Below, piece after piece: positions 1-64,000 of a stretch of DNA of 64,000 bases. This DNA comes from Pteria penguin (Eukaryota > Mollusca > Bivalvia > Pterioida > Pteriidae): the NCBI GenBank assembly GCA_035048485.1, contig CM068583.1:67692306-67756305 (forward strand), read 5' to 3'. The position numbers and the translations under genes are program-made. How positions within the stretch are numbered: position 1 is the first letter of the stretch; every line of letters begins with the position of its first letter. The notes below the pieces were generated by a model. The model was not told the DNA's origin, ran no database searches, and saw only the letters and a program-made list of their open reading frames with translations.

Positions 1-221
1 ATTCGTACGCATTTCATTTGATATAGAGAAGAATGAATGAAATTGAACAAATTATAATACGTCAAAGTAGATCGCAATGAGTAATCTTAAGTTAGTTTGT
101 TCTGCAGTCATGAATTGAACTAGAAAAGGAGCCATAACTTGAAGTGCTCTGTATGTAAGATTAGGACTGCAAGCAAGTGCATTTATATAACTTGCTTTAA
201 CTTAATAATCATAGACGTTAT

Positions 222-520
222 TTGGAGGGCAAAGCGCCGTTCATATCCACTGCCCAGCCAGAATATGTCAGCGGTCGACTAACACGGAAGAAGTTCTTTG
301 GTGGATTGAGACCTATTCCGACCATACTGAAAACCGAATTTTACACCCTTTGTACTAGGCATTTCCTTTATTCAACGATCTCTACTACACGTACGTATAT
401 TGTAAGTAAGCAGCAAATTCTTATTTTCCACGGATACCTGATCTCACTCCATTTCTTCAGTTCACGTATGATCCTAAGTAAATGCTCTGTTTCTTATGTG
501 GATTTCTTTTAAGCTAATTT
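222..520 (+). mobile_element. Decayed 3' fragment of a Naiad (Penelope-like) element, copy-B type
   Basis: Stretches around 313-335, 340-365 and 429-480 match, in order, the sequence just downstream of the stop codon of Naiad copy B (22190-22400), for example the shared GATCTCACTCCAT. Spacing is altered by small deletions. The 96-codon reading frame here starts at TTG and has no recognisable protein content. Seen: local matches in the right order. Inferred: an old dead fragment. Confidence 0.45.
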
Positions 521-849
521 TAGAAGCCATTCCTCTTCCTATTGAAGGTTTTTGTATTACTTGGTCGGTTTGATCTTTTAGTTTTTGCTGAATGAGCTTA
601 GGTTCATAAGGGAGCCACTATTTGAACTGGTTGGTACAATTATATCTATGAATTCTGAATTTTGATAAATATACTCGTTGGAATTCCTATCAAGTATAAG
701 AATTCATAGAGAAAATAATCCATACTTAATCGTTTAGTAAATTCAGTCTATAATAATAAAGCTTTGCCTCATAATTCACACTTATAAAGAGACAACCTCT
801 TATTTGCATAATACAATGACCTCTTATATTCAATGTAACTTTTACTTTA

Positions 850-970
850 TTCTCTTATTTGCTGCTTTTGCGGTGAGTGGGAAGGTGGTGACGTTTGTAA
901 CTTCAAATGACCGTCCTAAGTCGGTATTGTAACCGCATCACAATCGAACTTTTTTTGTGAAACCATCCAT
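850..970 (+). mobile_element. Naiad 3' UTR fragment
   Basis: Matches the distal 3' UTR shared by Naiad copies A, C and D: a GTGAGTGGGAAGGTG block, then ATGACCGTCCTAAGTCGGTA, then the AT-rich tail. It is diverged from A and C, so it is an older insertion. There is no coding content. Confidence 0.6.
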
Positions 971-1480
971 TATGAGATTTATTCTATATGCTTCTATTTT
1001 GAACTTTCAAAATTTTGTTCTCATTTATGACTCTATAATTCCCGTCTCTCCTTGTACTTATAATAATTTCCGCTGTATATACTATGTCAATTAAATGAAA
1101 TAGTGTTTCTTGTAAACAGATGCACTTTGATAGAAATAAGAAATAAATTTGAATTTCCTAACAAACAAGTAGTAAATCCTTTAATGTTCGACATCTAGTG
1201 TTGTTGTGCTGTGTTTTTTCCGGTAAAGACCATCTTCTTAATAGCTGCATTTACAGGGACGTTTCTACAAATAAGAAAAGTAGTAAGATTTGAATTACAA
1301 TAAATAATAAAGCAATAAACTTAAGATTATGATTGAAACATAACACACCTCAAAGTTCTGATTATAAAATGAACATACAATTAGATTTTACTAATTGACA
1401 GACTTTGTATACCAGTTTGTACTTTCGTATGTACAATTAGGAAACCAAAACTCTTCATTTTGACATGTTTCTTAAGAACT

Positions 1481-1690
1481 GCTGTGACGGGTGATGCATG
1501 CAAACAAGAGACGCTTACTCTCCCCGGGCACCTGGTCTCACCTCGGAATTTTTCAGTATTTCGGAGTTCACAACAGTTCCTTTTTGAAACTTACACGATT
1601 TTGTATCTGTCCTTGGACTTTGAGAATAATTAACGGTTTGGTACTTCTTCGATCATTTTCATCTATTGTTAATCAGAACTTCTGATGAAG
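1481..1690 (+). mobile_element. Naiad copy-B-type 3' fragment
   Basis: Positions 1484-1545 match the 3' region of copy B (22317-22375), including CTCTCCCCGGGCACCTG. The match fades after about 1600. The 64-codon frame across it is not a gene. Confidence 0.5.
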
Positions 1691-1714
1691 GTACTTTACC
1701 AGGAACACGTGTGT

Positions 1715-1800
1715 GGATTGGTGTGTCCACGGCGGGAGTCGAACCCGGGATCATTCGAACAATAGCCAAGCACCTCATCTACTGAGCCACACCGGTTTAA
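1715..1800 (-). mobile_element. tRNA-derived SINE head
   Basis: Read on the minus strand, the segment looks like the 5' part of a tRNA: an A-box-like TGGCTCAGTAGATGAGG and a B box GGTTCGACTCC, spaced as in a pol III promoter. The acceptor stem and tRNA 3' half are absent, so it is a SINE head and not a tRNA gene. Confidence 0.6.
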
Positions 1801-1879
1801 ACTTTTGATGCTTACTAATATAAAATGAATAGAAATTCATCATAATGCACTGTATGCGTGTTTATAACAACAAACGTGT

Positions 1880-2060
1880 TCTGTCTTTCAGATGAGAAAG
1901 TAAATACCGAGGGCCCGTGTCACGGTAGATCTGCCATGTAAAATATCCCTCATTACTGTGGGTAGGTTCCTTTACACGTGTGCAAAAATTTCTATGAAAT
2001 GCATCAGGCAGATGCCTTCAATATATACATGAAATAATTATGAAGTGACGTAAAACAATG
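1880..2060 (+). mobile_element. SINE body fragment
   Basis: Matches, on the plus strand, the tRNA-unrelated body of the SINEs at 4161-4432 and 34759-35060 (both minus): GATGAGA followed by the GTCACGGTAG block, the TCCCTCA...GGGT block, GCATCAGGCAGATGCC and a terminal GTGACGTAAAACAAT. The head is missing. Confidence 0.6.
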
Positions 2061-2489
2061 CTCTATTCATCCATTATTCAAACTCATAATGTACACAAGA
2101 TTGGTTTTTCAGCTGGTGGATCACTATATTCCGAGGATATATTGTACTTAACTTTGGTTAAACAAGGTAGAAATATCAAAACACTAATATGTAAGTACCT
2201 CAAAGAAATTCACGTCATCATACGATCCATTGCTTATCTAGTATAACCGATTCATTTTGCAATTTTAATGGTATTTCATAGACTTTTTGCAGCACTGCTG
2301 ATGAGTGATATATACACACTATACTCTTGTAGAAGACATTGTATTGAAATCATAATTGTCAAGATATAAGTGATTCACCCAATTTCGCCATATTCGATAC
2401 CGACTTTTGCTTTGTCTCTGTAGATTCTGATCTGTGGTTGAGACATATATATATATATATAAAACCTCTCTGCCTTCAGTAAGGAAGAA

Positions 2490-2750
2490 AGAAAAATTGA
2501 CTCAGCCGTATGGCACAAGTCATAACGGAAATATACAGTGCTTAATGTAATGATATGGAAAAATACATAAGGACATCACAAAAATGTTCGATTATAGTGC
2601 AGTTACGATATCGACTTAGGGCCGACATTTGATATGACAATAGTCAATCCATTAGTGTGGTTAAATGATTTACGGGCCCAAATTCACACTCACCGCAACA
2701 GAAGATTAATCAAAGGACAAACATTTAAATATATAAATATTCTTCCATAT
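2490..2750 (-). mobile_element. Naiad 3' UTR fragment
   Basis: On the minus strand it carries the distal 3' UTR of the Naiad family: the ACCGTCCTAAGTCGGTA-like block at about 2610-2630, the GGGCCCGTAA-like block at about 2671-2681, and the terminal segment with CTGAG and a run of T. It lies just downstream of gene 1 exon 4, so it may fall in that gene's last intron or flank. Confidence 0.6.
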
Positions 2751-2808
2751 TGAGATCAATACTGAAATTATCATATACTATATACACAGTGCGTGATTTT
2801 ATACTTAC

Positions 2809-5487
2809 CGGATTCATTTCACATATGTAATATCTTTTACGTCTACAGTTTTCCACCTTCCATTGGTATTTATAGCCCTCTGAGAATAGTACGCAGTCAT
2901 GATGAGGTCCTTTCAAATTAGGTCCATTCCCGAACCAGTCAAACCAATTACATTGCGTTTTACCGTAGTCCCAATACCAAGTATGAGTCTTGCTGAATAG
3001 AACATCATTTAAACCAAACCATGCTCCATCGTTCACTGGAAACAAAAACATTAAATAGCATATCTCCATACCAAGAACCCAAGCATAATTCAAATATGTT
3101 AACGTTTCCTGTTTATCAAGTTTTCGATTAAGAATGTAGCAATGTGCCATGATAACTGAGAACTGAATCCAAGGTACTTCTTACTTTTGTTTTTATTGCA
3201 CATCACTTTCAGATATGAATTTTCATGAGGTTCATTGACAACGGCGAGTATTCCACCCATATAGGAACACTTCATCTACAATATATACATAACACTTCAT
3301 AAGACATGGCATTTAATTAGCGATTGCAAGGTTCTTAAACAATGAACTAAGAGAATGTCACTTCATTTCTGTATTCACAATCAAACACTATTAGCAAGGA
3401 TTATGAGGAGAAATATGTACTTACAGAGGCATCATACCATGACAGTCTATCCCTACTGAAGTAGTAACAGCTGCCGTGATACTCGTCCCAGCCAAATGGG
3501 CAGAACTGTGTTAGCGGGCCTACATTGGCCACCTTCTTATAAACAGGACCTTTAGAACCATATTGTTTTTTAGATGGGAAGTATCCTTTCCCGTGTCCTA
3601 CTGTCTTATTTGGTCCTTGTATAATCTTTTTAGGCACAACAACGGTCTTAGGCACACCAATGGCCCTAGGTGGTGGTTTTGATATCTTTACTGGTTTGAT
3701 GGGACTTATTCCTAAAGCTGGCCCGGCCGGGCGTTGACTACCACCGAATGATAACCCTAAAGCAGGTGGTCCACCTGCTGTACCTGGACCGTATTGGACT
3801 CCTGGACCGTATGGACCACCTAAACCAACTGCCTGTGGACCTCCACTGCCAAGTATATCTCCACGTGGCTGTGCAACCTTGTAATAAGGATTATATGTTT
3901 CTGCTCGAACTTTATGCGCTAATGAGAAGGAAAAAGACAGATACATTCATATACATGTCCAGACTTTTGACATTCATGTGTCTTACCAAACCAATAAAGT
4001 ATTTGTATTGAACTTTAAGGTATCAGTACATACAACCATTACAATAAAGGCACTCTCATATCTATCATACAACCATTACAATAGAGACATTCTCATATCT
4101 ATCATACAACCATTACAATAAAGGCACTCTCATATCTATCATACAACCATTACAATAAAGGTTGATTGATTGATTTTTGTTTTACGTCACACCACGAATA
4201 TTTCACGTATACGGTGACGGCATCTGCCTGATGCGGGGCATACAAATTTTGACATTTGCAACGGACCCACCCGAAGCGGTGAGGGATCTTTAACGTGCAA
4301 TGCATACCACGACACGGGGCCTCGGTTTTACTGCCTCATCCGAAAGACAGGGCACCGGCATGACCAGAGCGGGATTCGAACCCCGGCCTCCCAATCAGGA
4401 GTCCGGCGCGATATCACTAGGCCACGCCGGCTTATTACAATAATGGTACTCTCATATCTATCATACAACCATTACAATAAAGACATACTTATATCTATCA
4501 TACAACCATTACAATAAAGGCACTTTCATATCTATCATACAACCATTACAATAAAAGTATTCTCATATCTATCATACAACCATTACAATAAAAGTATTCT
4601 CGTATTGATCATACAACCATTACAATAAAAGTATTCTCACATCTATCATACAACCATTACAATAAAAGTATTCTCATATCGATCATACAACCATTACAAT
4701 AAAGGCACTTTCATATCTATCATACAACCATTACAATAAAAGTATTCTCATATCGATCATACAACCATTACAATAAAGACACTTTCATATCTATCATACA
4801 ACCATTACAATAAAAGTATTCTCATATCTATCATACAACCATTACAATAGAGACATTCTCATATCGATCATACAACCATTACAATAAAAGTATTCTCATA
4901 TCTATCATACAACCATTACAATAAAAGTATTCTCATATCTATCATACAACCATTACAATAAAGGCACTTTCATATCTATCATACAACCATTACAATAAAA
5001 GTATTCTCATATTTATCATACAACCATTACAATAAAGGCACTTTCATATCTATCATACAACCATTACAATAAAGTATTCTCATATCTATCATACTCTCTA
5101 CTTCTCTACTCTCTATATCTAATACTTTTAAAACAAATATTGTCATATTAAACATTCAGCAATTCAATTAGACATATATACCAAAATCCATGTATAATGA
5201 ATTTGTGAGTAGTAAAGAAGCGAAATTTTACCATTCATCATAAAAAAATTACTAAATGATTATTATGAACAAAACTTTTACAATGCAAAGCTTAATATGA
5301 AACGATCGAATGCATGCGACACTGTTGGCTAAAATAATTCGATGACAAAAACATTTAAAATAAAATCTATCAAACATTGATGTCTAAAATTAATTTGAAA
5401 TGCGCATTCTAATTAATCAAAACATATAGAATACAAACCTTGAAAAACAAAAACTAAAAAGCAACTTATCGACAAAAGCAGTCTCAT
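2809..5487 (-). CDS. Gene 1: secreted C-type lectin-domain protein with Gly/Pro-rich N-terminal extension (exons 5487-5439, 3918-3425, 3275-3185, 3035-2809)
   Basis: Likely a secreted protein that binds carbohydrate or mineral. Exon 1 encodes a signal peptide starting MRLLLSISCFLVF. Exon 2 encodes a Gly/Pro-rich stretch (GGPYGPG, GPALG), a Lys/Pro stretch with VVVPKK, a GYFP linker and the CTLD start CPFGW. Exon 3 encodes MKCSYMGG...EPHENSYL. Exon 4 encodes WFGLND, WFDWFG, DCVLF, WKVENC and YYICE. All joins have GT/AG ends; exon coding lengths 49+494+91+227 give 287 codons with intron phases 1, 0, 1. Cysteines fit a long-form CTLD, but the usual EPN/QPD calcium motif reads GPN and the WND aspartate is absent, so calcium-dependent sugar binding is uncertain. 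The terminal exon after the Pro codon at 2809 was not found. The first intron holds a 37 bp minisatellite and a SINE. Gene 2 diverges from it about 800 bp away. Confidence 0.85.
4032..5092. repeat. 37 bp minisatellite in gene 1 intron 1
   Basis: About 20 units built on CATACAACCATTACAATAAA plus a variable half with ATTCTCATATCTAT or CACTTTCATATCTAT. It is interrupted by a SINE at 4161-4432. Unit variants alternate, which suggests unequal exchange. It lies wholly in the intron between exons 1 and 2. Confidence 0.9.
4161..4432 (-). mobile_element. tRNA-derived SINE inserted in the 37 bp minisatellite
   Basis: On the minus strand it begins with a tRNA-like head (A box TGGCCTAGTGAT, B box GGTTCGAATCC), continues through a body with GCATCAGGCAGATGCC, and ends in a TCAATCAATCAA tail. 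ATTACAATAA flanks both ends (4149-4158 and 4434-4443), consistent with a target-site duplication, although the same word also occurs in every minisatellite unit. The layout resembles the tRNA-headed SINEs described widely in molluscs. Confidence 0.8.
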
Positions 5488-6205
5488 CCTGGCCAGTTTA
5501 TCCTTTATGCAAGGAAACCTTATGATTTCATCTTTATACTTCATTAATATATTATTAGCATAAACAAGGCAAACACAAGTCATATGGTAACAAGGAAACA
5601 ATAAGCTCTGTAAAACATATGTTGTCGACGCTATTAAAGCGTCTTAAGATACGCAAAGGATTGCGCATTAAATCTCCCAAGTCGTATTCCTCGGCATTCT
5701 TGACATATGATACCTATACCTGAAGCCGATCAGAGACTATCCATTATGACAAAAACACTGTACTGATGTCATAATGACAAAATTTATTAAATCTAAATCT
5801 AAGATTAAAAGTTTATGTTGCTTCTAATTTTTTCCATACCATAAATTAAAGCAGAAAATTTAAAGTTTAAATACAGTGGCATAAACTCGTGTCAAAGCCA
5901 GATGGTCTGTGCCCTATTCACAATTAAATTAACAAATATCAATAGTTTAAAATTCATAAAAATAACAATTTTAAATAATATATAATTTATTTACACTTAA
6001 TCATTTACAACATATATCTAATCAAGTAATAAAAATCAGCATTTTCACTAAAAATTACATTACGTATCATTTAAAACTTTGCAGCATTTTGAAATAAATA
6101 AACGTCAAATGCGCAAGTGTGTCGTGTTTGTTTGTGACGTTTATGCTGCAGACGTTGAACAGAATATTGGATACAACGGATTAGCAGAGCCGGGATATAT
6201 TAATA
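5093..6205. other. Intergenic and intronic stretch around the gene 1/gene 2 head-to-head promoters
   Basis: Apart from gene 1 exon 1 (5439-5487) and its TATA-like motif, I see no gene, repeat or RNA here. The short reading frames at 5413-5601 and 6079-6342 are extensions of the two signal-peptide exons. About 800 bp separates the two start codons. Confidence 0.5.
5532..5538 (-). promoter_or_regulatory. Possible TATA box of gene 1
   Basis: Minus-strand TATAAAG about 50 nt upstream of the chosen ATG (5487). Genes 2, 3 and 4 have TATA-like motifs at closely similar distances (43-54 nt), which supports both the motif and the start codons. No experimental start site is available. Confidence 0.4.
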
Positions 6206-6246
6206 TTTATAAAGCCTTGTTAACAACACTCTACAGTATAATCACC

Positions 6247-6253
6247 TATAAAT
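6247..6253 (+). promoter_or_regulatory. Possible TATA box of gene 2
   Basis: TATAAAT 43 nt upstream of the ATG at 6290. A second TATAAAG lies at 6208-6214. The nearer one matches the spacing seen in genes 1 and 4 and would imply a very short 5' UTR. Confidence 0.4.
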
Positions 6254-6289
6254 ACCAAATAAGTGTCCGGTCTCGCATTTTTACGGAAA

Positions 6290-8009
6290 ATGGAGACGAT
6301 ATTTGGATTGGTTTTCACGGCACTGACCATACAATACGGTAAGATATGATACTAGAACGACCTGTTGATTTCTAAAATCACTTTATTTGGGTAACATTAA
6401 TCTAAAGGGAGTAACCAATACTGTACACTATCATATTCATGCAGGAATAGACCAAAATGCATTCCTTAACATCAGTCTTATTGTTATAAGCATCAATTCA
6501 TTTTCTATTAATGTTCTATTCATTTTCCTTATTCAAATGTAAATATATAGATAAAATACACAAACGTTATCTATTATTATACTCATAAGTATGTATGTTT
6601 TAAATCAGTGGTCGGCGCAGGCCTGGATTTGAGTAATATGGGATTGGTATTTGGAACGGGCCATCATAATAAAGCCAGTCAGCAACCCCAAAAGCAACCA
6701 GTCGGTTCCGTGTATCCTGGACCAAAGAAAGTCATTGGTCCTCCATATCCCAAATCGGGATTAAGCAAAGGAAAACCCGTCGGTCCAATACCCAAATCCA
6801 AAGTCAAATCCAAGGGTAAATCCAAGGAAAAGGGGAAACCCATACTGAGTTTACAGTCCATGATGTCCGACATTTCAAAATCGTTTCCAGGATTGTCCTC
6901 TGTAGGAGGTTTTGATGATTTCCTCAGCCCCGCAAGAAAAGGCGGATACAGTTCTAATCAATATAAAACTGGACCAAATGCATCACCTGGACATCCATAT
7001 TATCCGAAGCCTCCTATCAGTAAGGGGTCATACAATCCGATGCCACCAAGCGTTCCTTTATATCCAAACCCATCAGTGAAACCAGTGGAAAGCGTTCCAT
7101 TTTACCCAAAACCACAAGTGAAACCAGAGGACAGCGTTCCATTATATCCAAAACATCCGGTAAAACCAGTGCAAAACATCCCAGTTTATCGAAAACCTTC
7201 TGTAAAACCAGTGGAAAGCGTTCCACTTTATCCAAAACATCCAGAGAAATCTATAGGAAGTGTCCCGTTATATCCAAAACCTCCAATGGAACCAATAGGA
7301 AGTGTTCCATATTATCCACAAAAACCTGTAGGTCCAGTTTATCTCAAACCCCCGATAAAACCTATTCGAAAGAAACCATTCTATCCTAAACCACCGAAAA
7401 AAGTAGTTGTACCAAAGAAGGTTGGAGTGATACGCAACATTCCCAGTAGAAGTAACATCAGTAGGGGAGGGAAAGTCAGCGGAGAAATCAAACCCTATCA
7501 AGTCGGATATTTTCCTAAATATAAGCATCATAAACACGGGTACAAAGTCACATATAACACATTTCCTGCGGCGAAACTGGTTGCTTCTGTATGTCCATAT
7601 GGGTGGATACCCTATGCTGGAAGCTGCTATTTGTTCAGTAGAGAGCGACTGGATTGGTATACGGCGGAGGTATTTACTTCATAATTTAATTTTTATTCCA
7701 GTAATTTATTTACTTACATATAATTCCATTTCATTCAGTGGAATCTACAATGGATTTTCGTTACAACTAAGTAAAACATAAAGAGAGCAGTCTTATTCAG
7801 TCAGGAATATGACAGAATTTCACCACAGGACAAGCAATAAAGAAAACAGAAGACATCTGACAAAACTGTATAACACAAATCAACAAGGACATGCACACAA
7901 AACATGATAAAACATGGTGTGTGTGGGGGGTGGGGGGGGGGGGGTGGTTGTGTGTGTGTGTGGGGGGGGGGGGGGGTGGTTGTGTGTGTGTGTGTGTGGG
8001 GGGGGTGGT

Positions 8010-8065
<56 letters not shown>

Positions 8066-9050
8066 GTATTCTATTGTAAATTTGGTGCTTCAGACAAAAG
8101 AAGTTGACGAACTTTAACAAAGTACATGACCTTTTTATAATTCCAATAAAACCAAATACTGAATAGATAAATGAAATGGATATGTGTTCTGTCAAACGAA
8201 TATTTTTAATCTGTATTATTGATCCTCTAACTTATCCAATTATTATTGATAGAAACACCGCAAAATGTATTTCTTTTTAAAATAAATCATTTAGTATCAT
8301 ATATAAATATGAATTGTATCTTTTTTCTTGAATTATTCCTTAATCACTCTAAACTCGTGCGTAACGCTGTCCTTCGGTTGATTGTCTCAATTTTGTGTCA
8401 CGTTTTAAATCTGTTTTCAAACATCTATATATTATTAGAAGTCGCCCATCAGCATCACTGAAAAGACATAAATTGTCAAAATGCGCATCTGGTGCACAGA
8501 ATTGTAATGTGTATATGTTCTAATATCTATTATACTAACTAGGGTATCATAACTTTAATTTTGAGTGCTTTTGTTTTGACTTAAAATTTTCAGTCATGAA
8601 ATTTTGTAAATCACTTTAAAACCAAGGAGTATCTCCCTAATGCATATCTTAGTCTTAAGGTTGATTCTTTGGCTCAATTTTACGGCCACTCTCTTTTTAA
8701 TGTTGCTCTTCAAATGTTTATATGTTATTAGAATTCCAATCATTCGGCCTTGACCATCACTGAAGAGGAATAAGTTGTGGAAATGCGCATCTGGTGCACA
8801 AAATTATAACGAATATATGTTCTAATATTTTGTATCAAATCAATGATTACTTTCAGATGAAATGTCAATACATGGGAGGTAACCTTGTTGTTGTTGAATC
8901 CGCACATGAAAATGCTTTCTTAAAGAAGGTCATTGGCAAGTATGCGAGTAAGTATTGTTTTTCATATCGATACATGACACTGCTATATTGGAAGGGTTTA
9001 AAATATCATCATCACTTTTATCATCATCATCATGATCATGATGATGATCA

Positions 9051-9099
<49 letters not shown>

Positions 9100-9563
9100 T
9101 ATTATAATTTATATATACTTTTTCACGTTATTTGCGGGACTGACGTTTCCAGTTTAATTTTTGACTTCATAATAAATATTTGACTGCCTCTGACGTAAAT
9201 TCATAGGCCAATATCCGAAAATGTTTGTTATCGTTATTCCTTCAGTGGTTAAAATCAAACGTTAAAGTTTACATACAAGTGCGATTAGCTAAATATCGTC
9301 ATTTGATGTTATGGTGTTTTCTTCATTTATCCTCAGTGGCCCCTGGAGTGTGGATGGGTCTAAACGACGCATTGTTCCATAACAGCTATCAGTGGTACTG
9401 GGGATACGGGCACAAGCCATGTAAAACATTTGATTGGTTCGGCAAGGAACCTAACTACAAGGGATACAACCATCACTGTGCTATGTTCTGGTCCAGCTAC
9501 GGAAATAGATGGAAGGTATTCAACTGCTACAGAAAGATGTACTACGTCTGCGAGATTAATCCG
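6290..9563 (+). CDS. Gene 2: secreted C-type lectin-domain protein with Tyr/Lys/Pro repeat region (exons 6290-6338, 6609-7669, 8857-8947, 9337-9563)
   Basis: Exon 1 encodes the signal peptide METIFGLVFTALTIQY, then GT. Exon 2 opens after CAG with VGAGLDLSNMG, runs through a Lys/Pro/Ser-rich segment, seven 14-residue repeats (7049-7342, consensus SVPLYPKPPVKPVE), VVVPKK, a GYFP linker and CPYGW...CYLFSRERLDWY. Exon 3 encodes MKCQYMGGNLVVVESAHEN. Exon 4 encodes WMGLND, WFGKEPN, HCAMF, WKVFNC and YYVCEINP. Lengths 49+1061+91+227 sum to 476 codons, phases 1, 0, 1. KEPN resembles the EPN sugar-specificity motif of mannose-type lectins, but the WND Asp is missing. The Tyr/Lys/Pro repeats recall adhesive or matrix proteins, where Tyr may be modified; that role is inferred. 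Seven CTLD cysteines leave one unpaired. The terminal exon was not identified; the last donor lies in a triplicated 56 bp repeat. Confidence 0.87.
7049..7342 (+). repeat. Seven in-frame 42 bp repeats in gene 2 exon 2
   Basis: Units start at 7049, 7091, 7133, 7175, 7217, 7259 and 7301. Each encodes 14 residues of the form SVPxYPKxPxKPxx. Tyr and the Pro spacing are preserved while other positions vary, which suggests selection on the protein and not a very recent DNA expansion. Related degenerate units flank both sides (YYPKPP at about 6999, FYPKPP at about 7379). Confidence 0.85.
7915..8063. repeat. Compound poly-G / (TG)n / (GA)n simple repeat in gene 2 intron 2
   Basis: Alternating runs of G, GTGTGT and GAGAGA. 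Reading frames on both strands here (7797-8195, 7891-8117) are pure low complexity and are not genes. Confidence 0.9.
8451..8496 (+). ncRNA. Degenerate type I hammerhead ribozyme relic (first copy)
   Basis: Stem I strands GCATCA and TGGTGC can pair, stem II GACA/TGTC pairs, and a minimal stem III GCGC hairpin is present. The first core box reads CTGAAAA in place of CTGANGA and the second AAAA in place of GAAA, so it should be inactive. Confidence 0.5.
8753..8798 (+). ncRNA. Degenerate type I hammerhead ribozyme relic (second copy)
   Basis: Both core boxes are intact (CTGAAGA and GAAA) and ATC precedes the expected cut. Stem II is damaged (GGAA against TGTG), and stem I has lost the first G of GCATCA. 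Confidence 0.5.
8999..9105. repeat. (ATC)n/(ATT)n trinucleotide microsatellite
   Basis: CATCAT runs changing into a long ATT run, in gene 2 intron 3. The His/Asp/Tyr-rich reading frame across it (8794-9183) beyond exon 3 is an artefact. Confidence 0.9.
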
Positions 9564-9712
9564 GTAGGTGATAATGCGATTCGTAATTGTTTTAATGCTA
9601 TATCTGCGAGATTAATCCGGTAGGTGATAATGCGATTCGTAATTGTTTTAATGCTACGTCTGCGAGATTAATCCGGTAGGTGATAATGCGATTCGTAATT
9701 GTTTTAATGCTA
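9549..9712 (+). repeat. Three 56 bp tandem repeats that include the gene 2 exon 4 end and splice donor
   Basis: Units start at 9549, 9605 and 9661. Each begins TGCGAGATTAATCCGGTAGG, that is the codons for CEINP followed by the GT donor. Only the first unit is joined to the exon; the other two are decoy copies of the donor in the intron. Gene 3 shows the same arrangement with a different repeat (40949-41476). Confidence 0.9.
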
Positions 9713-9819
9713 CTTTAATCATCTCAATTACTAATATTTGTTTTATGCCACTTCAAGATAAGAGCATTTATATTGTGAAAGCACTCTATTGGCGTATTCT
9801 TCAAAAATTTGTCATATTT

Positions 9820-9990
9820 TACACACAGATCGGAAGTGGTATTTTACAGGGTATTGGTTTATTCTGTCTGATCCGAAGAACAAGTAGGAAGACAGAGAAT
9901 AACCTTAGAAAATCTGACCTGATCTCTGAAATCGAACCTAGGTCCTCAGACCTGAAGTCTGGTGCGATGTCACTCGACTAATCTGCCTGT
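9820..9990 (-). mobile_element. Decayed tRNA-derived SINE
   Basis: On the minus strand a head with TTAGTCGAGTGA (A-box-like) and GGTTCGATTTC (B-box-like) is followed by a degenerate body. The 78-codon frame at 9745-9981 comes from it and is not a gene. Confidence 0.55.
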
Positions 9991-10122
9991 AATACAGGTG
10001 ATTTAAAACCACTTAATCCAACTAGATCTTGTAATACAGGCGATTTAAAACCACTTAATCCAGCTAGATCGTGTTATACAGGCGATTTAAAACCTCTTAA
10101 TCCAGCTAGATTGTGTTACAAT
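9988..10122. repeat. Three units of a 42 bp tandem repeat
   Basis: The unit contains ATACAGGCGATTTAAAACC and CTTAATCCAGCTAGAT and is repeated three times with a few substitutions. No coding content is seen. Confidence 0.8.
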
Positions 10123-10329
10123 AAAGAATAAACAAATCAAAGAGCGAGAAGTTGTCCTGGTATTATAATACACGTCATCGTTTCCAACCTCTGTGATTTA
10201 TATTTACAGAAAACAAAATGTAGCTGTACTTATTAAAAGGAGGAACATTCAGAGACTTCCACGACGAATATCGTATCAATTTGTAATTAATAAAACTTCC
10301 TTAATTTTCACGACTGTTATCTCTTGTTG

Positions 10330-10440
10330 ACTGTATTACAATTGAAGTACCTACTTAGGACGGTCAGTTGAAGTGACAAGATCGTCTCTAAATTGGTGTG
10401 GTCGTATCGACCTTTTAAGTTTGTTTTTATTTGATAAAGT
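10330..10440 (-). mobile_element. Probable decayed Naiad 3' UTR fragment
   Basis: TACTTAGGACGGTCAGTTGAA followed by a TTGGTGTGGT-like block resembles the reverse complement of the Naiad 3' UTR core. It is short and diverged. Confidence 0.35.
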
Positions 10441-11719
10441 AAAATGTTATTTAATGTGGTTTTTATAAGGCCTGCGACCTCATTCCTTTGCTTCAATCAA
10501 TATATTCTAATTCATTACTTAAATGGCCACAAATACTCACATACTTTCATATAATATTATATTACCTCTTTTTATAAACAAAAACCAACATCTTATTAAG
10601 AAACATATTTATTGTTTTTATCCAGCGATAGAATGCAAAATTTGATGTCAGTTTTGTGCTATATATGTGCATCATGATTTCTTTAGCATAATATTGACAT
10701 GATGTTCAACTAGAACTTTCAATAAATATTAATTCAACACAACTGTTATTCTTTGTTATAGCCGGAAGATTTGTTTTTAAGTATATTCACATAAAGTTTA
10801 TAATAAAAGGAAGACGGGAAAAAAATAAAGAGAGAGAGAGAGAGAGAGAAATGAAAAACCCCAACAACAAACACAACAAAAAGCGGATAATAACAAAATT
10901 GAAAGTGGAGGATTAAAATGAATTGGATTCGAAGGGTAAAAAGGGGAATAGTGTGATTTGAATGAAATATATATTGCATTATGATAGATTGTGTTTTATT
11001 TCATGCTAGTTCAAAGTTTATTCTGTCAAAGTAAACCTTCTACATTGATTCCAATGGTTTATTGACATGAATTTCTCTTTTAATCATGTTCCAAAATAAT
11101 AATTTAAGAACAGAAAAGTGTAAATTGATTTACTGATGTCATTATTTTCCAAAATGAAATTATATCCGACTAATTATTGCAAAAAATATTATTATACATG
11201 GATATCCCCCTTTTTGTAGGTATATTCCAATTCAGTACTACAATGAACAAAAAGTCTCAAGACATTTTATGTAAAGTCTTTAATACTTTTTCTTGGTCAT
11301 AGAAACATCTCAAAAAGAAATATGCTTATTGTCATAAGCCAGCAAAAGAATTTGGAACTATTTGTAGTAGGGACTACCTACGACCACCGTAAAATCATTA
11401 CACACATTGAATAGAAGGGTACTCCATCTAAATCTACCTATAGATCTGCAAAGGAAACAACCACTCCGATATTGTAAACGTCAATCAAGGTGCACGTTTT
11501 TCTATGTCCAATTAAAATCTTAAAAAGAACTGGTGATATTACTTTACAGCATCATCATATTCTCTCTGACATACCCCAAAGATCGTGCTTGGGGAAATCG
11601 TTGAGGGTAGGCTGTTTCGGTCTTTCGTAGTATGCAGTTAAAATGTACGTATGTGTTGAGGTGGTGTTTATCCGTTGGAAGTCTGTCAGGCTGATACTGT
11701 CCGGCTGCACAGAATATAT
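10441..11719. other. No recognisable gene or repeat family
   Basis: AT-rich sequence with a short GA run near 10830-10850. Reading frames on both strands are short and low in complexity. I see nothing supportable here; it is the flank downstream of gene 2 and may contain its unrecognised last exon. Confidence 0.4.
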
Positions 11720-12055
11720 GTTCTAATACTTATTATAATCACTAGGCCGATGTCACTGCTGATGGGCCGCTGGTTCCCATTGACATCATGTCTTGTTTTC
11801 AGTGCTTATCTACTAACGTGAAATATGTACTTAAAAGTTTTCAGTCATGAAATGTAAATCACTCTTAAACTAAGGAGTATCTCACTCATGCATAGCTCTG
11901 TCCTTAGATTGTTTCTTTGGCTCAATGTATGGTTTTAACTCTGCTCCTCAAATATTTGTGTATTATTAGAATTCCAATCATTCGGCCATGAGCATCAATT
12001 GTCAAAATGCGCATCTGGTACACAAAATAATAACGTATTAATGTTCTAATATTTG
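11720..12055 (+). mobile_element. Hammerhead-family repeat, single copy with deleted ribozyme core
   Basis: Colinear with the copy at 8535-8840: AAACTAAGGAGTATCTC, CATTCGGCCATGAGCATCA and ATGCGCATCTGGTACACA occur in order. Most of the core between the two stem I strands is deleted. ATATGTTCTAATA flanks the left side, with a related TTCTAATATTTGT on the right. Confidence 0.6.
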
Positions 12056-12422
12056 TTACTCGTAGTTTCTTCTTACTATTTTCTCTGATACTCTCAAATA
12101 TGTAATATTTTGGAGGTTGGAATACCAAGCGCCATTTCTCTGCCAAATGTCATAGATTTGCCTGATCTTATTGAAGTTTTCAACTATCGTTGTTGCTAAT
12201 GGTGTACTTGTGGAACAGTGAGACATCGCTAAATAATCTCAGTGTTGAAGATGGTTAAACTGAATCTCCAATGTCTTTAATATACATTAGATAACACAGT
12301 AGTCATATCACTTATCCCTGTGGAACGACGTATCATGATGGCTTGTTTCCACTTGCCTGTCTATTCTAACACGTTATTGGTGTTATAGAATCCATACTCT
12401 AATACATATAAATTCCTGTGTT

Positions 12423-14553
12423 TATTCCACCCAAGCAGCAATTTCTCAAAATTAAATTTATTAATAAAGGCTTCGATCTACTTAACATTTCTAATATTTT
12501 CCGTGATCATAGAGTCACATCTAAAATCCCCCAATATTTTGAGAATTTAGAACCACCACTTATTTGTTACCAGTACAAAAAGCCTATAAGAAATCTTATT
12601 CTAAATTATAATAAAGTTACATCTAACCCTGATGTTTCAGACTCTATTCCTTCGTCGTGTTCTTGTGATAAATCTAAATATGTTTATAAACCGGCAGGTC
12701 ATATTATTACTGGTGACCTAAACTGTATTTCGGACAAGAAATTGCGCACCCTTTTTGGAAAAGGACCTAAATATAGGTTACCGTCCAGGATAGATTTCAA
12801 TAAATGCCGTGACGTTATAGAAGATGCTTTAACTACATATTGTAAACGTTGGTGTAAAAAAGAACAGGTAAAGGTTCATGCTCTTAATGATTGGAAATAC
12901 GAGATTTTAAGAATTGTCGATATCCGTATAAAGAACTTTACGGAAAATCCGCATTTATTTCAACAGCCTAATACATTGACGGCAAATTCTATTAAAAAGA
13001 AGATAGCTGACTTACATGCTAAATATGTCTTTGTTCCTGCTGATAAAGCAGGTAATAACATAATAGTTGTTTGAAAACTATATTATATTGAAGTACTTAA
13101 AAACGAATTAAACTCCACTCAAACATATGTGGAAAGCCCTACCTCAAAAGACAGCACCTTGCACGATCACCTCATGACCATGTCCGACTTCAAAATTAAA
13201 ACTGATAAATCTGATCTACCAACCATATATTGGCTCCCAAAACTACATAAAAGTCCATATAAATCATGTTTCATATCTAATTCTAGCCACTGCTCTACTA
13301 CGGTACTATCGAAGCATATTACGTCTGCTCTAACTGCTATAAAAGATCATATTATCAAATATTGTGATGTCGCATTTCATAATAGTAACATCAATTACTT
13401 TTGGTCGATTAAAAATTCTCATGAAGTTATAGACAAACTTCTTTCGCTAAATTTCAAAGCGACTCAAATTTCTACATTTGATTTTTCTACACTTTATACA
13501 TCTCTGCCTCATGATTTGATTAAAAGCAAGTTGCTGTCTCTTATACAATGGTGTTTTCACAGAGAATCTAAAACGTACATATGTACTTCCAATAACTCCG
13601 GATTCTTTTCCAACAAACAATATACTTCATATAAATACTGGACTTGCAAGGAATTATGTAAAGCACTAGATTATCTCATGAATAATATTTTTGTGCAATT
13701 TGATGGCAAGATATATCAACAAATAGTTGGGATTCCTATGGGTACTAACTGCGCGCCTCTGATAGCAGATTTATTTCTTTATTGTTATGAGAGGGATTTT
13801 ATGGTTTCTATTAAAAAATCAAAACGTTTTGACCTCATTGACAAATTCAATAATACTTGTAGATATCTGGATGATATTTTGGTTATCGACAACCCTGAAT
13901 TCGAACAATTTATATCAGAAATTTATCCACCAGAGCTCACATTGAATAAAGCTAATACTTGAGATAAATCTACACCTTTCTTAGATTTAAACATCAAAAT
14001 TATCAACCACCTAATATATACTAATATTTATGATAAACGTGAGGATTTTGGATTTCCTATTGTAAATTTCCCTTACTTGGATGGCGATGTTCCTCGACTC
14101 CCATCATATGGTATCTATATATCTCAATTAGTTCGATTTGTCAGAGGCTGCACCGATGTTTTGGACTTTCATAAACGAAATTTACAAATTACTACTAAAC
14201 TTTTAACTCAGGGTTACAGATATCACAAGTTAAGAAAAACATTCGGCAAATTCTTCAGATCTTATTCAGAACTTCTATCTAAATTTGGAAATATTTCTTT
14301 TCAACAGTATGTATCCAATGGAATTTCCCATCCTTATTTTTACGGTGATCTCGTATATAAACTAAGGAAAGTAAAAGGCTCCGATAACGTTATTTTATCA
14401 TGTAATAAAATAATCAAACGTCTTATAAATAGACAATATGATATTGAGATCATCAAAAAGACTATAGGTCTTGTATTTGGCCCCTCTACAGCCTTATGCA
14501 GACTTTTACTTGAACGTTGCACGCTGACTAACAGGGCGGTGGGGACTATATGA
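12423..14553 (+). CDS. Naiad copy A: CxC linker plus reverse transcriptase, two in-frame UGA codons
   Basis: One frame runs from the 5' truncation to TGA at 14551-14553, crossed only by TGA at 13072-13074 and 13960-13962. The product has the CSC (CxC) motif that links the endonuclease and RT in permuted PLEs, RT motif A (FDFSTLYTSLPH), motif B (QIVGIPMGTNCAP), the catalytic YLDD and a thumb region. The first UGA lies where copy B has Cys (TFTCKKYY); the second matches a Thr/Ser-like site. Both occur at identical positions in copy C. Known: Naiads of clams and spiders have been reported to encode selenocysteine. Inferred: the UGAs are read as selenocysteine with help from the hairpin at 14526-14620. 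This copy has no endonuclease and so is not autonomous. Confidence 0.85.
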
Positions 14554-14620
14554 CGGGCCTTGTCCAAACCTCTTTCAGAGGAGACATGGTCCTGAACCTC
14601 GTCCCCTCTGACTGTTAGTC
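14526..14620 (+). promoter_or_regulatory. Type II SECIS-like element of Naiad copy A, overlapping the stop codon
   Basis: Outer stem GACTAACAG (14526-14534) with CTGTTAGTC (14612-14620); helix I GGGGAC (14541-14546) with GTCCCC (14601-14606); core ATGA (14550-14553) opposite TGA (14593-14595); helix II GGGCCTTGTC (14555-14564) with GACATGGTCC (14583-14592), nine of ten pairs; unpaired AAA (14566-14568); helix III CCTCT/AGAGG with a TTC loop. This is the full type II SECIS plan. The ATGA contains the terminal stop codon, and the outer stem is made from the last sense codons. Confidence 0.85.
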
Positions 14621-15420
14621 GGGACTCCTACAGATCTAGGGTCTTAGCTCGCTTTCAGACTGACAGAGCACGGTTTATCATGTTGATGTCGCATATATTT
14701 TTATACCATTATGTATTTTACAATACCTTACGTGTTTATATTATTATGACCTCTCAATATGCGATACCTGTTGACCCTTGTTCATTACTTGGAGGATTAT
14801 TTATAAATTTTTAAATGTACGTCCTTTGATTGTTCTGCTGTTACGGTGAGTGGGAAGGTGGGCCCGTAAACCGGTTAACCACACCATTTGTTTGGCTTTT
14901 GTCAAATTAAATGACCGTCCTAAGTCGGTATCGTAATTGCACTACAATCAAATATTTTTGTAATGTGATATATGTTCTAGTATATTATCTATATTCAGGT
15001 ATTGTATAGCTCTATGGTGACTTCTGCCATATAACTGAGCCAGTAATTCCTCTTTTTTCTTTCTATAATATGGCCTATTCTGTCTGTTGGCACTGCAGTG
15101 TTTCGAAAGCTTTAGAAAAGTCCAAATGTGCATGTCACCAGTTCTCGATGATCCATATCCCTAGCAACTATTACTACCGTGTTAACTTACTGTATCTCAC
15201 ACGATCACTTGCGTCTAATTCCATATTGAAAATCAAATAGTATATTGTATTCCTGTAAATGTTCCACGACATGCCTAAAATATGTTGAATGATTTCTTAA
15301 CTTACAGATGTACGTTAAACTTGTCCTTAATGCTATGCGTAGTCTGTGTCTTCCTTCGTTTAGATGGCTGTGGCGATTGCTTATCTTGGTGTAGTGGATC
15401 ATATCTATTGTTGTAGAATT

Positions 15421-16109
15421 ACTGGATGAGCTAAGCTAGGAATGGTGAATTTGAATGTGCTTCCTTTAATATTCTATTGTGACTGTTATTTCATCTGCGC
15501 CATTCTTTTTCTTGTTCCGGTTGCTTCAGCTGTACTCTCCTGTCTCTCCTGTCGGTGTTATCTGTATAAGTCCAATGTTAGAAGTGGAACTCGGCTTAAA
15601 CTGTTGCATGGGTTTAGGTCTTCCATGGTAATTACACTGTCATTTTAAAACTTTATCATTTAAGATTTGCCCTAGATTCCTATATCATGTTCTTCTGTTT
15701 TATTTTGAATGATGAGATCCTATGTCTTTTTTTTTACTTATATACATGTACTTTCAAATGTTTCACTACCTTCACTCATAGTCCGTCAGACACAGTCATC
15801 ATGTCTTTCTGCAAGGCGGTTGAGGCTTAGTTTATTCGTTGTCTGCACTTGACCAGTATCTTGATATCTCTGAAGATCCAGGGTATGCTTTTTTTCTTGA
15901 TGTCCTCTTTGGGATAACCTTAACAGCTTCCATAGTCTTGAAATATGTCCAGTTGTGTTCCGCTGAATATTGTCCCAATGATATCCTGTTGATTGTAATA
16001 TCTAATTCCAGTCCTTCCATTACCTATATACAATGAGGATACCAAAAGGAAAGGGAAACATATCTGACTTAGCTATATGGTATTTAAAGGTCATTTTTTA
16101 AATTTTACA
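15421..16109. other. Unassigned stretch
   Basis: Several 60-70 codon frames on both strands but no recognisable family. The minus-strand frame 15832-16020 may be more decayed LINE. No promoter, tRNA or tandem repeat is seen. Confidence 0.3.
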
Positions 16110-16780
16110 GGAAAAAATGCTTTCAAGCCGTGAAGATCCTAATTTGGCGAAGAAACACTCTGATTTGAACAAGTTCAATGTGGACAATATCTTTAAAATG
16201 CTGGAGTTTCTAGTAGACTTTTTTGCGGAAAAGTTTTACAGCGGATTGTTGGCATTTCAATGGGTACAAATTGCGAACCTTACCTGGCTCAGTGTGGTTG
16301 ACATCTTTTTGTATTCAAACGAGGCATAATTCATTCTGTCATTGCTCTGTATTGGACAGAAACAGTTAGTATCTCAGTTTCACATACGGAAACATTGACC
16401 ACAAACTATTCATAAACTTTCATAATTACCTCGGCCTTATATTTCTGAACCTGGACACGACACAAACCAACACATCTACGTCACATAAACTAACACATAT
16501 CTATCGATCGTAATGACCAGTTACACACCTACCTTTATGACAAACGTGATGATTTTAACTCCCATATTGTTAATTTACCTTCCTGGGTAGCACCATTCCG
16601 CCCTTGCCTTTTACATTTTAATTTCACAACTTATACGTTTTGTCAGAACATGCTCCTTTCATAAGTGTTTTGTTCTGAGGGTCAGGAGACTTACAGAAGA
16701 ACTATTCACACAGAGCTGCGAAATCGAACGCATGATATCCTATCTGAGGAAGTCCTATAGTCAATACAAGGACATTGCTG
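16110..16780 (+). pseudogene. Decayed Penelope-like RT (copy-B type)
   Basis: The frame at 16117-16329 gives VDNIFKMLEFLVDFF, then a degraded motif B where the QIVGIP-GTNCAP block of copy B would be (16240-16290), then DIFLYSNEA matching DIFLYSYEA. Further 3' pieces match the DKRDDF (16537-16560) and QLIRF-like regions. Many frameshifts and stops are present. It is an old relative of copy B. Confidence 0.65.
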
Positions 16781-17735
16781 GACCGTATCAAAATCCCCTT
16801 TCTGCTGTCTGTTATACCGGAACATGGTCATGTAAAGCGAGTTACTTCTACCGATCTTACAAATTACTTAAATGACTTCAACCCGAATTTTTGCAGTGCT
16901 TTGACTGCATCCAGAGGTATTCTATATAATATATACTTATTATTACTAATTATCATAAACGATCTACCATTTATTTCAAAAACAATAAATACGCATTATC
17001 ATACAATCTTAAGTTCTTCTATTATGATATGATCGTTCTAGCATTGCAGTATCCAAGTCAAAAGAGGGATAACTCGTGTTAAACAATGGTATCTATAAAA
17101 TTCTACATCGTCAAATCATTGAAGTTAAGTTTCCTTCTTTGTGTGTGTCGTGTATGTGTGTTTATATATGTTTCTATCCATACCCATGCACTCATTCAAA
17201 TGCTAAGATGTATACTCTAATAATAATAATAAGTATTTTAAGATTCAAAATATCCTTTCAATAAAATTTTATCCCGAAAATAAGAAATCACCAAAGCTTA
17301 CAATGACTGTATATATATATATTTCATACGCATTATGATTACATAAATAAAACAAACTTAAAAAGAATACTTTATGGTATTTCCTTCAACAGATACAACA
17401 ATTCTATATCTGAAACTCCACCAATACATTTAAGTTTGTTAATATTTTATTTTTATATTGAGATATTAGTAAATCCGACCATGCAACAGAAATCCTATTC
17501 AATAGATATGTGTCAAAGACCTTAATCTCTACATATAGAGATATAGAGGGAACAGATGGATTAGTATAGCAGTGATATGGAGAATTACATATGATGTTTT
17601 ATGCATCGAACCCAATGATCCTGGTGATTTACAATATAAATACAGGGCATACATTGTGTATCAAATACATAGAGTACTAGGTACCTTGTATTACACTTTG
17701 TCTAACAAGTAAATGAGTGATGTACGCTAAATCCA
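16781..17735. other. Unassigned AT-rich stretch
   Basis: Short (TA)n and (AAT)n runs and scattered short frames (16775-17032, 17076-17264). I do not recognise any protein or repeat family here. Confidence 0.3.
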
Positions 17736-18190
17736 GTTTCAGATCATTGGCTAGAGATGTTTATGACCATTCACACATACTCTCATTAGATATTAAATCC
17801 AAACCGCGACCAGTCCCTGCATTAAATTCAGATATCACAATATGTCATATAAATTTTCAAATTGTGTGTAATAAAGTTGATCTCATTGTTGTAGAACTGG
17901 GTAAATATTGTGAAGTTGATGTAAGTAAAACCTGGCCTGAACAGACAAAAGACAACTTATAAATATTTATCCCTAACTATCGAGAACAAGACACAGAGGT
18001 AGATGTTTATCAACAAACATATAGTCTTTGTTGCCAGGAACAATAAAATACCCTTACTTAATACATTCTACCTTCGTCCCAGATTTAATGACTGGGACGC
18101 TATTGACCAAGCCATATAGACTTGCAATTGGATGATAGACAATCTAACAGTCGAAGAGTTTGTACAAATATGTCACAAAAAAGACCTAAG
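17736..18190 (+). pseudogene. LINE endonuclease-domain relic, same family as the LINE at 42.9 kb
   Basis: DITICHINFQIVCNKVDLIV...VSKTWPEQT aligns with the apurinic endonuclease start in the LINE at 44628-45170 (SVLTKLDLLAVELGKFD...VSETWLDQT). About 18056-18120 gives TFYLRPRFNDWDAI, which matches the frame around 45165-45200 there. It is broken by stops and a deletion. Confidence 0.6.
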
Positions 18191-18424
18191 GAGCCCTTAT
18201 AAACACGTGGGGTGAAGGAAGAATTTAGAACTTAGAAAGAGAAACAGAATGCACAAATCTGTAAAATAAAAGAAATGCCGATGCTAGTTGTACTATTTAG
18301 AACTTATCGAAATAACGAGTTGTTGTACATCAAAATATAAAACTAATGTTTAATACTAGCTTCATTCTTACAACAGGGTAATTTAAATGCAAATCAATGG
18401 TGGACAATGAAAAAACAATTTCTG

Positions 18425-19111
18425 ATTCTACTTCGTATTTAGATATTATGTTGTCTTTCGACATTAATGGTCAATTGAACACCTCACTCTATGACAAACG
18501 TGACGATTTCAATTTCGCTATCACAAACTTTCCTTTCATAAGTAGCAACATTCCATCATCGCCCGCATACGGCGTATTCATATCTCAGTTAATACGTTAT
18601 TCCAGAGCATGTTCAAATTACAATGACTTTGTTCTGAGGGCTAGGCGACTTTCAGTTAAGCTGCTCAACCAGGGTTATATATGTGCTAGACTAGCATCGT
18701 CACTGACGAAGTTCTACGGTCGTTACGAGACTCTTATTACTCCATATGAATTCTCGTTATCCAGACTTTTAAATGATATTCTGGACTGAGACCGATTCCG
18801 ATCACTTTACACAGATTTGACACCTTCTATACTAGAAGGTTACCTACTTCGACTTCTCCATATATAGATACATATGGAATTCACACGATTTGACTCTTTC
18901 TACGGGGTATATGTGACGGGTGTTGCTAGCAAGCAGGAGATGCTCACTCTCCCCGGGCACCTGATCTCACTCCATCACAGGGGTTCACATATGCTCTTCA
19001 AGTAGACATATTTTGTTATTTTCCATTTGTTTTTCATTTTCACTGATTTTGTATGTCCTATGGTTTCATGATTTTTGGATTTGTGGTTTGGATTTATCCA
19101 TCATCTTTACA
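18425..19111 (+). repeat. Upstream 687 bp direct repeat (pseudo-LTR) of Naiad copy B
   Basis: Matches 21828-22514 at a constant offset of 3403 with only a handful of substitutions. It includes the last part of the RT frame (STSYLDIMLSFD to LLNDILD, 18397-18789) and the following untranslated DNA. A copy of the 3' end placed upstream of a full element is the pseudo-LTR layout typical of Penelope-like elements. Confidence 0.9.
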
Positions 19112-19192
19112 TTTCAACAACTGTCCATGTGTCACTGCTGGTGGACAATTTGTCCCCGAGGACACTTGTCGGGCAGTCCTTTATATATATAT

Positions 19193-22192
19193 ATGGATAA
19201 TGTTAATAAGAAAACCATAGTGGCTGAGGCGTCGCCCACTATAAAAAGGCCTCAAACTGTAATGTGCAAGGACACGTGCATAGCAGTTAACTTAGGTGTC
19301 CCCAATATTATCTTAAATGACATTAGAAATCAAACATTTGTGGTAAGCACTAATAATGAACTCTGGTATCAACATGCGGATAGCTTCATAAACATCAAGC
19401 CCTGTAAGGTTAAACTAGTTGACGTAATTAAAGATTACCAATTCTCCCCTTATGATTGTGAAATATCTAAGTGCGGGACCAAAAATTGCAAAACTTGCAA
19501 CATCTTACTTACAGACAATTCTTTTACGAGTAATTTAACCAAACATACCTTTCATACGCATAGTTTTGACCATTTGAATTGTAAGAGTTCAAATATTGTG
19601 TACGGTATTGAGTGTTCACTCTATGGGTTAATATATGTTGGAGAGACAAAGGGACAACTCCGTACAAGAGTATCAGGTCACAGGTCCAAAATAAATTGTG
19701 GTGGAAACCAATTACTCTATCGCCACTTCAACCAGCCTGACCACTCTATTCTTTCGATGAAAATTAGAATTATAGAAAAAATATATCACCCCACAAACAA
19801 TGCCAATTTGAGCACTCCTTTTCGTCGGAAAAGAGAAGAATACTGGATAAGACGTCTCGGCACTGTTTCGCCCTATGGATGCAATGACAATATTAGTAGT
19901 ATTGGTAATCTCACTAGTCCTGCGTGTCAATCAGTTAACGTACTCGGCTTATTCAACAAAAGTCAGAGGAGGTATCGAAGTCATGGTACACGCAAATACA
20001 ACAAACCTGAAATACATAATATTTCCTTTGATGCCCTTTTGCCATTTATAAATAAACCTTTGGGCCTTCATCACATTCGTACAAAACTTTATTCTATTTC
20101 ACTCAGAAAATTACACGAGTTGTACGTATCGTCCAGACACCGTATATTTACTGATATAAGCTCTGCAGAGTATAGACTAGATGGCATTATTATGGACATA
20201 TCGACCGCTAGACTTTTTCGTCCCGTCAAGTCCGATATTTCTATGGAAAAATCTAATCGCCCTTTCATCAAAATTAAATTTGCAAATAAAGGCATTGATT
20301 ATTTGAATTTCGGCCAAATTTTAAATCATAAGTCTGTTTTAGAGAAAATACCTCCATATTTCAAAAACAAAGATCCGCCATGTATTTCCTATAGCTACAC
20401 GCCATCAGTTGCATCCAAAATTTATAATTACAAAGGGTTTCTACAGTGTCTTGATTTTAGCAACTCTGCATGCCATTCTCAACCGTGTGCATGTTCCTCA
20501 TCTAATTTCGTATATTCTCCTTGTGGCCATGTCATTACTGGTGATCACGATATAGTTAAAAACACTAAATTAAGAGAACTTTTACTTAAAGGTCCAAAAT
20601 ACAGAGAACCCAGATTATTCACATGGAGCCAGAATTTTGAGAATATTATGAAATGCTGCCAGGAATATGCCACACGATGGGCAAAAAGAGAGGAAGTACA
20701 AGTCGACACTCTTTCGGAATGGATAAAATCTATTGCAGTACTGCTGAGATCAAAAATTAAAAAATTACAAGGTTCTGTAAACACCAGATTCGAATCTATT
20801 TTTAAAGATCCTGATGTTGTCAGAGAACTTACCTTCCTCCAAGAACATTATATCATTACACCAGCAGATAAAGCATCTAATAATTATACATTTACTTGTA
20901 AGAAATATTACTTTGACAGCCTAGTGAAAGAATTAGGATTAAATTCAGCCCCAGGAAATCCTACTTATACTCTCACGAACTTTTCGGTTTCGGAAGTACT
21001 CGAGAATCATAAATCTGTCCTCAATACGTTTGGTATTGACTCAAATAAATTGAATTTAGAACTTCCATATTTGTACTGTATTCCAAAAATGCACAAAACT
21101 CCGTACAAACAACGCTTTATCGCTGGTTCTTCGAAGTGTTCCACAAAATCTGTATCGATGCTACTCACAAAAATATTATCAGAAATTAAATCTGGCCTTC
21201 ATAGATATTGCGAAACAGTATATTCCAGAAGTGGAATTAATCAAATGTGGATCCTTAAAAATTCAAAAGAGTTGTTAGAACATCTAAAATTAAAAAGTTT
21301 TACTAAAATTCACTCCATCAAGTCTTTTGACTTTTCGACTCTGTACACAACGATCCCTCATCAGAAATTAAAAGACAGATTAGCGGAAATTATCCAAAAT
21401 GCATTTACTAGTAAAAACGGAAGCCGCAAATTCAAATATATAGTAATAGGCCACGATAAAACTTACTTTGTTAGGGAAAATTCTGATTCCAAAAATAAAT
21501 ACACTGAAACAGCTGTCATTCAGATGTTGAACTTTCTTATCGATAACATTTTTGTGGTGTTTGGAGGTAAGGTTTTTCAACAAATTGTCGGCATTCCAAT
21601 TGGCACTAACTGTGCTCCGCTTCTGGCTGACATATTCCTTTATTCATACGAAGCTGAGTTCATTCAGTCTTTGCTTTCGCAAGGAAAAAATCAATTGGCT
21701 CTTGGCTTCAATTTTACTTACAGATATATAGATGACTTGCTTTCAATTAATAATCCTTCATTCGCGGATTACCTTAGCATCATCTATCCAAGTGAACTGG
21801 AGGTCAAAGAAACCACAGAAACTAGTAATTCTACTTCGTATTTAGATATTATGTTGTCTTTCGACATTAATGGTCAATTGAACACCTCACTCTATGACAA
21901 ACGTGACGATTTCAATTTCGCTATCACAAACTTTCCTTTCATAAGTAGCAACATTCCATCATCGCCCGCATACGGCGTATTCATATCTCAGTTAATACGT
22001 TATTCCAGAGCATGTTCAAATTACAATGACTTTGTTCTGAGGGCTAGGCGACTTTCAGTTAAGCTGCTCAACCAGGGTTATATATGTGCTAGACTAGCAT
22101 CGTCACTGAGGAAGTTCTACGGTCGTTACGAGACTCTTATTACTCCATATGATATCTCGTTATCCAGACTTTTAAATGATATTCTGGACTGA
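19193..22192 (+). CDS. Naiad copy B polyprotein: N-terminal GIY-YIG endonuclease and reverse transcriptase, 999 aa
   Basis: The start is ATG 19193; the longer open frame upstream runs through the pseudo-LTR and leader. The N-terminal third holds a Cys-rich CNILLTDN region, the paired cysteines LNC and IEC, GIY-YIG motifs (IVYGIEC, LIYVGET), RTRVSGH and REEYWI, i.e. the Tyr, Arg, His and Glu positions of the nuclease. A CAC (CxC) motif precedes the RT. The RT has FDFSTLYTTIPH (A), QIVGIPIGTNCAPL (B), YRYIDDL (C) and a thumb ending LLNDILD. Endonuclease before RT with a CxC linker defines the permuted Naiad/Chlamys PLEs. It uses Cys where copies A and C have UGA and stops about 90 residues earlier. 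No disabling lesion is seen, so it may be intact. Confidence 0.9.
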   Translation: MDNVNKKTIVAEASPTIKRPQTVMCKDTCIAVNLGVPNIILNDIRNQTFVVSTNNELWYQHADSFINIKPCKVKLVDVIKDYQFSPYDCEISKCGTKNCKTCNILLTDNSFTSNLTKHTFHTHSFDHLNCKSSNIVYGIECSLYGLIYVGETKGQLRTRVSGHRSKINCGGNQLLYRHFNQPDHSILSMKIRIIEKIYHPTNNANLSTPFRRKREEYWIRRLGTVSPYGCNDNISSIGNLTSPACQSVNVLGLFNKSQRRYRSHGTRKYNKPEIHNISFDALLPFINKPLGLHHIRTKLYSISLRKLHELYVSSRHRIFTDISSAEYRLDGIIMDISTARLFRPVKSDISMEKSNRPFIKIKFANKGIDYLNFGQILNHKSVLEKIPPYFKNKDPPCISYSYTPSVASKIYNYKGFLQCLDFSNSACHSQPCACSSSNFVYSPCGHVITGDHDIVKNTKLRELLLKGPKYREPRLFTWSQNFENIMKCCQEYATRWAKREEVQVDTLSEWIKSIAVLLRSKIKKLQGSVNTRFESIFKDPDVVRELTFLQEHYIITPADKASNNYTFTCKKYYFDSLVKELGLNSAPGNPTYTLTNFSVSEVLENHKSVLNTFGIDSNKLNLELPYLYCIPKMHKTPYKQRFIAGSSKCSTKSVSMLLTKILSEIKSGLHRYCETVYSRSGINQMWILKNSKELLEHLKLKSFTKIHSIKSFDFSTLYTTIPHQKLKDRLAEIIQNAFTSKNGSRKFKYIVIGHDKTYFVRENSDSKNKYTETAVIQMLNFLIDNIFVVFGGKVFQQIVGIPIGTNCAPLLADIFLYSYEAEFIQSLLSQGKNQLALGFNFTYRYIDDLLSINNPSFADYLSIIYPSELEVKETTETSNSTSYLDIMLSFDINGQLNTSLYDKRDDFNFAITNFPFISSNIPSSPAYGVFISQLIRYSRACSNYNDFVLRARRLSVKLLNQGYICARLASSLRKFYGRYETLITPYDISLSRLLNDILD

Positions 22193-22514
22193 GACCGGTT
22201 CCGATCACTTTACACAGATTTGACACCTTCTATACTAGAAGGTTACCTTCTTCGACTTCTCCATATATAGATACATATGGAATTCACACGATTTGACTCT
22301 TTCTACGGGGTATATGTGACGGGTGTTGCTAGCAAGCAGGAGATGCTCACTCTCCCCGGGCACCTGATCTCACTCCATCACAGGGGTTCACATATGCTCT
22401 TCAAGTAGACATATTTTGTTATTTTCCATTTGTTTTTCATTTTCACTGATTTTGTATGTCCTATGGTTTCATGATTTTTGGATTTGTGGTTTGGATTTAT
22501 CCATCATCTTTACA
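21828..22514 (+). repeat. Downstream 687 bp direct repeat (pseudo-LTR) of Naiad copy B
   Basis: Partner of 18425-19111. It covers the final RT codons, the TGA at 22190-22192 and about 320 bp of 3' sequence. Differences include CTGAGG/CTGACG and GATATC/GAATTC near the end of the coding part. Confidence 0.9.
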
Positions 22515-22589
22515 GAATATACACTGATGTTTCTTTGATAATCTAAAGAGATCATCGCTAATACCATAGTTCTTGCATTAGGTCAGTGT

Positions 22590-23180
22590 ACAACCCAATG
22601 CAGACTTTTGCTTGAGCGTTGCCCACTGACTAACAGGGCGGTAGGGACTCTATGATGGGCCTTGTCTAAACCTTTTCAGAGGAGACAATGTCCTGATCCT
22701 CGTCCCCTCTGACTGTTAGTCGGGACTCCTATTGATCAAGGATCTAAGCTAGGAATACAGACGGGCAGAGCACGGTTACATCATGTTGATGTCGCTCTAC
22801 ATATTTGATAGCAACATATTATTCTATAAATTTTTCGTGTGTAATAGAATTTTATTACCTCACTTCTTGAGAGACCTGTTGATCCTTGTTTTCTATATGC
22901 AGGATTATTTATAAATTCTTAAATGTGTGTCTTTTGATTGTGCTGCTTTTGCGCAGAGTGGGAAGTTTGGCGCCCGTAAACCGGTTAACCACACCAACTG
23001 AATGACGTTTGATATTTCAACTGACCGTCCTACGTCGGTATCGTAACCGCAGCCATTCAAATATTTTCGTAATGCCGTTTTCGGTGTATATTCTATTATT
23101 ATCATGTTTGTTTGCATGACCGTGGTGATTTTTGTCATACAGCTTCGGCAGATGTCTTCAGTTTTCTCTTTGATAATCTA
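22590..23180 (+). mobile_element. Naiad 3' fragment of the A/C lineage
   Basis: Begins within the last codons (CRLLLERC-like), then carries the SECIS-like hairpin and the 3' UTR with ACCGTCCTACGTCGGTA. It is noticeably diverged from A and C, so it is a separate older insertion next to copy B. TTTGATAATCTAAA occurs on both sides (about 22532 and 23167), possibly a duplicated flank. Confidence 0.8.
22628..22721 (+). promoter_or_regulatory. SECIS-like hairpin with paired changes relative to copies A and C
   Basis: Outer stem GACTAACAG (22628-22636) with CTGTTAGTC (22713-22721); core ATGA (22652-22655) opposite TGA (22694-22696); AAA at 22668-22670. The helix II 3' strand is GACAATGTCC in place of GACATGGTCC: one mismatch of copy A is repaired while a neighbouring pair is lost, so the stem keeps nine of ten pairs. 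Conservation of all core elements in a diverged copy supports function. Confidence 0.75.
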
Positions 23181-23366
23181 AATCAAAAGCCATTTTACAG
23201 TTCTGGAAGAGATATCTAGTATACTTATGCAGTACTTTTGTATGCAAAGCACAATAGATGACGCCCACGCCAACTTCTCGGTGCTACCTTTAAATCATCT
23301 CTTCCACAATGTGTTTTTAATGTTATTACCTTTCTAATGGACAATATTTCAATATTTTCAATTTAA

Positions 23367-24190
<824 letters not shown>

Positions 24191-24194
24191 TATA

Positions 24195-25345
24195 AGGATT
24201 ATTACTGCAAATTCCTTTAGTATATGTGATAGGTATAGACTTGTAGACACTATACACAAGTGATAAAGAGCCGTGCTCAGAGAAAGCTGTAGTATATGGG
24301 ATAAGTATAGACATGTAGACGCCATACACAAGTGATAAAGAGCTGTACTCAGACAACGCTGTAGTATATGGGATAAGTATAGACATGTAGACACTATACA
24401 CAAGTGATAAAGAGCCGTACTCAGACAACGCTGTAGTATATGGGATAAGTATAGACATGTAGACGCCATACACAAGTAATAAAGAGCTGTACTCAGACAA
24501 CGCTATAGTATATGGGATAAGTATAGACATCTAGACGCCATACACAAGTGTTAAAGAGCTGTACTCAGACAACGCTGTAGTATATGGGATAAGTATAGAC
24601 ATGTAGACGCCATACACAAGTGATAAAGAGCTGTACTCAGACAACGCTGTAGTATATGGGATAAGTATAGACATGTAGACGCCATACACAAGTGATAAAG
24701 AGCTGTACTCAGACAACGCTGTAGTATATGGGATAAGTATAGACATGTAGACGCCATACACAAGTGATAAAGAGCTGTACTCAGACAACGCTGTAGTATA
24801 TGGGATAAGTATAGACATGTAGACGCCATACACAAGTGATAAAGAGCTGTACTCAGACAACGCTGTAGTATATGGGATAAGTATAGACATGTAGACGCCA
24901 TACACAAGTGATAAAGAGCCGTACTCAGACAACGCTGTAGTATATGGGATAAGTATAGACATGTAGACACTATACACAAGTGATAAAGAGCTGTACTCAG
25001 ACAACGCTGTAGTATATGGGATAAGTATAGACATGTAGACGCCATACACAAGTGATAAAGAGCCGTACTCAGACAACGCTGTAGTATATGGGATAAGTAT
25101 AGACATGTAGACGCCATACACAAGTGATAAAGAGCTGTACTCAGACAACGCTGTAGTATATGGGATAAGTATAGACATGTAGACGCCATACACAAGTGAT
25201 AAAGAGCCGTACTCAGACAACGCTGTAGTATATGGGATAAGTATAGACATGTAGACACCATACACGGGTGATAAAGAGCCGTACTCAGACAAAGCTGTAG
25301 TATATAGGATAAGTATACACATGTAGACACCATACACAGACCTTG
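24195..25345. repeat. 72 bp minisatellite, about 16 units
   Basis: The unit contains GTGATAAAGAGCTGTACTC, AGACAACGCTGTAGTATATG and GGATAAGTATAGACATGTAG. The period was measured as 72 bp from successive TGATAAAG positions. Because 72 is a multiple of three and the unit lacks minus-strand stops in two frames, long minus-strand frames (24044-25483) appear. They encode perfect 24-residue repeats and are probably not genes. Confidence 0.95.
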
Positions 25346-25711
25346 AGCTGCCATATACCCCTGTCCCCTCCAGGGGGAATTTTCGAGGGTATATTTTTCT
25401 GAAAGCTTATTAAAAATGCTACAAAATGAGCCATGTTTGCACTCTGGCCGTTGGGGCTTTACTGCGTTATGGGGCAAAAACATAAGATTTTTATGAAAAA
25501 TCGCTGAAAATTGGAAATTTTGAATAAAATGTAAACAACTCGATAAATTAAAAAAAAAACACCATGTAATCTGATAGATCTTGTAAAAAGGTTCCCCGTG
25601 TCTGGGTGTTTCAAGAGTTATTATTCACCCAATAGTTACTGACTTGGTTGTGTGGGAGTTTTCCCCAGGGTTTGTATATCCTTATCCCCCCCCCCCCCCC
25701 TTTTCATTAAA

Positions 25712-28700
25712 ATGGCTTCAAATATAATAAAAATTAAATACAAATCTCCTAAAGTTATAATCACACCACTTAGATTGCCCTCTGTGTCCACTCTTCATAT
25801 ACCTGGTATTTCTTGTAGAAAATTATTCGGCACCACTAAAGTTCTTATTTCTCCACTTAAAAGTAGTTTCCCTATTAAACGTTCGATCTCATTTTCAAAA
25901 ACATTCACACCTATAAATTCTTACAGAGCTGTCAATTCTATACGCAGAGGGTATTCTAAGATTAATAAGTGCAACGCCAAGAAATGTCTTACTTGCCATC
26001 ATTTAAACTGCAAGTCCAATATTGAATCTTCGGTTAATGGAAATATATTTAACACCAAATTAGACAAAGACATAGATTGAAATACTGCCAATGTTATAAA
26101 TGTCATCATTTGAGAAGCTAGAGGATGTGGGGCTCAATATGTCGGGGAAACTTCTCAAACTTTGAAACAACCTTTTCGGAATCATTCCTATAAAATTCGT
26201 AATAATTCACGACGTAAATACCAGAATTTTCTTTATAACCACTTTAATAAATACCAACATAATATTAACAATGTGAAAATAACTCCAGTAGAAAATATCT
26301 CGAAATTACCAGGTGATACGAAATCAGATGTTAAAAAACGACTTTTGGAAACCGAGCTCTACTGGATTAAACAACTACAAACCCCATACCCTCTTGGTCT
26401 CAACGACCAAATATATCGACAAGGTAATATTTCTTTTCGTCAGAATAAGATCAATATTTTTACATTAAGACATAAAACTATTAGAAAACGTAGGTCACAT
26501 GGTCGTCGTCGTAATCGTAACATCAGAAAACGTAATCGTTTAAATAGGTCATTAAACGATCTTCTATTTATCGCAAAAAATAATGGCCGTCATGAACTTT
26601 TGCATGCAATATCCTCTATTCCGGTAAATAAATTGAAACCTATCCTGGACGAAGCTCATCTTCGAAGTTTACGCAATTCTGATTGATATAAACTCAATTT
26701 GATTATTTTATTTTCATATAATAAACTCTTTCCTCGTATTCCGTCTCTTCCACCCAAGCAGCAATTTCTCAAAATTAAATTTATTAATAAAGGCTTCGAT
26801 CTACTTAACATTTCTAATATTTTCCGTGATCATAGAGTCACATCTAAACTCCCCCAATATTTTGAGAATTTAGAACCTCCACTTATTTGTTACCAGTACA
26901 AAAAGCCTATAAGAAATCTTATTTTAAATTATAATAAAGTTACATCTAACCCTGATGTTTCAGACTCTATTCCTTCGTCGTGTTCTTGTGAAAATTCTAA
27001 ATATGTTTATAAACCGGCAGGTCATGTTATTACTGGTGACCTAAACTGTATTTCGGACAAGAAATTGCGCACCCTTTTTGGAAAAGGACCTAAATATAGG
27101 TTACCGTCCAGGATAGATTTCAATAAATGCCGTGACGTTATAGAAGATGTTTTAACTACATATTGTAAACGTTGGTGTAAAAAAGAACAGGTAAAGGTTC
27201 ATGCTCTTAATGATTGGAAATTCGAGATTTTAAGAATTGTCGATATCCGTATTAAGAACTTTACGGAAAATCCGCATTTATTTCAACAGCCTAATACATT
27301 GACGACAAATTCTATTAAAAAGAAGATAGCTGACTTACATGCTAAATATGTCTTTGTTCCCGCTGATAAAGCAGGTAATAACATAATAGTTGTTTGAAAA
27401 CTATATTATATTGAAGTACTTAAAAACGAATTAAACTCCACTCATACATATGTGGAAAGCCCTACCTCAAAAGAGAGCACCTTGCACGATCACCTCATGA
27501 CCATGTCCGACTTCAAAATTAAAACTGATAAATCTGATCTACCAACCATGTATTGGCTCCCAAAACTACATAAAAGTCCATATAAATCACGTTTCATATC
27601 TAATTCTAGCCACTGCTCTACTACGGTACTATCGAAACATATTACGTCTGCTCTAACTGCTATAAAAGATCATATTATCAAATATTGTGATGTCGCATTT
27701 CATAATAGTAACATCAATTACTTTTGGTCGATTAAAAATTCTCATGAAGTTGTAGACAAACTTCTTTCGCTAAATTTCAAAGCGACTCAAATTTCTACAT
27801 TTGATTTTTCTACACTTTATACATCTCTGCCTCATGATTTGATTAAAAGCAAGTTGCTGTCTCTTATACAATGGTGTTTTCACAGAGAATCTAAAACGTA
27901 CATATGTACTTCCAATAACTCTGGATTCTTTTCCAACAAACAATATACTTCATATAAATACTGGACTTGCAAGGAATTATGTAAAGCACTAGATTTTCTC
28001 ATGAATAATATTTTTGTGCAATTTGATGGCAAGATATATCAACAAATAGTTGGGATTCCTATGGGTACTAACTGCGCGCCTCTGATAGCAGATTTATTTC
28101 TTTATTGTTATGAGAGGGATTTTATGGTTTCTATTCAAAAATCAAAACGTTTTGACCTCATTGACAAATTTAATAATACTTGCAGATATCTGGATGACAT
28201 TTTGGTTATCGACAACCCTGAATTCGAACAATTTATATCAGAAATATATCCACCAGAGCTCACATTGAATAAAGCTAATACTTGAGATAAATCTACACCT
28301 TTCTTAGATTTAAACATCAAAATTATCAACAACTTAATATATACTAATATTTATGATAAACGTGAGGATTTTGGATTTCCTATTGTAAATTTCCCTTACT
28401 TGGATGGCGATGTCCCTCGACTCCCATCATATGGTATCTATATATCTCAATTAGTTCGATTTGTCAGAGGCTGCACCGATGTTTTGGACTTTCATAAACG
28501 AAATTTACAAATTACTACTAAACTTTTAACTCAGGGTTACAGATATCACAAGCTAAGAAAAACATTCGGCAAATTCTTCAGATCTTATTAAGAACTTCTA
28601 TCTAAATTTGGAAATATTTCTTTTCAACAGTATGTATCCAATGGAATTTCCCATCCTCATTTTTACGGTGATCTCGTATATAAACTAAGGAAAGTAAAAG

Positions 28701-28864
28701 GCTCCGATAACATTATTTTATCATGTAATAAAATAGTCAAACGTCTCCTAAATAGACAATATGATATTGAGATCATCAAAAAGACTATAGGTCTTGTATT
28801 TGCCTTATGCAGACTTTTACTTGAACGTTGCACGCTGACTAACAGGGCGGTGGGGACTATATGA
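25712..28864 (+). CDS. Naiad copy C polyprotein: GIY-YIG endonuclease and reverse transcriptase with five in-frame UGA and one UAA
   Basis: ATG 25712 to TGA 28862-28864 is one frame crossed by TGA at 26078, 26111, 26684, 27395 and 28283 and by TAA at 28589. The first two UGAs are separated by ten codons, as are the two Cys codons of copy B (LNC and IEC), which are conserved in PLE endonucleases; the 27395 UGA also matches a copy B Cys. Other landmarks: CNAKKCLTCHHLNC, YVGET, CSC (CxC), FDFSTLYTSLPH, QIVGIPMGTNCAP, YLDD. Damage specific to this copy: UAA 28589 (copy A has TCA), a 12 nt in-frame deletion near 28800, Asn where copy B has the GIY Tyr, and Pro in place of the expected nuclease Arg. 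This copy is probably dead, while its UGA pattern still reports the coding strategy of its parent. Confidence 0.85.
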
Positions 28865-28931
28865 CGGGCCTTGTCCAAACCTCTTTCAGAGGAGACATGG
28901 TCCTGAACCTCGTCCCCTCTGACTGTTAGTC
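28837..28931 (+). promoter_or_regulatory. Type II SECIS-like element of Naiad copy C
   Basis: Same hairpin as copy A: outer stem 28837-28845 with 28923-28931, core ATGA 28861-28864 including the stop codon, AAA in the apical bulge, TGA 28904-28906. It is unchanged from copy A although the coding region has acquired a stop and a deletion. Confidence 0.85.
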
Positions 28932-30066
28932 GGGACTCCTACAGATCTAGGGTCTTAGCTCGCTTTCAGACTGGCAGAGCACGGTTTATCATGTTGATGT
29001 CGCATATATTTTTATACCATTATGTGTTTTACAATACCTTGTTTATATTTTGATGACCTCTCAATATGCGATACCTGTTGACCCTTGTTCTTTACATGGA
29101 GGATTATTTATAAATTTTTAAATGTACGTCTTTTGATTGTTCTGCTGTTACGGTGAGTGGGAAGGTGGGCCCGTAAACCGGTTAACCACACCATTTGTTT
29201 GGCTTTTGTCAAATTAAATGACCGTCCTAAGTCGGTATCGTAATTGCACTACAATCAAATAGTTTTGTAATGTGTTAAATGTTCTATTATATTATTTATA
29301 TTCATGTATTATAGCTCCATGGTGACTTCTGCCACATAACTGAGCCGGTAACTCCTCTTTTTTCTTTGATATGATCTATCAAATAAAAAAGGTTTCAGTA
29401 CCATATCATGTATCAAACATGTTATTTTTTGGGCTAAATGTGCTATTTTTTTTAAAAATTAATAGATTTTTTTCTTATTTTATTCCACTTCGTCTATCCT
29501 GTTTAGTGTAGGTCCAAATATTTGTTTTAATGGTTATGAAATGATAAAACAATGTCTAATCTATTTAATGATATGCCATTTACCCGATCATGAATTATCG
29601 AAAAGGGATAATTAAAAATATTTTCAATTAAAGTGATGGCGATTATGAAAATCACTGAAAATTGGAAATTTTGAATAAAATGTAAACAACTCATTAAATT
29701 CTAAAAAAAAAACATGTAATCTTATAGATTTTTATACGATCTTTCCAATAAAAGAGGTTTCAGTACCATATCATGCATGAAAAATGTTATTTTTTGGGTT
29801 AAATGTGCTATTTTTGCAAAATTAATAGATTATCCCTTGTTTTATTTCATTTGGTCTATTCAGCTTAGTGTAGATCCAAATATTTGTTTTAATGGTTATA
29901 GAATGATAAAACAATGTTTAATCTATCTATTGATATGCCATTTACCCGATCATAAATTTTTGAAAAGGGATATTTAAAAATATTTTCCATTACAGTGATG
30001 CCGATTATGAAAATCGCTGAAAATGGGAAAATCTTTATAAATCATTTATGCTTTATCATTTATGAG

Positions 30067-30740
30067 AACGTTATTTTATTATGTAATAAAATAGTCAAAC
30101 GTCTCCTAAATAGACAATATGATATTGAGATCATCAAAAAGACTATAGGTCTTGTATTTGGCCCCTCTACAGCCTTATGCAGACTTTTACTTGAACGTTG
30201 CACGCTGACTAACAGGGCGGTGGGGACTATATGACGGGCCTTGTCCAAACCTCTTTCAGAGGAGACATGGTCCTGAACCTCGTCCCCTCTGACTGTTAGT
30301 CGGGACTCCTACAGATCTAGGGTCTTAGCTCGCTTTCAGACTGGCAGAGCACGGTTTATCATGTTGATGTCGCATATATTTTTATACCATTATGTGTTTT
30401 ACAATACCTTACGTGTTTATATTTTTATGACCTCTCAATATGCGATACCTGTTGACCCTTGTTCTTTACATGGAGGATTATTTATAAATTTTTAAATGTA
30501 CGTCTTTTGATTGTTCTGCTGTTACGGTGAGTGGGAAGGTGGGCCCGTAAACCGGTTAACCACACCATTTGTTTGGCTTTTGTCAAATTAAATGACCGTC
30601 CTAAGTCGGTATCGTAATTGCACTACAATCAAATATTTTTATGTGTTAAATGTTCTATTATATTATTTATATTCATGTATTGTATGGCTCCATGGTGACT
30701 TCTGCCACATAACTGAGCCGGTAACTCCTCTTTTTTCTTT
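30067..30740 (+). mobile_element. Naiad fragment D (3' end only) inserted in the inverted-repeat left arm
   Basis: Covers the last 56 codons of the RT frame to TGA 30232-30234, the SECIS-like hairpin and the whole 3' UTR. The right arm shows the empty site around TTTATGAGTTTTAAATGC. It keeps the 12 nt that copy C lost. It is strongly 5' truncated, as expected for target-primed insertion. Confidence 0.88.
30207..30301 (+). promoter_or_regulatory. Type II SECIS-like element of Naiad fragment D
   Basis: Outer stem 30207-30215 with 30293-30301; core ATGA 30231-30234 and TGA 30274-30276; identical to copies A and C. There is no upstream UGA-containing frame in this fragment. Confidence 0.8.
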
Positions 30741-30869
30741 TAAATGCAACATGTTATAGGAATTTCTATGCACTTTGCAAATACACAGTTTGAAAGACAC
30801 CCCATCCATCCTCTATACCGTTAAGTAAGGTAGGACTTGCATTGTTCATTCTAATAATACATTGCATTA

Positions 30870-31325
30870 AGAGGTGGGTAGTCTTACAGAAGCTGGTTTT
30901 GAAAAGATAAAAGACGTGGCAAGCAAAAGACTGAAGTATGATTCCGTTAAAGATAGATTAGAGCATATTTCCTTAAATATTTCAGACAAATGAGACCCTA
31001 CAAATCATGGTACTCATAGGAAATGCTGTCAAAACTTCAAAACATGATACTCGTAGGAAATACTTCACAAATATAAGCAGGGTAGAAAAATATCAACTTC
31101 TTCTACATATGATGAGAGCACTCCTAGTACCTCAAAGCCACAAAGACCCTCATCTCCTGCCACTTTGTTATTTCCAGCTAACAAATGCCTCTTCTGTGAC
31201 AAGGAATCAATAAAGGAGAAGGGTACTAAACAAAACTTACCAAATGTGTAACAAAATGCGCTAAAGAGTCTATCAAAGCCGCAGTTGCCAATAAATGTGA
31301 CGATCAGCTTTGTGTAAAGTTTTGA
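30870..31325 (+). pseudogene. Broken left-arm copy of the inverted-repeat protein
   Basis: Plus-strand counterpart of the frame at 31523-31912 (minus), with the same GSLTEAGFEKI-type start near 30877 but broken by stops and shifts. Pieces such as CLFCDKE and KAAVANKCDDQLC remain readable in different frames. The spacer from 31326 still gives pieces such as DLAREALYH, so the parent protein was longer than either arm. Confidence 0.55.
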
Positions 31326-31522
31326 ACTAAGATCTTGCAAGGGAAGCATTATATCACAATGCTTGTCGACAAAAGCATATATGAAGTGATACTAGCCATG
31401 TGTATCACACAGATTCTGAAGTATATAAGTCTGATGCTGCCCACAGAAACGCATTTAGTTTAATATGTAATTACACTAGGGAGCATGTGACATGGTTTAA
31501 AACTTTACACAAAAGCTGATCG

Positions 31523-31912
31523 TCACATTTGTTGGCAACTGCGGCTTTGATAGACGCATTTTGTTACACATTTAGTAGGTGTTTGTTTAGTACCCTTCAC
31601 CTTTATTGTTTCCTTGTCACAGAAAAGGCATTTGTTAGCTTGAAATAACAAAGTGGCAGGAGATGAGGGTCTTTGTGGCTTTGAGATATTAGGAGTGTTC
31701 TCATGCATCATATGAAGCAGAAGTTGATTTTTTTTGTCTACCCTGCTTATATTTGTGAAGTATTTCCTATGAGTACCATGTTTTGAAGGGTCTAATGTGT
31801 CTAGAATATTTACGGAAATATGTTCTAATCTATCTTTAACGGAATCATACTTCAGTCGTTTGCTTGCCACGTCCGTTATCTTTTCAAAACCAGCTTCTGT
31901 AAGACTACCCAC
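31523..31912 (-). CDS. Right-arm inverted-repeat protein fragment of unknown function, possible zinc-binding Cys motif
   Basis: A 129-codon frame reading towards the centre of the inverted repeat. It begins MGSLTEAGFEKI, has a basic helical-looking N-terminal half and a CLFC followed further on by TKCVTKC, which could bind zinc. I recognise it only as similar in style to repetitive hypothetical proteins of marine invertebrate transposons. The C-terminal part is lost where the arms meet. It is probably a truncated transposon gene. Confidence 0.4.
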   Translation of the reverse strand: MGSLTEAGFEKITDVASKRLKYDSVKDRLEHISVNILDTLDPSKHGTHRKYFTNISRVDKKNQLLLHMMHENTPNISKPQRPSSPATLLFQANKCLFCDKETIKVKGTKQTPTKCVTKCVYQSRSCQQM

Positions 31913-33372
31913 CTCTTAATAAAATGTATTATTAAAATGAACAATTCAAATCCTACCTTACTTAACGCTAGAAGAAATTCAGAATTTTCATTTTTACCTT
32001 AATTTCACTGGTTGTTCCATTCTAAGGGAACACGATTAAGTAAAAGTCGTATAAAATATCTAATACAGGTATGTATTCAATAAAGATAGCTTTCCTTGCC
32101 TCTGCATTGATTAAAGATCTTTGCATTTAATGATCATTTAACAGACTGTGTGCTGAAATATCTGAGTTTTAACCATAGATGTTGCCATCGTTTCAGTTAA
32201 TTCCAAAAATGTGTACATCTATAACCCCATCTGCAATGGATATAAAGACAAAGATTAACAAAATTCTTGCATATTTGTTAAAATTTGTTATTTCTCAGAT
32301 GATTTTCCTGTTTTCTATGTTTTCTGTTTGTTTTTTGTTTGGGTTCTTTTTTTATTTTGGGGGGGGGGGGGAGGGGGGGGGGGGTGGGCTGCCTTTCAAA
32401 TTGTGTATTTACAAAGTGCATAGAAATTCCTATAACAAGATGCATTTAAAACTCATAAATGATAAAGCATAAATGATTTATAAAGATTTTACCATATTCA
32501 GCAATTTTCAAAATCGGCATCACTTTAATGGAAAATATTTTTAAATATCCCTTTTCGATGATTCATGATTGGGTAAATGGCATATCACTAGATAGATTAG
32601 CCATTGTTTTATCATTCCAAAACCATTAAAACAAATATCTGGATCTACACTATGCCGGATACACGAAATGGAATAAAACAAGGAAAAAATCTATTAATCT
32701 TGCAAAAATAGCACATTTAACCCCAAAAAATCACATTTTTCATGCATGATATGGTACTGAAACCTCTTTTATTGGAAATATCATATAAAAATCTATAAGA
32801 TTACATGTTTTTTTTTTCATGAATTTAATGAGTTGTTTACATTTTATTCAAAATTTCGAATTTTCAGTGATTTTCATAACTGGCATCACTTTAATAGAAA
32901 ATATTTTTAGATATCCCTTTTCCATGATTCATGATTGGGTAAATGGCATATCATTAAATAGATTAGACATTGTTTTGTCATTCCATAACTATTAAAACAA
33001 ATATTTGGACCTACACTGAGCCAAATAGACGAAATGGAATAAAATAAGGGAAAAAATCTATTAATTTTGCAAAAATAGCACATTTAACCCCAAAAATCAC
33101 ATATTTAATACAAGATATGGTACTGAAACCTTTTTTAGTTAGATAGATCATATCAAGATCTATCAGATTACTTTTTTATTCATGAATTTATTGAGTTGTT
33201 TACATTTTATTCAAAATTTCCAATTTTCAGCGATTTTTGATAAAAATTTTATGTTTTTGTCCCATAACTCAGTAAAGCCCCAACGGCCAGAGTGCAAACA
33301 TCGCTTAAAATGTTTCCCAGAGAATGTACTTTAACATGAGGTATGTCTGCAAAATTCCCTCTGGGGGGGAAC

Positions 33373-34195
33373 AAAAGTGTTTCTGGATCATGGACTAATA
33401 AGTATAATGGAATTTGTCACTACGACAACATACAGATTCCATGAACAACACTTCCTACTTTCGTTTGAAACTCTATGATTTGCCTCATCTGAATTGTTTT
33501 ATATTGTTTTAGTGTAGACAGAGTGCAGCGTCTTATCCCACGAGTTGTTAGTCCTTAGTGCTACATACCGAAGACCTTATTTCGCTCCAAGACGGCCAAA
33601 GAACAGTTATCTCTTGTCGATGCTGTTTTTCAGTGATAATGTTACAGCAAGATATTTGTTTATTTTCATAACATCTCAGTAGTATTGCCTCTTAATATTC
33701 AGATCTATGAATAATAGAGTATTTGTCACTTTGATTGCATTACTTTCGTAGTGAATTCTAGAGTTGACCAGGGAGCCTGTTAACACAAAAATGGCATTTA
33801 CCGTCTAAAATGGGTACTGCAACTGCTGTATAGTCGAATATTTTGTAACGGGTTTATTTTCATCTTTTTGATTTTTTCGCTGTGACCGCTCAGGTGTGAA
33901 TGAAGAAAAGCGCAACCATATAGCCATTAAATACTTAGAAAAACAATTCTAGGAAATGTAATACCTTATATTGATTTTGTATTAATGCTTTATTCTTAAA
34001 TTTTTATCCACGTTGGGATTTATATGATTGATATATAGGCAATTGGAATAGAAACATACAGGAAGAACATTTATGAAACAGACGAGAAATTAAACATTCA
34101 TTCATTCATATTACAACAATGCATTGATAATGATTATATCAATCGAAGGTCAATGTCAAATATAAAAGTGAAGGAAGTAACAATGGCAATAAAGC
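33373..34195. other. No recognisable feature
   Basis: AT-rich DNA between the inverted repeat and the next Naiad fragment. No frame, repeat or RNA motif that I can support. Confidence 0.4.
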
Positions 34196-34560
34196 ATAAA
34201 AGAAAAAAGAGGAGTTACAGGCTCAGTTATGTGGCAGAAGTCACCATGGAGCTATACAATACATGAATATAAATAATATACATTACAAAAAAATTTGATT
34301 GTAGTGCAATTACGATACCGACTTAGGACGGTCTTTTAATTTGACAAAAGCCAAACAAATGGTGTGGTTAACCGGATTACGGGCCCACCTTCCCACTCAC
34401 CGTAACAGCAGAACAATCAAAGGACGTACATTTAAAAATTTATAAATAATCCTCAATGTAAAGAACAAGGGTCAACAGGTATCGTATAATGAGAGGTCAT
34501 AACAAAATTTAAACACGTAAGGTATTGTAAAACACATAATGCTATAAAAATAAAGTATCA
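34196..34560 (-). mobile_element. Naiad 3' UTR fragment (A/C lineage)
   Basis: On the minus strand it matches the last part of the 3' UTR of copies A, C and D up to the terminal run now at 34200-34212 (AAAGAAAAAAGAGG on the plus strand is the reverse complement). It starts downstream of the SECIS-like hairpin. Identity to copies A and C is high, so it is young. Confidence 0.85.
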
Positions 34561-34758
34561 AATTTTCTACGCACGCTGACCCTTCATAGCGATACAATAA
34601 TAGTATACAAGCAGAGGGGCAAAAACGAAAACAAATAAATTGTATTGAAATAAGCTGTATATATGTATTGAAAATATGTAGTTTACAACGTATTTTCAAT
34701 ACATATAATCACCTACTCGTATGGAATCCGGATAGGGCCATATTCACACCACCGCATT

Positions 34759-35060
34759 ATATTGATTGATTGATTGATTATTGTTTTACGTCACTCCACG
34801 ATGATTTCACGTATATGGTGACGGCATCTGCCTGATGCATTGCATACAAATTTAGACCTTTGCAACGGACCCACCCGAAGCAGTGAGGGATCTTTTACGT
34901 GCCACGCCTACCGTGACACGGGACCTCGGTTTTTACTGTCTCATCCGAAAGACAGAACACCGGTGTGCCCCGGACGGGAATCGAACCCGGAACCCCCCCC
35001 CCCGGAGGACTTTGAGCGGTAAAGCTTACGAGAGCCGCATCCGCTCAAAGACCGAGGGCG
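34759..35060 (-). mobile_element. tRNA-derived SINE
   Basis: Same family as 4161-4432: tail TCAATCAATCAAT, body with GCATCAGGCAGATGCC, and a head with GGGTTCGATTCCCG. A poly-C run at about 34993-35003 on the plus strand interrupts the head. The 60-83 codon frames here are artefacts. Confidence 0.75.
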
Positions 35061-36393
35061 GTCATATTTCGTCGTATTCAGTCAGTAACCTTTTTATTAC
35101 ATATTTAACCGTCCATCTACATTTAATTCTATAAATCGAAGTATTTTCGTTAATAGTACTGCCCGCCATGTTTGTTTGCGTACGGTATGACGTCAGAAAT
35201 AAGTATGACGTCACATAACTGGAAATAGTCCCCGGGCTGATATGAAGTTTGCGGCATTTATGGCTCTATATGAGCCCGGAAACTTTCTATATAAACTATT
35301 GGTAAAATTTTCAAAATATGTAATAAAAGGAGATATTGCAATTTAATTATTAGCTGGCTTGCACTTGAAATGCTCACAGGTTGACTCTAGAATTCTTTCG
35401 GGGCTCGAGACAGTTTTTTTCCTAATTTTTAAAAATTTTTGTATCCAGGTTGGTACATGTATAAGTATACAATTATATTGCAATGATAGCACATATTACA
35501 AAGTAATCATCTTTACATAGATATGTATATAATACTGTTATATCAAAAAAATGATATTTATAAGGTCCTCCTGGAATTTCAACTTCTTAAAAACATCATT
35601 CACACACATATTCAAATATTTGTATGAAGTTAACAAGATATAAGTATAATTTTAAGATAGGGAATGGTCATACATTGTACTTAAAGCTTTGATACAAAAT
35701 AAATTTAGAAAGACTGCAGAATCTATCACTAGTATTGATAAGATTGGAATACTGAAATCAGCAAATAGGTAATTTTTAAAAAAAATCAAATAACTTATAT
35801 ATATAAAAAGACACCCCCCCCCCTAATAAAAAAACAAAACATATGACTCAGTTTTTATAGAGGAGTGTATTTATCTTATCTGGTCATTTAATATAAAGGG
35901 ATTTAGATTTACTTTCTAATTTATATTTAAGAAATTATCCAATATAAGAAGTACTGGCGTGTATCTATTAACACCATACATACATTTGCATGTCTACAAG
36001 ACTAGAGACTGCCAGTAATCGCGAGATGTAGGTGTGGCCCTATTTCCTTATGCCCACGATATCGGATGAAGGCCCGGTCATTTTACATTTAGACAGCGAA
36101 CTACAAACACGCAAAATGTAGCTGACGCCCGATATCACCGTATAATTAGACTAGTGCTTTGTATATAGCTTTCTTTTTTTCATATTTTTATTTATGTAGT
36201 TCTTTATTTTGTTTTGTCCTTAGGAAGAGGCAAATCGCCTTGAAAATTTGACCATATTTTTTATTTTAGTGTCGTTTGTCACTTTCTTGTGCTTCTATAT
36301 TTGACCTCTTTTATTCTTTAGCGACTTGCATTGACCCACGGTTGATCCGACATTTTTGAATAGTGAACGTTGTTGTTATATTTCCTACTTGTG

Positions 36394-36476
<83 letters not shown>

Positions 36477-37090
36477 TCATGGCCAGTGCACTGGAGTGAA
36501 CTTAGGCAATAACCTTAAAATTTTGTCAGATGATATCTTGTCAAAATGGTACAGATTTTTTTTTCATTTGGTATCACGGTCATTAAGTACAAATGTATAT
36601 AAGTTTGCTTTATAATTTCATTTGTTTACATGTACTTTAATTCGATGTGGGCCCAAATCGGAAGATCCAATTTCTAGGAATCTGCTTGTTTATACCCCAT
36701 GAATAATCCACATATTCTTCACGGAAAATTTACTGTCAATAAAACAAAGCTATTATCGATTTGCATAATCCTGATCAAAGCATTATTTTCTTCCAACAAT
36801 CGATTTAAACTTTGCACAAAAACAAAAATACATGTCTGTGGAATGCGAGACAAACAGGTTGTACTCTGAGGTCACTTTATAACACGTGTAAGGTCTACAA
36901 AGCTCGAACCGTACAAACTGCTTCATTTTCAATTCATTTTTATGTCATAGGGTATATAAATCATATAAATCAAATATATAAATTTCAAATCAAGACTGAG
37001 TTTATTCAGTACACATATTGTTTATCCGTTTAGCCCTGGGATAGTTAGGGCTTGACATTGGCTTAACGGCTGGGGGCATGCAGCAGTTGG
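35061..37090. other. Intergenic stretch with a (TA)n(GA)n microsatellite
   Basis: A compound (TA)n(GA)n tract lies at about 36397-36474. Two perfect TGACGTCA palindromes lie at 35188-35195 and 35206-35213. I see no gene. The sequence upstream of gene 3 begins at the right end. Confidence 0.45.
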
Positions 37091-37091
37091 C

Positions 37092-37100
37092 TAAATAAAA
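37092..37100 (+). promoter_or_regulatory. Possible TATA-like box of gene 3
   Basis: TAAATAAAA 54 nt upstream of the ATG at 37146. It is weaker than the boxes of genes 1, 2 and 4 but at a similar distance. Confidence 0.3.
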
Positions 37101-37145
37101 TGCTTAAACCTTCAACAAACATTCTTGCTAGAAAACTGAAGAACA

Positions 37146-40100
37146 ATGTTCGTTTTGTTCGCTTTAAGTCATATTATTGCCAGTGGTAAGTCATATTACA
37201 TATTCATGCATTGTTTTCAGATGATGACTTTTGTTTAAGATGCATTACTTCATTCCATGTATTTCATCACTAATATTGTAAATAATACTATACGTAATAC
37301 TTTGCGATGCCGTAAGTGAATTTTCACACTGATATTGCTACTGATAAATTCAATTTGTACATCGATAATCTAAATTATCTCAACGTCAATTTCTATATTG
37401 TGCTGACGCGATGTAATCGAACACAATAGCCAGAGTACAAGCTCCGCCCAGTATGGTACATCCGCCACTGTAGCGCCCGTACATAACAACCAGTGTATAA
37501 TCTCCGCCCTGTATGATATATCCGCCACTGTAGCGTCAGTACACAACAACCAGTGTACCAGCTCCGCCCAGTATGGTACATCCGCCACTGTAGCGTCCGT
37601 ACATAACAACCAGTGTACAATCTCCGCCCTGTATGATATATCCGCCACTGTAGCGTCCGTACAAAACAACCAGTGTACCAGCTCCGCCCAGTACAGTACA
37701 TCCGCAACTGTAGCGTCCGTACACAACAACCAGTGTACAAGCCCCGCCCAATATGATATATCCGCCACTGTAGCGTCCGTACATAACCAATGTACAAGCT
37801 CAACCCGATATGGTACATCCCGGTCATCCGCCACTGTAGCGTTCGTACATAACAAGCAGTGTACAAGCTCCGCCCAGTATGGTACATCCGTCAGTGCAGC
37901 GTCCGTACATAACACCAAAGTAGAAGCTCCGCCCGGTATTGAACATTCGTCACTGTATCGTCCGTACATAACAACCAGTCTACAATATTCGCCCAGTATG
38001 GTACATCCGCCACTGTAGCGTCCGTACATAACAACCAGTCTACAATATCCGCCCAGTATGGTACATCCGCCACCGTGGCGTCCGTACATAACAACCAGTG
38101 TACAATATCTGCCCAGTATGGTACATCCACTACTGTACAATTTCCATCCAGTATGATACATCCCCCACTGTAGCGTCCGTATATAATAACAATAGGAATG
38201 CCACCAGTGTAGCGTCCATAAGGATAGGAATGCAGCTACTGTGGTGTCAATAGGGATAGAAATGCCACCAGTGTAGCGTCCATGGGGATATGCATATCGC
38301 CTCTAACGTCCATAGGGAAAGGAATGCCGCCACTGTAGTGTCTATGGCGATAGGAATGGCGTCACTGTAGTGTCCATGGGGATAAGAATGCCGCCACTGT
38401 AACGTCCATGGGGATAGGAGTGCCGCAATTGTAGTGTCCATGGCGATAGGAATACCGCCACTGTAGTGTCCATGGGAATAGGAATGCCGCCATTGTAGTG
38501 CCCATGGCGATATGAATGCCGCCACTGTAGCGTCCATGGGGATAAGAATGCCGCCACTGTAACGTCCATGGGGATATGAGTGCCGCAATTGTAGTGTCCA
38601 TGGCGATAGGAATGCCGCCACTGTAGTGTCCATGACGATAGGAATACCGCCGCTGTAGTGTCAATGGCGATAGGAATACCGCCGCTGTAGTGTCCATGGG
38701 AATAGGAATGCCGCCATTGTAGTGCCCATGGCGATGGGAATGCCGCCACTGTAGCGTCCATGGGGATATGTATGCCGCCACTGTGGTGTACATGGGATTC
38801 GGAATGCTCCCAATGCAGCGTCCATGGGATAGGAATGCCGCTACTGTACTGTCCATGGGGATAGGAATGCCGCTTCTTTGCTGTTCATGGGAAGAGGAAT
38901 GCCGCTACAGTACTGTTCATGGGGATAGGAATGCTCCCAATGTAGAGTACGTCCGATAGGAATGCCGCTTCTGTACTGTCCATTGGAATAGGAATGCCGC
39001 TACAGTACTGTCCATGGGGATAGGAATGATCGATAGGAATGCCTCCACAGTAGTGTTCATGGGGACAGGAGTGCCACTGTCCAGTATAATCCGTTGAAAG
39101 AACTATATTGATAATTTAATTGTATATATGATTAGATAGTAATGCACAGTTATGGTCATTTGTAATTTATGACTTATAGAAAGTCATCTACAGATATGTA
39201 CCGTTGTCAAGGAACGTTGTCAGCCAATGATCGGCAGACTGCAAATTAAAATTCAGTAAATGTGAATGATAACATTAAAAAAGTAAAATACATGTAAACA
39301 TGTGTATGAATTTTCATACACTGCTTTCTATCGGGAGTTCGTTCATTTTTTTTTTTATTTTCTATTTTACTAGTATTCTGTAACGATTATGGCGGTCAGT
39401 CTGGTGCTGGTGGAAAACAACCGCTTCCTTACGGTGGCTCTAATCTAAGAGGAGAGAAAAGGGGTGGTGGACATGCGTATGGTGGTATCGGTAAACCTCT
39501 ATCTGACCTCCATCTTGGCAGTAGTAGTGGGATGACAGGAACTGGTGCTTTTAAACCCTCAGGATCTGGTCATGGCTATTTCCCTAGTGGAAATAACCCG
39601 TATGGCAATATACCCCGTGTATATAACCGTGTAGCTGACGTCGCTCCATTGGCTTCCTCTACTGGATGTCCGCATGGTTATATGTCATATGGCAGTAATT
39701 GCTACCTCTTCAGTCGGGAGAAGCTGACCTGGTTTCATGCTGCTGTAAGTAGATCTACTACCACGTACGTTTCTGACATGGTATGCTTTGATAAGATGGT
39801 ATTGTGATTTATATCCTATATATACTTCAGATGAAGTGCGAGTATATGGGAGGCTACCTTGCTGTTGCTAACTCCGCCCATGAGAATAGCTACTTCAAAC
39901 TGATGTCCGCTAAGCTTTCAAGTAAGTTCATACGATATCATAAAATTAATGTAAAACATGCGTCTCATGTAGACGAGTACAATTTTATGTACGTTATATA
40001 TCCGGTTCTAGTTTTTATTACAATTGATATTAATGAGAAAGAAATGCATTAAAATATACTGAAGATTGCAAAAAAAGTGTATATACCTCGTATTGTAATG

Positions 40101-40969
40101 TAAATGCCAAAAAAATTCTCCGAATACGCAAATACATGTAGTTCAGTTGTTTTGTTTATAAGTAACATATAAGATATAATGACAATAACAGTTTGTGTAT
40201 GGACATTAAGGTTAGTAAACTGTGACATTCCGTATTTATAGTAATGGAATACTACATTGTCCTGTTCTGCAGGATAAACTTGATATCTATTATAAATAAC
40301 GAAAGAATGTGAATAGAAGATTGACCGGTAGCGAAACAAATTCTGCAAAGTCCACCAAAAAATAGGAAATAGTTCAGCCATACGGCCCAAATCTTATTCC
40401 TCCTAGAGTTTGCTGACAATGATACGTTTGTATGTAGATGTTTAGTAAGTCCTATCTTTTTATATATCGTCATTTCGTAAAAATCGTAGTAATCTAGAGA
40501 AGTCATCGTACATTCAATGTCGAAAATCGGTCAGTCGAAACTCGGACGTAGCTTTAACATCTTCGATGCGAACCCATGACAAATGAAAACCATCTGATGC
40601 TGACGGAATTTTGTGAAACATTGGGTCGTAGCCAGCTGTCGGAAATTGAAACTGACACAGTCTTATATGGATTTAAACACATTCTATATATAAAAAAATC
40701 TGACTACAATTTGATTGCATACTTTTTTTTCTGTTTAAGTGACCAAAGGTGTATGGCTTGGATTAAATGACATGCTATTCCCTCGAACACACCAGTGGAA
40801 CTGGGGCTATAGTAAGAAGCAATGCCAGTGGTTTGACTGGGGACCTAAGGAACCAGTATTCGCAGGAAGTGGAATTCGAAACTGCGTATTAATGTGGGAT
40901 AGCTACGACTACTGTTGGAAAGTAGATAACTGTAATGCTCGTCACTACTATATCTGCGAATATAATCCG
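37146..40969 (+). CDS. Gene 3: secreted C-type lectin-domain protein with short Gly-rich extension (exons 37146-37185, 39374-39744, 39831-39921, 40740-40969)
   Basis: Exon 1 encodes the signal peptide MFVLFALSHIIAS before GTAAGT. Exon 2 opens after TAG with VFCNDYGGQSGAGG, continues Gly-rich (GGSNLRGEKRGGGH), then GHGYFPSGNN, VYNRVADVAPL and CPHGY...CYLFSREKLTWFHAA. Exon 3 encodes MKCEYMGGYLAVANSAHEN. Exon 4 encodes VWLGLND, WNWGYSKKQC, WGPKEPV, NCVLM, WKVDNC and YYICEYNP. Lengths 40+371+91+230 give 244 codons with phases 1, 0, 1. WKVDNC keeps a WxxDNC-like calcium-site residue, while EPN reads EPV. The first intron (2.2 kb) holds the 60 bp and 32 bp minisatellites. The last donor sits in a 76 bp repeat. 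The role is unknown; it looks like the minimal member of the cluster. The terminal exon was not found. Confidence 0.85.
37400..38180. repeat. 60 bp minisatellite in gene 3 intron 1
   Basis: About 13 units containing CAGTATGGTACATCCGCCAC, TGTAGCGTCCGTACATAACA and ACCAGTGTACAAGCTCCGCC. The period is a multiple of three, so long frames appear on the minus strand (37370-38161); they are not gene-like. Confidence 0.92.
38180..39085. repeat. 32 bp minisatellite in gene 3 intron 1
   Basis: About 28 units with GATAGGAATGCCGCCACTGT and AGTGTCCATGG. The period was measured as 32 bp. It abuts the 60 bp array, shares the short CGCCACTGTAG core with it and may derive from it. Confidence 0.92.
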
Positions 40970-41476
40970 GTATGCAATCAAGTCCTATCTTTATAGAATT
41001 TACAAAGTATTCATGTCCCAATACTATATCTGCCAATATAATACGGTATGCAATCAAGTCCTATCTTTATAGAATTTACAAAGTATTCATGTCCTAATAC
41101 TATATCTGCCAATATAATCCGGTATGCAATCAAGTCCTATCTTTATAGAATTTACAAAGTATTCATGTCCTAATACTATATCTGCCAATATAATCCGGTA
41201 TGCAATCAAGTCCTATCTTTATAGAATTTACAAAGTATTCATGTCCTAATACTATATCTGCCAATATAATCCGGTATGCAATCAAGTCCTATCTTTATAG
41301 AATTTACAAAGTATTCATATCCTAATACTATATCTGCCAATATAATCCGGTATGCAATCAAGTCCTATCTTTATAGAATTTACAAAGTATTCATGTCCTA
41401 ATACTATATCTGCCAATATAATCCGGTATGCAATCAAGTCCTATCTTTATAGAATTTACAAAGTATTCATGTCCTA
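40949..41476 (+). repeat. Seven 76 bp tandem repeats that include the gene 3 exon 4 end and splice donor
   Basis: Each unit begins TATATCTGC(G/C)AATATAAT and continues CCGGTATGCAATCAAGTCC, i.e. the codons for YICEYNP plus the GT donor. The first unit is the real exon end. The later six carry TGCCAA in place of TGCGAA, so they descend from one changed copy. The minus-strand frames here are artefacts. Confidence 0.92.
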
Positions 41477-42039
41477 AACAAAGGTATAGATATTGTAAAC
41501 TTCTAAAACAACATACTAAAATACAATACAAAACAACAACCTTGTTCAGAGGTGTTGTTTTGAGATAAAACTTGACATAATAAATTATTTCCTCATTCAT
41601 TCTTATACTTTTATTCTCATTATAACATAAGTTGATATTTAACAAACTAGAAATATAAATTCAACAGGATAATTTGGAGCGTTTAAACCATTTCGTTAAA
41701 TTTACTTGTAATTTTTACATCATAAAATGCATTGTTTCATCTCAGATTTGTAGCATGCATGTAAGTACAATGTTTCAAATAAAACAATTGGTTTATTCTA
41801 AAACTCTTTACTTTTTCAGCGAGAGTTGTGCACATGTAATTCAAACAGAAATGACATTGCATCTTATGGGCAATTGTAGATAAAAATTGAAAAAAGCTTA
41901 CGTCAATCGTGATTTTATTCCATCATATACAATAAATTGAAATGTCAAAAAAAATGTATATTTGAGTTTCTCTTTTCTGTGCTTTAACGTGGATACCAAG
42001 ACTCTCCAAAATAATGGTCAATGACAGATGAAAATATCA
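41477..42039. other. No recognisable feature
   Basis: AT-rich DNA downstream of gene 3. It could hold the missing last exon of gene 3, but I cannot identify it. Confidence 0.35.
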
Positions 42040-42877
42040 AATGTTATAATGGACTGTCCAATCGCTGCCTGGTGTAGGATGTTATGGTATCATTGTTATA
42101 ATGGACTGTCCAATCGTTGCCTAGTATAGGATGTTATGGTATCATTGTTATTATGTACTGTCCAATCGCTGCCTAATATACGATGTTGTGCTATTAATGT
42201 TACTATGAACGGTCCAATCGCTACCTGATATAGGAAGTTATGGTGTCGATGTTATCATGGACTGTCCAATCGCTGTCCGATATAGGATGTTATGGTATAA
42301 TGATAATTTGGACGGTTCAATCGCTGCCTGATAAAGGATTTTATTTCATCAATGTCACTATGAACTGTCCAATCGCTGCCTGACATAGGACGTTATGGTA
42401 TGAATGTTTCTATGGACGGTTCTGGTATCAATGTCACTATGGACGGTCCAGTCGCTGCCTGATATAGGATTTTATGATATCGATGTTATTATGGACTGTC
42501 CAATCGTTGTTTGATATACATGTAGGATGTTATGGTATCAATATTACTATGGAAGGTCCAATCGCTGCCTAATATAGGATGTTGTGGTATTAATGTTATA
42601 ATGGACTGCCCGATCGATGCCTGATGCAGAATGATATGGTATCAACATTACAATAGACTGTCCAATCGCTGCCTCCTATGGGATGTTTGGTATCAATGTT
42701 ATTATGGACGGTTCATTCGCTGCTTGATATAGGATGTTATGGTATCAATATTTCTATGGACGGTTCAATCTCTGCCTGATATAGGATGCTATGATATCAA
42801 TGTTATTATAGACTGTCCAATCGCTGCCTGGTATAGGATGTTATGGTATCAATGTTATTATGGACGGTCCAATCCAA
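42040..42877. repeat. 52 bp minisatellite, left block
   Basis: Units contain GGACTGTCCAATCGCTGCCT and GATATAGGATGTTATGGTAT, with considerable divergence. It is the same array as 46225-48215; a LINE inserted between the two blocks. Confidence 0.92.
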
Positions 42878-43061
42878 AACAAAAGGCCGATGGTGGTGGT
42901 CGTGTACTAATTTCATATATAGTTGCTACGATAGAGGTGTTTTGATGTGTAATTCGCGTCGGATGTATTAGAGATATATTCTTTTGCCATGAAGTAAGTT
43001 TTCAGTCAGTCCTTAGCACATACTTTTTGTAAAATTGAAGAAATTGATTGTTCGTAATCTA

Positions 43062-43835
43062 ATGGCTGGCTGGAGAAAATCGATGAAACGTGCACGAAAA
43101 CCAAGTGGTACTGCTGCCAAATCACCAACACAAACTCACTCTCTGAAAAAAATTCAAAGAACGTGAACTATTAGCCGAAGCTAGTGAAGGGGACTCTGAG
43201 TAACTTGATGTTGGGAGCTCAGACGAAAGTGACAGTGAAAGTGTACTAGTGAGTAGTAAAAACATGGCGGACTCTGATTTGGATAAAGCAATGATACGCG
43301 CTTTCGAAAATCCAACAGTGATCCAGAAATTAATGAGTGCACCTAGACAAGAGATAAATGAAACTTTCAAACAAGAACTTAACACACTGGAGATGTATGG
43401 GAGGCGTACCATAATACGCATCAGCAGCATACCGGAATCCGCCACTGAGAACACGGACAAAATAGTGATGGACCTAGCGAGTGACATCGGAGCGGATATC
43501 CCTGGTGTCGCACTTGGAAGGAGCCATCGAGTTGGACCGAAGGTTAATGGCACACCCAGGGCAATAATAGCCAAATTCATAGGCCACAACCACAAAGTCC
43601 GCATCTTGCGTAATAAAAGGAAACTGCGAGAGTTCCAGGACGCTCCAGATACAATGCACTGAAAAAAAAAATACAAAAACGTTTACGTAAACGAAGACCT
43701 TACCAGCAAAAGGGAACCTTGTCCAAAATCTAAATCTGGAACTTACCGTTGCCAAAACTCTTATGTCGTCTCCACCGATGAAGACGAGAACGAGAGACAT
43801 GACAATCATAATACCCAGCACCACGTGTATGTTTT
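43062..43835 (+). pseudogene. LINE ORF1 (nucleic-acid-binding protein), broken by frameshifts and stops
   Basis: Starts MAGWRKSMKRARKPSG, shifts frame in an A-run near 43150, meets TAA at about 43201, then stays open 43249-43662 with the hallmarks of LINE ORF1: LEMYGRRTIIRISSIPES, GRSHRVGPKVNGTPRAI, FIGHNHKVRILRNKRKL. After TGA at 43660 and an A-run the downstream VYVNEDLTSKR piece resumes the protein. ORF1 proteins coat LINE RNA. This one is inactive. Confidence 0.7.
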
Positions 43836-44627
43836 TGTTTTGGTTATATTTATAACTTGACTCGGCCTCTTCCGGTTGAAATGCCTGTGAATTTATAAAT
43901 CCAATTTTCCACGTATTTAAGTTAAACTATTCTTGTATTATCCTTCGAATCCCTACTTCCACTTTGTTTATCACATAGCACCCGCGCTTTACAGGTATGC
44001 TATGTACAGTACTAGTATCCACACAGCTCAGTCACTCCAACACTCCGCTAATGGTCCAAATTTAGATCAAAGGTCTACTGGTAATTTATGGAGTGGGGTT
44101 TTCCGTAAATTACCCATAGGTCAGTTGGTTTCCTACATCCTGTTTACATTCATGTGTATACATTTACATGTGTTAATTTTCGTTTAATTCTTGCTCAACA
44201 TGTTATAATATATATACACATTTCTGTGGGCTTATTGTGATATTCTTCACCCATCTTCTTTGTAATAGCTATAACCAAGTTTTGGACATTCCGATGTAGG
44301 ATGTATTTTTTGTGTTTAATATTAGTTTTTCTTCTGTTTATGTTATGTCCTTCCATCTACACAGACAACTTTTTGATATTTTTCATTTTTCTTTATTTTC
44401 AATTTTCGAATATTCTTCATCGGTGAGCTGTATCCTGTGTCATGTTACAATTATTTGAACTACTCTTCGTTGACAACCCACCTTCCTCCGTACCTTCTCT
44501 CATCTATATCGACAATTTCATGAGTCTATATTGACATAGAGACGTACAGAGCGAGGGTGGGGCGTTGCTGTGCCGGCACACATTGTAAAAAAAAACCCAT
44601 ATTCAATTTAGTTTACATCCTCTATTA
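43836..44627. other. Spacer between LINE ORF1 and ORF2
   Basis: No coding similarity recognised apart from a short open frame (43933-44187). It belongs to the LINE insertion. Confidence 0.4.
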
Positions 44628-45170
44628 TTGTTTGTGTCACCAGTACTGATGTCACTTACCTTGAATAGTCAAACTTGTAATATAAATAACATGTGTAATT
44701 ATTTCCAATCAGTTGCATCGATCGTGTATATCTTGGTACGTCTCACGAATACCAGTTCATACATCGTGAGATACATTGTTCTAATTCTTTTGCTTTCAGG
44801 GGATATTGAGTCCAATCCTGGACCTCATGATTTAAGTAATGTACATATTTGTCTATTTGTCATCTACAATGTAAATGTTCAAAGTGTATTAACTAAACTC
44901 GATTTGTTAGCTGTTGAGCTGGGCAAATTTGATATTATTACTGTAAGTGAAACCTGGCTCGATCAGACTATCAAATCGTGTGATTTGATTCTACCCTCAT
45001 ACCAACTTCCCATCCGTCTCGATCGCAATAGGCTTGGAGGGGGCGTGACTGTCTTCGTAAAAAATGGTATCTCATTTACAGAACGGCAAGATTTAACCAT
45101 TCCCAGCCTTGAGGCAGTTTGGATCGAAGTAAACATTGACCACAAGCGAGTTTTAATAGTGACTTTTTAG
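44628..45170 (+). CDS. LINE ORF2 N-terminus: 2A-like motif and apurinic endonuclease domain (truncated)
   Basis: Opens with about 57 residues containing a hydrophobic stretch (YIVLILLLS), then GDIESNPGP (44799-44825), which matches the DxExNPGP consensus at which 2A peptides cause ribosome skipping. An endonuclease start follows: NVNVQSVLTKLDLL, ITVSETWLDQ, RLGGGVTVFVKNG and LEAVWIEV. The frame ends at TAG 45168-45170, after which related sequence (RPKFRDWNTVE, LGDFNENLF) continues. 2A-like motifs are known at the N-terminus of some APE-type LINE ORF2 proteins. The RT core is missing by deletion. Confidence 0.75.
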   Translation: MFVSPVLMSLTLNSQTCNINNMCNYFQSVASIVYILVRLTNTSSYIVRYIVLILLLSGDIESNPGPHDLSNVHICLFVIYNVNVQSVLTKLDLLAVELGKFDIITVSETWLDQTIKSCDLILPSYQLPIRLDRNRLGGGVTVFVKNGISFTERQDLTIPSLEAVWIEVNIDHKRVLIVTF

Positions 45171-45354
45171 ACTCGCCCTAAGTTTAGAGATTGGAATACG
45201 GTGGAGGTCTCTATTGAAAATGCGCGTGAATCGTGTCCAAATATCATACCACTGGGAGATTTCAATGAAAATCTCTTCGATCTAAGTAAAAGTAGGAATA
45301 TATGTAACATCATAGATACCTTTGGTCTCAATCAATTGATCGATTGATCGGATG

Positions 45355-45960
45355 GGAGACATTAGAAAATAGACGGTACAAACACCGCTTAATATATCAT
45401 TACAAAATGGTGAATGGTACTGCTCCACCATACTTGTGTAACTTGGTGCCACAGTGAGTTCATCAGGTTAGCAGCAGAACCTTGCGCAATGACCTTGACT
45501 TTTATCTACCCAGGTCAAATACATCATTATATAGCGGCTCCTTTGTCTCCCAAACTGATTGGAATAACTTAACAACAAATATTAAATCATGCAACTCCCT
45601 CTTATTGTTTAAACGTATGTTGAATTCTGATATAGCAAACCCCCCAAAATACTTCAATTACGGCAAAAGGAAGCTACAAGTCCTACATAGTCGCCTTCGT
45701 TTGAAATGTAGTTCCCTTACTGCCGATCTATACTAGGACCATGTTTCATGTGTCGACACTTGTAGTTGTGGATCAAGAGAAGATGCACTGCATTACCTTT
45801 TACAATGTCACAACTACAATCATATAAGAAATACAACCATACATACAATTACTGTCGCATTTGATACTGAAATTCTTCTTAATGGTTGCCGTATGTACAG
45901 CGACGAAGTCAACGAAGATATATTTCGTAAAGTACATGACTTTAATGAAAAAAGCAACAG
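45355..45960 (+). pseudogene. LINE ORF2 C-terminal remnant
   Basis: Beginning with YKHRLIYHYKMVNGTAPPY-type sequence at about 45375-45430 and the frame 45482-45736 (RSNTSLYSGSFVSQTDWNNL...SLLLFKRML), this is the C-terminal region found after the RT in CR1-like LINEs. A Cys/His-rich piece follows (CSCGSREDALHYLL, about 45755-45800). It is joined directly to the endonuclease part by the internal deletion. Confidence 0.65.
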
Positions 45961-46224
45961 GTTTTCATGATTTAGCTCACCTTTATTTTCACCACTCTGT
46001 CCCCTGTATTACAATTTAGATTTCTCTTTATTTGTGCATACATGTACACGTTATATTGGTTTATGTATTTAAAAATACTGTTTTTCGGTCATCATTATAA
46101 GTGATTTAACTTAGTTAAAGAGGAAATGACTTTATATAAGATATTTTTCTTGTTGTCAAATCCTTTACTTTTATATATCGTCAATTGATCTGATGTATAT
46201 ATTCGAATAAATACTGTTTAAACC

Positions 46225-48215
46225 AATCTCTTCCTAATATAGGATGTTATGGTATTAATATTATTATGGACTGTCCAATCGCTGCCTGATACAGGATGTT
46301 ATGGTATCGGTATTACTAAGGACTGTCCAATCGCTGCCTGATATAGGATATTAAAGTGTCAATGTTACAAAAGACGGTCCAATCCCTGCCTCCTATTGGA
46401 TGTTATGGTATCAAAGTTACTATGGACGGTCCAATCGCTGCCTGATATAGGATGTTATGGTATTAATGTTACTATGGACTGTCCAATCGCTGCCTGATAC
46501 AAGATGTTATGGTATCAGTATTACTAAGGACGATCCAATCGCTGCCTGATATAAGATGTTATGGTATTAGTGTTACTATGGACTCTCCAATCGCTGCCTG
46601 GTATAGGATGTTATGGTATCAATGTTATTATGGACTGTCCAATCTCTGCCTGATATAGGATGTTATGGTATCAATGTTATTATGGACTGTCCAATCGCTG
46701 CCTGGTGTAGGATGTTATGGTATCAATGTTATTATGGACTGTCCAATCTCTGCCTGATATAGGATGTTATGGTATCAATGTTATTATGGACTGTCCAATC
46801 GCTGCCTGGTGTAGGATGTTATGGTATCAATGTTATTATGGACTGTCCAATCTCTGCCTGATATAGGATGTTATGGTATCAATGTTATTATGGACTGTCC
46901 AATCGCTGCCTGGTGTAGGATGTTATGGTATCAATGTTATTATGGACTGTCCAATCTCTGCCTGATATAGGATGTTATGGTATCAATGTTATTATGGACT
47001 GTCCAATCGCTGCCTGGTGTAGGATGTTATGGTATCAATGTTACCATGGAGTGTCCAGTCGCTGCCTGATAAAGGATGTTATGGTATCAATGTTATTATG
47101 GATGGTCAAATCGTTGCCTGATATAGAATGTTATGGTATCAATGTTATTATGGATTGTCCAATCGCTGCCTGATATAGAATGTTATGGTATCAATGTTAT
47201 TATGAACTGCCTGATAAAGTATGTTATGGTATCAATGTTATTATGAACTGCCTGATAAAGTATGTTATGGTATCAATGTTATTATAGATGGTCAAATCGT
47301 TGCCTGGCATAGGATGTTATGGTATCAATGTTATTATGGACTGTCCAATCTCTGCCTGATATAGGATGTTATGGTATCAATGTTATTATGGACTGTCCAA
47401 TCGCTGCCTGGTGTAGGATGTTATGGTATCAATGTTATTATGGACTGTCCAATCTCTGCCTGATATAGGATGTTATGGTATCAATGTTATTATGGACTGT
47501 CCATTCGCTGCCTGGTGTAGGATGTTAAGGTATCAATGTTATTATGGACTGTCCAATCGCTGCCTGATAAAGGATATTATGGTATCAATGTTATAATGGA
47601 CGGTCCAATCGCTGTCTGATATAGAATGTTATGGTATCAATGTTATAATGGACTGTCCAGTCGCTGCCTGATATAGGATGTTATGGTATCAATGTTATTA
47701 TGGACTGTCCAATCGCTGCCTGGTGTAGGATGTTAAGGTATCAATGTTATTATGGACTGTCCAATCGCTGCCTGATAAAGGATTTTATGGTATCAATGTT
47801 ATAATGGACGGTCCAGTCGCTGCCTGATATAGAATGTTATGGTATCAATGTTATAATGGACGGTCCAGTCGCTGTCTGATATAGGATGTTATGGTATCAA
47901 TGTTATTATGGACTGTCCAATCGCTGCCTGGTGTAGGATGTTAAGGTATCAATGTTATTATGGACTGTCCAATCGCTGCCTGATAAAGGATGTTATGGTA
48001 TCAATGTTATTATGGATGGTCAAATCATTGCCTGATATAGGATGTTATGGTATCAACGTAATTATAGACTGTCCAATCGCAGCCTTGGATAGGCTGTTAT
48101 GGTATTAATGTTACTATGGACTGTCCAATCGCTGCCTGATATAGGATGTTATAGTATCAATGTTATTATGGACTGTCCAATCACTACCTGATATAGGATG
48201 TTATGGTATCCATGT
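46225..48215. repeat. 52 bp minisatellite, right block
   Basis: About 38 units of the 52 bp repeat. Between about 46600 and 47560 a two-unit (104 bp) higher-order period is visible, with CTGCCTGATATAGG alternating with CTGCCTGGTGTAGG. Frames such as 46925-47173 are artefacts. Confidence 0.95.
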
Positions 48216-48454
48216 TATTCAAAATGACATCAAATGAACTTTTAACTTCAAAATACATAGAATATATGAATCATACAGTATTTTAAATTTTGAATAGAAC
48301 CCCTAAAATACAATGAAAGTATTCAAATTGAAGAGCACCAATTATCTGGTAAACTCGAGGATAGTGAATGTAGGCATTACACTTAGTGATAACACGAAAT
48401 TGTTATATTCCTAAATTGAAATAGTTTCAATTTTGGTTGCCTAATAGTTCACCC
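48216..48454. other. Short unique spacer between minisatellites
   Basis: AT-rich sequence with no recognisable feature. Confidence 0.4.
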
Positions 48455-50880
48455 TTACAACTGCAATGTACTGCACACATGTTTCCTGATGTTTAGTATT
48501 ATTGTGAGGACGTTGGGCATGTTTTCTGAGGTTCAGTATTATTTAGAGGATGTTGGACATGTTTTCCGATGTTCAGTATTATTGTGAGGACGTTTGACAT
48601 GTTTTCTGATGTTCAGTATTATTGTGAGGACGATGGACATGTTTTCTAATGTTCAGTATTATTGTAAGGACCTTGGACATGTTTTCTGATTTTCAGTATT
48701 ATTGTGAGGGCGTTGGACATGTTTTCTGATGTTCAGTATTATTGTGAGGACCTTGGACATGTTTTCTGATGTTCAGTATTATTGTGAGGACGATGGGCAT
48801 GTTTTTTCGATGTTCAGTATTATTGTAAGGACCTTGGACATGTTTTCTGATGTTCAGTATTATTGTGAGGACGATGGACATGTTTTCCGATGTTCAGTAT
48901 TATTGTGAGGACGTTGGACATGTTTTCTGGTGTTTAGAATTATTCTGAGGACGTTGGACATGTTTTCCGATGTTCAGTATTATTGTAAGGACCTTGGACA
49001 TGTTTTCTGATTTTCAGTATTATTGTGAGGGCGTTGGACATGTTTTCTGATGTTCAGTATTATTGTGAGGACCTTGGACATGTTTTCTGATGTTCAGTAT
49101 TATTGTGAGGACGATGAACATGTTTTCCGACGTTCAGTATTATTGTAAGGACCTTGGACATGTTTTATGATTTTCAGTATTATTGTGAGGACGATGGAGA
49201 TGTGTTCTGATGTTTAGTATTATTGTGAGTACGATGGACATGTTTTCTGATTTTCAGTATTATTGTGAGGACGATGGACATGTTTTCCGATGTTCAGTAT
49301 TATTGTAAGGACCTTGGACATGTTTTCCGATGTTCAGTATTATTGTGAGGACGTTTGACATGTTTTCTGATGTTCAGTATTATTGTGAGGACGATGGACA
49401 TGTTTTCTAATGTTCAGTATTATTGTAAGGACCTTGGACATGTTTTCTGATTTTCAGTATTATTGTGAGGGCGTTGGACATGTTTTCTGATGTTCAGTAT
49501 TATTGTGAGGACCTTGGACATGTTTTCTGATGTTCAGTATTATTGTGAGGACGATGGGCATTTTTTTTCGATGTTCAGTATTATTGTAAGGACCTTGGAC
49601 ATGTTTTCTGATGTTCAGTATTATTGTGAGGACGATGGACATGTTTTCCGATGTTCAGTATTATTGTGAGGACGTTGGACATGTTTTCTGGTGTTTAGAA
49701 TTATTCTGAGGACGTTGGACATGTTTTCCGATGTTCAGTATTATTGTAAGGACCTTGGACATGTTTTCTGATTTTCAGTATTATTGTGAGGGCGTTGGAC
49801 ATGTTTTCTGATGTTCAGTATTATTGTGAGGACCTTGGACATGTTTTCTGATGTTCAGTATTATTGTGAGGACGATGGACATGTTTTCCGACGTTCAGTA
49901 TTATTGTAAGGACCTTGGACATGTTTTATGATTTTCAGTATTATTGTGAGGACGATGGAGATGTGGTCTGATGTTTAGTATTATTGTGAGTACGATGGAC
50001 ATGTTTTCTGATTTTCAGTATTATTGTGAGGACGATGGACATGTTTTCCGATGTTCAGTATTATTGTAAGGACCTTGGACATGTTTTCTGATTTTCAGTA
50101 TTATTGTGAGGACGATGGACATGTTTTCTGATGTTCAGTATTATTGTGAGGACGTTGGGCATGTTTTCTGATTTTCAGTATTATTGTGAGGACGATGGAC
50201 ATATTTTCTGATGTTTAGTATTATTGTGAGGACGATGGACATGTTTTCTGATGTTTAGTATTATTGTAAGGACCTTGGACATGGTTTCTGATTTTCAGTA
50301 TTATTGTGAGGACGATGGACATGTTTTCTGATGTTCAGTATTATTGTGAGGACGATGGACATGTTTTCTGATTTTCAGTATTATTGTGAGGACGATGGAC
50401 ATGTTTTCTGATGTTTAGTATTATTGTGAGGACGATGGACATGTTTTCTGATTTTCAGTATTATTGTGAGGACGATGGACATGTTTTCCGATGTTTAGTA
50501 TTATTGTGAGGACGATGGGCATGTTTTTTCGATGTTCAGTATTATTGTAAGGACCTTGGACATGTTTTCTGATTTTCAGTATTATTGTGAGGACGATGGA
50601 CATGGTTTCTGATGTCTAGTATTATTGTGAGGACGATGGACATGTTTTCTGATGTTCAGTATTATTGTGAGGACGATGGACATGTTTTCTGATGTTCAGT
50701 ATTATTGTGAGGACGTTGGACATGTTTTCCGATGTTTAGTATTATTGTGAGGACGATGGACATGTTTTCTGATTTTCAGTATTATTGTGAGGACGATGGA
50801 CATGTTTTCTAATGTTCAGTATTATTGTGAGGGCGTTGGACATGTTTCTGATGTTCAGTATTATTGTGAGGACGTTGTAG
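48455..50880. repeat. 40 bp minisatellite with an internal 761 bp duplication
   Basis: About 60 units containing GGACATGTTTTCTGATGTTC and AGTATTATTGTGAGGACGAT. The stretch at about 48575-49300 recurs at an offset of 761 bp with the same pattern of unit variants, including the rare CTGGTGTTTAGAATTATTCT variant. This shows a segmental duplication of about 19 units. Confidence 0.95.
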
Positions 50881-51144
50881 ATTATTTCGAACCTGAAGAA
50901 CAAGAGTATACTGTCATAGTAAAATACTAAAATCGTAAATAAAACAGGTAAAAACGTATATACAGGTATTAACTTTTTGAACAATACGTGCAATTCAATA
51001 AAAACTTCTATCTCTTTGGTGATACTTATGGCAGACACTGTAGAAGTCTAAAATACTTGAAGAGCAATCTAATTTCCTACAAATGTAATCTTAGCTGATA
51101 CAGACATCTGATAACACCATCATGTGAATAGAAAATAGTTCTTC

Positions 51145-53050
51145 GGCGACAAACGGAGATAGTCGGAGATATGAATTCACCATGTGACACCTCCTCTAGT
51201 CGGAGATATGAATTCACCATGTGACACCTCCTCTAGTCGGAGATATGAATTCACCATGTGGCACCTTCTCTAGTCGGAGATATGAATTCACCATGTGACA
51301 CCTCCTCTACTCGGAGATATGAATTCACCATGTGGCGCCTCCTCCAGTCGGAGATATGAATTCATCATGTGGCGCCTCCTCTAGTCGGAGATATGAATTC
51401 ATCATGTGGCGCCTCCTCTAGTCGGAGATATAAATTCACCATGTGGCGCCTCCTCTCGTCGGAGATATGAATTCACCATGTGACACCTCCTCTAGTAGGA
51501 GATATGAATTCACCATGTGACACCTTCTCTAGTCGGAGATATGAATTCACCATGTGACACCTCCTCTAGTCGGAGATATGAATTCACCATGTGGCGCCTC
51601 CTCTGGTCGGAGATATGAATTCACCATGTGACACCTCCTCCAGTCGGAGATATGAATTCACCATGTGACACCTCCTCTAGTCGGAGATATGAATTCACCA
51701 TGTGACACCTCCTCTAGTCGGAGATATGAATTCACCATGTGGCGCCTCCTCTAGTAGGAGATATAAATTCACCATGTGGCGCCTCCTCTGGTCGGAGATA
51801 TGAATTCACCATGTGACACCTCCTCTAGTAGGTGATATGAATTCACCATGTGGCACATCCTCTAGTAGGAGATATGAATTCACCATGTGACACCTCCTCT
51901 AGTAGGAGATATGAAGTCACCATGTAACACCTCCTCTAGTCTGAGATATGAATTCACCATGTGGCGCCTCCTCTAGTACGAGATATGAATTCACCATGTG
52001 ACACCTCCTCTAGTCTGAGATATACATTCACCATGTGACACCTCCTCTAGTCGGAGATATGAATTCACCATGTGGCGCCTCCTCTAGTCGGAGATATACA
52101 TTCACCATGTGACACCTCCTCTAGTCGGAGATATGAATTCACCATGTGGCGCCTCCTCTAGTCGGAGATATAAATTCACCACATGACACCTCCTCTAGAC
52201 GGAGATATGAATTCACCATGTGACACCTCCTCTAGTCGGAGATATGAATTCACCATGTGGCGTCTCCTCTAGTAGGAGATATGAATTCACCATGTGACAC
52301 CTCCTCTAGTCGGAGATATGAATTCACCATGTGGCGCCTCCTCTAGTAGGAGATATGAGTTCACCACGTGACACCTCCTCTAGTAGGAGATATGAATTCA
52401 CCATGTGACACCTCCTCTAGTCGGAGATATGAATTCACCATGCGGCGTCTCCTCTAGTAGGAGATATCAATTCACCATGTGACACCTCCATTAGTCGGAG
52501 ATATGAATTCACCATGTGGCGCCTCCTCTAGTCTGAATTATAAATTCACCATGTGGCGCCTCCTCTAGTCGGAGATATGAATTCACCATGTGACACCTCC
52601 TCTAGTCGGAGATATGAATTCACCATGCGGCGTCTCCTCTAGTAGGAGATATGAATTCACCATGTAACACCTCCTCTAGTCGGAGATATGAATTCACCAT
52701 GTGACACCTCCTTTAGTCGGAGATATGAATTCACCATGTGGCGCCTCCTCTAGTCGGAGATATGAATTCACCACGTGACACCTCCTCTAGTCGGAGATTT
52801 GAATTTACCATGTGACACCTCCTCTAGTCGGAGATATGAATTCACCATGCGGCGTCTCCTCTAGTAGGAGATATGAATTCACCATGTGACACCTCCTCTA
52901 GTCGGAGATATGAATTCACCATGTGGCGCCTCCTCTAGTCTGAGATATAAATTCATCATGTGGCGCCTCCTCTAGTAGGAGATATGAATTCACAATGTGA
53001 CACCTCCTCTAGTCGGAGATATGAATTCACCATGTGGCGTCTCCTCGTTG
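51145..53050. repeat. 37 bp minisatellite
   Basis: About 51 units containing CGGAGATATGAATTCACCAT and GTGACACCTCCTCTAG, with a frequent GTGGCGCCTCCTCTAG variant. It is unrelated to the 37 bp repeat of gene 1. Every unit holds an EcoRI site (GAATTC) unless mutated. Confidence 0.95.
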
Positions 53051-53359
53051 TTTGAGGAGTTATGTGTCATTAACCATATTTGACTGCTTAAGACTTACTA
53101 AGCCTTTATGTCGTATAGTTCTCGATTGATGTACCTGAAGGATTGTTTCTTTTATTGAATTGGGTTTTATTGCTGTCATAAAACATTACAATTCATATCA
53201 AATTTCGAAGTTCTTTTCACCTTCCAACGCAAATGACAAATGTCTATCACATTCTTATCAACTTGAAATTCACATTAGATGTTTGACAGAAATCAATATT
53301 TGTTGTAATGATCTGAATTGTAGGATTTCCTACTTCCTTACTTTTCATTTGTTTTAAGT
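53051..53359. other. Unique spacer between minisatellites
   Basis: About 300 bp of AT-rich DNA. A 65-codon frame (53160-53357) has no recognisable content. Confidence 0.4.
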
Positions 53360-56300
53360 TTACTTGTAGACCTCTATCGAGGGTTTGTTTGTTTTATACT
53401 TGGGCTTACTTGGACACCTCTATCGAGGGGTGTTAGTTTTATTCTTGGGTTTACTTGGTCACTTCTATCGAGGATTTGTTTATTTTATTCTTAGGTTAAC
53501 TTGGACGCCTCTATCGAGGGTTTTTTGGTTTGTTTTATACTTGGGTTTACTTGGTCACCTCTATCGAGGGTTTGTTTGTTTTATACTTGGGCTTATTTGG
53601 ACATCTCTATCGAATGTTTGTTTGTTTGTTTTATACTTGGGTTCACTTTGACATTTCTATCGAATGTTTGTTTGTTTGTTTTATACTTGGGTGTACTTGG
53701 ATACCACTTTCGAGGGTTTGTTTGTTTTATACTTGGGTTTACTTGGTCAACTCTATTGAGGGTTTGTTTGTTTTATTCTTGGATTAACTTACTTGGACAC
53801 CTCTATCGAGGGTTTGTTTGTTTTATTCTTGGGTTTACTTGGACGCCTCTATCGAGGGTTTGTTTGTTTTATAATTAGGTTTACTTGGACACCACTATCG
53901 AAGGTTTGTTTGTTTTATTCTTGGATTTACTTGGACACCTCTATCGAGGATTTGTTTGTTTTATACTTGGGCTTCCTTGGACACCTCTATCCAGGGTTTG
54001 TTTGCTTTATACTTGGGTTTACTTGGACACCTGTATCGAGGGTTTGTTTGTATTATACTTGGGTTTACTTGGATACCTCCATTGAGGGTTTGTTTGCTTT
54101 ATACTTGGGCTTACTTGGACACCTCTATCGAGTGTTTGTTTGTTTTATATTTGGGTTTACTTTGACATTTCTATCAAAAGTTTGTTTGTTTGTTTTATAC
54201 TTAGGTTTACTTGGACACCACTATCGAGGGTTTGTTTGTTTTATTCTTGGATTAACTTACTTGGATACTTCTATCGAGGGTTTGTTTGCTTTATACTTGG
54301 GCTTACTTCGACACCTCTATCGAGGGTTTGTTTGTTTTATTCTTGGGTTTACTTGGACGCCTCTATCGAGGGTTTGTTTGTTTTATAATTAGGTTTACTT
54401 GGACACCACTATCGAAGGTTTGTTTGTTTTATTCTTGGGTTTACTTGGACACCTGTATCGAGGATTTGTTTGTATTATACTTGGGCTTACTTGGACACCT
54501 CCATTGAGAATTTGTTTGCTTTATACTTGGGTTTACTTGGACACCTCTATCGAGGGTTTGTTTCCTTTATACTTGGGTTTGCTTGGACACCTCTATCGAG
54601 CGTTTATTTGTTTTATACTTGGGCTTACTTAGAAACCTCTATTGAGGGTTTGTTTGCTTTATACTTGGGTTTACTTGGACACTTCTGTTGAGGGTTTGTT
54701 TGTTTTATACTTGGATTTACTTGGACACCTCTATCGAGGGTTTGTTTGTTTTATACTTGGGTTTACTTGGACACTTCTGTTGAGGGTTTGTTTGTTTTAT
54801 ACTTGGATTTACTTGGACACCTCTATCGAAGGTTTGTTTGTTTTATACTTGGGGTTACTTGGACATCTCTATCGAGCGGCTGTTTATTTTATACTCGGGT
54901 TTACTTGGACACATCTATCGAGGGTTTGTTTGTTTTATTCTTGGGTTTACTTGGACGTCTCTATCGAGGGTTTGTTTGTTTTATACTTGAGTTTACTTGG
55001 ACACCTGTATCGAGGGTTTGTTTGTTTTATACTTGGGTTTACGTGGACACCTCTATCGAGGGTTTGTTTGTTTTATACTTGGGCTTACTTGGACACCTCT
55101 ATCGAGTGTTTGTTTGTTTTATATTTGGGTTTACTTTGACATTTCTATCGAAGGTTTGTTTGTTTGTTTTATACTTGGGTTTACTTGGACACCACTATCG
55201 AGGGTTTGTTTGTTTTATTCTTGGATTAACTTACTTGGATACCTCTATCGAAGGTTTGTTTGCTTTATACTTGGGCTTACTTGGACACCTCTATCGAGGG
55301 TTTGTTTGTTTTATTCTTGAGTTTACTTGGACGCCTCTATCGAGGGTTTGTTTGTTTTATAATTAGGTTTACTTGGACACCTCTATTGAGGGTTTGTTTG
55401 TTTTATACTTGGGTTTACTTGGACACCTCTATCGAGGGATTGTTTGTTTTATACTTGGGCTTACTTGGACCCCTCTATCGAGGGTTTGTTTGTTTTATAT
55501 TTGGGTTTACTTTGACATTTCTATCGAAGGTTTGTTTGTTTGTTTTATACTTGGGTTTACTTGGACACCTCTATCGAGGGTTTGTTTGCTTTATACTTGA
55601 ATGAACTTGGGCACCTCTATCGAGGGTTTGTTTGCTTTATACATGGGTTTACTTGGACACCTCTATTGAGGGTTTGTTTGTTTTTTACTTGAGTAAACTT
55701 GGACATCTCTATTGAGGGTTTGTTTGTTTTATACTTGGGCTTACTTGGACAACTCTATCGAGTGGCTGTTTGTTTTATACTTGGGTTTACTTGGACACCT
55801 CTATCGAGGGTTTGTTTGCTTTTTACTTGAGTAAACTTGGGCACCTCTATTGAGGGTTTGTTTGTTTTATACTTGGGTTTATTTGGACACCTCTATTGAG
55901 GGTTTGTTTGCTTTATACTTGGGTTTACTTGGACACCTCTATCGAGGGCTTGTTTGCTTTATACTTTGGTTTACTTGGACACCTTTATTGAGCGTTTGTT
56001 TGTTTTATATTTGGGTTTACTTGTACATTTTTACTGAGGGTTTGTTTGCATTATACTTAGGTTTACTTGGACATCTCTATTGAAGGATTGTTTGTTTTAT
56101 TCTTGGGTTTACTTGGACACCTCTACCGAGTGGCTGTTTGTTTTATACTTGAGTTTACTTGGACACCTCTATTGAGGGTTTGTTTGTTTTATTCTTGGGT
56201 TTACTTGGACACCTCTATCGAGTGGCTGTTTGTTTTATACTTGAGTTTACTTGGACACCTCTATTGAGGGGGGGGGGGGGTTGTTTTATACTTGGGTCTA

Positions 56301-56425
56301 CTTGGACACCTCTATCCAGGGTTTGTTTGTTTCATACTTGGGCTTACTTGGACACCTCTATCCAGGAGTTGGTTTGTTTTATACTTGGGTTTACTTGGAC
56401 ACCTCTACCGAGGGTTTGTTTGTTG
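53360..56425. repeat. 46 bp minisatellite
   Basis: About 66 units containing ACACCTCTATCGAGGGTTTG and TTTGTTTTATACTTGGGTTT. Higher-order duplications are visible, for example 53800-53930 recurs near 54330 and 55290. Three units of 46 bp give 138 bp, a multiple of three, so long overlapping plus-strand frames appear. A few stray units lie at 56685-56815. Confidence 0.95.
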
Positions 56426-56429
56426 GCAT

Positions 56430-56680
56430 GAAACATATACTTCATTAAATTAAGTAAATCACTTTTAAACTAAGGAGTATCTCCCTCATGCATAGCTCTG
56501 TCCTTATATAGATTCTTTGGTAAACTTTTCGTTCATTCTAGCATCAAAACTGCTCTTCATATTTTATATATTTTGAGAATTCCAATCATTCGGCTACGAG
56601 CATCACTGAAGAGACATAACTTGTCAAAATGCGCATATGGTGCACAAAATTTAAAGGTATATATTTTCTATATCTATTAT
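56430..56680 (+). mobile_element. Hammerhead-family repeat inside the 46 bp array
   Basis: Colinear with 8620-8840: AAACTAAGGAGTATCTCCCT, ATTCGGCTACGAGCATCACT and ATGCGCATATGGTGCACAAA. It splits the minisatellite, whose units resume at about 56685. Confidence 0.65.
56599..56644 (+). ncRNA. Degenerate type I hammerhead ribozyme relic (third copy)
   Basis: Stem I GCATCA/TGGTGC, core CTGAAGA, stem II GACA/TGTC with a TAACT loop, and a small stem III are all present. The second core box reads AAAA in place of GAAA, and the cleavage triplet is ATA. It is the best preserved of the three except for that core G. Confidence 0.5.
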
Positions 56681-56984
56681 ACTTGGGTTTTAGGTTTTAC
56701 TTGGACACCACTATCGAGGGTTCGTTTGTTTTCTACTTGGGTTTACTATTTATGGGTTGTTTGTTTTGCTCTTGCGATTACTTGTTTATCTCTATCGAGG
56801 GTTTGTTTGTTTTGTACTTAGAACGGATAATTCATTTTGTACTCTACAAAATCAAGAAAATGCAATATGCACCAATGTAATAAACACGGTAAACGGCATA
56901 TTCCACATAAGACTCACGTTTTGTAATAATTTGAAATCAGATATTTCGGAGATTTTAAGTCGTTGCATAAATACATTGATTGTT

Positions 56985-57700
56985 CAGATCCCTGGTTTGT
57001 TGTTTATTGTGGGTTGCCACTGTACATCTTTGGTTGTTAATTGTGGATTGGATTTCTATCTTTTGTTATATATTGTGGATTGGGACTATTTATCTTTTGT
57101 TGTTGTTGTTTTTTTTTTTTGGATTGGGACTATACGTCTTTTGTTGTTTATTGTGGATTGGGACTATGCGTCTTTTGTTGTTTATTGTAGATTTGGACTA
57201 TACGTGTTTTGTTGTTTATTGAGGATTTGGACTATACGTCTTCTGTTGTTTATTGTGGATTGGGACTATACGTCTTTTGATGTTTATTGTGGATTGGGAT
57301 TGTGTCTTTTATTGTTTATGTTGAATAAGGATTATTTTTCTTTTGTTATTGTTATATTTTGTGGATTAGGACTACATGTTTTTGTTGTTTTTGTGGATAG
57401 GGACAATATGTTTATTTTTTGTTGGATTTGGACTATATGTGTGTGTTTTGTTTTGTTTTTTGGTGTGTTTTGTTGTTTTGGTACTGTATGTCTTTTGTTT
57501 GGGATTTTTTTTTTGTGAATTGGAACAGTATGTCTGTATAGTTTAAGCTAGATAAGGAATATTTGTCTTTTGTATTTTTCTTTCTTTTTATTTTTTTTTT
57601 TATTATTTTGTTGTTGTTGTTGTTGTTGTTGTTGTTGGATGGTGGATTGGGACTGTATGTTTTTGTTATTTTTGTGGATTGGGACAGAATGTCTTATGTT
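56985..57700. repeat. Degenerate T-rich minisatellite of about 35 bp
   Basis: Around 20 diverged units of the type TTGTTTATTGTGGATTGGGA followed by CTATACGTCTTTTG, with poly-T and GTT runs. The Cys/Leu-rich frames across it (56757-57518) are artefacts. Confidence 0.85.
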
Positions 57701-58028
57701 AATGATATAATGTTTTGATTGATTACATTGTGTTTATTGTGAACATTGTGTTGATTGTAAACATCATTGTAATATTCTCTGCTAACTCTTTAATTCTGTT
57801 TACCATTTGACAGAATGTTCGATTATAGTGCAGCTACGATATTCACTTAGGACGGCCATTCGATATAATAACAGTACATTAATTGGTGTTGTTAACCGGT
57901 TTACGGGCCCACCTTCCCACGCACCACAACAGCAGAATAATCAAAGGACACACATATCATTTGATTTTTCATGTAACACGAATTTTGTTTAGTTTAAAAA
58001 TTTGTGGTATATCTCATCCACGAATTTG

Positions 58029-58145
58029 TTTTGGATGGAGGTATACTACGAAAAAAAAAAAGGACGGAAAACTCATGGATCATGTGCTACGCGCAATGAT
58101 TCAGTTTTCCGTCCTTTTTTCGCGGTATACTTCCATCCAACGAAA
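58029..58145. mobile_element. Palindromic MITE-like element
   Basis: The left arm 58029-58072 (TTTGGATGGAGGTATAC to AAAGGACGGAAAACT) is an imperfect reverse complement of 58102-58145, with about 30 bp between. It sits in the Naiad 3' UTR where related copies have no such sequence. AATT-type words flank it on both sides. It has no coding capacity and could form a long hairpin. Confidence 0.65.
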
Positions 58146-58334
58146 ACAATTAGATTAATTCCTTAATATAAAAATTTCAATAATCCTCCATACAAAAATC
58201 AAGGGTCAACAAGTGTCTCAAGTTGAGAGGTCATAAACATCAGAAAAATATCATGGTATCAAAATATATAAAGCGATATCAAAGTGAGGAAACAGTGCTC
58301 TGCGGTCTGGGAGCAAGCTCAGACCTTTGATCTG

Positions 58335-58445
58335 TGGGAGTCTCCCAACTAGCAGTCTGAGGGGACGAGGTTCAGGACTATGTCTCCTCTGAAGAAGGAT
58401 TCAACAAGGCCCGTAATTTAATTCTCACCGCCCTGTTCGTCAACC
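58335..58445 (-). promoter_or_regulatory. Decayed SECIS-like hairpin of the 58 kb Naiad fragment
   Basis: Minus-strand equivalents of helix I, helix II, helix III and the 3' TGA (58372-58374) are visible. The 5' core ATGA has become ATTA (about 58414-58417), which should abolish SECIS function and also removes the stop codon that overlaps it in copies A and C. Confidence 0.6.
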
Positions 58446-58470
58446 TGCAACGTTGATGTAAAAGTCTGTA

Positions 58471-59180
58471 TAAAGCTTTACAGTGGTCCAATATAAGACT
58501 TAAGGTCGTTTGATGAATACTCTGAAAATCGAAAAAAACAAAAAACATTCTTGTTCATTAATAAGCTACTACTTAATTACTCCTATACATCTTATAGAGA
58601 AGAATTGTAACATATGTAAGCAGAACATGTGAAAGCTGTATTTATTTTGGGTATTATATGAAAACAAGTAACCATGTAAAATAGATATAATTTAATATCA
58701 GCAGTTATTACAATTGTATATTAAATATTACATTACGTCTTATTCTTTATCTTTTCTTATGAATACAAATGGCATACCAGGTACAAAAATGACCTAATCC
58801 TAAAGAATGTCCAACACAAACATTGTTACCGAAGACTTTTAAGCCCTTCGTCACGGACAAAAGAAGAATCAATGATGCAGATAAATAAACATTTATCTAA
58901 AAGACAATAATGTGAAAAAAGTGACCTGGCATGGTCGTCTCACGACACCTTCAAACGTCCTAAACAAATTAGCATTTTCACGTTTCGCATACGTAAGAAT
59001 AAGAGAGTAGATCAGCCTGATCGTGGACTAAGTAGAAGATCAAATGCAAAACAAATTTGAACGCAATGAAGCACAGAAAGAACAAATAAAGTAATATCTT
59101 TTCCTGACTTTCTATTGGGTTTTAATATAATCCATTGTGTATCTGTAATCTGTATGGGGATATCATCTGACCAAAGACAG
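58471..59180. other. Upstream region of gene 4 without recognised features
   Basis: AT-rich unique DNA. The short minus-strand frame at 59012-59260 overlaps the gene 4 promoter and first exon and is not a gene. Confidence 0.4.
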
Positions 59181-59181
59181 C

Positions 59182-59188
59182 TATAAAA
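59182..59188 (+). promoter_or_regulatory. Possible TATA box of gene 4
   Basis: TATAAAA 48 nt upstream of the ATG at 59230, the clearest of the four TATA-like motifs. Confidence 0.5.
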
Positions 59189-59229
59189 CACATTGAACAA
59201 AACGCATTCATCTAACTGAACATAATAAC

Positions 59230-62200
59230 ATGAGACTGTTAGCAGCGGCTCTAGCAACACTGCTGGCTCTTAGTGGTACGTAGAGATAAAAACATCTACT
59301 GGCTCTTAATGCTACATGTAGATACGTATACACCTCCATACATCTCTGTCGTCACCAAACGTTTTTTGTACATTTACATACTTTTACAATAACTTTATAA
59401 CTTTGAACTGTTGATATTTGAAACAAAATGCACGTATGAGTGTAAATTATATTCACTTCTCTTTTGTTCTGATTTCAGTTTTAAAAAAGTCTCTTGTTAC
59501 TTCTAAAAGTTCAACTACATGTAGATCATGGTTGTAGGACTGTGAATTAAAATTTTGATATAACTTAAGTTCAAGGTGCCGAGTACGGCAACAAACATGA
59601 CTCTGGGAATGATGACATAGACCTGTTCCGAGGACTTCAGTTTGGAGGATCACTCAAAGCAGACGGAAGTATAAAGGGAAAATATGGCTCTAGTGGTCAC
59701 GGAAGATCAGGTGGACATAGTGGATCCATCAGTGGTAGCACTAGCTCTGTTGGAAATAGTGCTGGCTACAGATCAGGCAGCAATGGTGGATTTACTAGTG
59801 TAGGTGGATCTAGTGGCGAAAGCAGTGGAATAAGTAAAGCCGCTGGAGGATACAAAGCATCAATTGCTGGATTATTAGGAGAAAGCCACGTTGTAGACGG
59901 AAGATCAAAGGGAATACTTGTTGGAAGCAGTGCAGGTTACAAACCAAGTGGCCATGGTGGATCTCGTAATAGATCGGGTGGACGTAGTGGATCTAGTAGT
60001 GGTAGCAGGTCAGGAAGTGGCGCTGGTGGATATGGAGGAACAATTGATGCTGGATTATTAGGTTTAAGCAGTGGTAGTGGGTCTATTGGAAAAAGTGCAA
60101 GCCACGTAACAGGCAGCCAAGGTGGATCCAGTGGCGGATCAGGTACACGTGGTGGATCTAGTGGTGGTACTACTCAAGGAAGTGGTACTGGGGGATATGG
60201 CGGAGCAATTGATGCTGGATTATTAGGAGTCAGCAGCGGTAGTGGGTCTGCTGGAAGCAGTGCTAGCCACGGATCAGGGAGCCAAGGTGGATCCAGTGGC
60301 GGAGCAGGTGTATATGGTGGATCTAGTAGTGGTACTACTCAAGGAAGTGGTGCTGGGGGATATGGCGGAGCAATTGATGCTGGATTATTAGGAGTCAGCA
60401 GCGGTAGTGGGTCTGCTGGAAGCAGTGCTAGCCACGGATCAGGAAGCCAAGGTGGATCCAGTGGCGGAGCAGGTGTATATGGTGTATCTAGTAGTGGTAC
60501 TACTCAAGGAAGTGGTGCTGGGGGGTATGGCGGAGCAATTGATGCTGGATTATTAGGAGTAAGCAGTGGTAGTGGGTCTGTTGGAAAAAGTGCTAGCTAT
60601 GAAATCGGCAGTCATGGTAGATCCAGTGGCGGATCAGGTGCACATGGTGGATCTAGTGGTGGTAGCAGTGTAGGAAGTGGTGCTGGAGGATGGGGCGGAG
60701 CAATTGATGCTGGGTTATTAGGAGTCAGCGGTGGTAGTGGGTCTGCGAGAAAAAGTGCTAGCTACGGATCAGGAAGCCATGACGGATCCAGTGGCGGATC
60801 AAGTGTACATGGTGGATCTAGTGGAGGTAGTAGTGTAGGAAGTGGTACTGGCGGATATGGCGGAGCAATCGATGCTGGATTATTAAAAGTAAGCAGTGGT
60901 AGTGGGTCTGCTGAAAAAAGTACTAAATACGGATCAGGCAGCCATGATGAATCCAATGGCGGATTAGGTGCACATGGTGGACCTAGTGGTGGTAGCGGTC
61001 TAGGAAAGGTTGCTGGGGGATATGGTGGAGCAGTTGGTGCTGGATTATTAGGAGTAAGCAGTGGTAGTGGGTCTGCTGGAAAAAGTGCTAGCTACGGAAG
61101 CGGCAGTCATGGTGGATCCAGTGGCGGATCAGGTGCACATAGTGGTGGTAGCAGTGTAGGAAGTGCTGGAGGATATGGCGGAGCAATTGATACTGGATTA
61201 TTAGGAGTCAGCAGCGGTAGTGGGTCTGTTGGAAGCAGTGCTAGCTATGGATCAGTCAGCCATGGTGGATCCAGTGACGGATCAGGTGCACATGGTGGAT
61301 CTAGTGGTGGTACTACTCAAGGAAGTGGTACTGGGGGATATGGCGGAGCAATTGGTGCTGGATCATTAGGAGTAAGCAGTGGTAGTGGGTCTGCTGGAAA
61401 AAGTGCTAGTTACGGATCATTCAGCCATGGTGGATCCAGTGGCGGATCAGGTGCACATGGTGGATCTAGAGATAGTAGTATAGGAATAATTGGCGCTGAT
61501 GGATACGGCGGAGCAATTGATGCTGGATTATTAGGAGTAAGCGGTGGCAGTGGGTCTGCTGGAAAAAGTGCTGCTAGCTACGGATCAGTCAGCCATGGTG
61601 GATCCAGTAGTGGATCAATTGTACATGGTAGATCTAGTGAAGTTAGCAGTGTAGGAAGTGGTGCTGGGGTATATGGCGGAGCAATTGATGCTGGATTATT
61701 AGGAGTAAGCAGTGGTAGTGGGTCTGTTGGGAAAAGTGCTAGCTACGGATCCGGCAGTCATGGTGGATCCATTGGCGGATCAGGAGCACAAGGTGAATCT
61801 AGTGGTGGCAGCAGTGGAAGGAGTAGCACTGGGGGATATGGCGGAGAAATTGCTGATGGATTATTAGGAGTAAGCAGTGGCACTGGGTCCGCCGGAAAAA
61901 GTACTAGCTACAGACCAGGCAGTAATGACGCAGGATATGGAGAGTTGATTGTAGACTCTTCGAGAACGAGAGATAATAGTGAATCTGCAGGTTATGGCAA
62001 TGGTGACAATAGTTATGATGGAGTCATAGATCGAGATGACGATTATGACGGTGATGATGATTATAACGATGACAATGGCGATGACGGAGATGATAGTTAT
62101 ATATCTGGCAGTAGCAAAGGCTTAGTCGGTGGTAGCAGCGGAGATGGTCGTGCCAATAGCAAAGTTGCCAGAAAATCAAATATCAAATCCAGCAAATCTA

Positions 62201-63186
62201 TTGGTGGAATTAGTGACATGAAACGGGGCAGCAATACCGGGAAAATCTCACATAGGGAGTCTAGCACTAGGACTACAGGTAACACCATGTCAATGTCAAA
62301 CAGTGTAGACAAAGCAAAGAAAGGAAGTGGGAGCTCTAAAAAGGTTCGTACCGAATCCTCCTCGACAAAAACAGCAACCGCTTCTGTAAATCCTAAAGGA
62401 AAACTGAGAGGTGACGATAGTCCTAGTAGTGGTCTGTCAAATCTCTCTGGTCATAGTGGACCAGGGACCGGATACTTCCCACATGCTTTCTCCGGCACAT
62501 TTCCGGGACATTCCTTCAGTTATGCTGCCGGATACAGACAACATTATACAAAGGTGGCCAACGTGAACCCCCGACCACTAACCACAGGATGCCCTTACGG
62601 ATGGCAGTCTTACAACGGACACTGTTACTGGTTCAGCAGAGACAAGATGAAATGGTTCCATGCTTCAGTAAGTATATGCTATTGTCTGTATATATAAATA
62701 GTGTAGATGAAAGGATCATATATGTAAATATATCTGAACGATAAAACACATCCAAACAGTGAACCGGCATGGCTCATTCGGTAAGGTCCTGGGTTCGAGC
62801 CTTGCCGGTGTCAAACTGGTGTCCTGACACGCTGGTGTCCTGGCACACTGTTGTCCTGACACTGGTGTATTGTCCTACGGACGAGGCAGTACAAACCGAG
62901 GTCCAAATGTCATCAGGGTAGGCCTACGTGGCACGTAAAAAGATCCCTCACTACTTCGAGTGGGTTTGTTGCAAATAAAATCTACGCATTGCATCAGGCC
63001 GTCCTCGTACAAGCGTAATGATTTTGGAATGACGTAATACAACATTTTGAAAAGTACCATACCAAACACTTTTAGGAATATGATGCCTGTTTCAGATGAA
63101 ATGCCGATACATGGGAGGATATCTCACAGTGACCGACTCTCCTCATGAAATCGCATACCTCAAGAAAATCTCCCAAAAGTATACAT
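59230..63186 (+). CDS. Gene 4: silk-like Gly/Ser-repeat, Asp-rich, C-type lectin-domain secreted protein (exons 59230-59275, 59576-62667, 63096-63186; 3' end beyond window)
   Basis: Exon 1 encodes the signal peptide MRLLAAALATLLALS, ending in phase 1 at GTACGT. Exon 2 opens after CAAG with GAEYGNKHDSGNDD and stays open for 3,092 nt: I read every codon from 59581 to 61945 and found no stop and almost no Met, which is why a start-codon-based search misses most of it. It encodes twelve 55-residue Gly/Ser repeats (60031 on), an acidic block (DRDDDYDGDDDYNDDNGDDG at about 62029-62090), a Ser/Lys/Thr-rich basic stretch, GTGYFPH, KVANVNP and CPYGW...CYWFSRDKMKWFHAS. Exon 3 encodes MKCRYMGGYLTVTDSPHE. 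Exons 1 and 2 sum to 1,046 codons. The fourth, CTLD-completing exon lies past the window. The design suggests a silk-like structural matrix protein with mineral- or metal-binding acidic segment and a lectin anchor; that function is inferred. Confidence 0.88.
60031..61944 (+). repeat. Twelve 165 bp in-frame repeats encoding 55-residue silk-like units
   Basis: Units begin at a Tyr/Trp codon at 60031, 60196, 60361, 60526, 60691, 60856, 61021, 61174, 61339, 61504, 61672 and 61837. Spacing is 165 bp except one unit of 153 and one of 168. Each starts YGGAIDAGLLGVSSGSGS, followed by a Gly/Ser/His-rich stretch with ASYGSGSHGG and SGGSGAHGG. All length changes are multiples of three, so the frame is kept. 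The AIDAGLLG block is the one recurrent hydrophobic segment, as in block-copolymer silks. Confidence 0.9.
62755..63055 (+). mobile_element. tRNA-derived SINE in gene 4 intron 2
   Basis: Head with TGGCTCATTCGGTAAGG and GGTTCGAGCC (A and B boxes, shortened spacing), a local triplication of TGGTGTCCTGACAC, then the family body (ACCGAGGTCC, AGATCCCTCACT, GCATTGCATCAGGC) and TGACGTAATACAA at the end. Plus orientation, same as the gene. Confidence 0.75.
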
Positions 63187-63318
63187 GTAAGTTAATCAAC
63201 ATACTTGCCCAGTTTCAAGATAACCAAATTCCTTTCTTTTCTTTAAGATTTTTAAAATTACTATTATCCTCATTACTCACATTTCACTGTAATACAAATA
63301 CAAGAGAAAAAGCAGGAA

Positions 63319-64000
63319 CACAATATGACTAAGTAGTGTGATACATAGAGACTGAGGTACAATAGGTATACATACACATCAGTCACAATATGACTAAGTA
63401 GTGCGATACATAGAGACTGAGGTACAATAGGTATACATACACATCAGTCACAATATGACTAAGTAGTGTGATACATAGAGACTGAGATACAATAGGTATA
63501 CATACACATCAGTCACAATATGACTAAGTAGCGTGATACATACAGACTGAGGTACAATAGGTATACATACACATCAGTCACAATATGACTAAGTAGTGTG
63601 ATACATAGAGACTGAGGTACAATAGGTATACATACACATCAGTCACAATATGACTAAGTAGTGTGACACATAGAGACTGAGCTACAATAGGTATACATAC
63701 ACATCAGTCACAATATGACTAAGTAGCGTGATACATAGAGACTGAGGTACAATAGGTATACATACACATCAGTCACAATATGACTAAGTAGTGTGATACA
63801 CAGAGACTGAGGTACAATAGGTATACATACACATCAGTCACGATATGACTAAGTAGTGTGATACACAGAGACTGAGGTACAATAGGTATACATACACATC
63901 AGTCACGATATGACTAAGTAGTGTGATACATAGAGACTGAGCTACAATAGGTATACATACACATCAGTCACAATATGACTAAGTAGTGTGATACATAGAG
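63319..64000. repeat. 65 bp minisatellite in gene 4 intron 3, running off the window
   Basis: About 10.5 units containing CACAATATGACTAAGTAGTG, TGATACATAGAGACTGAGGT and ACAATAGGTATACATACACA. Units differ by only a few substitutions, so the array is young. It begins about 130 bp after exon 3. Confidence 0.95.

Follow-up and report, generated by a model that had tools for sequence, protein, structure and literature searches.

A cluster of probable apfp-1-family byssal protein genes with a common lectin domain and divergent chains in Pteria penguin

The stretch of Pteria penguin DNA analysed here (64,000 nucleotides, hereafter the window) probably holds clustered genes for byssal (foot-gland) proteins of the apfp-1 family, in which a lectin cap is joined to different polymers, a reading to which we assign a probability of roughly 70%. 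According to the available parts of the source, apfp-1 is a purified DOPA protein from the byssus cuticle of the pen shell Atrina pectinata, its sequence combines a CTLD with repeats of Tyr/Pro/Lys and a Gly-rich block in which nine of 55 residues are Tyr, and its adhesion to mannan is stronger with Ca2+ (PMC4912638).

Gene structure in the window

Four gene models, A to D, confirmed the claim of the initial annotation that the locus contains four CTLD genes with one exon plan. The introns in these models were GT-AG with phases 1-0-1, and the outer coordinates of the cluster are the end of exon 4 of gene A (2809) and the end of exon 3 of gene D (63186). The features are as follows.

5532-5538: gene A, TATA-like TATAAAG
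5439..5487, minus strand: gene A exon 1, predicted signal peptide MRLLLSISCFLVFVFQ, phase 1 at its end
3425..3918, minus strand: gene A exon 2, 110-residue Gly/Pro-rich chain, GYFP linker and CTLD start
3185..3275, minus strand: gene A exon 3, 91 nt, CTLD middle
2809..3035, minus strand: gene A exon 4, 227 nt, CTLD end ...YYICEMNP, then donor GTAAGT
6247: gene B, TATAAATA
6290..6338, plus strand: gene B exon 1, predicted signal peptide
6609..7669, plus strand: gene B exon 2, 298-residue Pro/Lys/Tyr chain, GYFP linker and CTLD start
8857..8947, plus strand: gene B exon 3, 91 nt
9337..9563, plus strand: gene B exon 4, 227 nt, EPN motif retained
37146..37185, plus strand: gene C candidate exon 1, MFVLFALSHIIAS, donor GTAAGT, phase 1
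39374..39744, plus strand: gene C exon 2, 66-residue Gly-rich chain, GYFP linker and CTLD start
39831..39921, plus strand: gene C exon 3, 91 nt
40740..40969, plus strand: gene C exon 4, 230 nt
59182: gene D, TATAAAA
59230..59275, plus strand: gene D exon 1, predicted signal peptide MRLLAAALATLLALS
59576..62667, plus strand: gene D exon 2, 964-residue Gly/Ser silk-like chain, GYFP linker and CTLD start
63096..63186, plus strand: gene D exon 3, 91 nt
75293-75516 (window coordinate, ~11 kb beyond the window): gene D exon 4, 224 nt, in the right phase
93028-95115 (window coordinate, beyond the window): gene E exons 2-4, following D with the exon plan of A-D

Inspection of exon 1 identified hydrophobic, putative signal peptides in A, B and D and a candidate in C, which was chosen from a short list; for gene E there were candidates for this exon, none of them convincing. 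The 91-nt exon 3 was present in all four genes of the cluster. As a chance test, open AG-91-GT segments in phase 0 were counted on both strands of the window, and exactly four of the 57 places found began with ATGAA[AG]TG, these being the four exon 3s of A-D. Over 28 residues, exon 3 of B, C and D was 57-68% identical to that of A. The length of 227-230 nt previously given for exon 4 held for A (227), B (227) and C (230), and that of D, which lies outside the window, was 224 nt.

The variable part, measured as the portion of exon 2 preceding the GYFP motif, comprised 66 residues in C, 110 in A, 298 in B and 964 in D, compared with the ~80 to ~1,000 residues initially described. The gene B chain has SVPLYPKPxVKPVE-type repeats of 14 residues, and Tyr accounts for 5 of 110 residues in the Gly-rich chain of A, 3 of 66 in C and 33 of 964 in D. 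The chain of gene D, whose protein has 1,151 residues up to the end of exon 4, holds twelve repeats of ~55 residues (repeat GGYGGAIDAGLLGVSSGSGS), as well as an Asp-rich run, DDDYDGDDDYNDDNGDDGDD, and a basic stretch. Of the 11 repeat spacings, all whole codons, nine measured 55 residues and the other two 51 and 56, and the repeat units (nine of 11 measured, 36 pairs) had mean dN of 0.17 and dS of 0.21, that is, little amino-acid constraint. Tandem arrays made up 29.4% of the window.

In the shared tail and CTLD, pairwise protein identity among A-D was 48-55% with dN of 0.41-0.47. Values of dS could be computed for two of the six pairs, at 3.6 and 4.2, and for none of the other four; these comparisons covered 157-160 codons among A, B and C, and 83-87 codons with D, up to exon 3. 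The Pfam Lectin_C model (PF00059) matched A, B and C with E-values of 9.5e-11 to 5.1e-14 and with 51.9, 53.3 and 42.8 bits, respectively, thus passing the curated cut-off of 22.6. Downstream of exon 4, a search for a final exon following ...CExNP found none, and the A, B and C stretches had no noteworthy peptide in common apart from a duplicate of the end of exon 4 in both B and C.

The family in the genome and its similarity to apfp-1

Searches of the 838-Mb genome, in which whole-genome counts are lower bounds, extended the family beyond the window. Each of two exon queries retrieved the same eight genes (A-H), all on one contig, and a ninth gene, I, was divergent. In the exon 4 search the family had 44-99% identity, followed by one match at 38% and then matches at 35% or lower. 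The initial proposal of different structural-looking chains on a common secretion-plus-CTLD frame is supported by these data and applies to eight clear genes genome-wide. Its "interchangeable exons" were not confirmed, since a single exon encodes variable chain, GYFP linker and CTLD start in A-E; in G, H and I they form one open frame. In gene F, a Gly-rich frame and a GYIP/CTLD frame are separated by stops (L034, 3149-3359), so that its chain is perhaps on a separate exon or the gene is broken.

Gene E has a QSYEP-type chain. Gene H, located elsewhere on the contig, encodes Gly-Tyr blocks, dozens of YPK-type repeats, GYFP and a CTLD; one Gly-Tyr block has 64 residues with 11 Tyr, the repeats sit between the block and the CTLD, 54 YP motifs were counted in 357 residues, and the two repeat types are kept over ~450 residues. 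Genes G and H are a tandem pair with CTLDs that are 72% identical and unalignable chains, the real alignment being equalled by 91 of 300 shuffles. Similarly, D and E have 60% identical CTLDs, yet their chains were unaligned (163 of 300).

Among the variable parts of A-D, 41 to 131 of 200 shuffles were as good as the real alignment in five of six pairs, the remaining pair, A-B, having a weak likeness (4 of 200). In a set of six chain pairs, B-E (2 of 300 shuffles as good) and A-H (5 of 300) outscored most shuffles, perhaps as a result of a shared Pro/Lys-rich linker, and A-F (30 of 300) and B-H (39 of 300) did not stand out. A conserved N-terminal chain motif was considered and rejected, as over the first 60 residues of A-G more than 10 of 500 shuffles equalled the real alignment in every one of 21 pairs.

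The query for apfp-1 consisted of the 26 CTLD residues printed in the available part of its report, a tryptic and an antibody peptide combined, rather than the full sequence (PMC4912638). Identity to this peptide was 19/26 in A, 17/26 in B and 19/26 in C (65-73%), and over the same residues A, B and C matched one another at 14, 17 and 15 of 26 positions. The alignment scores were 132 for C, 126 for A, 108 for B, 84 for D and 75 for E, and all eight control loci, the best-scoring Lectin_C matches of the same genome, scored 26-42. When the peptide was searched against the genome at E ≤0.001, all six matches were family members (G, C, F, A, H and B), the best at 73%; D (the silk-like gene) and E, which also had weaker alignment scores, were absent. 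An extra conserved Cys of the family CTLD is also found in apfp-1 (KQCKWFD segment). Over these 26 residues, the family CTLD is closer to apfp-1 than the control CTLDs are, with D and E weaker. The statement in the initial annotation that no described family has this combination does not stand, as apfp-1 has it.

The 26-residue peptide, a short query, had no match in the PDB at E up to 10. The best window for the tryptic peptide YELKPGVW scored 28 versus 34 for the reversed control, and the family was not singled out. In a comparison of an apfp-1 repeat peptide with the chains of A-D (H left out), 201, 85, 87 and 57 of 500 shuffles were as good, respectively. In form, Tyr/Pro/Lys repeats are present in B and, beyond the window, in H, and none were seen in A, C and D.

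EPN and WND are motifs of Ca2+-dependent mannose-binding C-type lectins. EPN was found in two of the eight clear members, B and F, and WND in none. From this distribution, most members would not be expected to bind mannose in a Ca2+-dependent manner.

Proposed function and alternatives

We propose that each gene encodes a secreted two-part protein with a low-complexity, often repetitive chain and a C-terminal CTLD. The chain, rich in Gly, Pro, Lys, Tyr or Ser, would be the cohesive or load-bearing part, and the GYFP-linked CTLD would anchor it to glycans of mucus, the cell surface or neighbouring glycoproteins. The CTLD frame has been kept under strong purifying selection, a pattern shown here along with the gene structure and the CTLD relation to apfp-1. 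The family may have originated by old duplications, with the chain being altered via tandem-repeat expansion, loss and replacement inside exon 2. Repeat change of this kind would make the chains of paralogues differ, being silk-like in D, Tyr-Pro-Lys in B and H, QSYEP-type in E, Gly/Pro in A and Gly-rich in C. We would predict foot expression and DOPA for these proteins, and sugar anchoring and this mode of repeat turnover are put forward as probable.

A shell-matrix or ligament role of the perlucin type is unlikely, and we judge it less probable than a byssal role. Mineral would then be templated by the Gly/Ser, silk-like and Asp-rich parts, with the CTLD binding either chitin or calcium carbonate. 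The Asp-rich run and silk-like chain of gene D would fit such a role, as would the CTLDs known from shell proteomes (e.g., one in Tridacna), the biomineralization role for CTLs in a 2025 review and, in the available parts of the sources, both the sea-urchin spicule-matrix proteins that join a CTLD with Pro/Gly repeats, some from clustered genes, and the apfp-1-like oyster genes called perlucin-related (PMC6337334). However, apfp-1, the nearest match, is a byssal DOPA protein that has been purified, and gene H encodes a Tyr-Pro-Lys/Gly-Tyr protein.

The long low-complexity chains, the Cys in common with apfp-1 and the separation of the family from other genomic CTLDs in the exon 4 search all argue against secreted immune or mucosal lectins with a low-complexity tail at the N-terminus that would aid solubility or bind mucus. 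We consider that explanation improbable despite bivalve CTLD genes being numerous and usually read as immune, with 154 C-type lectins in Mytilisepta and at least 150 Lectin_C matches in this genome (150 of 150 scored, from 477 candidate places). The least probable alternative is that the variable part reflects mostly neutral minisatellite growth in exon 2, which would be tolerated if function lay in the CTLD alone. Such growth would be consistent with the share of the window in tandem arrays (29.4%) and with the dN and dS of the gene D repeat units, but the spacing of those units shifts by whole codons only, gene H maintains its two repeat types, and the chain compositions appear to be like those of known structural proteins.

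If the locus does encode apfp-1-family byssal proteins, apfp-1, treated so far as one protein in the sources cited here, would be joined by a gene family whose exon frame is fixed and whose polymer segment changes fast, and A-H, including a silk-like member, can be listed as candidate byssal proteins. The G/H and D/E pairs, which share CTLDs and not chains, would be a natural experiment in chain replacement under a kept anchor. More speculatively, and on balance doubtfully, a single anchoring lectin module may have come to cap load-bearing polymers of differing chemistry as the repeat chain was replaced within one exon, which would provide the cuticle, core and tissue interface of the byssus each with a sugar-anchored polymer of its own. 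On this reading gene D would encode a lectin-capped thread protein of silk-like type, a candidate component of "sea silk"-type threads.

Comparison with known systems

Several of the likenesses below are by description rather than by sequence, and the sources are cited for their available parts. Of 81 genes highly expressed in the foot of Perna viridis, nine are lectin-like and some of these are in tandem, an arrangement that resembles, by description, the one found here (PMC7971044). Crassostrea gigas has six CTLD genes (CGI_10006917, -19 to -22, and CGI_10010615), five with nearly consecutive numbers, whose CTLDs match that of apfp-1 at 44-48%; the source considers that they might serve in adhesion when larvae settle and relates them to perlucin, and their similarity to apfp-1, likened here by description, stems from the CTLD (PMC6337334). 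The sea-urchin SM50/SM30 proteins are also alike by description, having one CTLD, Pro/Gly-rich repeats and some clustered genes, but they belong to another phylum, and in one predicted protein the repeats come after the CTLD (PMC2527298). Like B and H, mussel foot proteins of the mfp-1 type carry tandem repeats of Tyr/Pro/Lys; a lectin domain distinguishes apfp-1 from mfp-1 (PMC4912638).

Apfp-1 itself differs from A, C, D, E and G, which are without its Tyr-Lys-Pro chain; from D, which is about three times longer and silk-like; and from H in block order, as a second Gly-Tyr block leads the H chain and the repeats come after the later block. Its signal peptide has putative counterparts in A, B and D and a candidate one in C. 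It has in common with the family a repetitive chain and a matching C-terminal CTLD, including the extra Cys, and with gene H a Gly-rich, Tyr-bearing block.

CTLD genes and their exon plan

Genes A, B, C and D are the CTLD genes of the window (C4:67692306-67756305), with a fifth, E, to its right; F, G and H are further genes elsewhere on contig CM068583.1 (C4), which also carries a divergent ninth gene, I. In A to D, exon 1 encodes a putative leader, exon 2 a variable chain, a GYFP linker and the start of the CTLD, and exons 3 and 4 the rest of the CTLD.

Features of the CTLD genes (A to E in window coordinates)
Gene A, minus strand: exons 5487-5439, 3918-3425, 3275-3185, 3035-2809 (gene model)
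Gene B, plus strand: exons 6290-6338, 6609-7669, 8857-8947, 9337-9563 (gene model)
Gene C, plus strand: exons 37146-37185 (candidate exon 1), 39374-39744, 39831-39921, 40740-40969 (gene model)
Gene D, plus strand: exons 59230-59275, 59576-62667, 63096-63186 (gene model; exon 4 outside the window)
Gene D exon 4: 75293-75516, 224 nt, phase correct, 11 kb beyond the window
Gene E, after D: exon 2 93028-94262, exon 3 94629-94719 (91 nt), exon 4 94892-95115
Gene F: C4:27.95 Mb (search with C exon 4)
Gene G: C4:38.25 Mb (search with C exon 4)
Gene H: C4:38.24 Mb (38.235-38.241 Mb; search with C exon 4)
Gene I: C4:38.20 Mb (38.199-38.202 Mb; search with C exon 4, divergent, 38%)

The initial annotation had proposed four genes of one plan, and these were indeed present, with GT-AG introns in phases 1, 0 and 1 in the A to D models. 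The constant 91 nt length of exon 3 was borne out in all four window genes and in E to I (9/9 in all). The range of 227-230 nt given for exon 4 held for A, B and C but not for D, whose exon 4, required by the model, was located in flanking sequence obtained later; lengths in A to H were 227, 227, 230, 224, 224, 227, 227 and 227 nt. Exon 1 of A to D encodes a short hydrophobic leader by inspection, that of C being a candidate. TATA-like boxes lie upstream of exon 1 in A (5532), B (6247) and D (59182); upstream of C exon 1 there was just an AATAAA, at 37094. The last exon is absent from every gene model.

Chance resemblance was assessed in several ways. In the window, 57 open AG-91-GT segments lie in phase 0; exactly four of these begin ATGAA[AG]TG, namely the exon 3s of A to D. 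In tblastn searches, peptides from the exon 2 tail and from exons 3 and 4 recovered these genes, with everything else at E of at least 0.7. Lectin_C was the sole Pfam domain of A, B and C (51.9, 53.3 and 42.8 bits; cut-off 22.6). Over tail and CTLD, the six pairs of A to D had 48-55% identity and dN of 0.41-0.47, while dS could be computed for just two of the six (3.6 and 4.2); pairs involving D spanned 83-87 codons.

Minisatellites in B (9542-9713, 56 nt x 3) and C (40946-41477, 76 nt x 7) copy the extreme end of exon 4 and its splice donor. Because the units differ in their intronic portions, the same spot looks to have been duplicated twice independently; no such duplication was seen after exon 4 of A. 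Counted over 51 overlapping rows, which include the coding repeats in B and D, tandem arrays occupy 29.4% of the window; those between the genes include kilobase-long arrays with units of 37 to 72 nt. Putative Penelope-type elements at 12412-14553, 25643-28864 and 18965-22192, recognised by eye, have a GIY-YIG-like stretch followed by an RT-like one. Their frames are interrupted almost only by TGA (3/3 and 6/7 stops in the first two, last ones included; the sole TGA of the third is its last). Four Rfam SECIS_1 matches above gathering (14542-14605, 28853-28916, 30223-30286 and 22644-22706), three of them identical copies, sit at or past element 3' ends. Together, these features suggest selenocysteine-coding retrotransposons; "Naiad" elements of this kind have reportedly been published from clams and spiders. 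An open frame at 44589-45170 resembles the endonuclease region of non-LTR elements, and the sequence DIESNPGP near its start is similar to 2A-like peptides.

Relation to apfp-1 and members across the genome

The initial annotation knew of no described family with this combination. This view was overturned, as the architecture had been described in 2016 in apfp-1, a DOPA protein purified from the byssus cuticle of the pen shell Atrina pectinata. The available part of that paper gives it a signal peptide, Tyr/Pro/Lys repeats, a Gly-rich block in which nine of 55 residues are Tyr, and a CTLD at the C-terminus (PMC4912638).

The overlap of its printed peptides in the same part, GLNDVLFPKSHKWFWGYGKKQCKWFD (PMC4912638), served as query. 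Identity to it was 19/26 in A, 17/26 in B and 19/26 in C, and 14/26, 17/26 and 15/26 among A, B and C themselves. Over these 26 residues, the figures fit a place for apfp-1 within the family. Scores of the peptide were 75-132 in A to E versus 26-42 in 8/8 control loci, the best Lectin_C matches of the genome. All six matches in the 838 Mb genome were family members (65-73%), D and E being absent from them. The extra Cys of the matched segment is invariant in A to H (8/8). This short query had no match in PDB at E up to 10, and the apfp-1 tryptic peptide YELKPGVW, too short to discriminate, had a best window score below its reversed control. We put the probability of a family relation to apfp-1 at about 0.9.

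The genome search with C exon 4 gave at least 18 matches: A to E with F, G and H at 44-99% identity, I at 38%, and another nine no higher than 35%. That with the A exon 2 tail gave at least nine, namely A to H and one short match on contig C8 (58% over 26 residues). No additional members were found within 200 kb leftward, nor in the last 10 kb obtained rightward.

Origin of the variable chains

The chains differ widely in length and composition: 66 aa, Gly-rich, in C; 110 aa of Gly/Pro in A; 298 aa of Pro/Lys/Ser/Val in B, 18 Tyr included, with SVPLYPKP-type repeats of 14 residues; and 353 aa of Pro/Lys/Ser/Thr in E, with QSYEP repeats and 16 Tyr. The chain of D (964 aa, Gly 30%/Ser 25%) has twelve repeats of 51-56 residues, followed by an Asp-rich run and a basic stretch. 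That of G is roughly 160 aa with no obvious repeats. H has about 450 aa in which KYPK repeats alternate with Gly-Tyr blocks: a Gly-Tyr-rich block comes first, many YPK-type repeats follow, and after another Gly-Tyr block come further repeats, GYFP and CTLD. The long chain of I contains HVIPEP-type repeats and shares a reading frame with the start of its CTLD. The linker motif is GYIP in F, and GYFP was not seen in G or I.

The chains had been regarded as interchangeable exons. In A to E, however, the chain has no exon of its own, since a single exon encodes chain, linker and first CTLD part. The CTLDs of G and H, genes separated by 10 kb, are 72% identical (FastTree support 0.999), yet the chains of the two aligned no better than shuffles (91/300 as good), and the same was true of D and E, which are 60% identical (163/300 as good). 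From these unalignable chains and the shared exon, we read the differences as loss and renewal of repeats inside exon 2, rather than exon exchange. The CTLD part may have undergone gene conversion.

Proposed function and comparison with known bivalve proteins

The family probably has a byssal role. The chain would be the cohesive part of the protein, with Tyr converted to DOPA in B and H and beta-rich packing in D. The conserved extra Cys could form a cross-link, and the CTLD, by analogy with apfp-1, would tether the chain to glycans. EPN and WND are motifs of mannose binding by lectins; among the eight genes A to H, B and F alone retain EPN and no gene has WND, which disfavors a simple mannose model. 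Apfp-1 itself adheres to mannan, and Ca2+ increases adhesion, according to the available part of its description (PMC4912638).

Six oyster CTLD genes, five nearly consecutively numbered, have 44-48% identity to apfp-1 within the CTLD in the portion available of PMC6337334, indicating that the CTLD subfamily extends beyond pen shells. The 81 highly expressed foot genes of the green mussel include 9 lectin-like genes, some tandem (PMC7971044, in part), and the accessible text of a 2025 review, citing Choi 2020, places other abundant CTLs at the Atrina byssus-tissue interface (PMC12842671). The gene cluster, exon plan and silk-like member, of which the titles, abstract openings and some passages of the open-licence PMC literature searched held no description, appear to be new, whereas the architecture has been known since 2016. 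Among the members, H is a mussel-glue-like protein.
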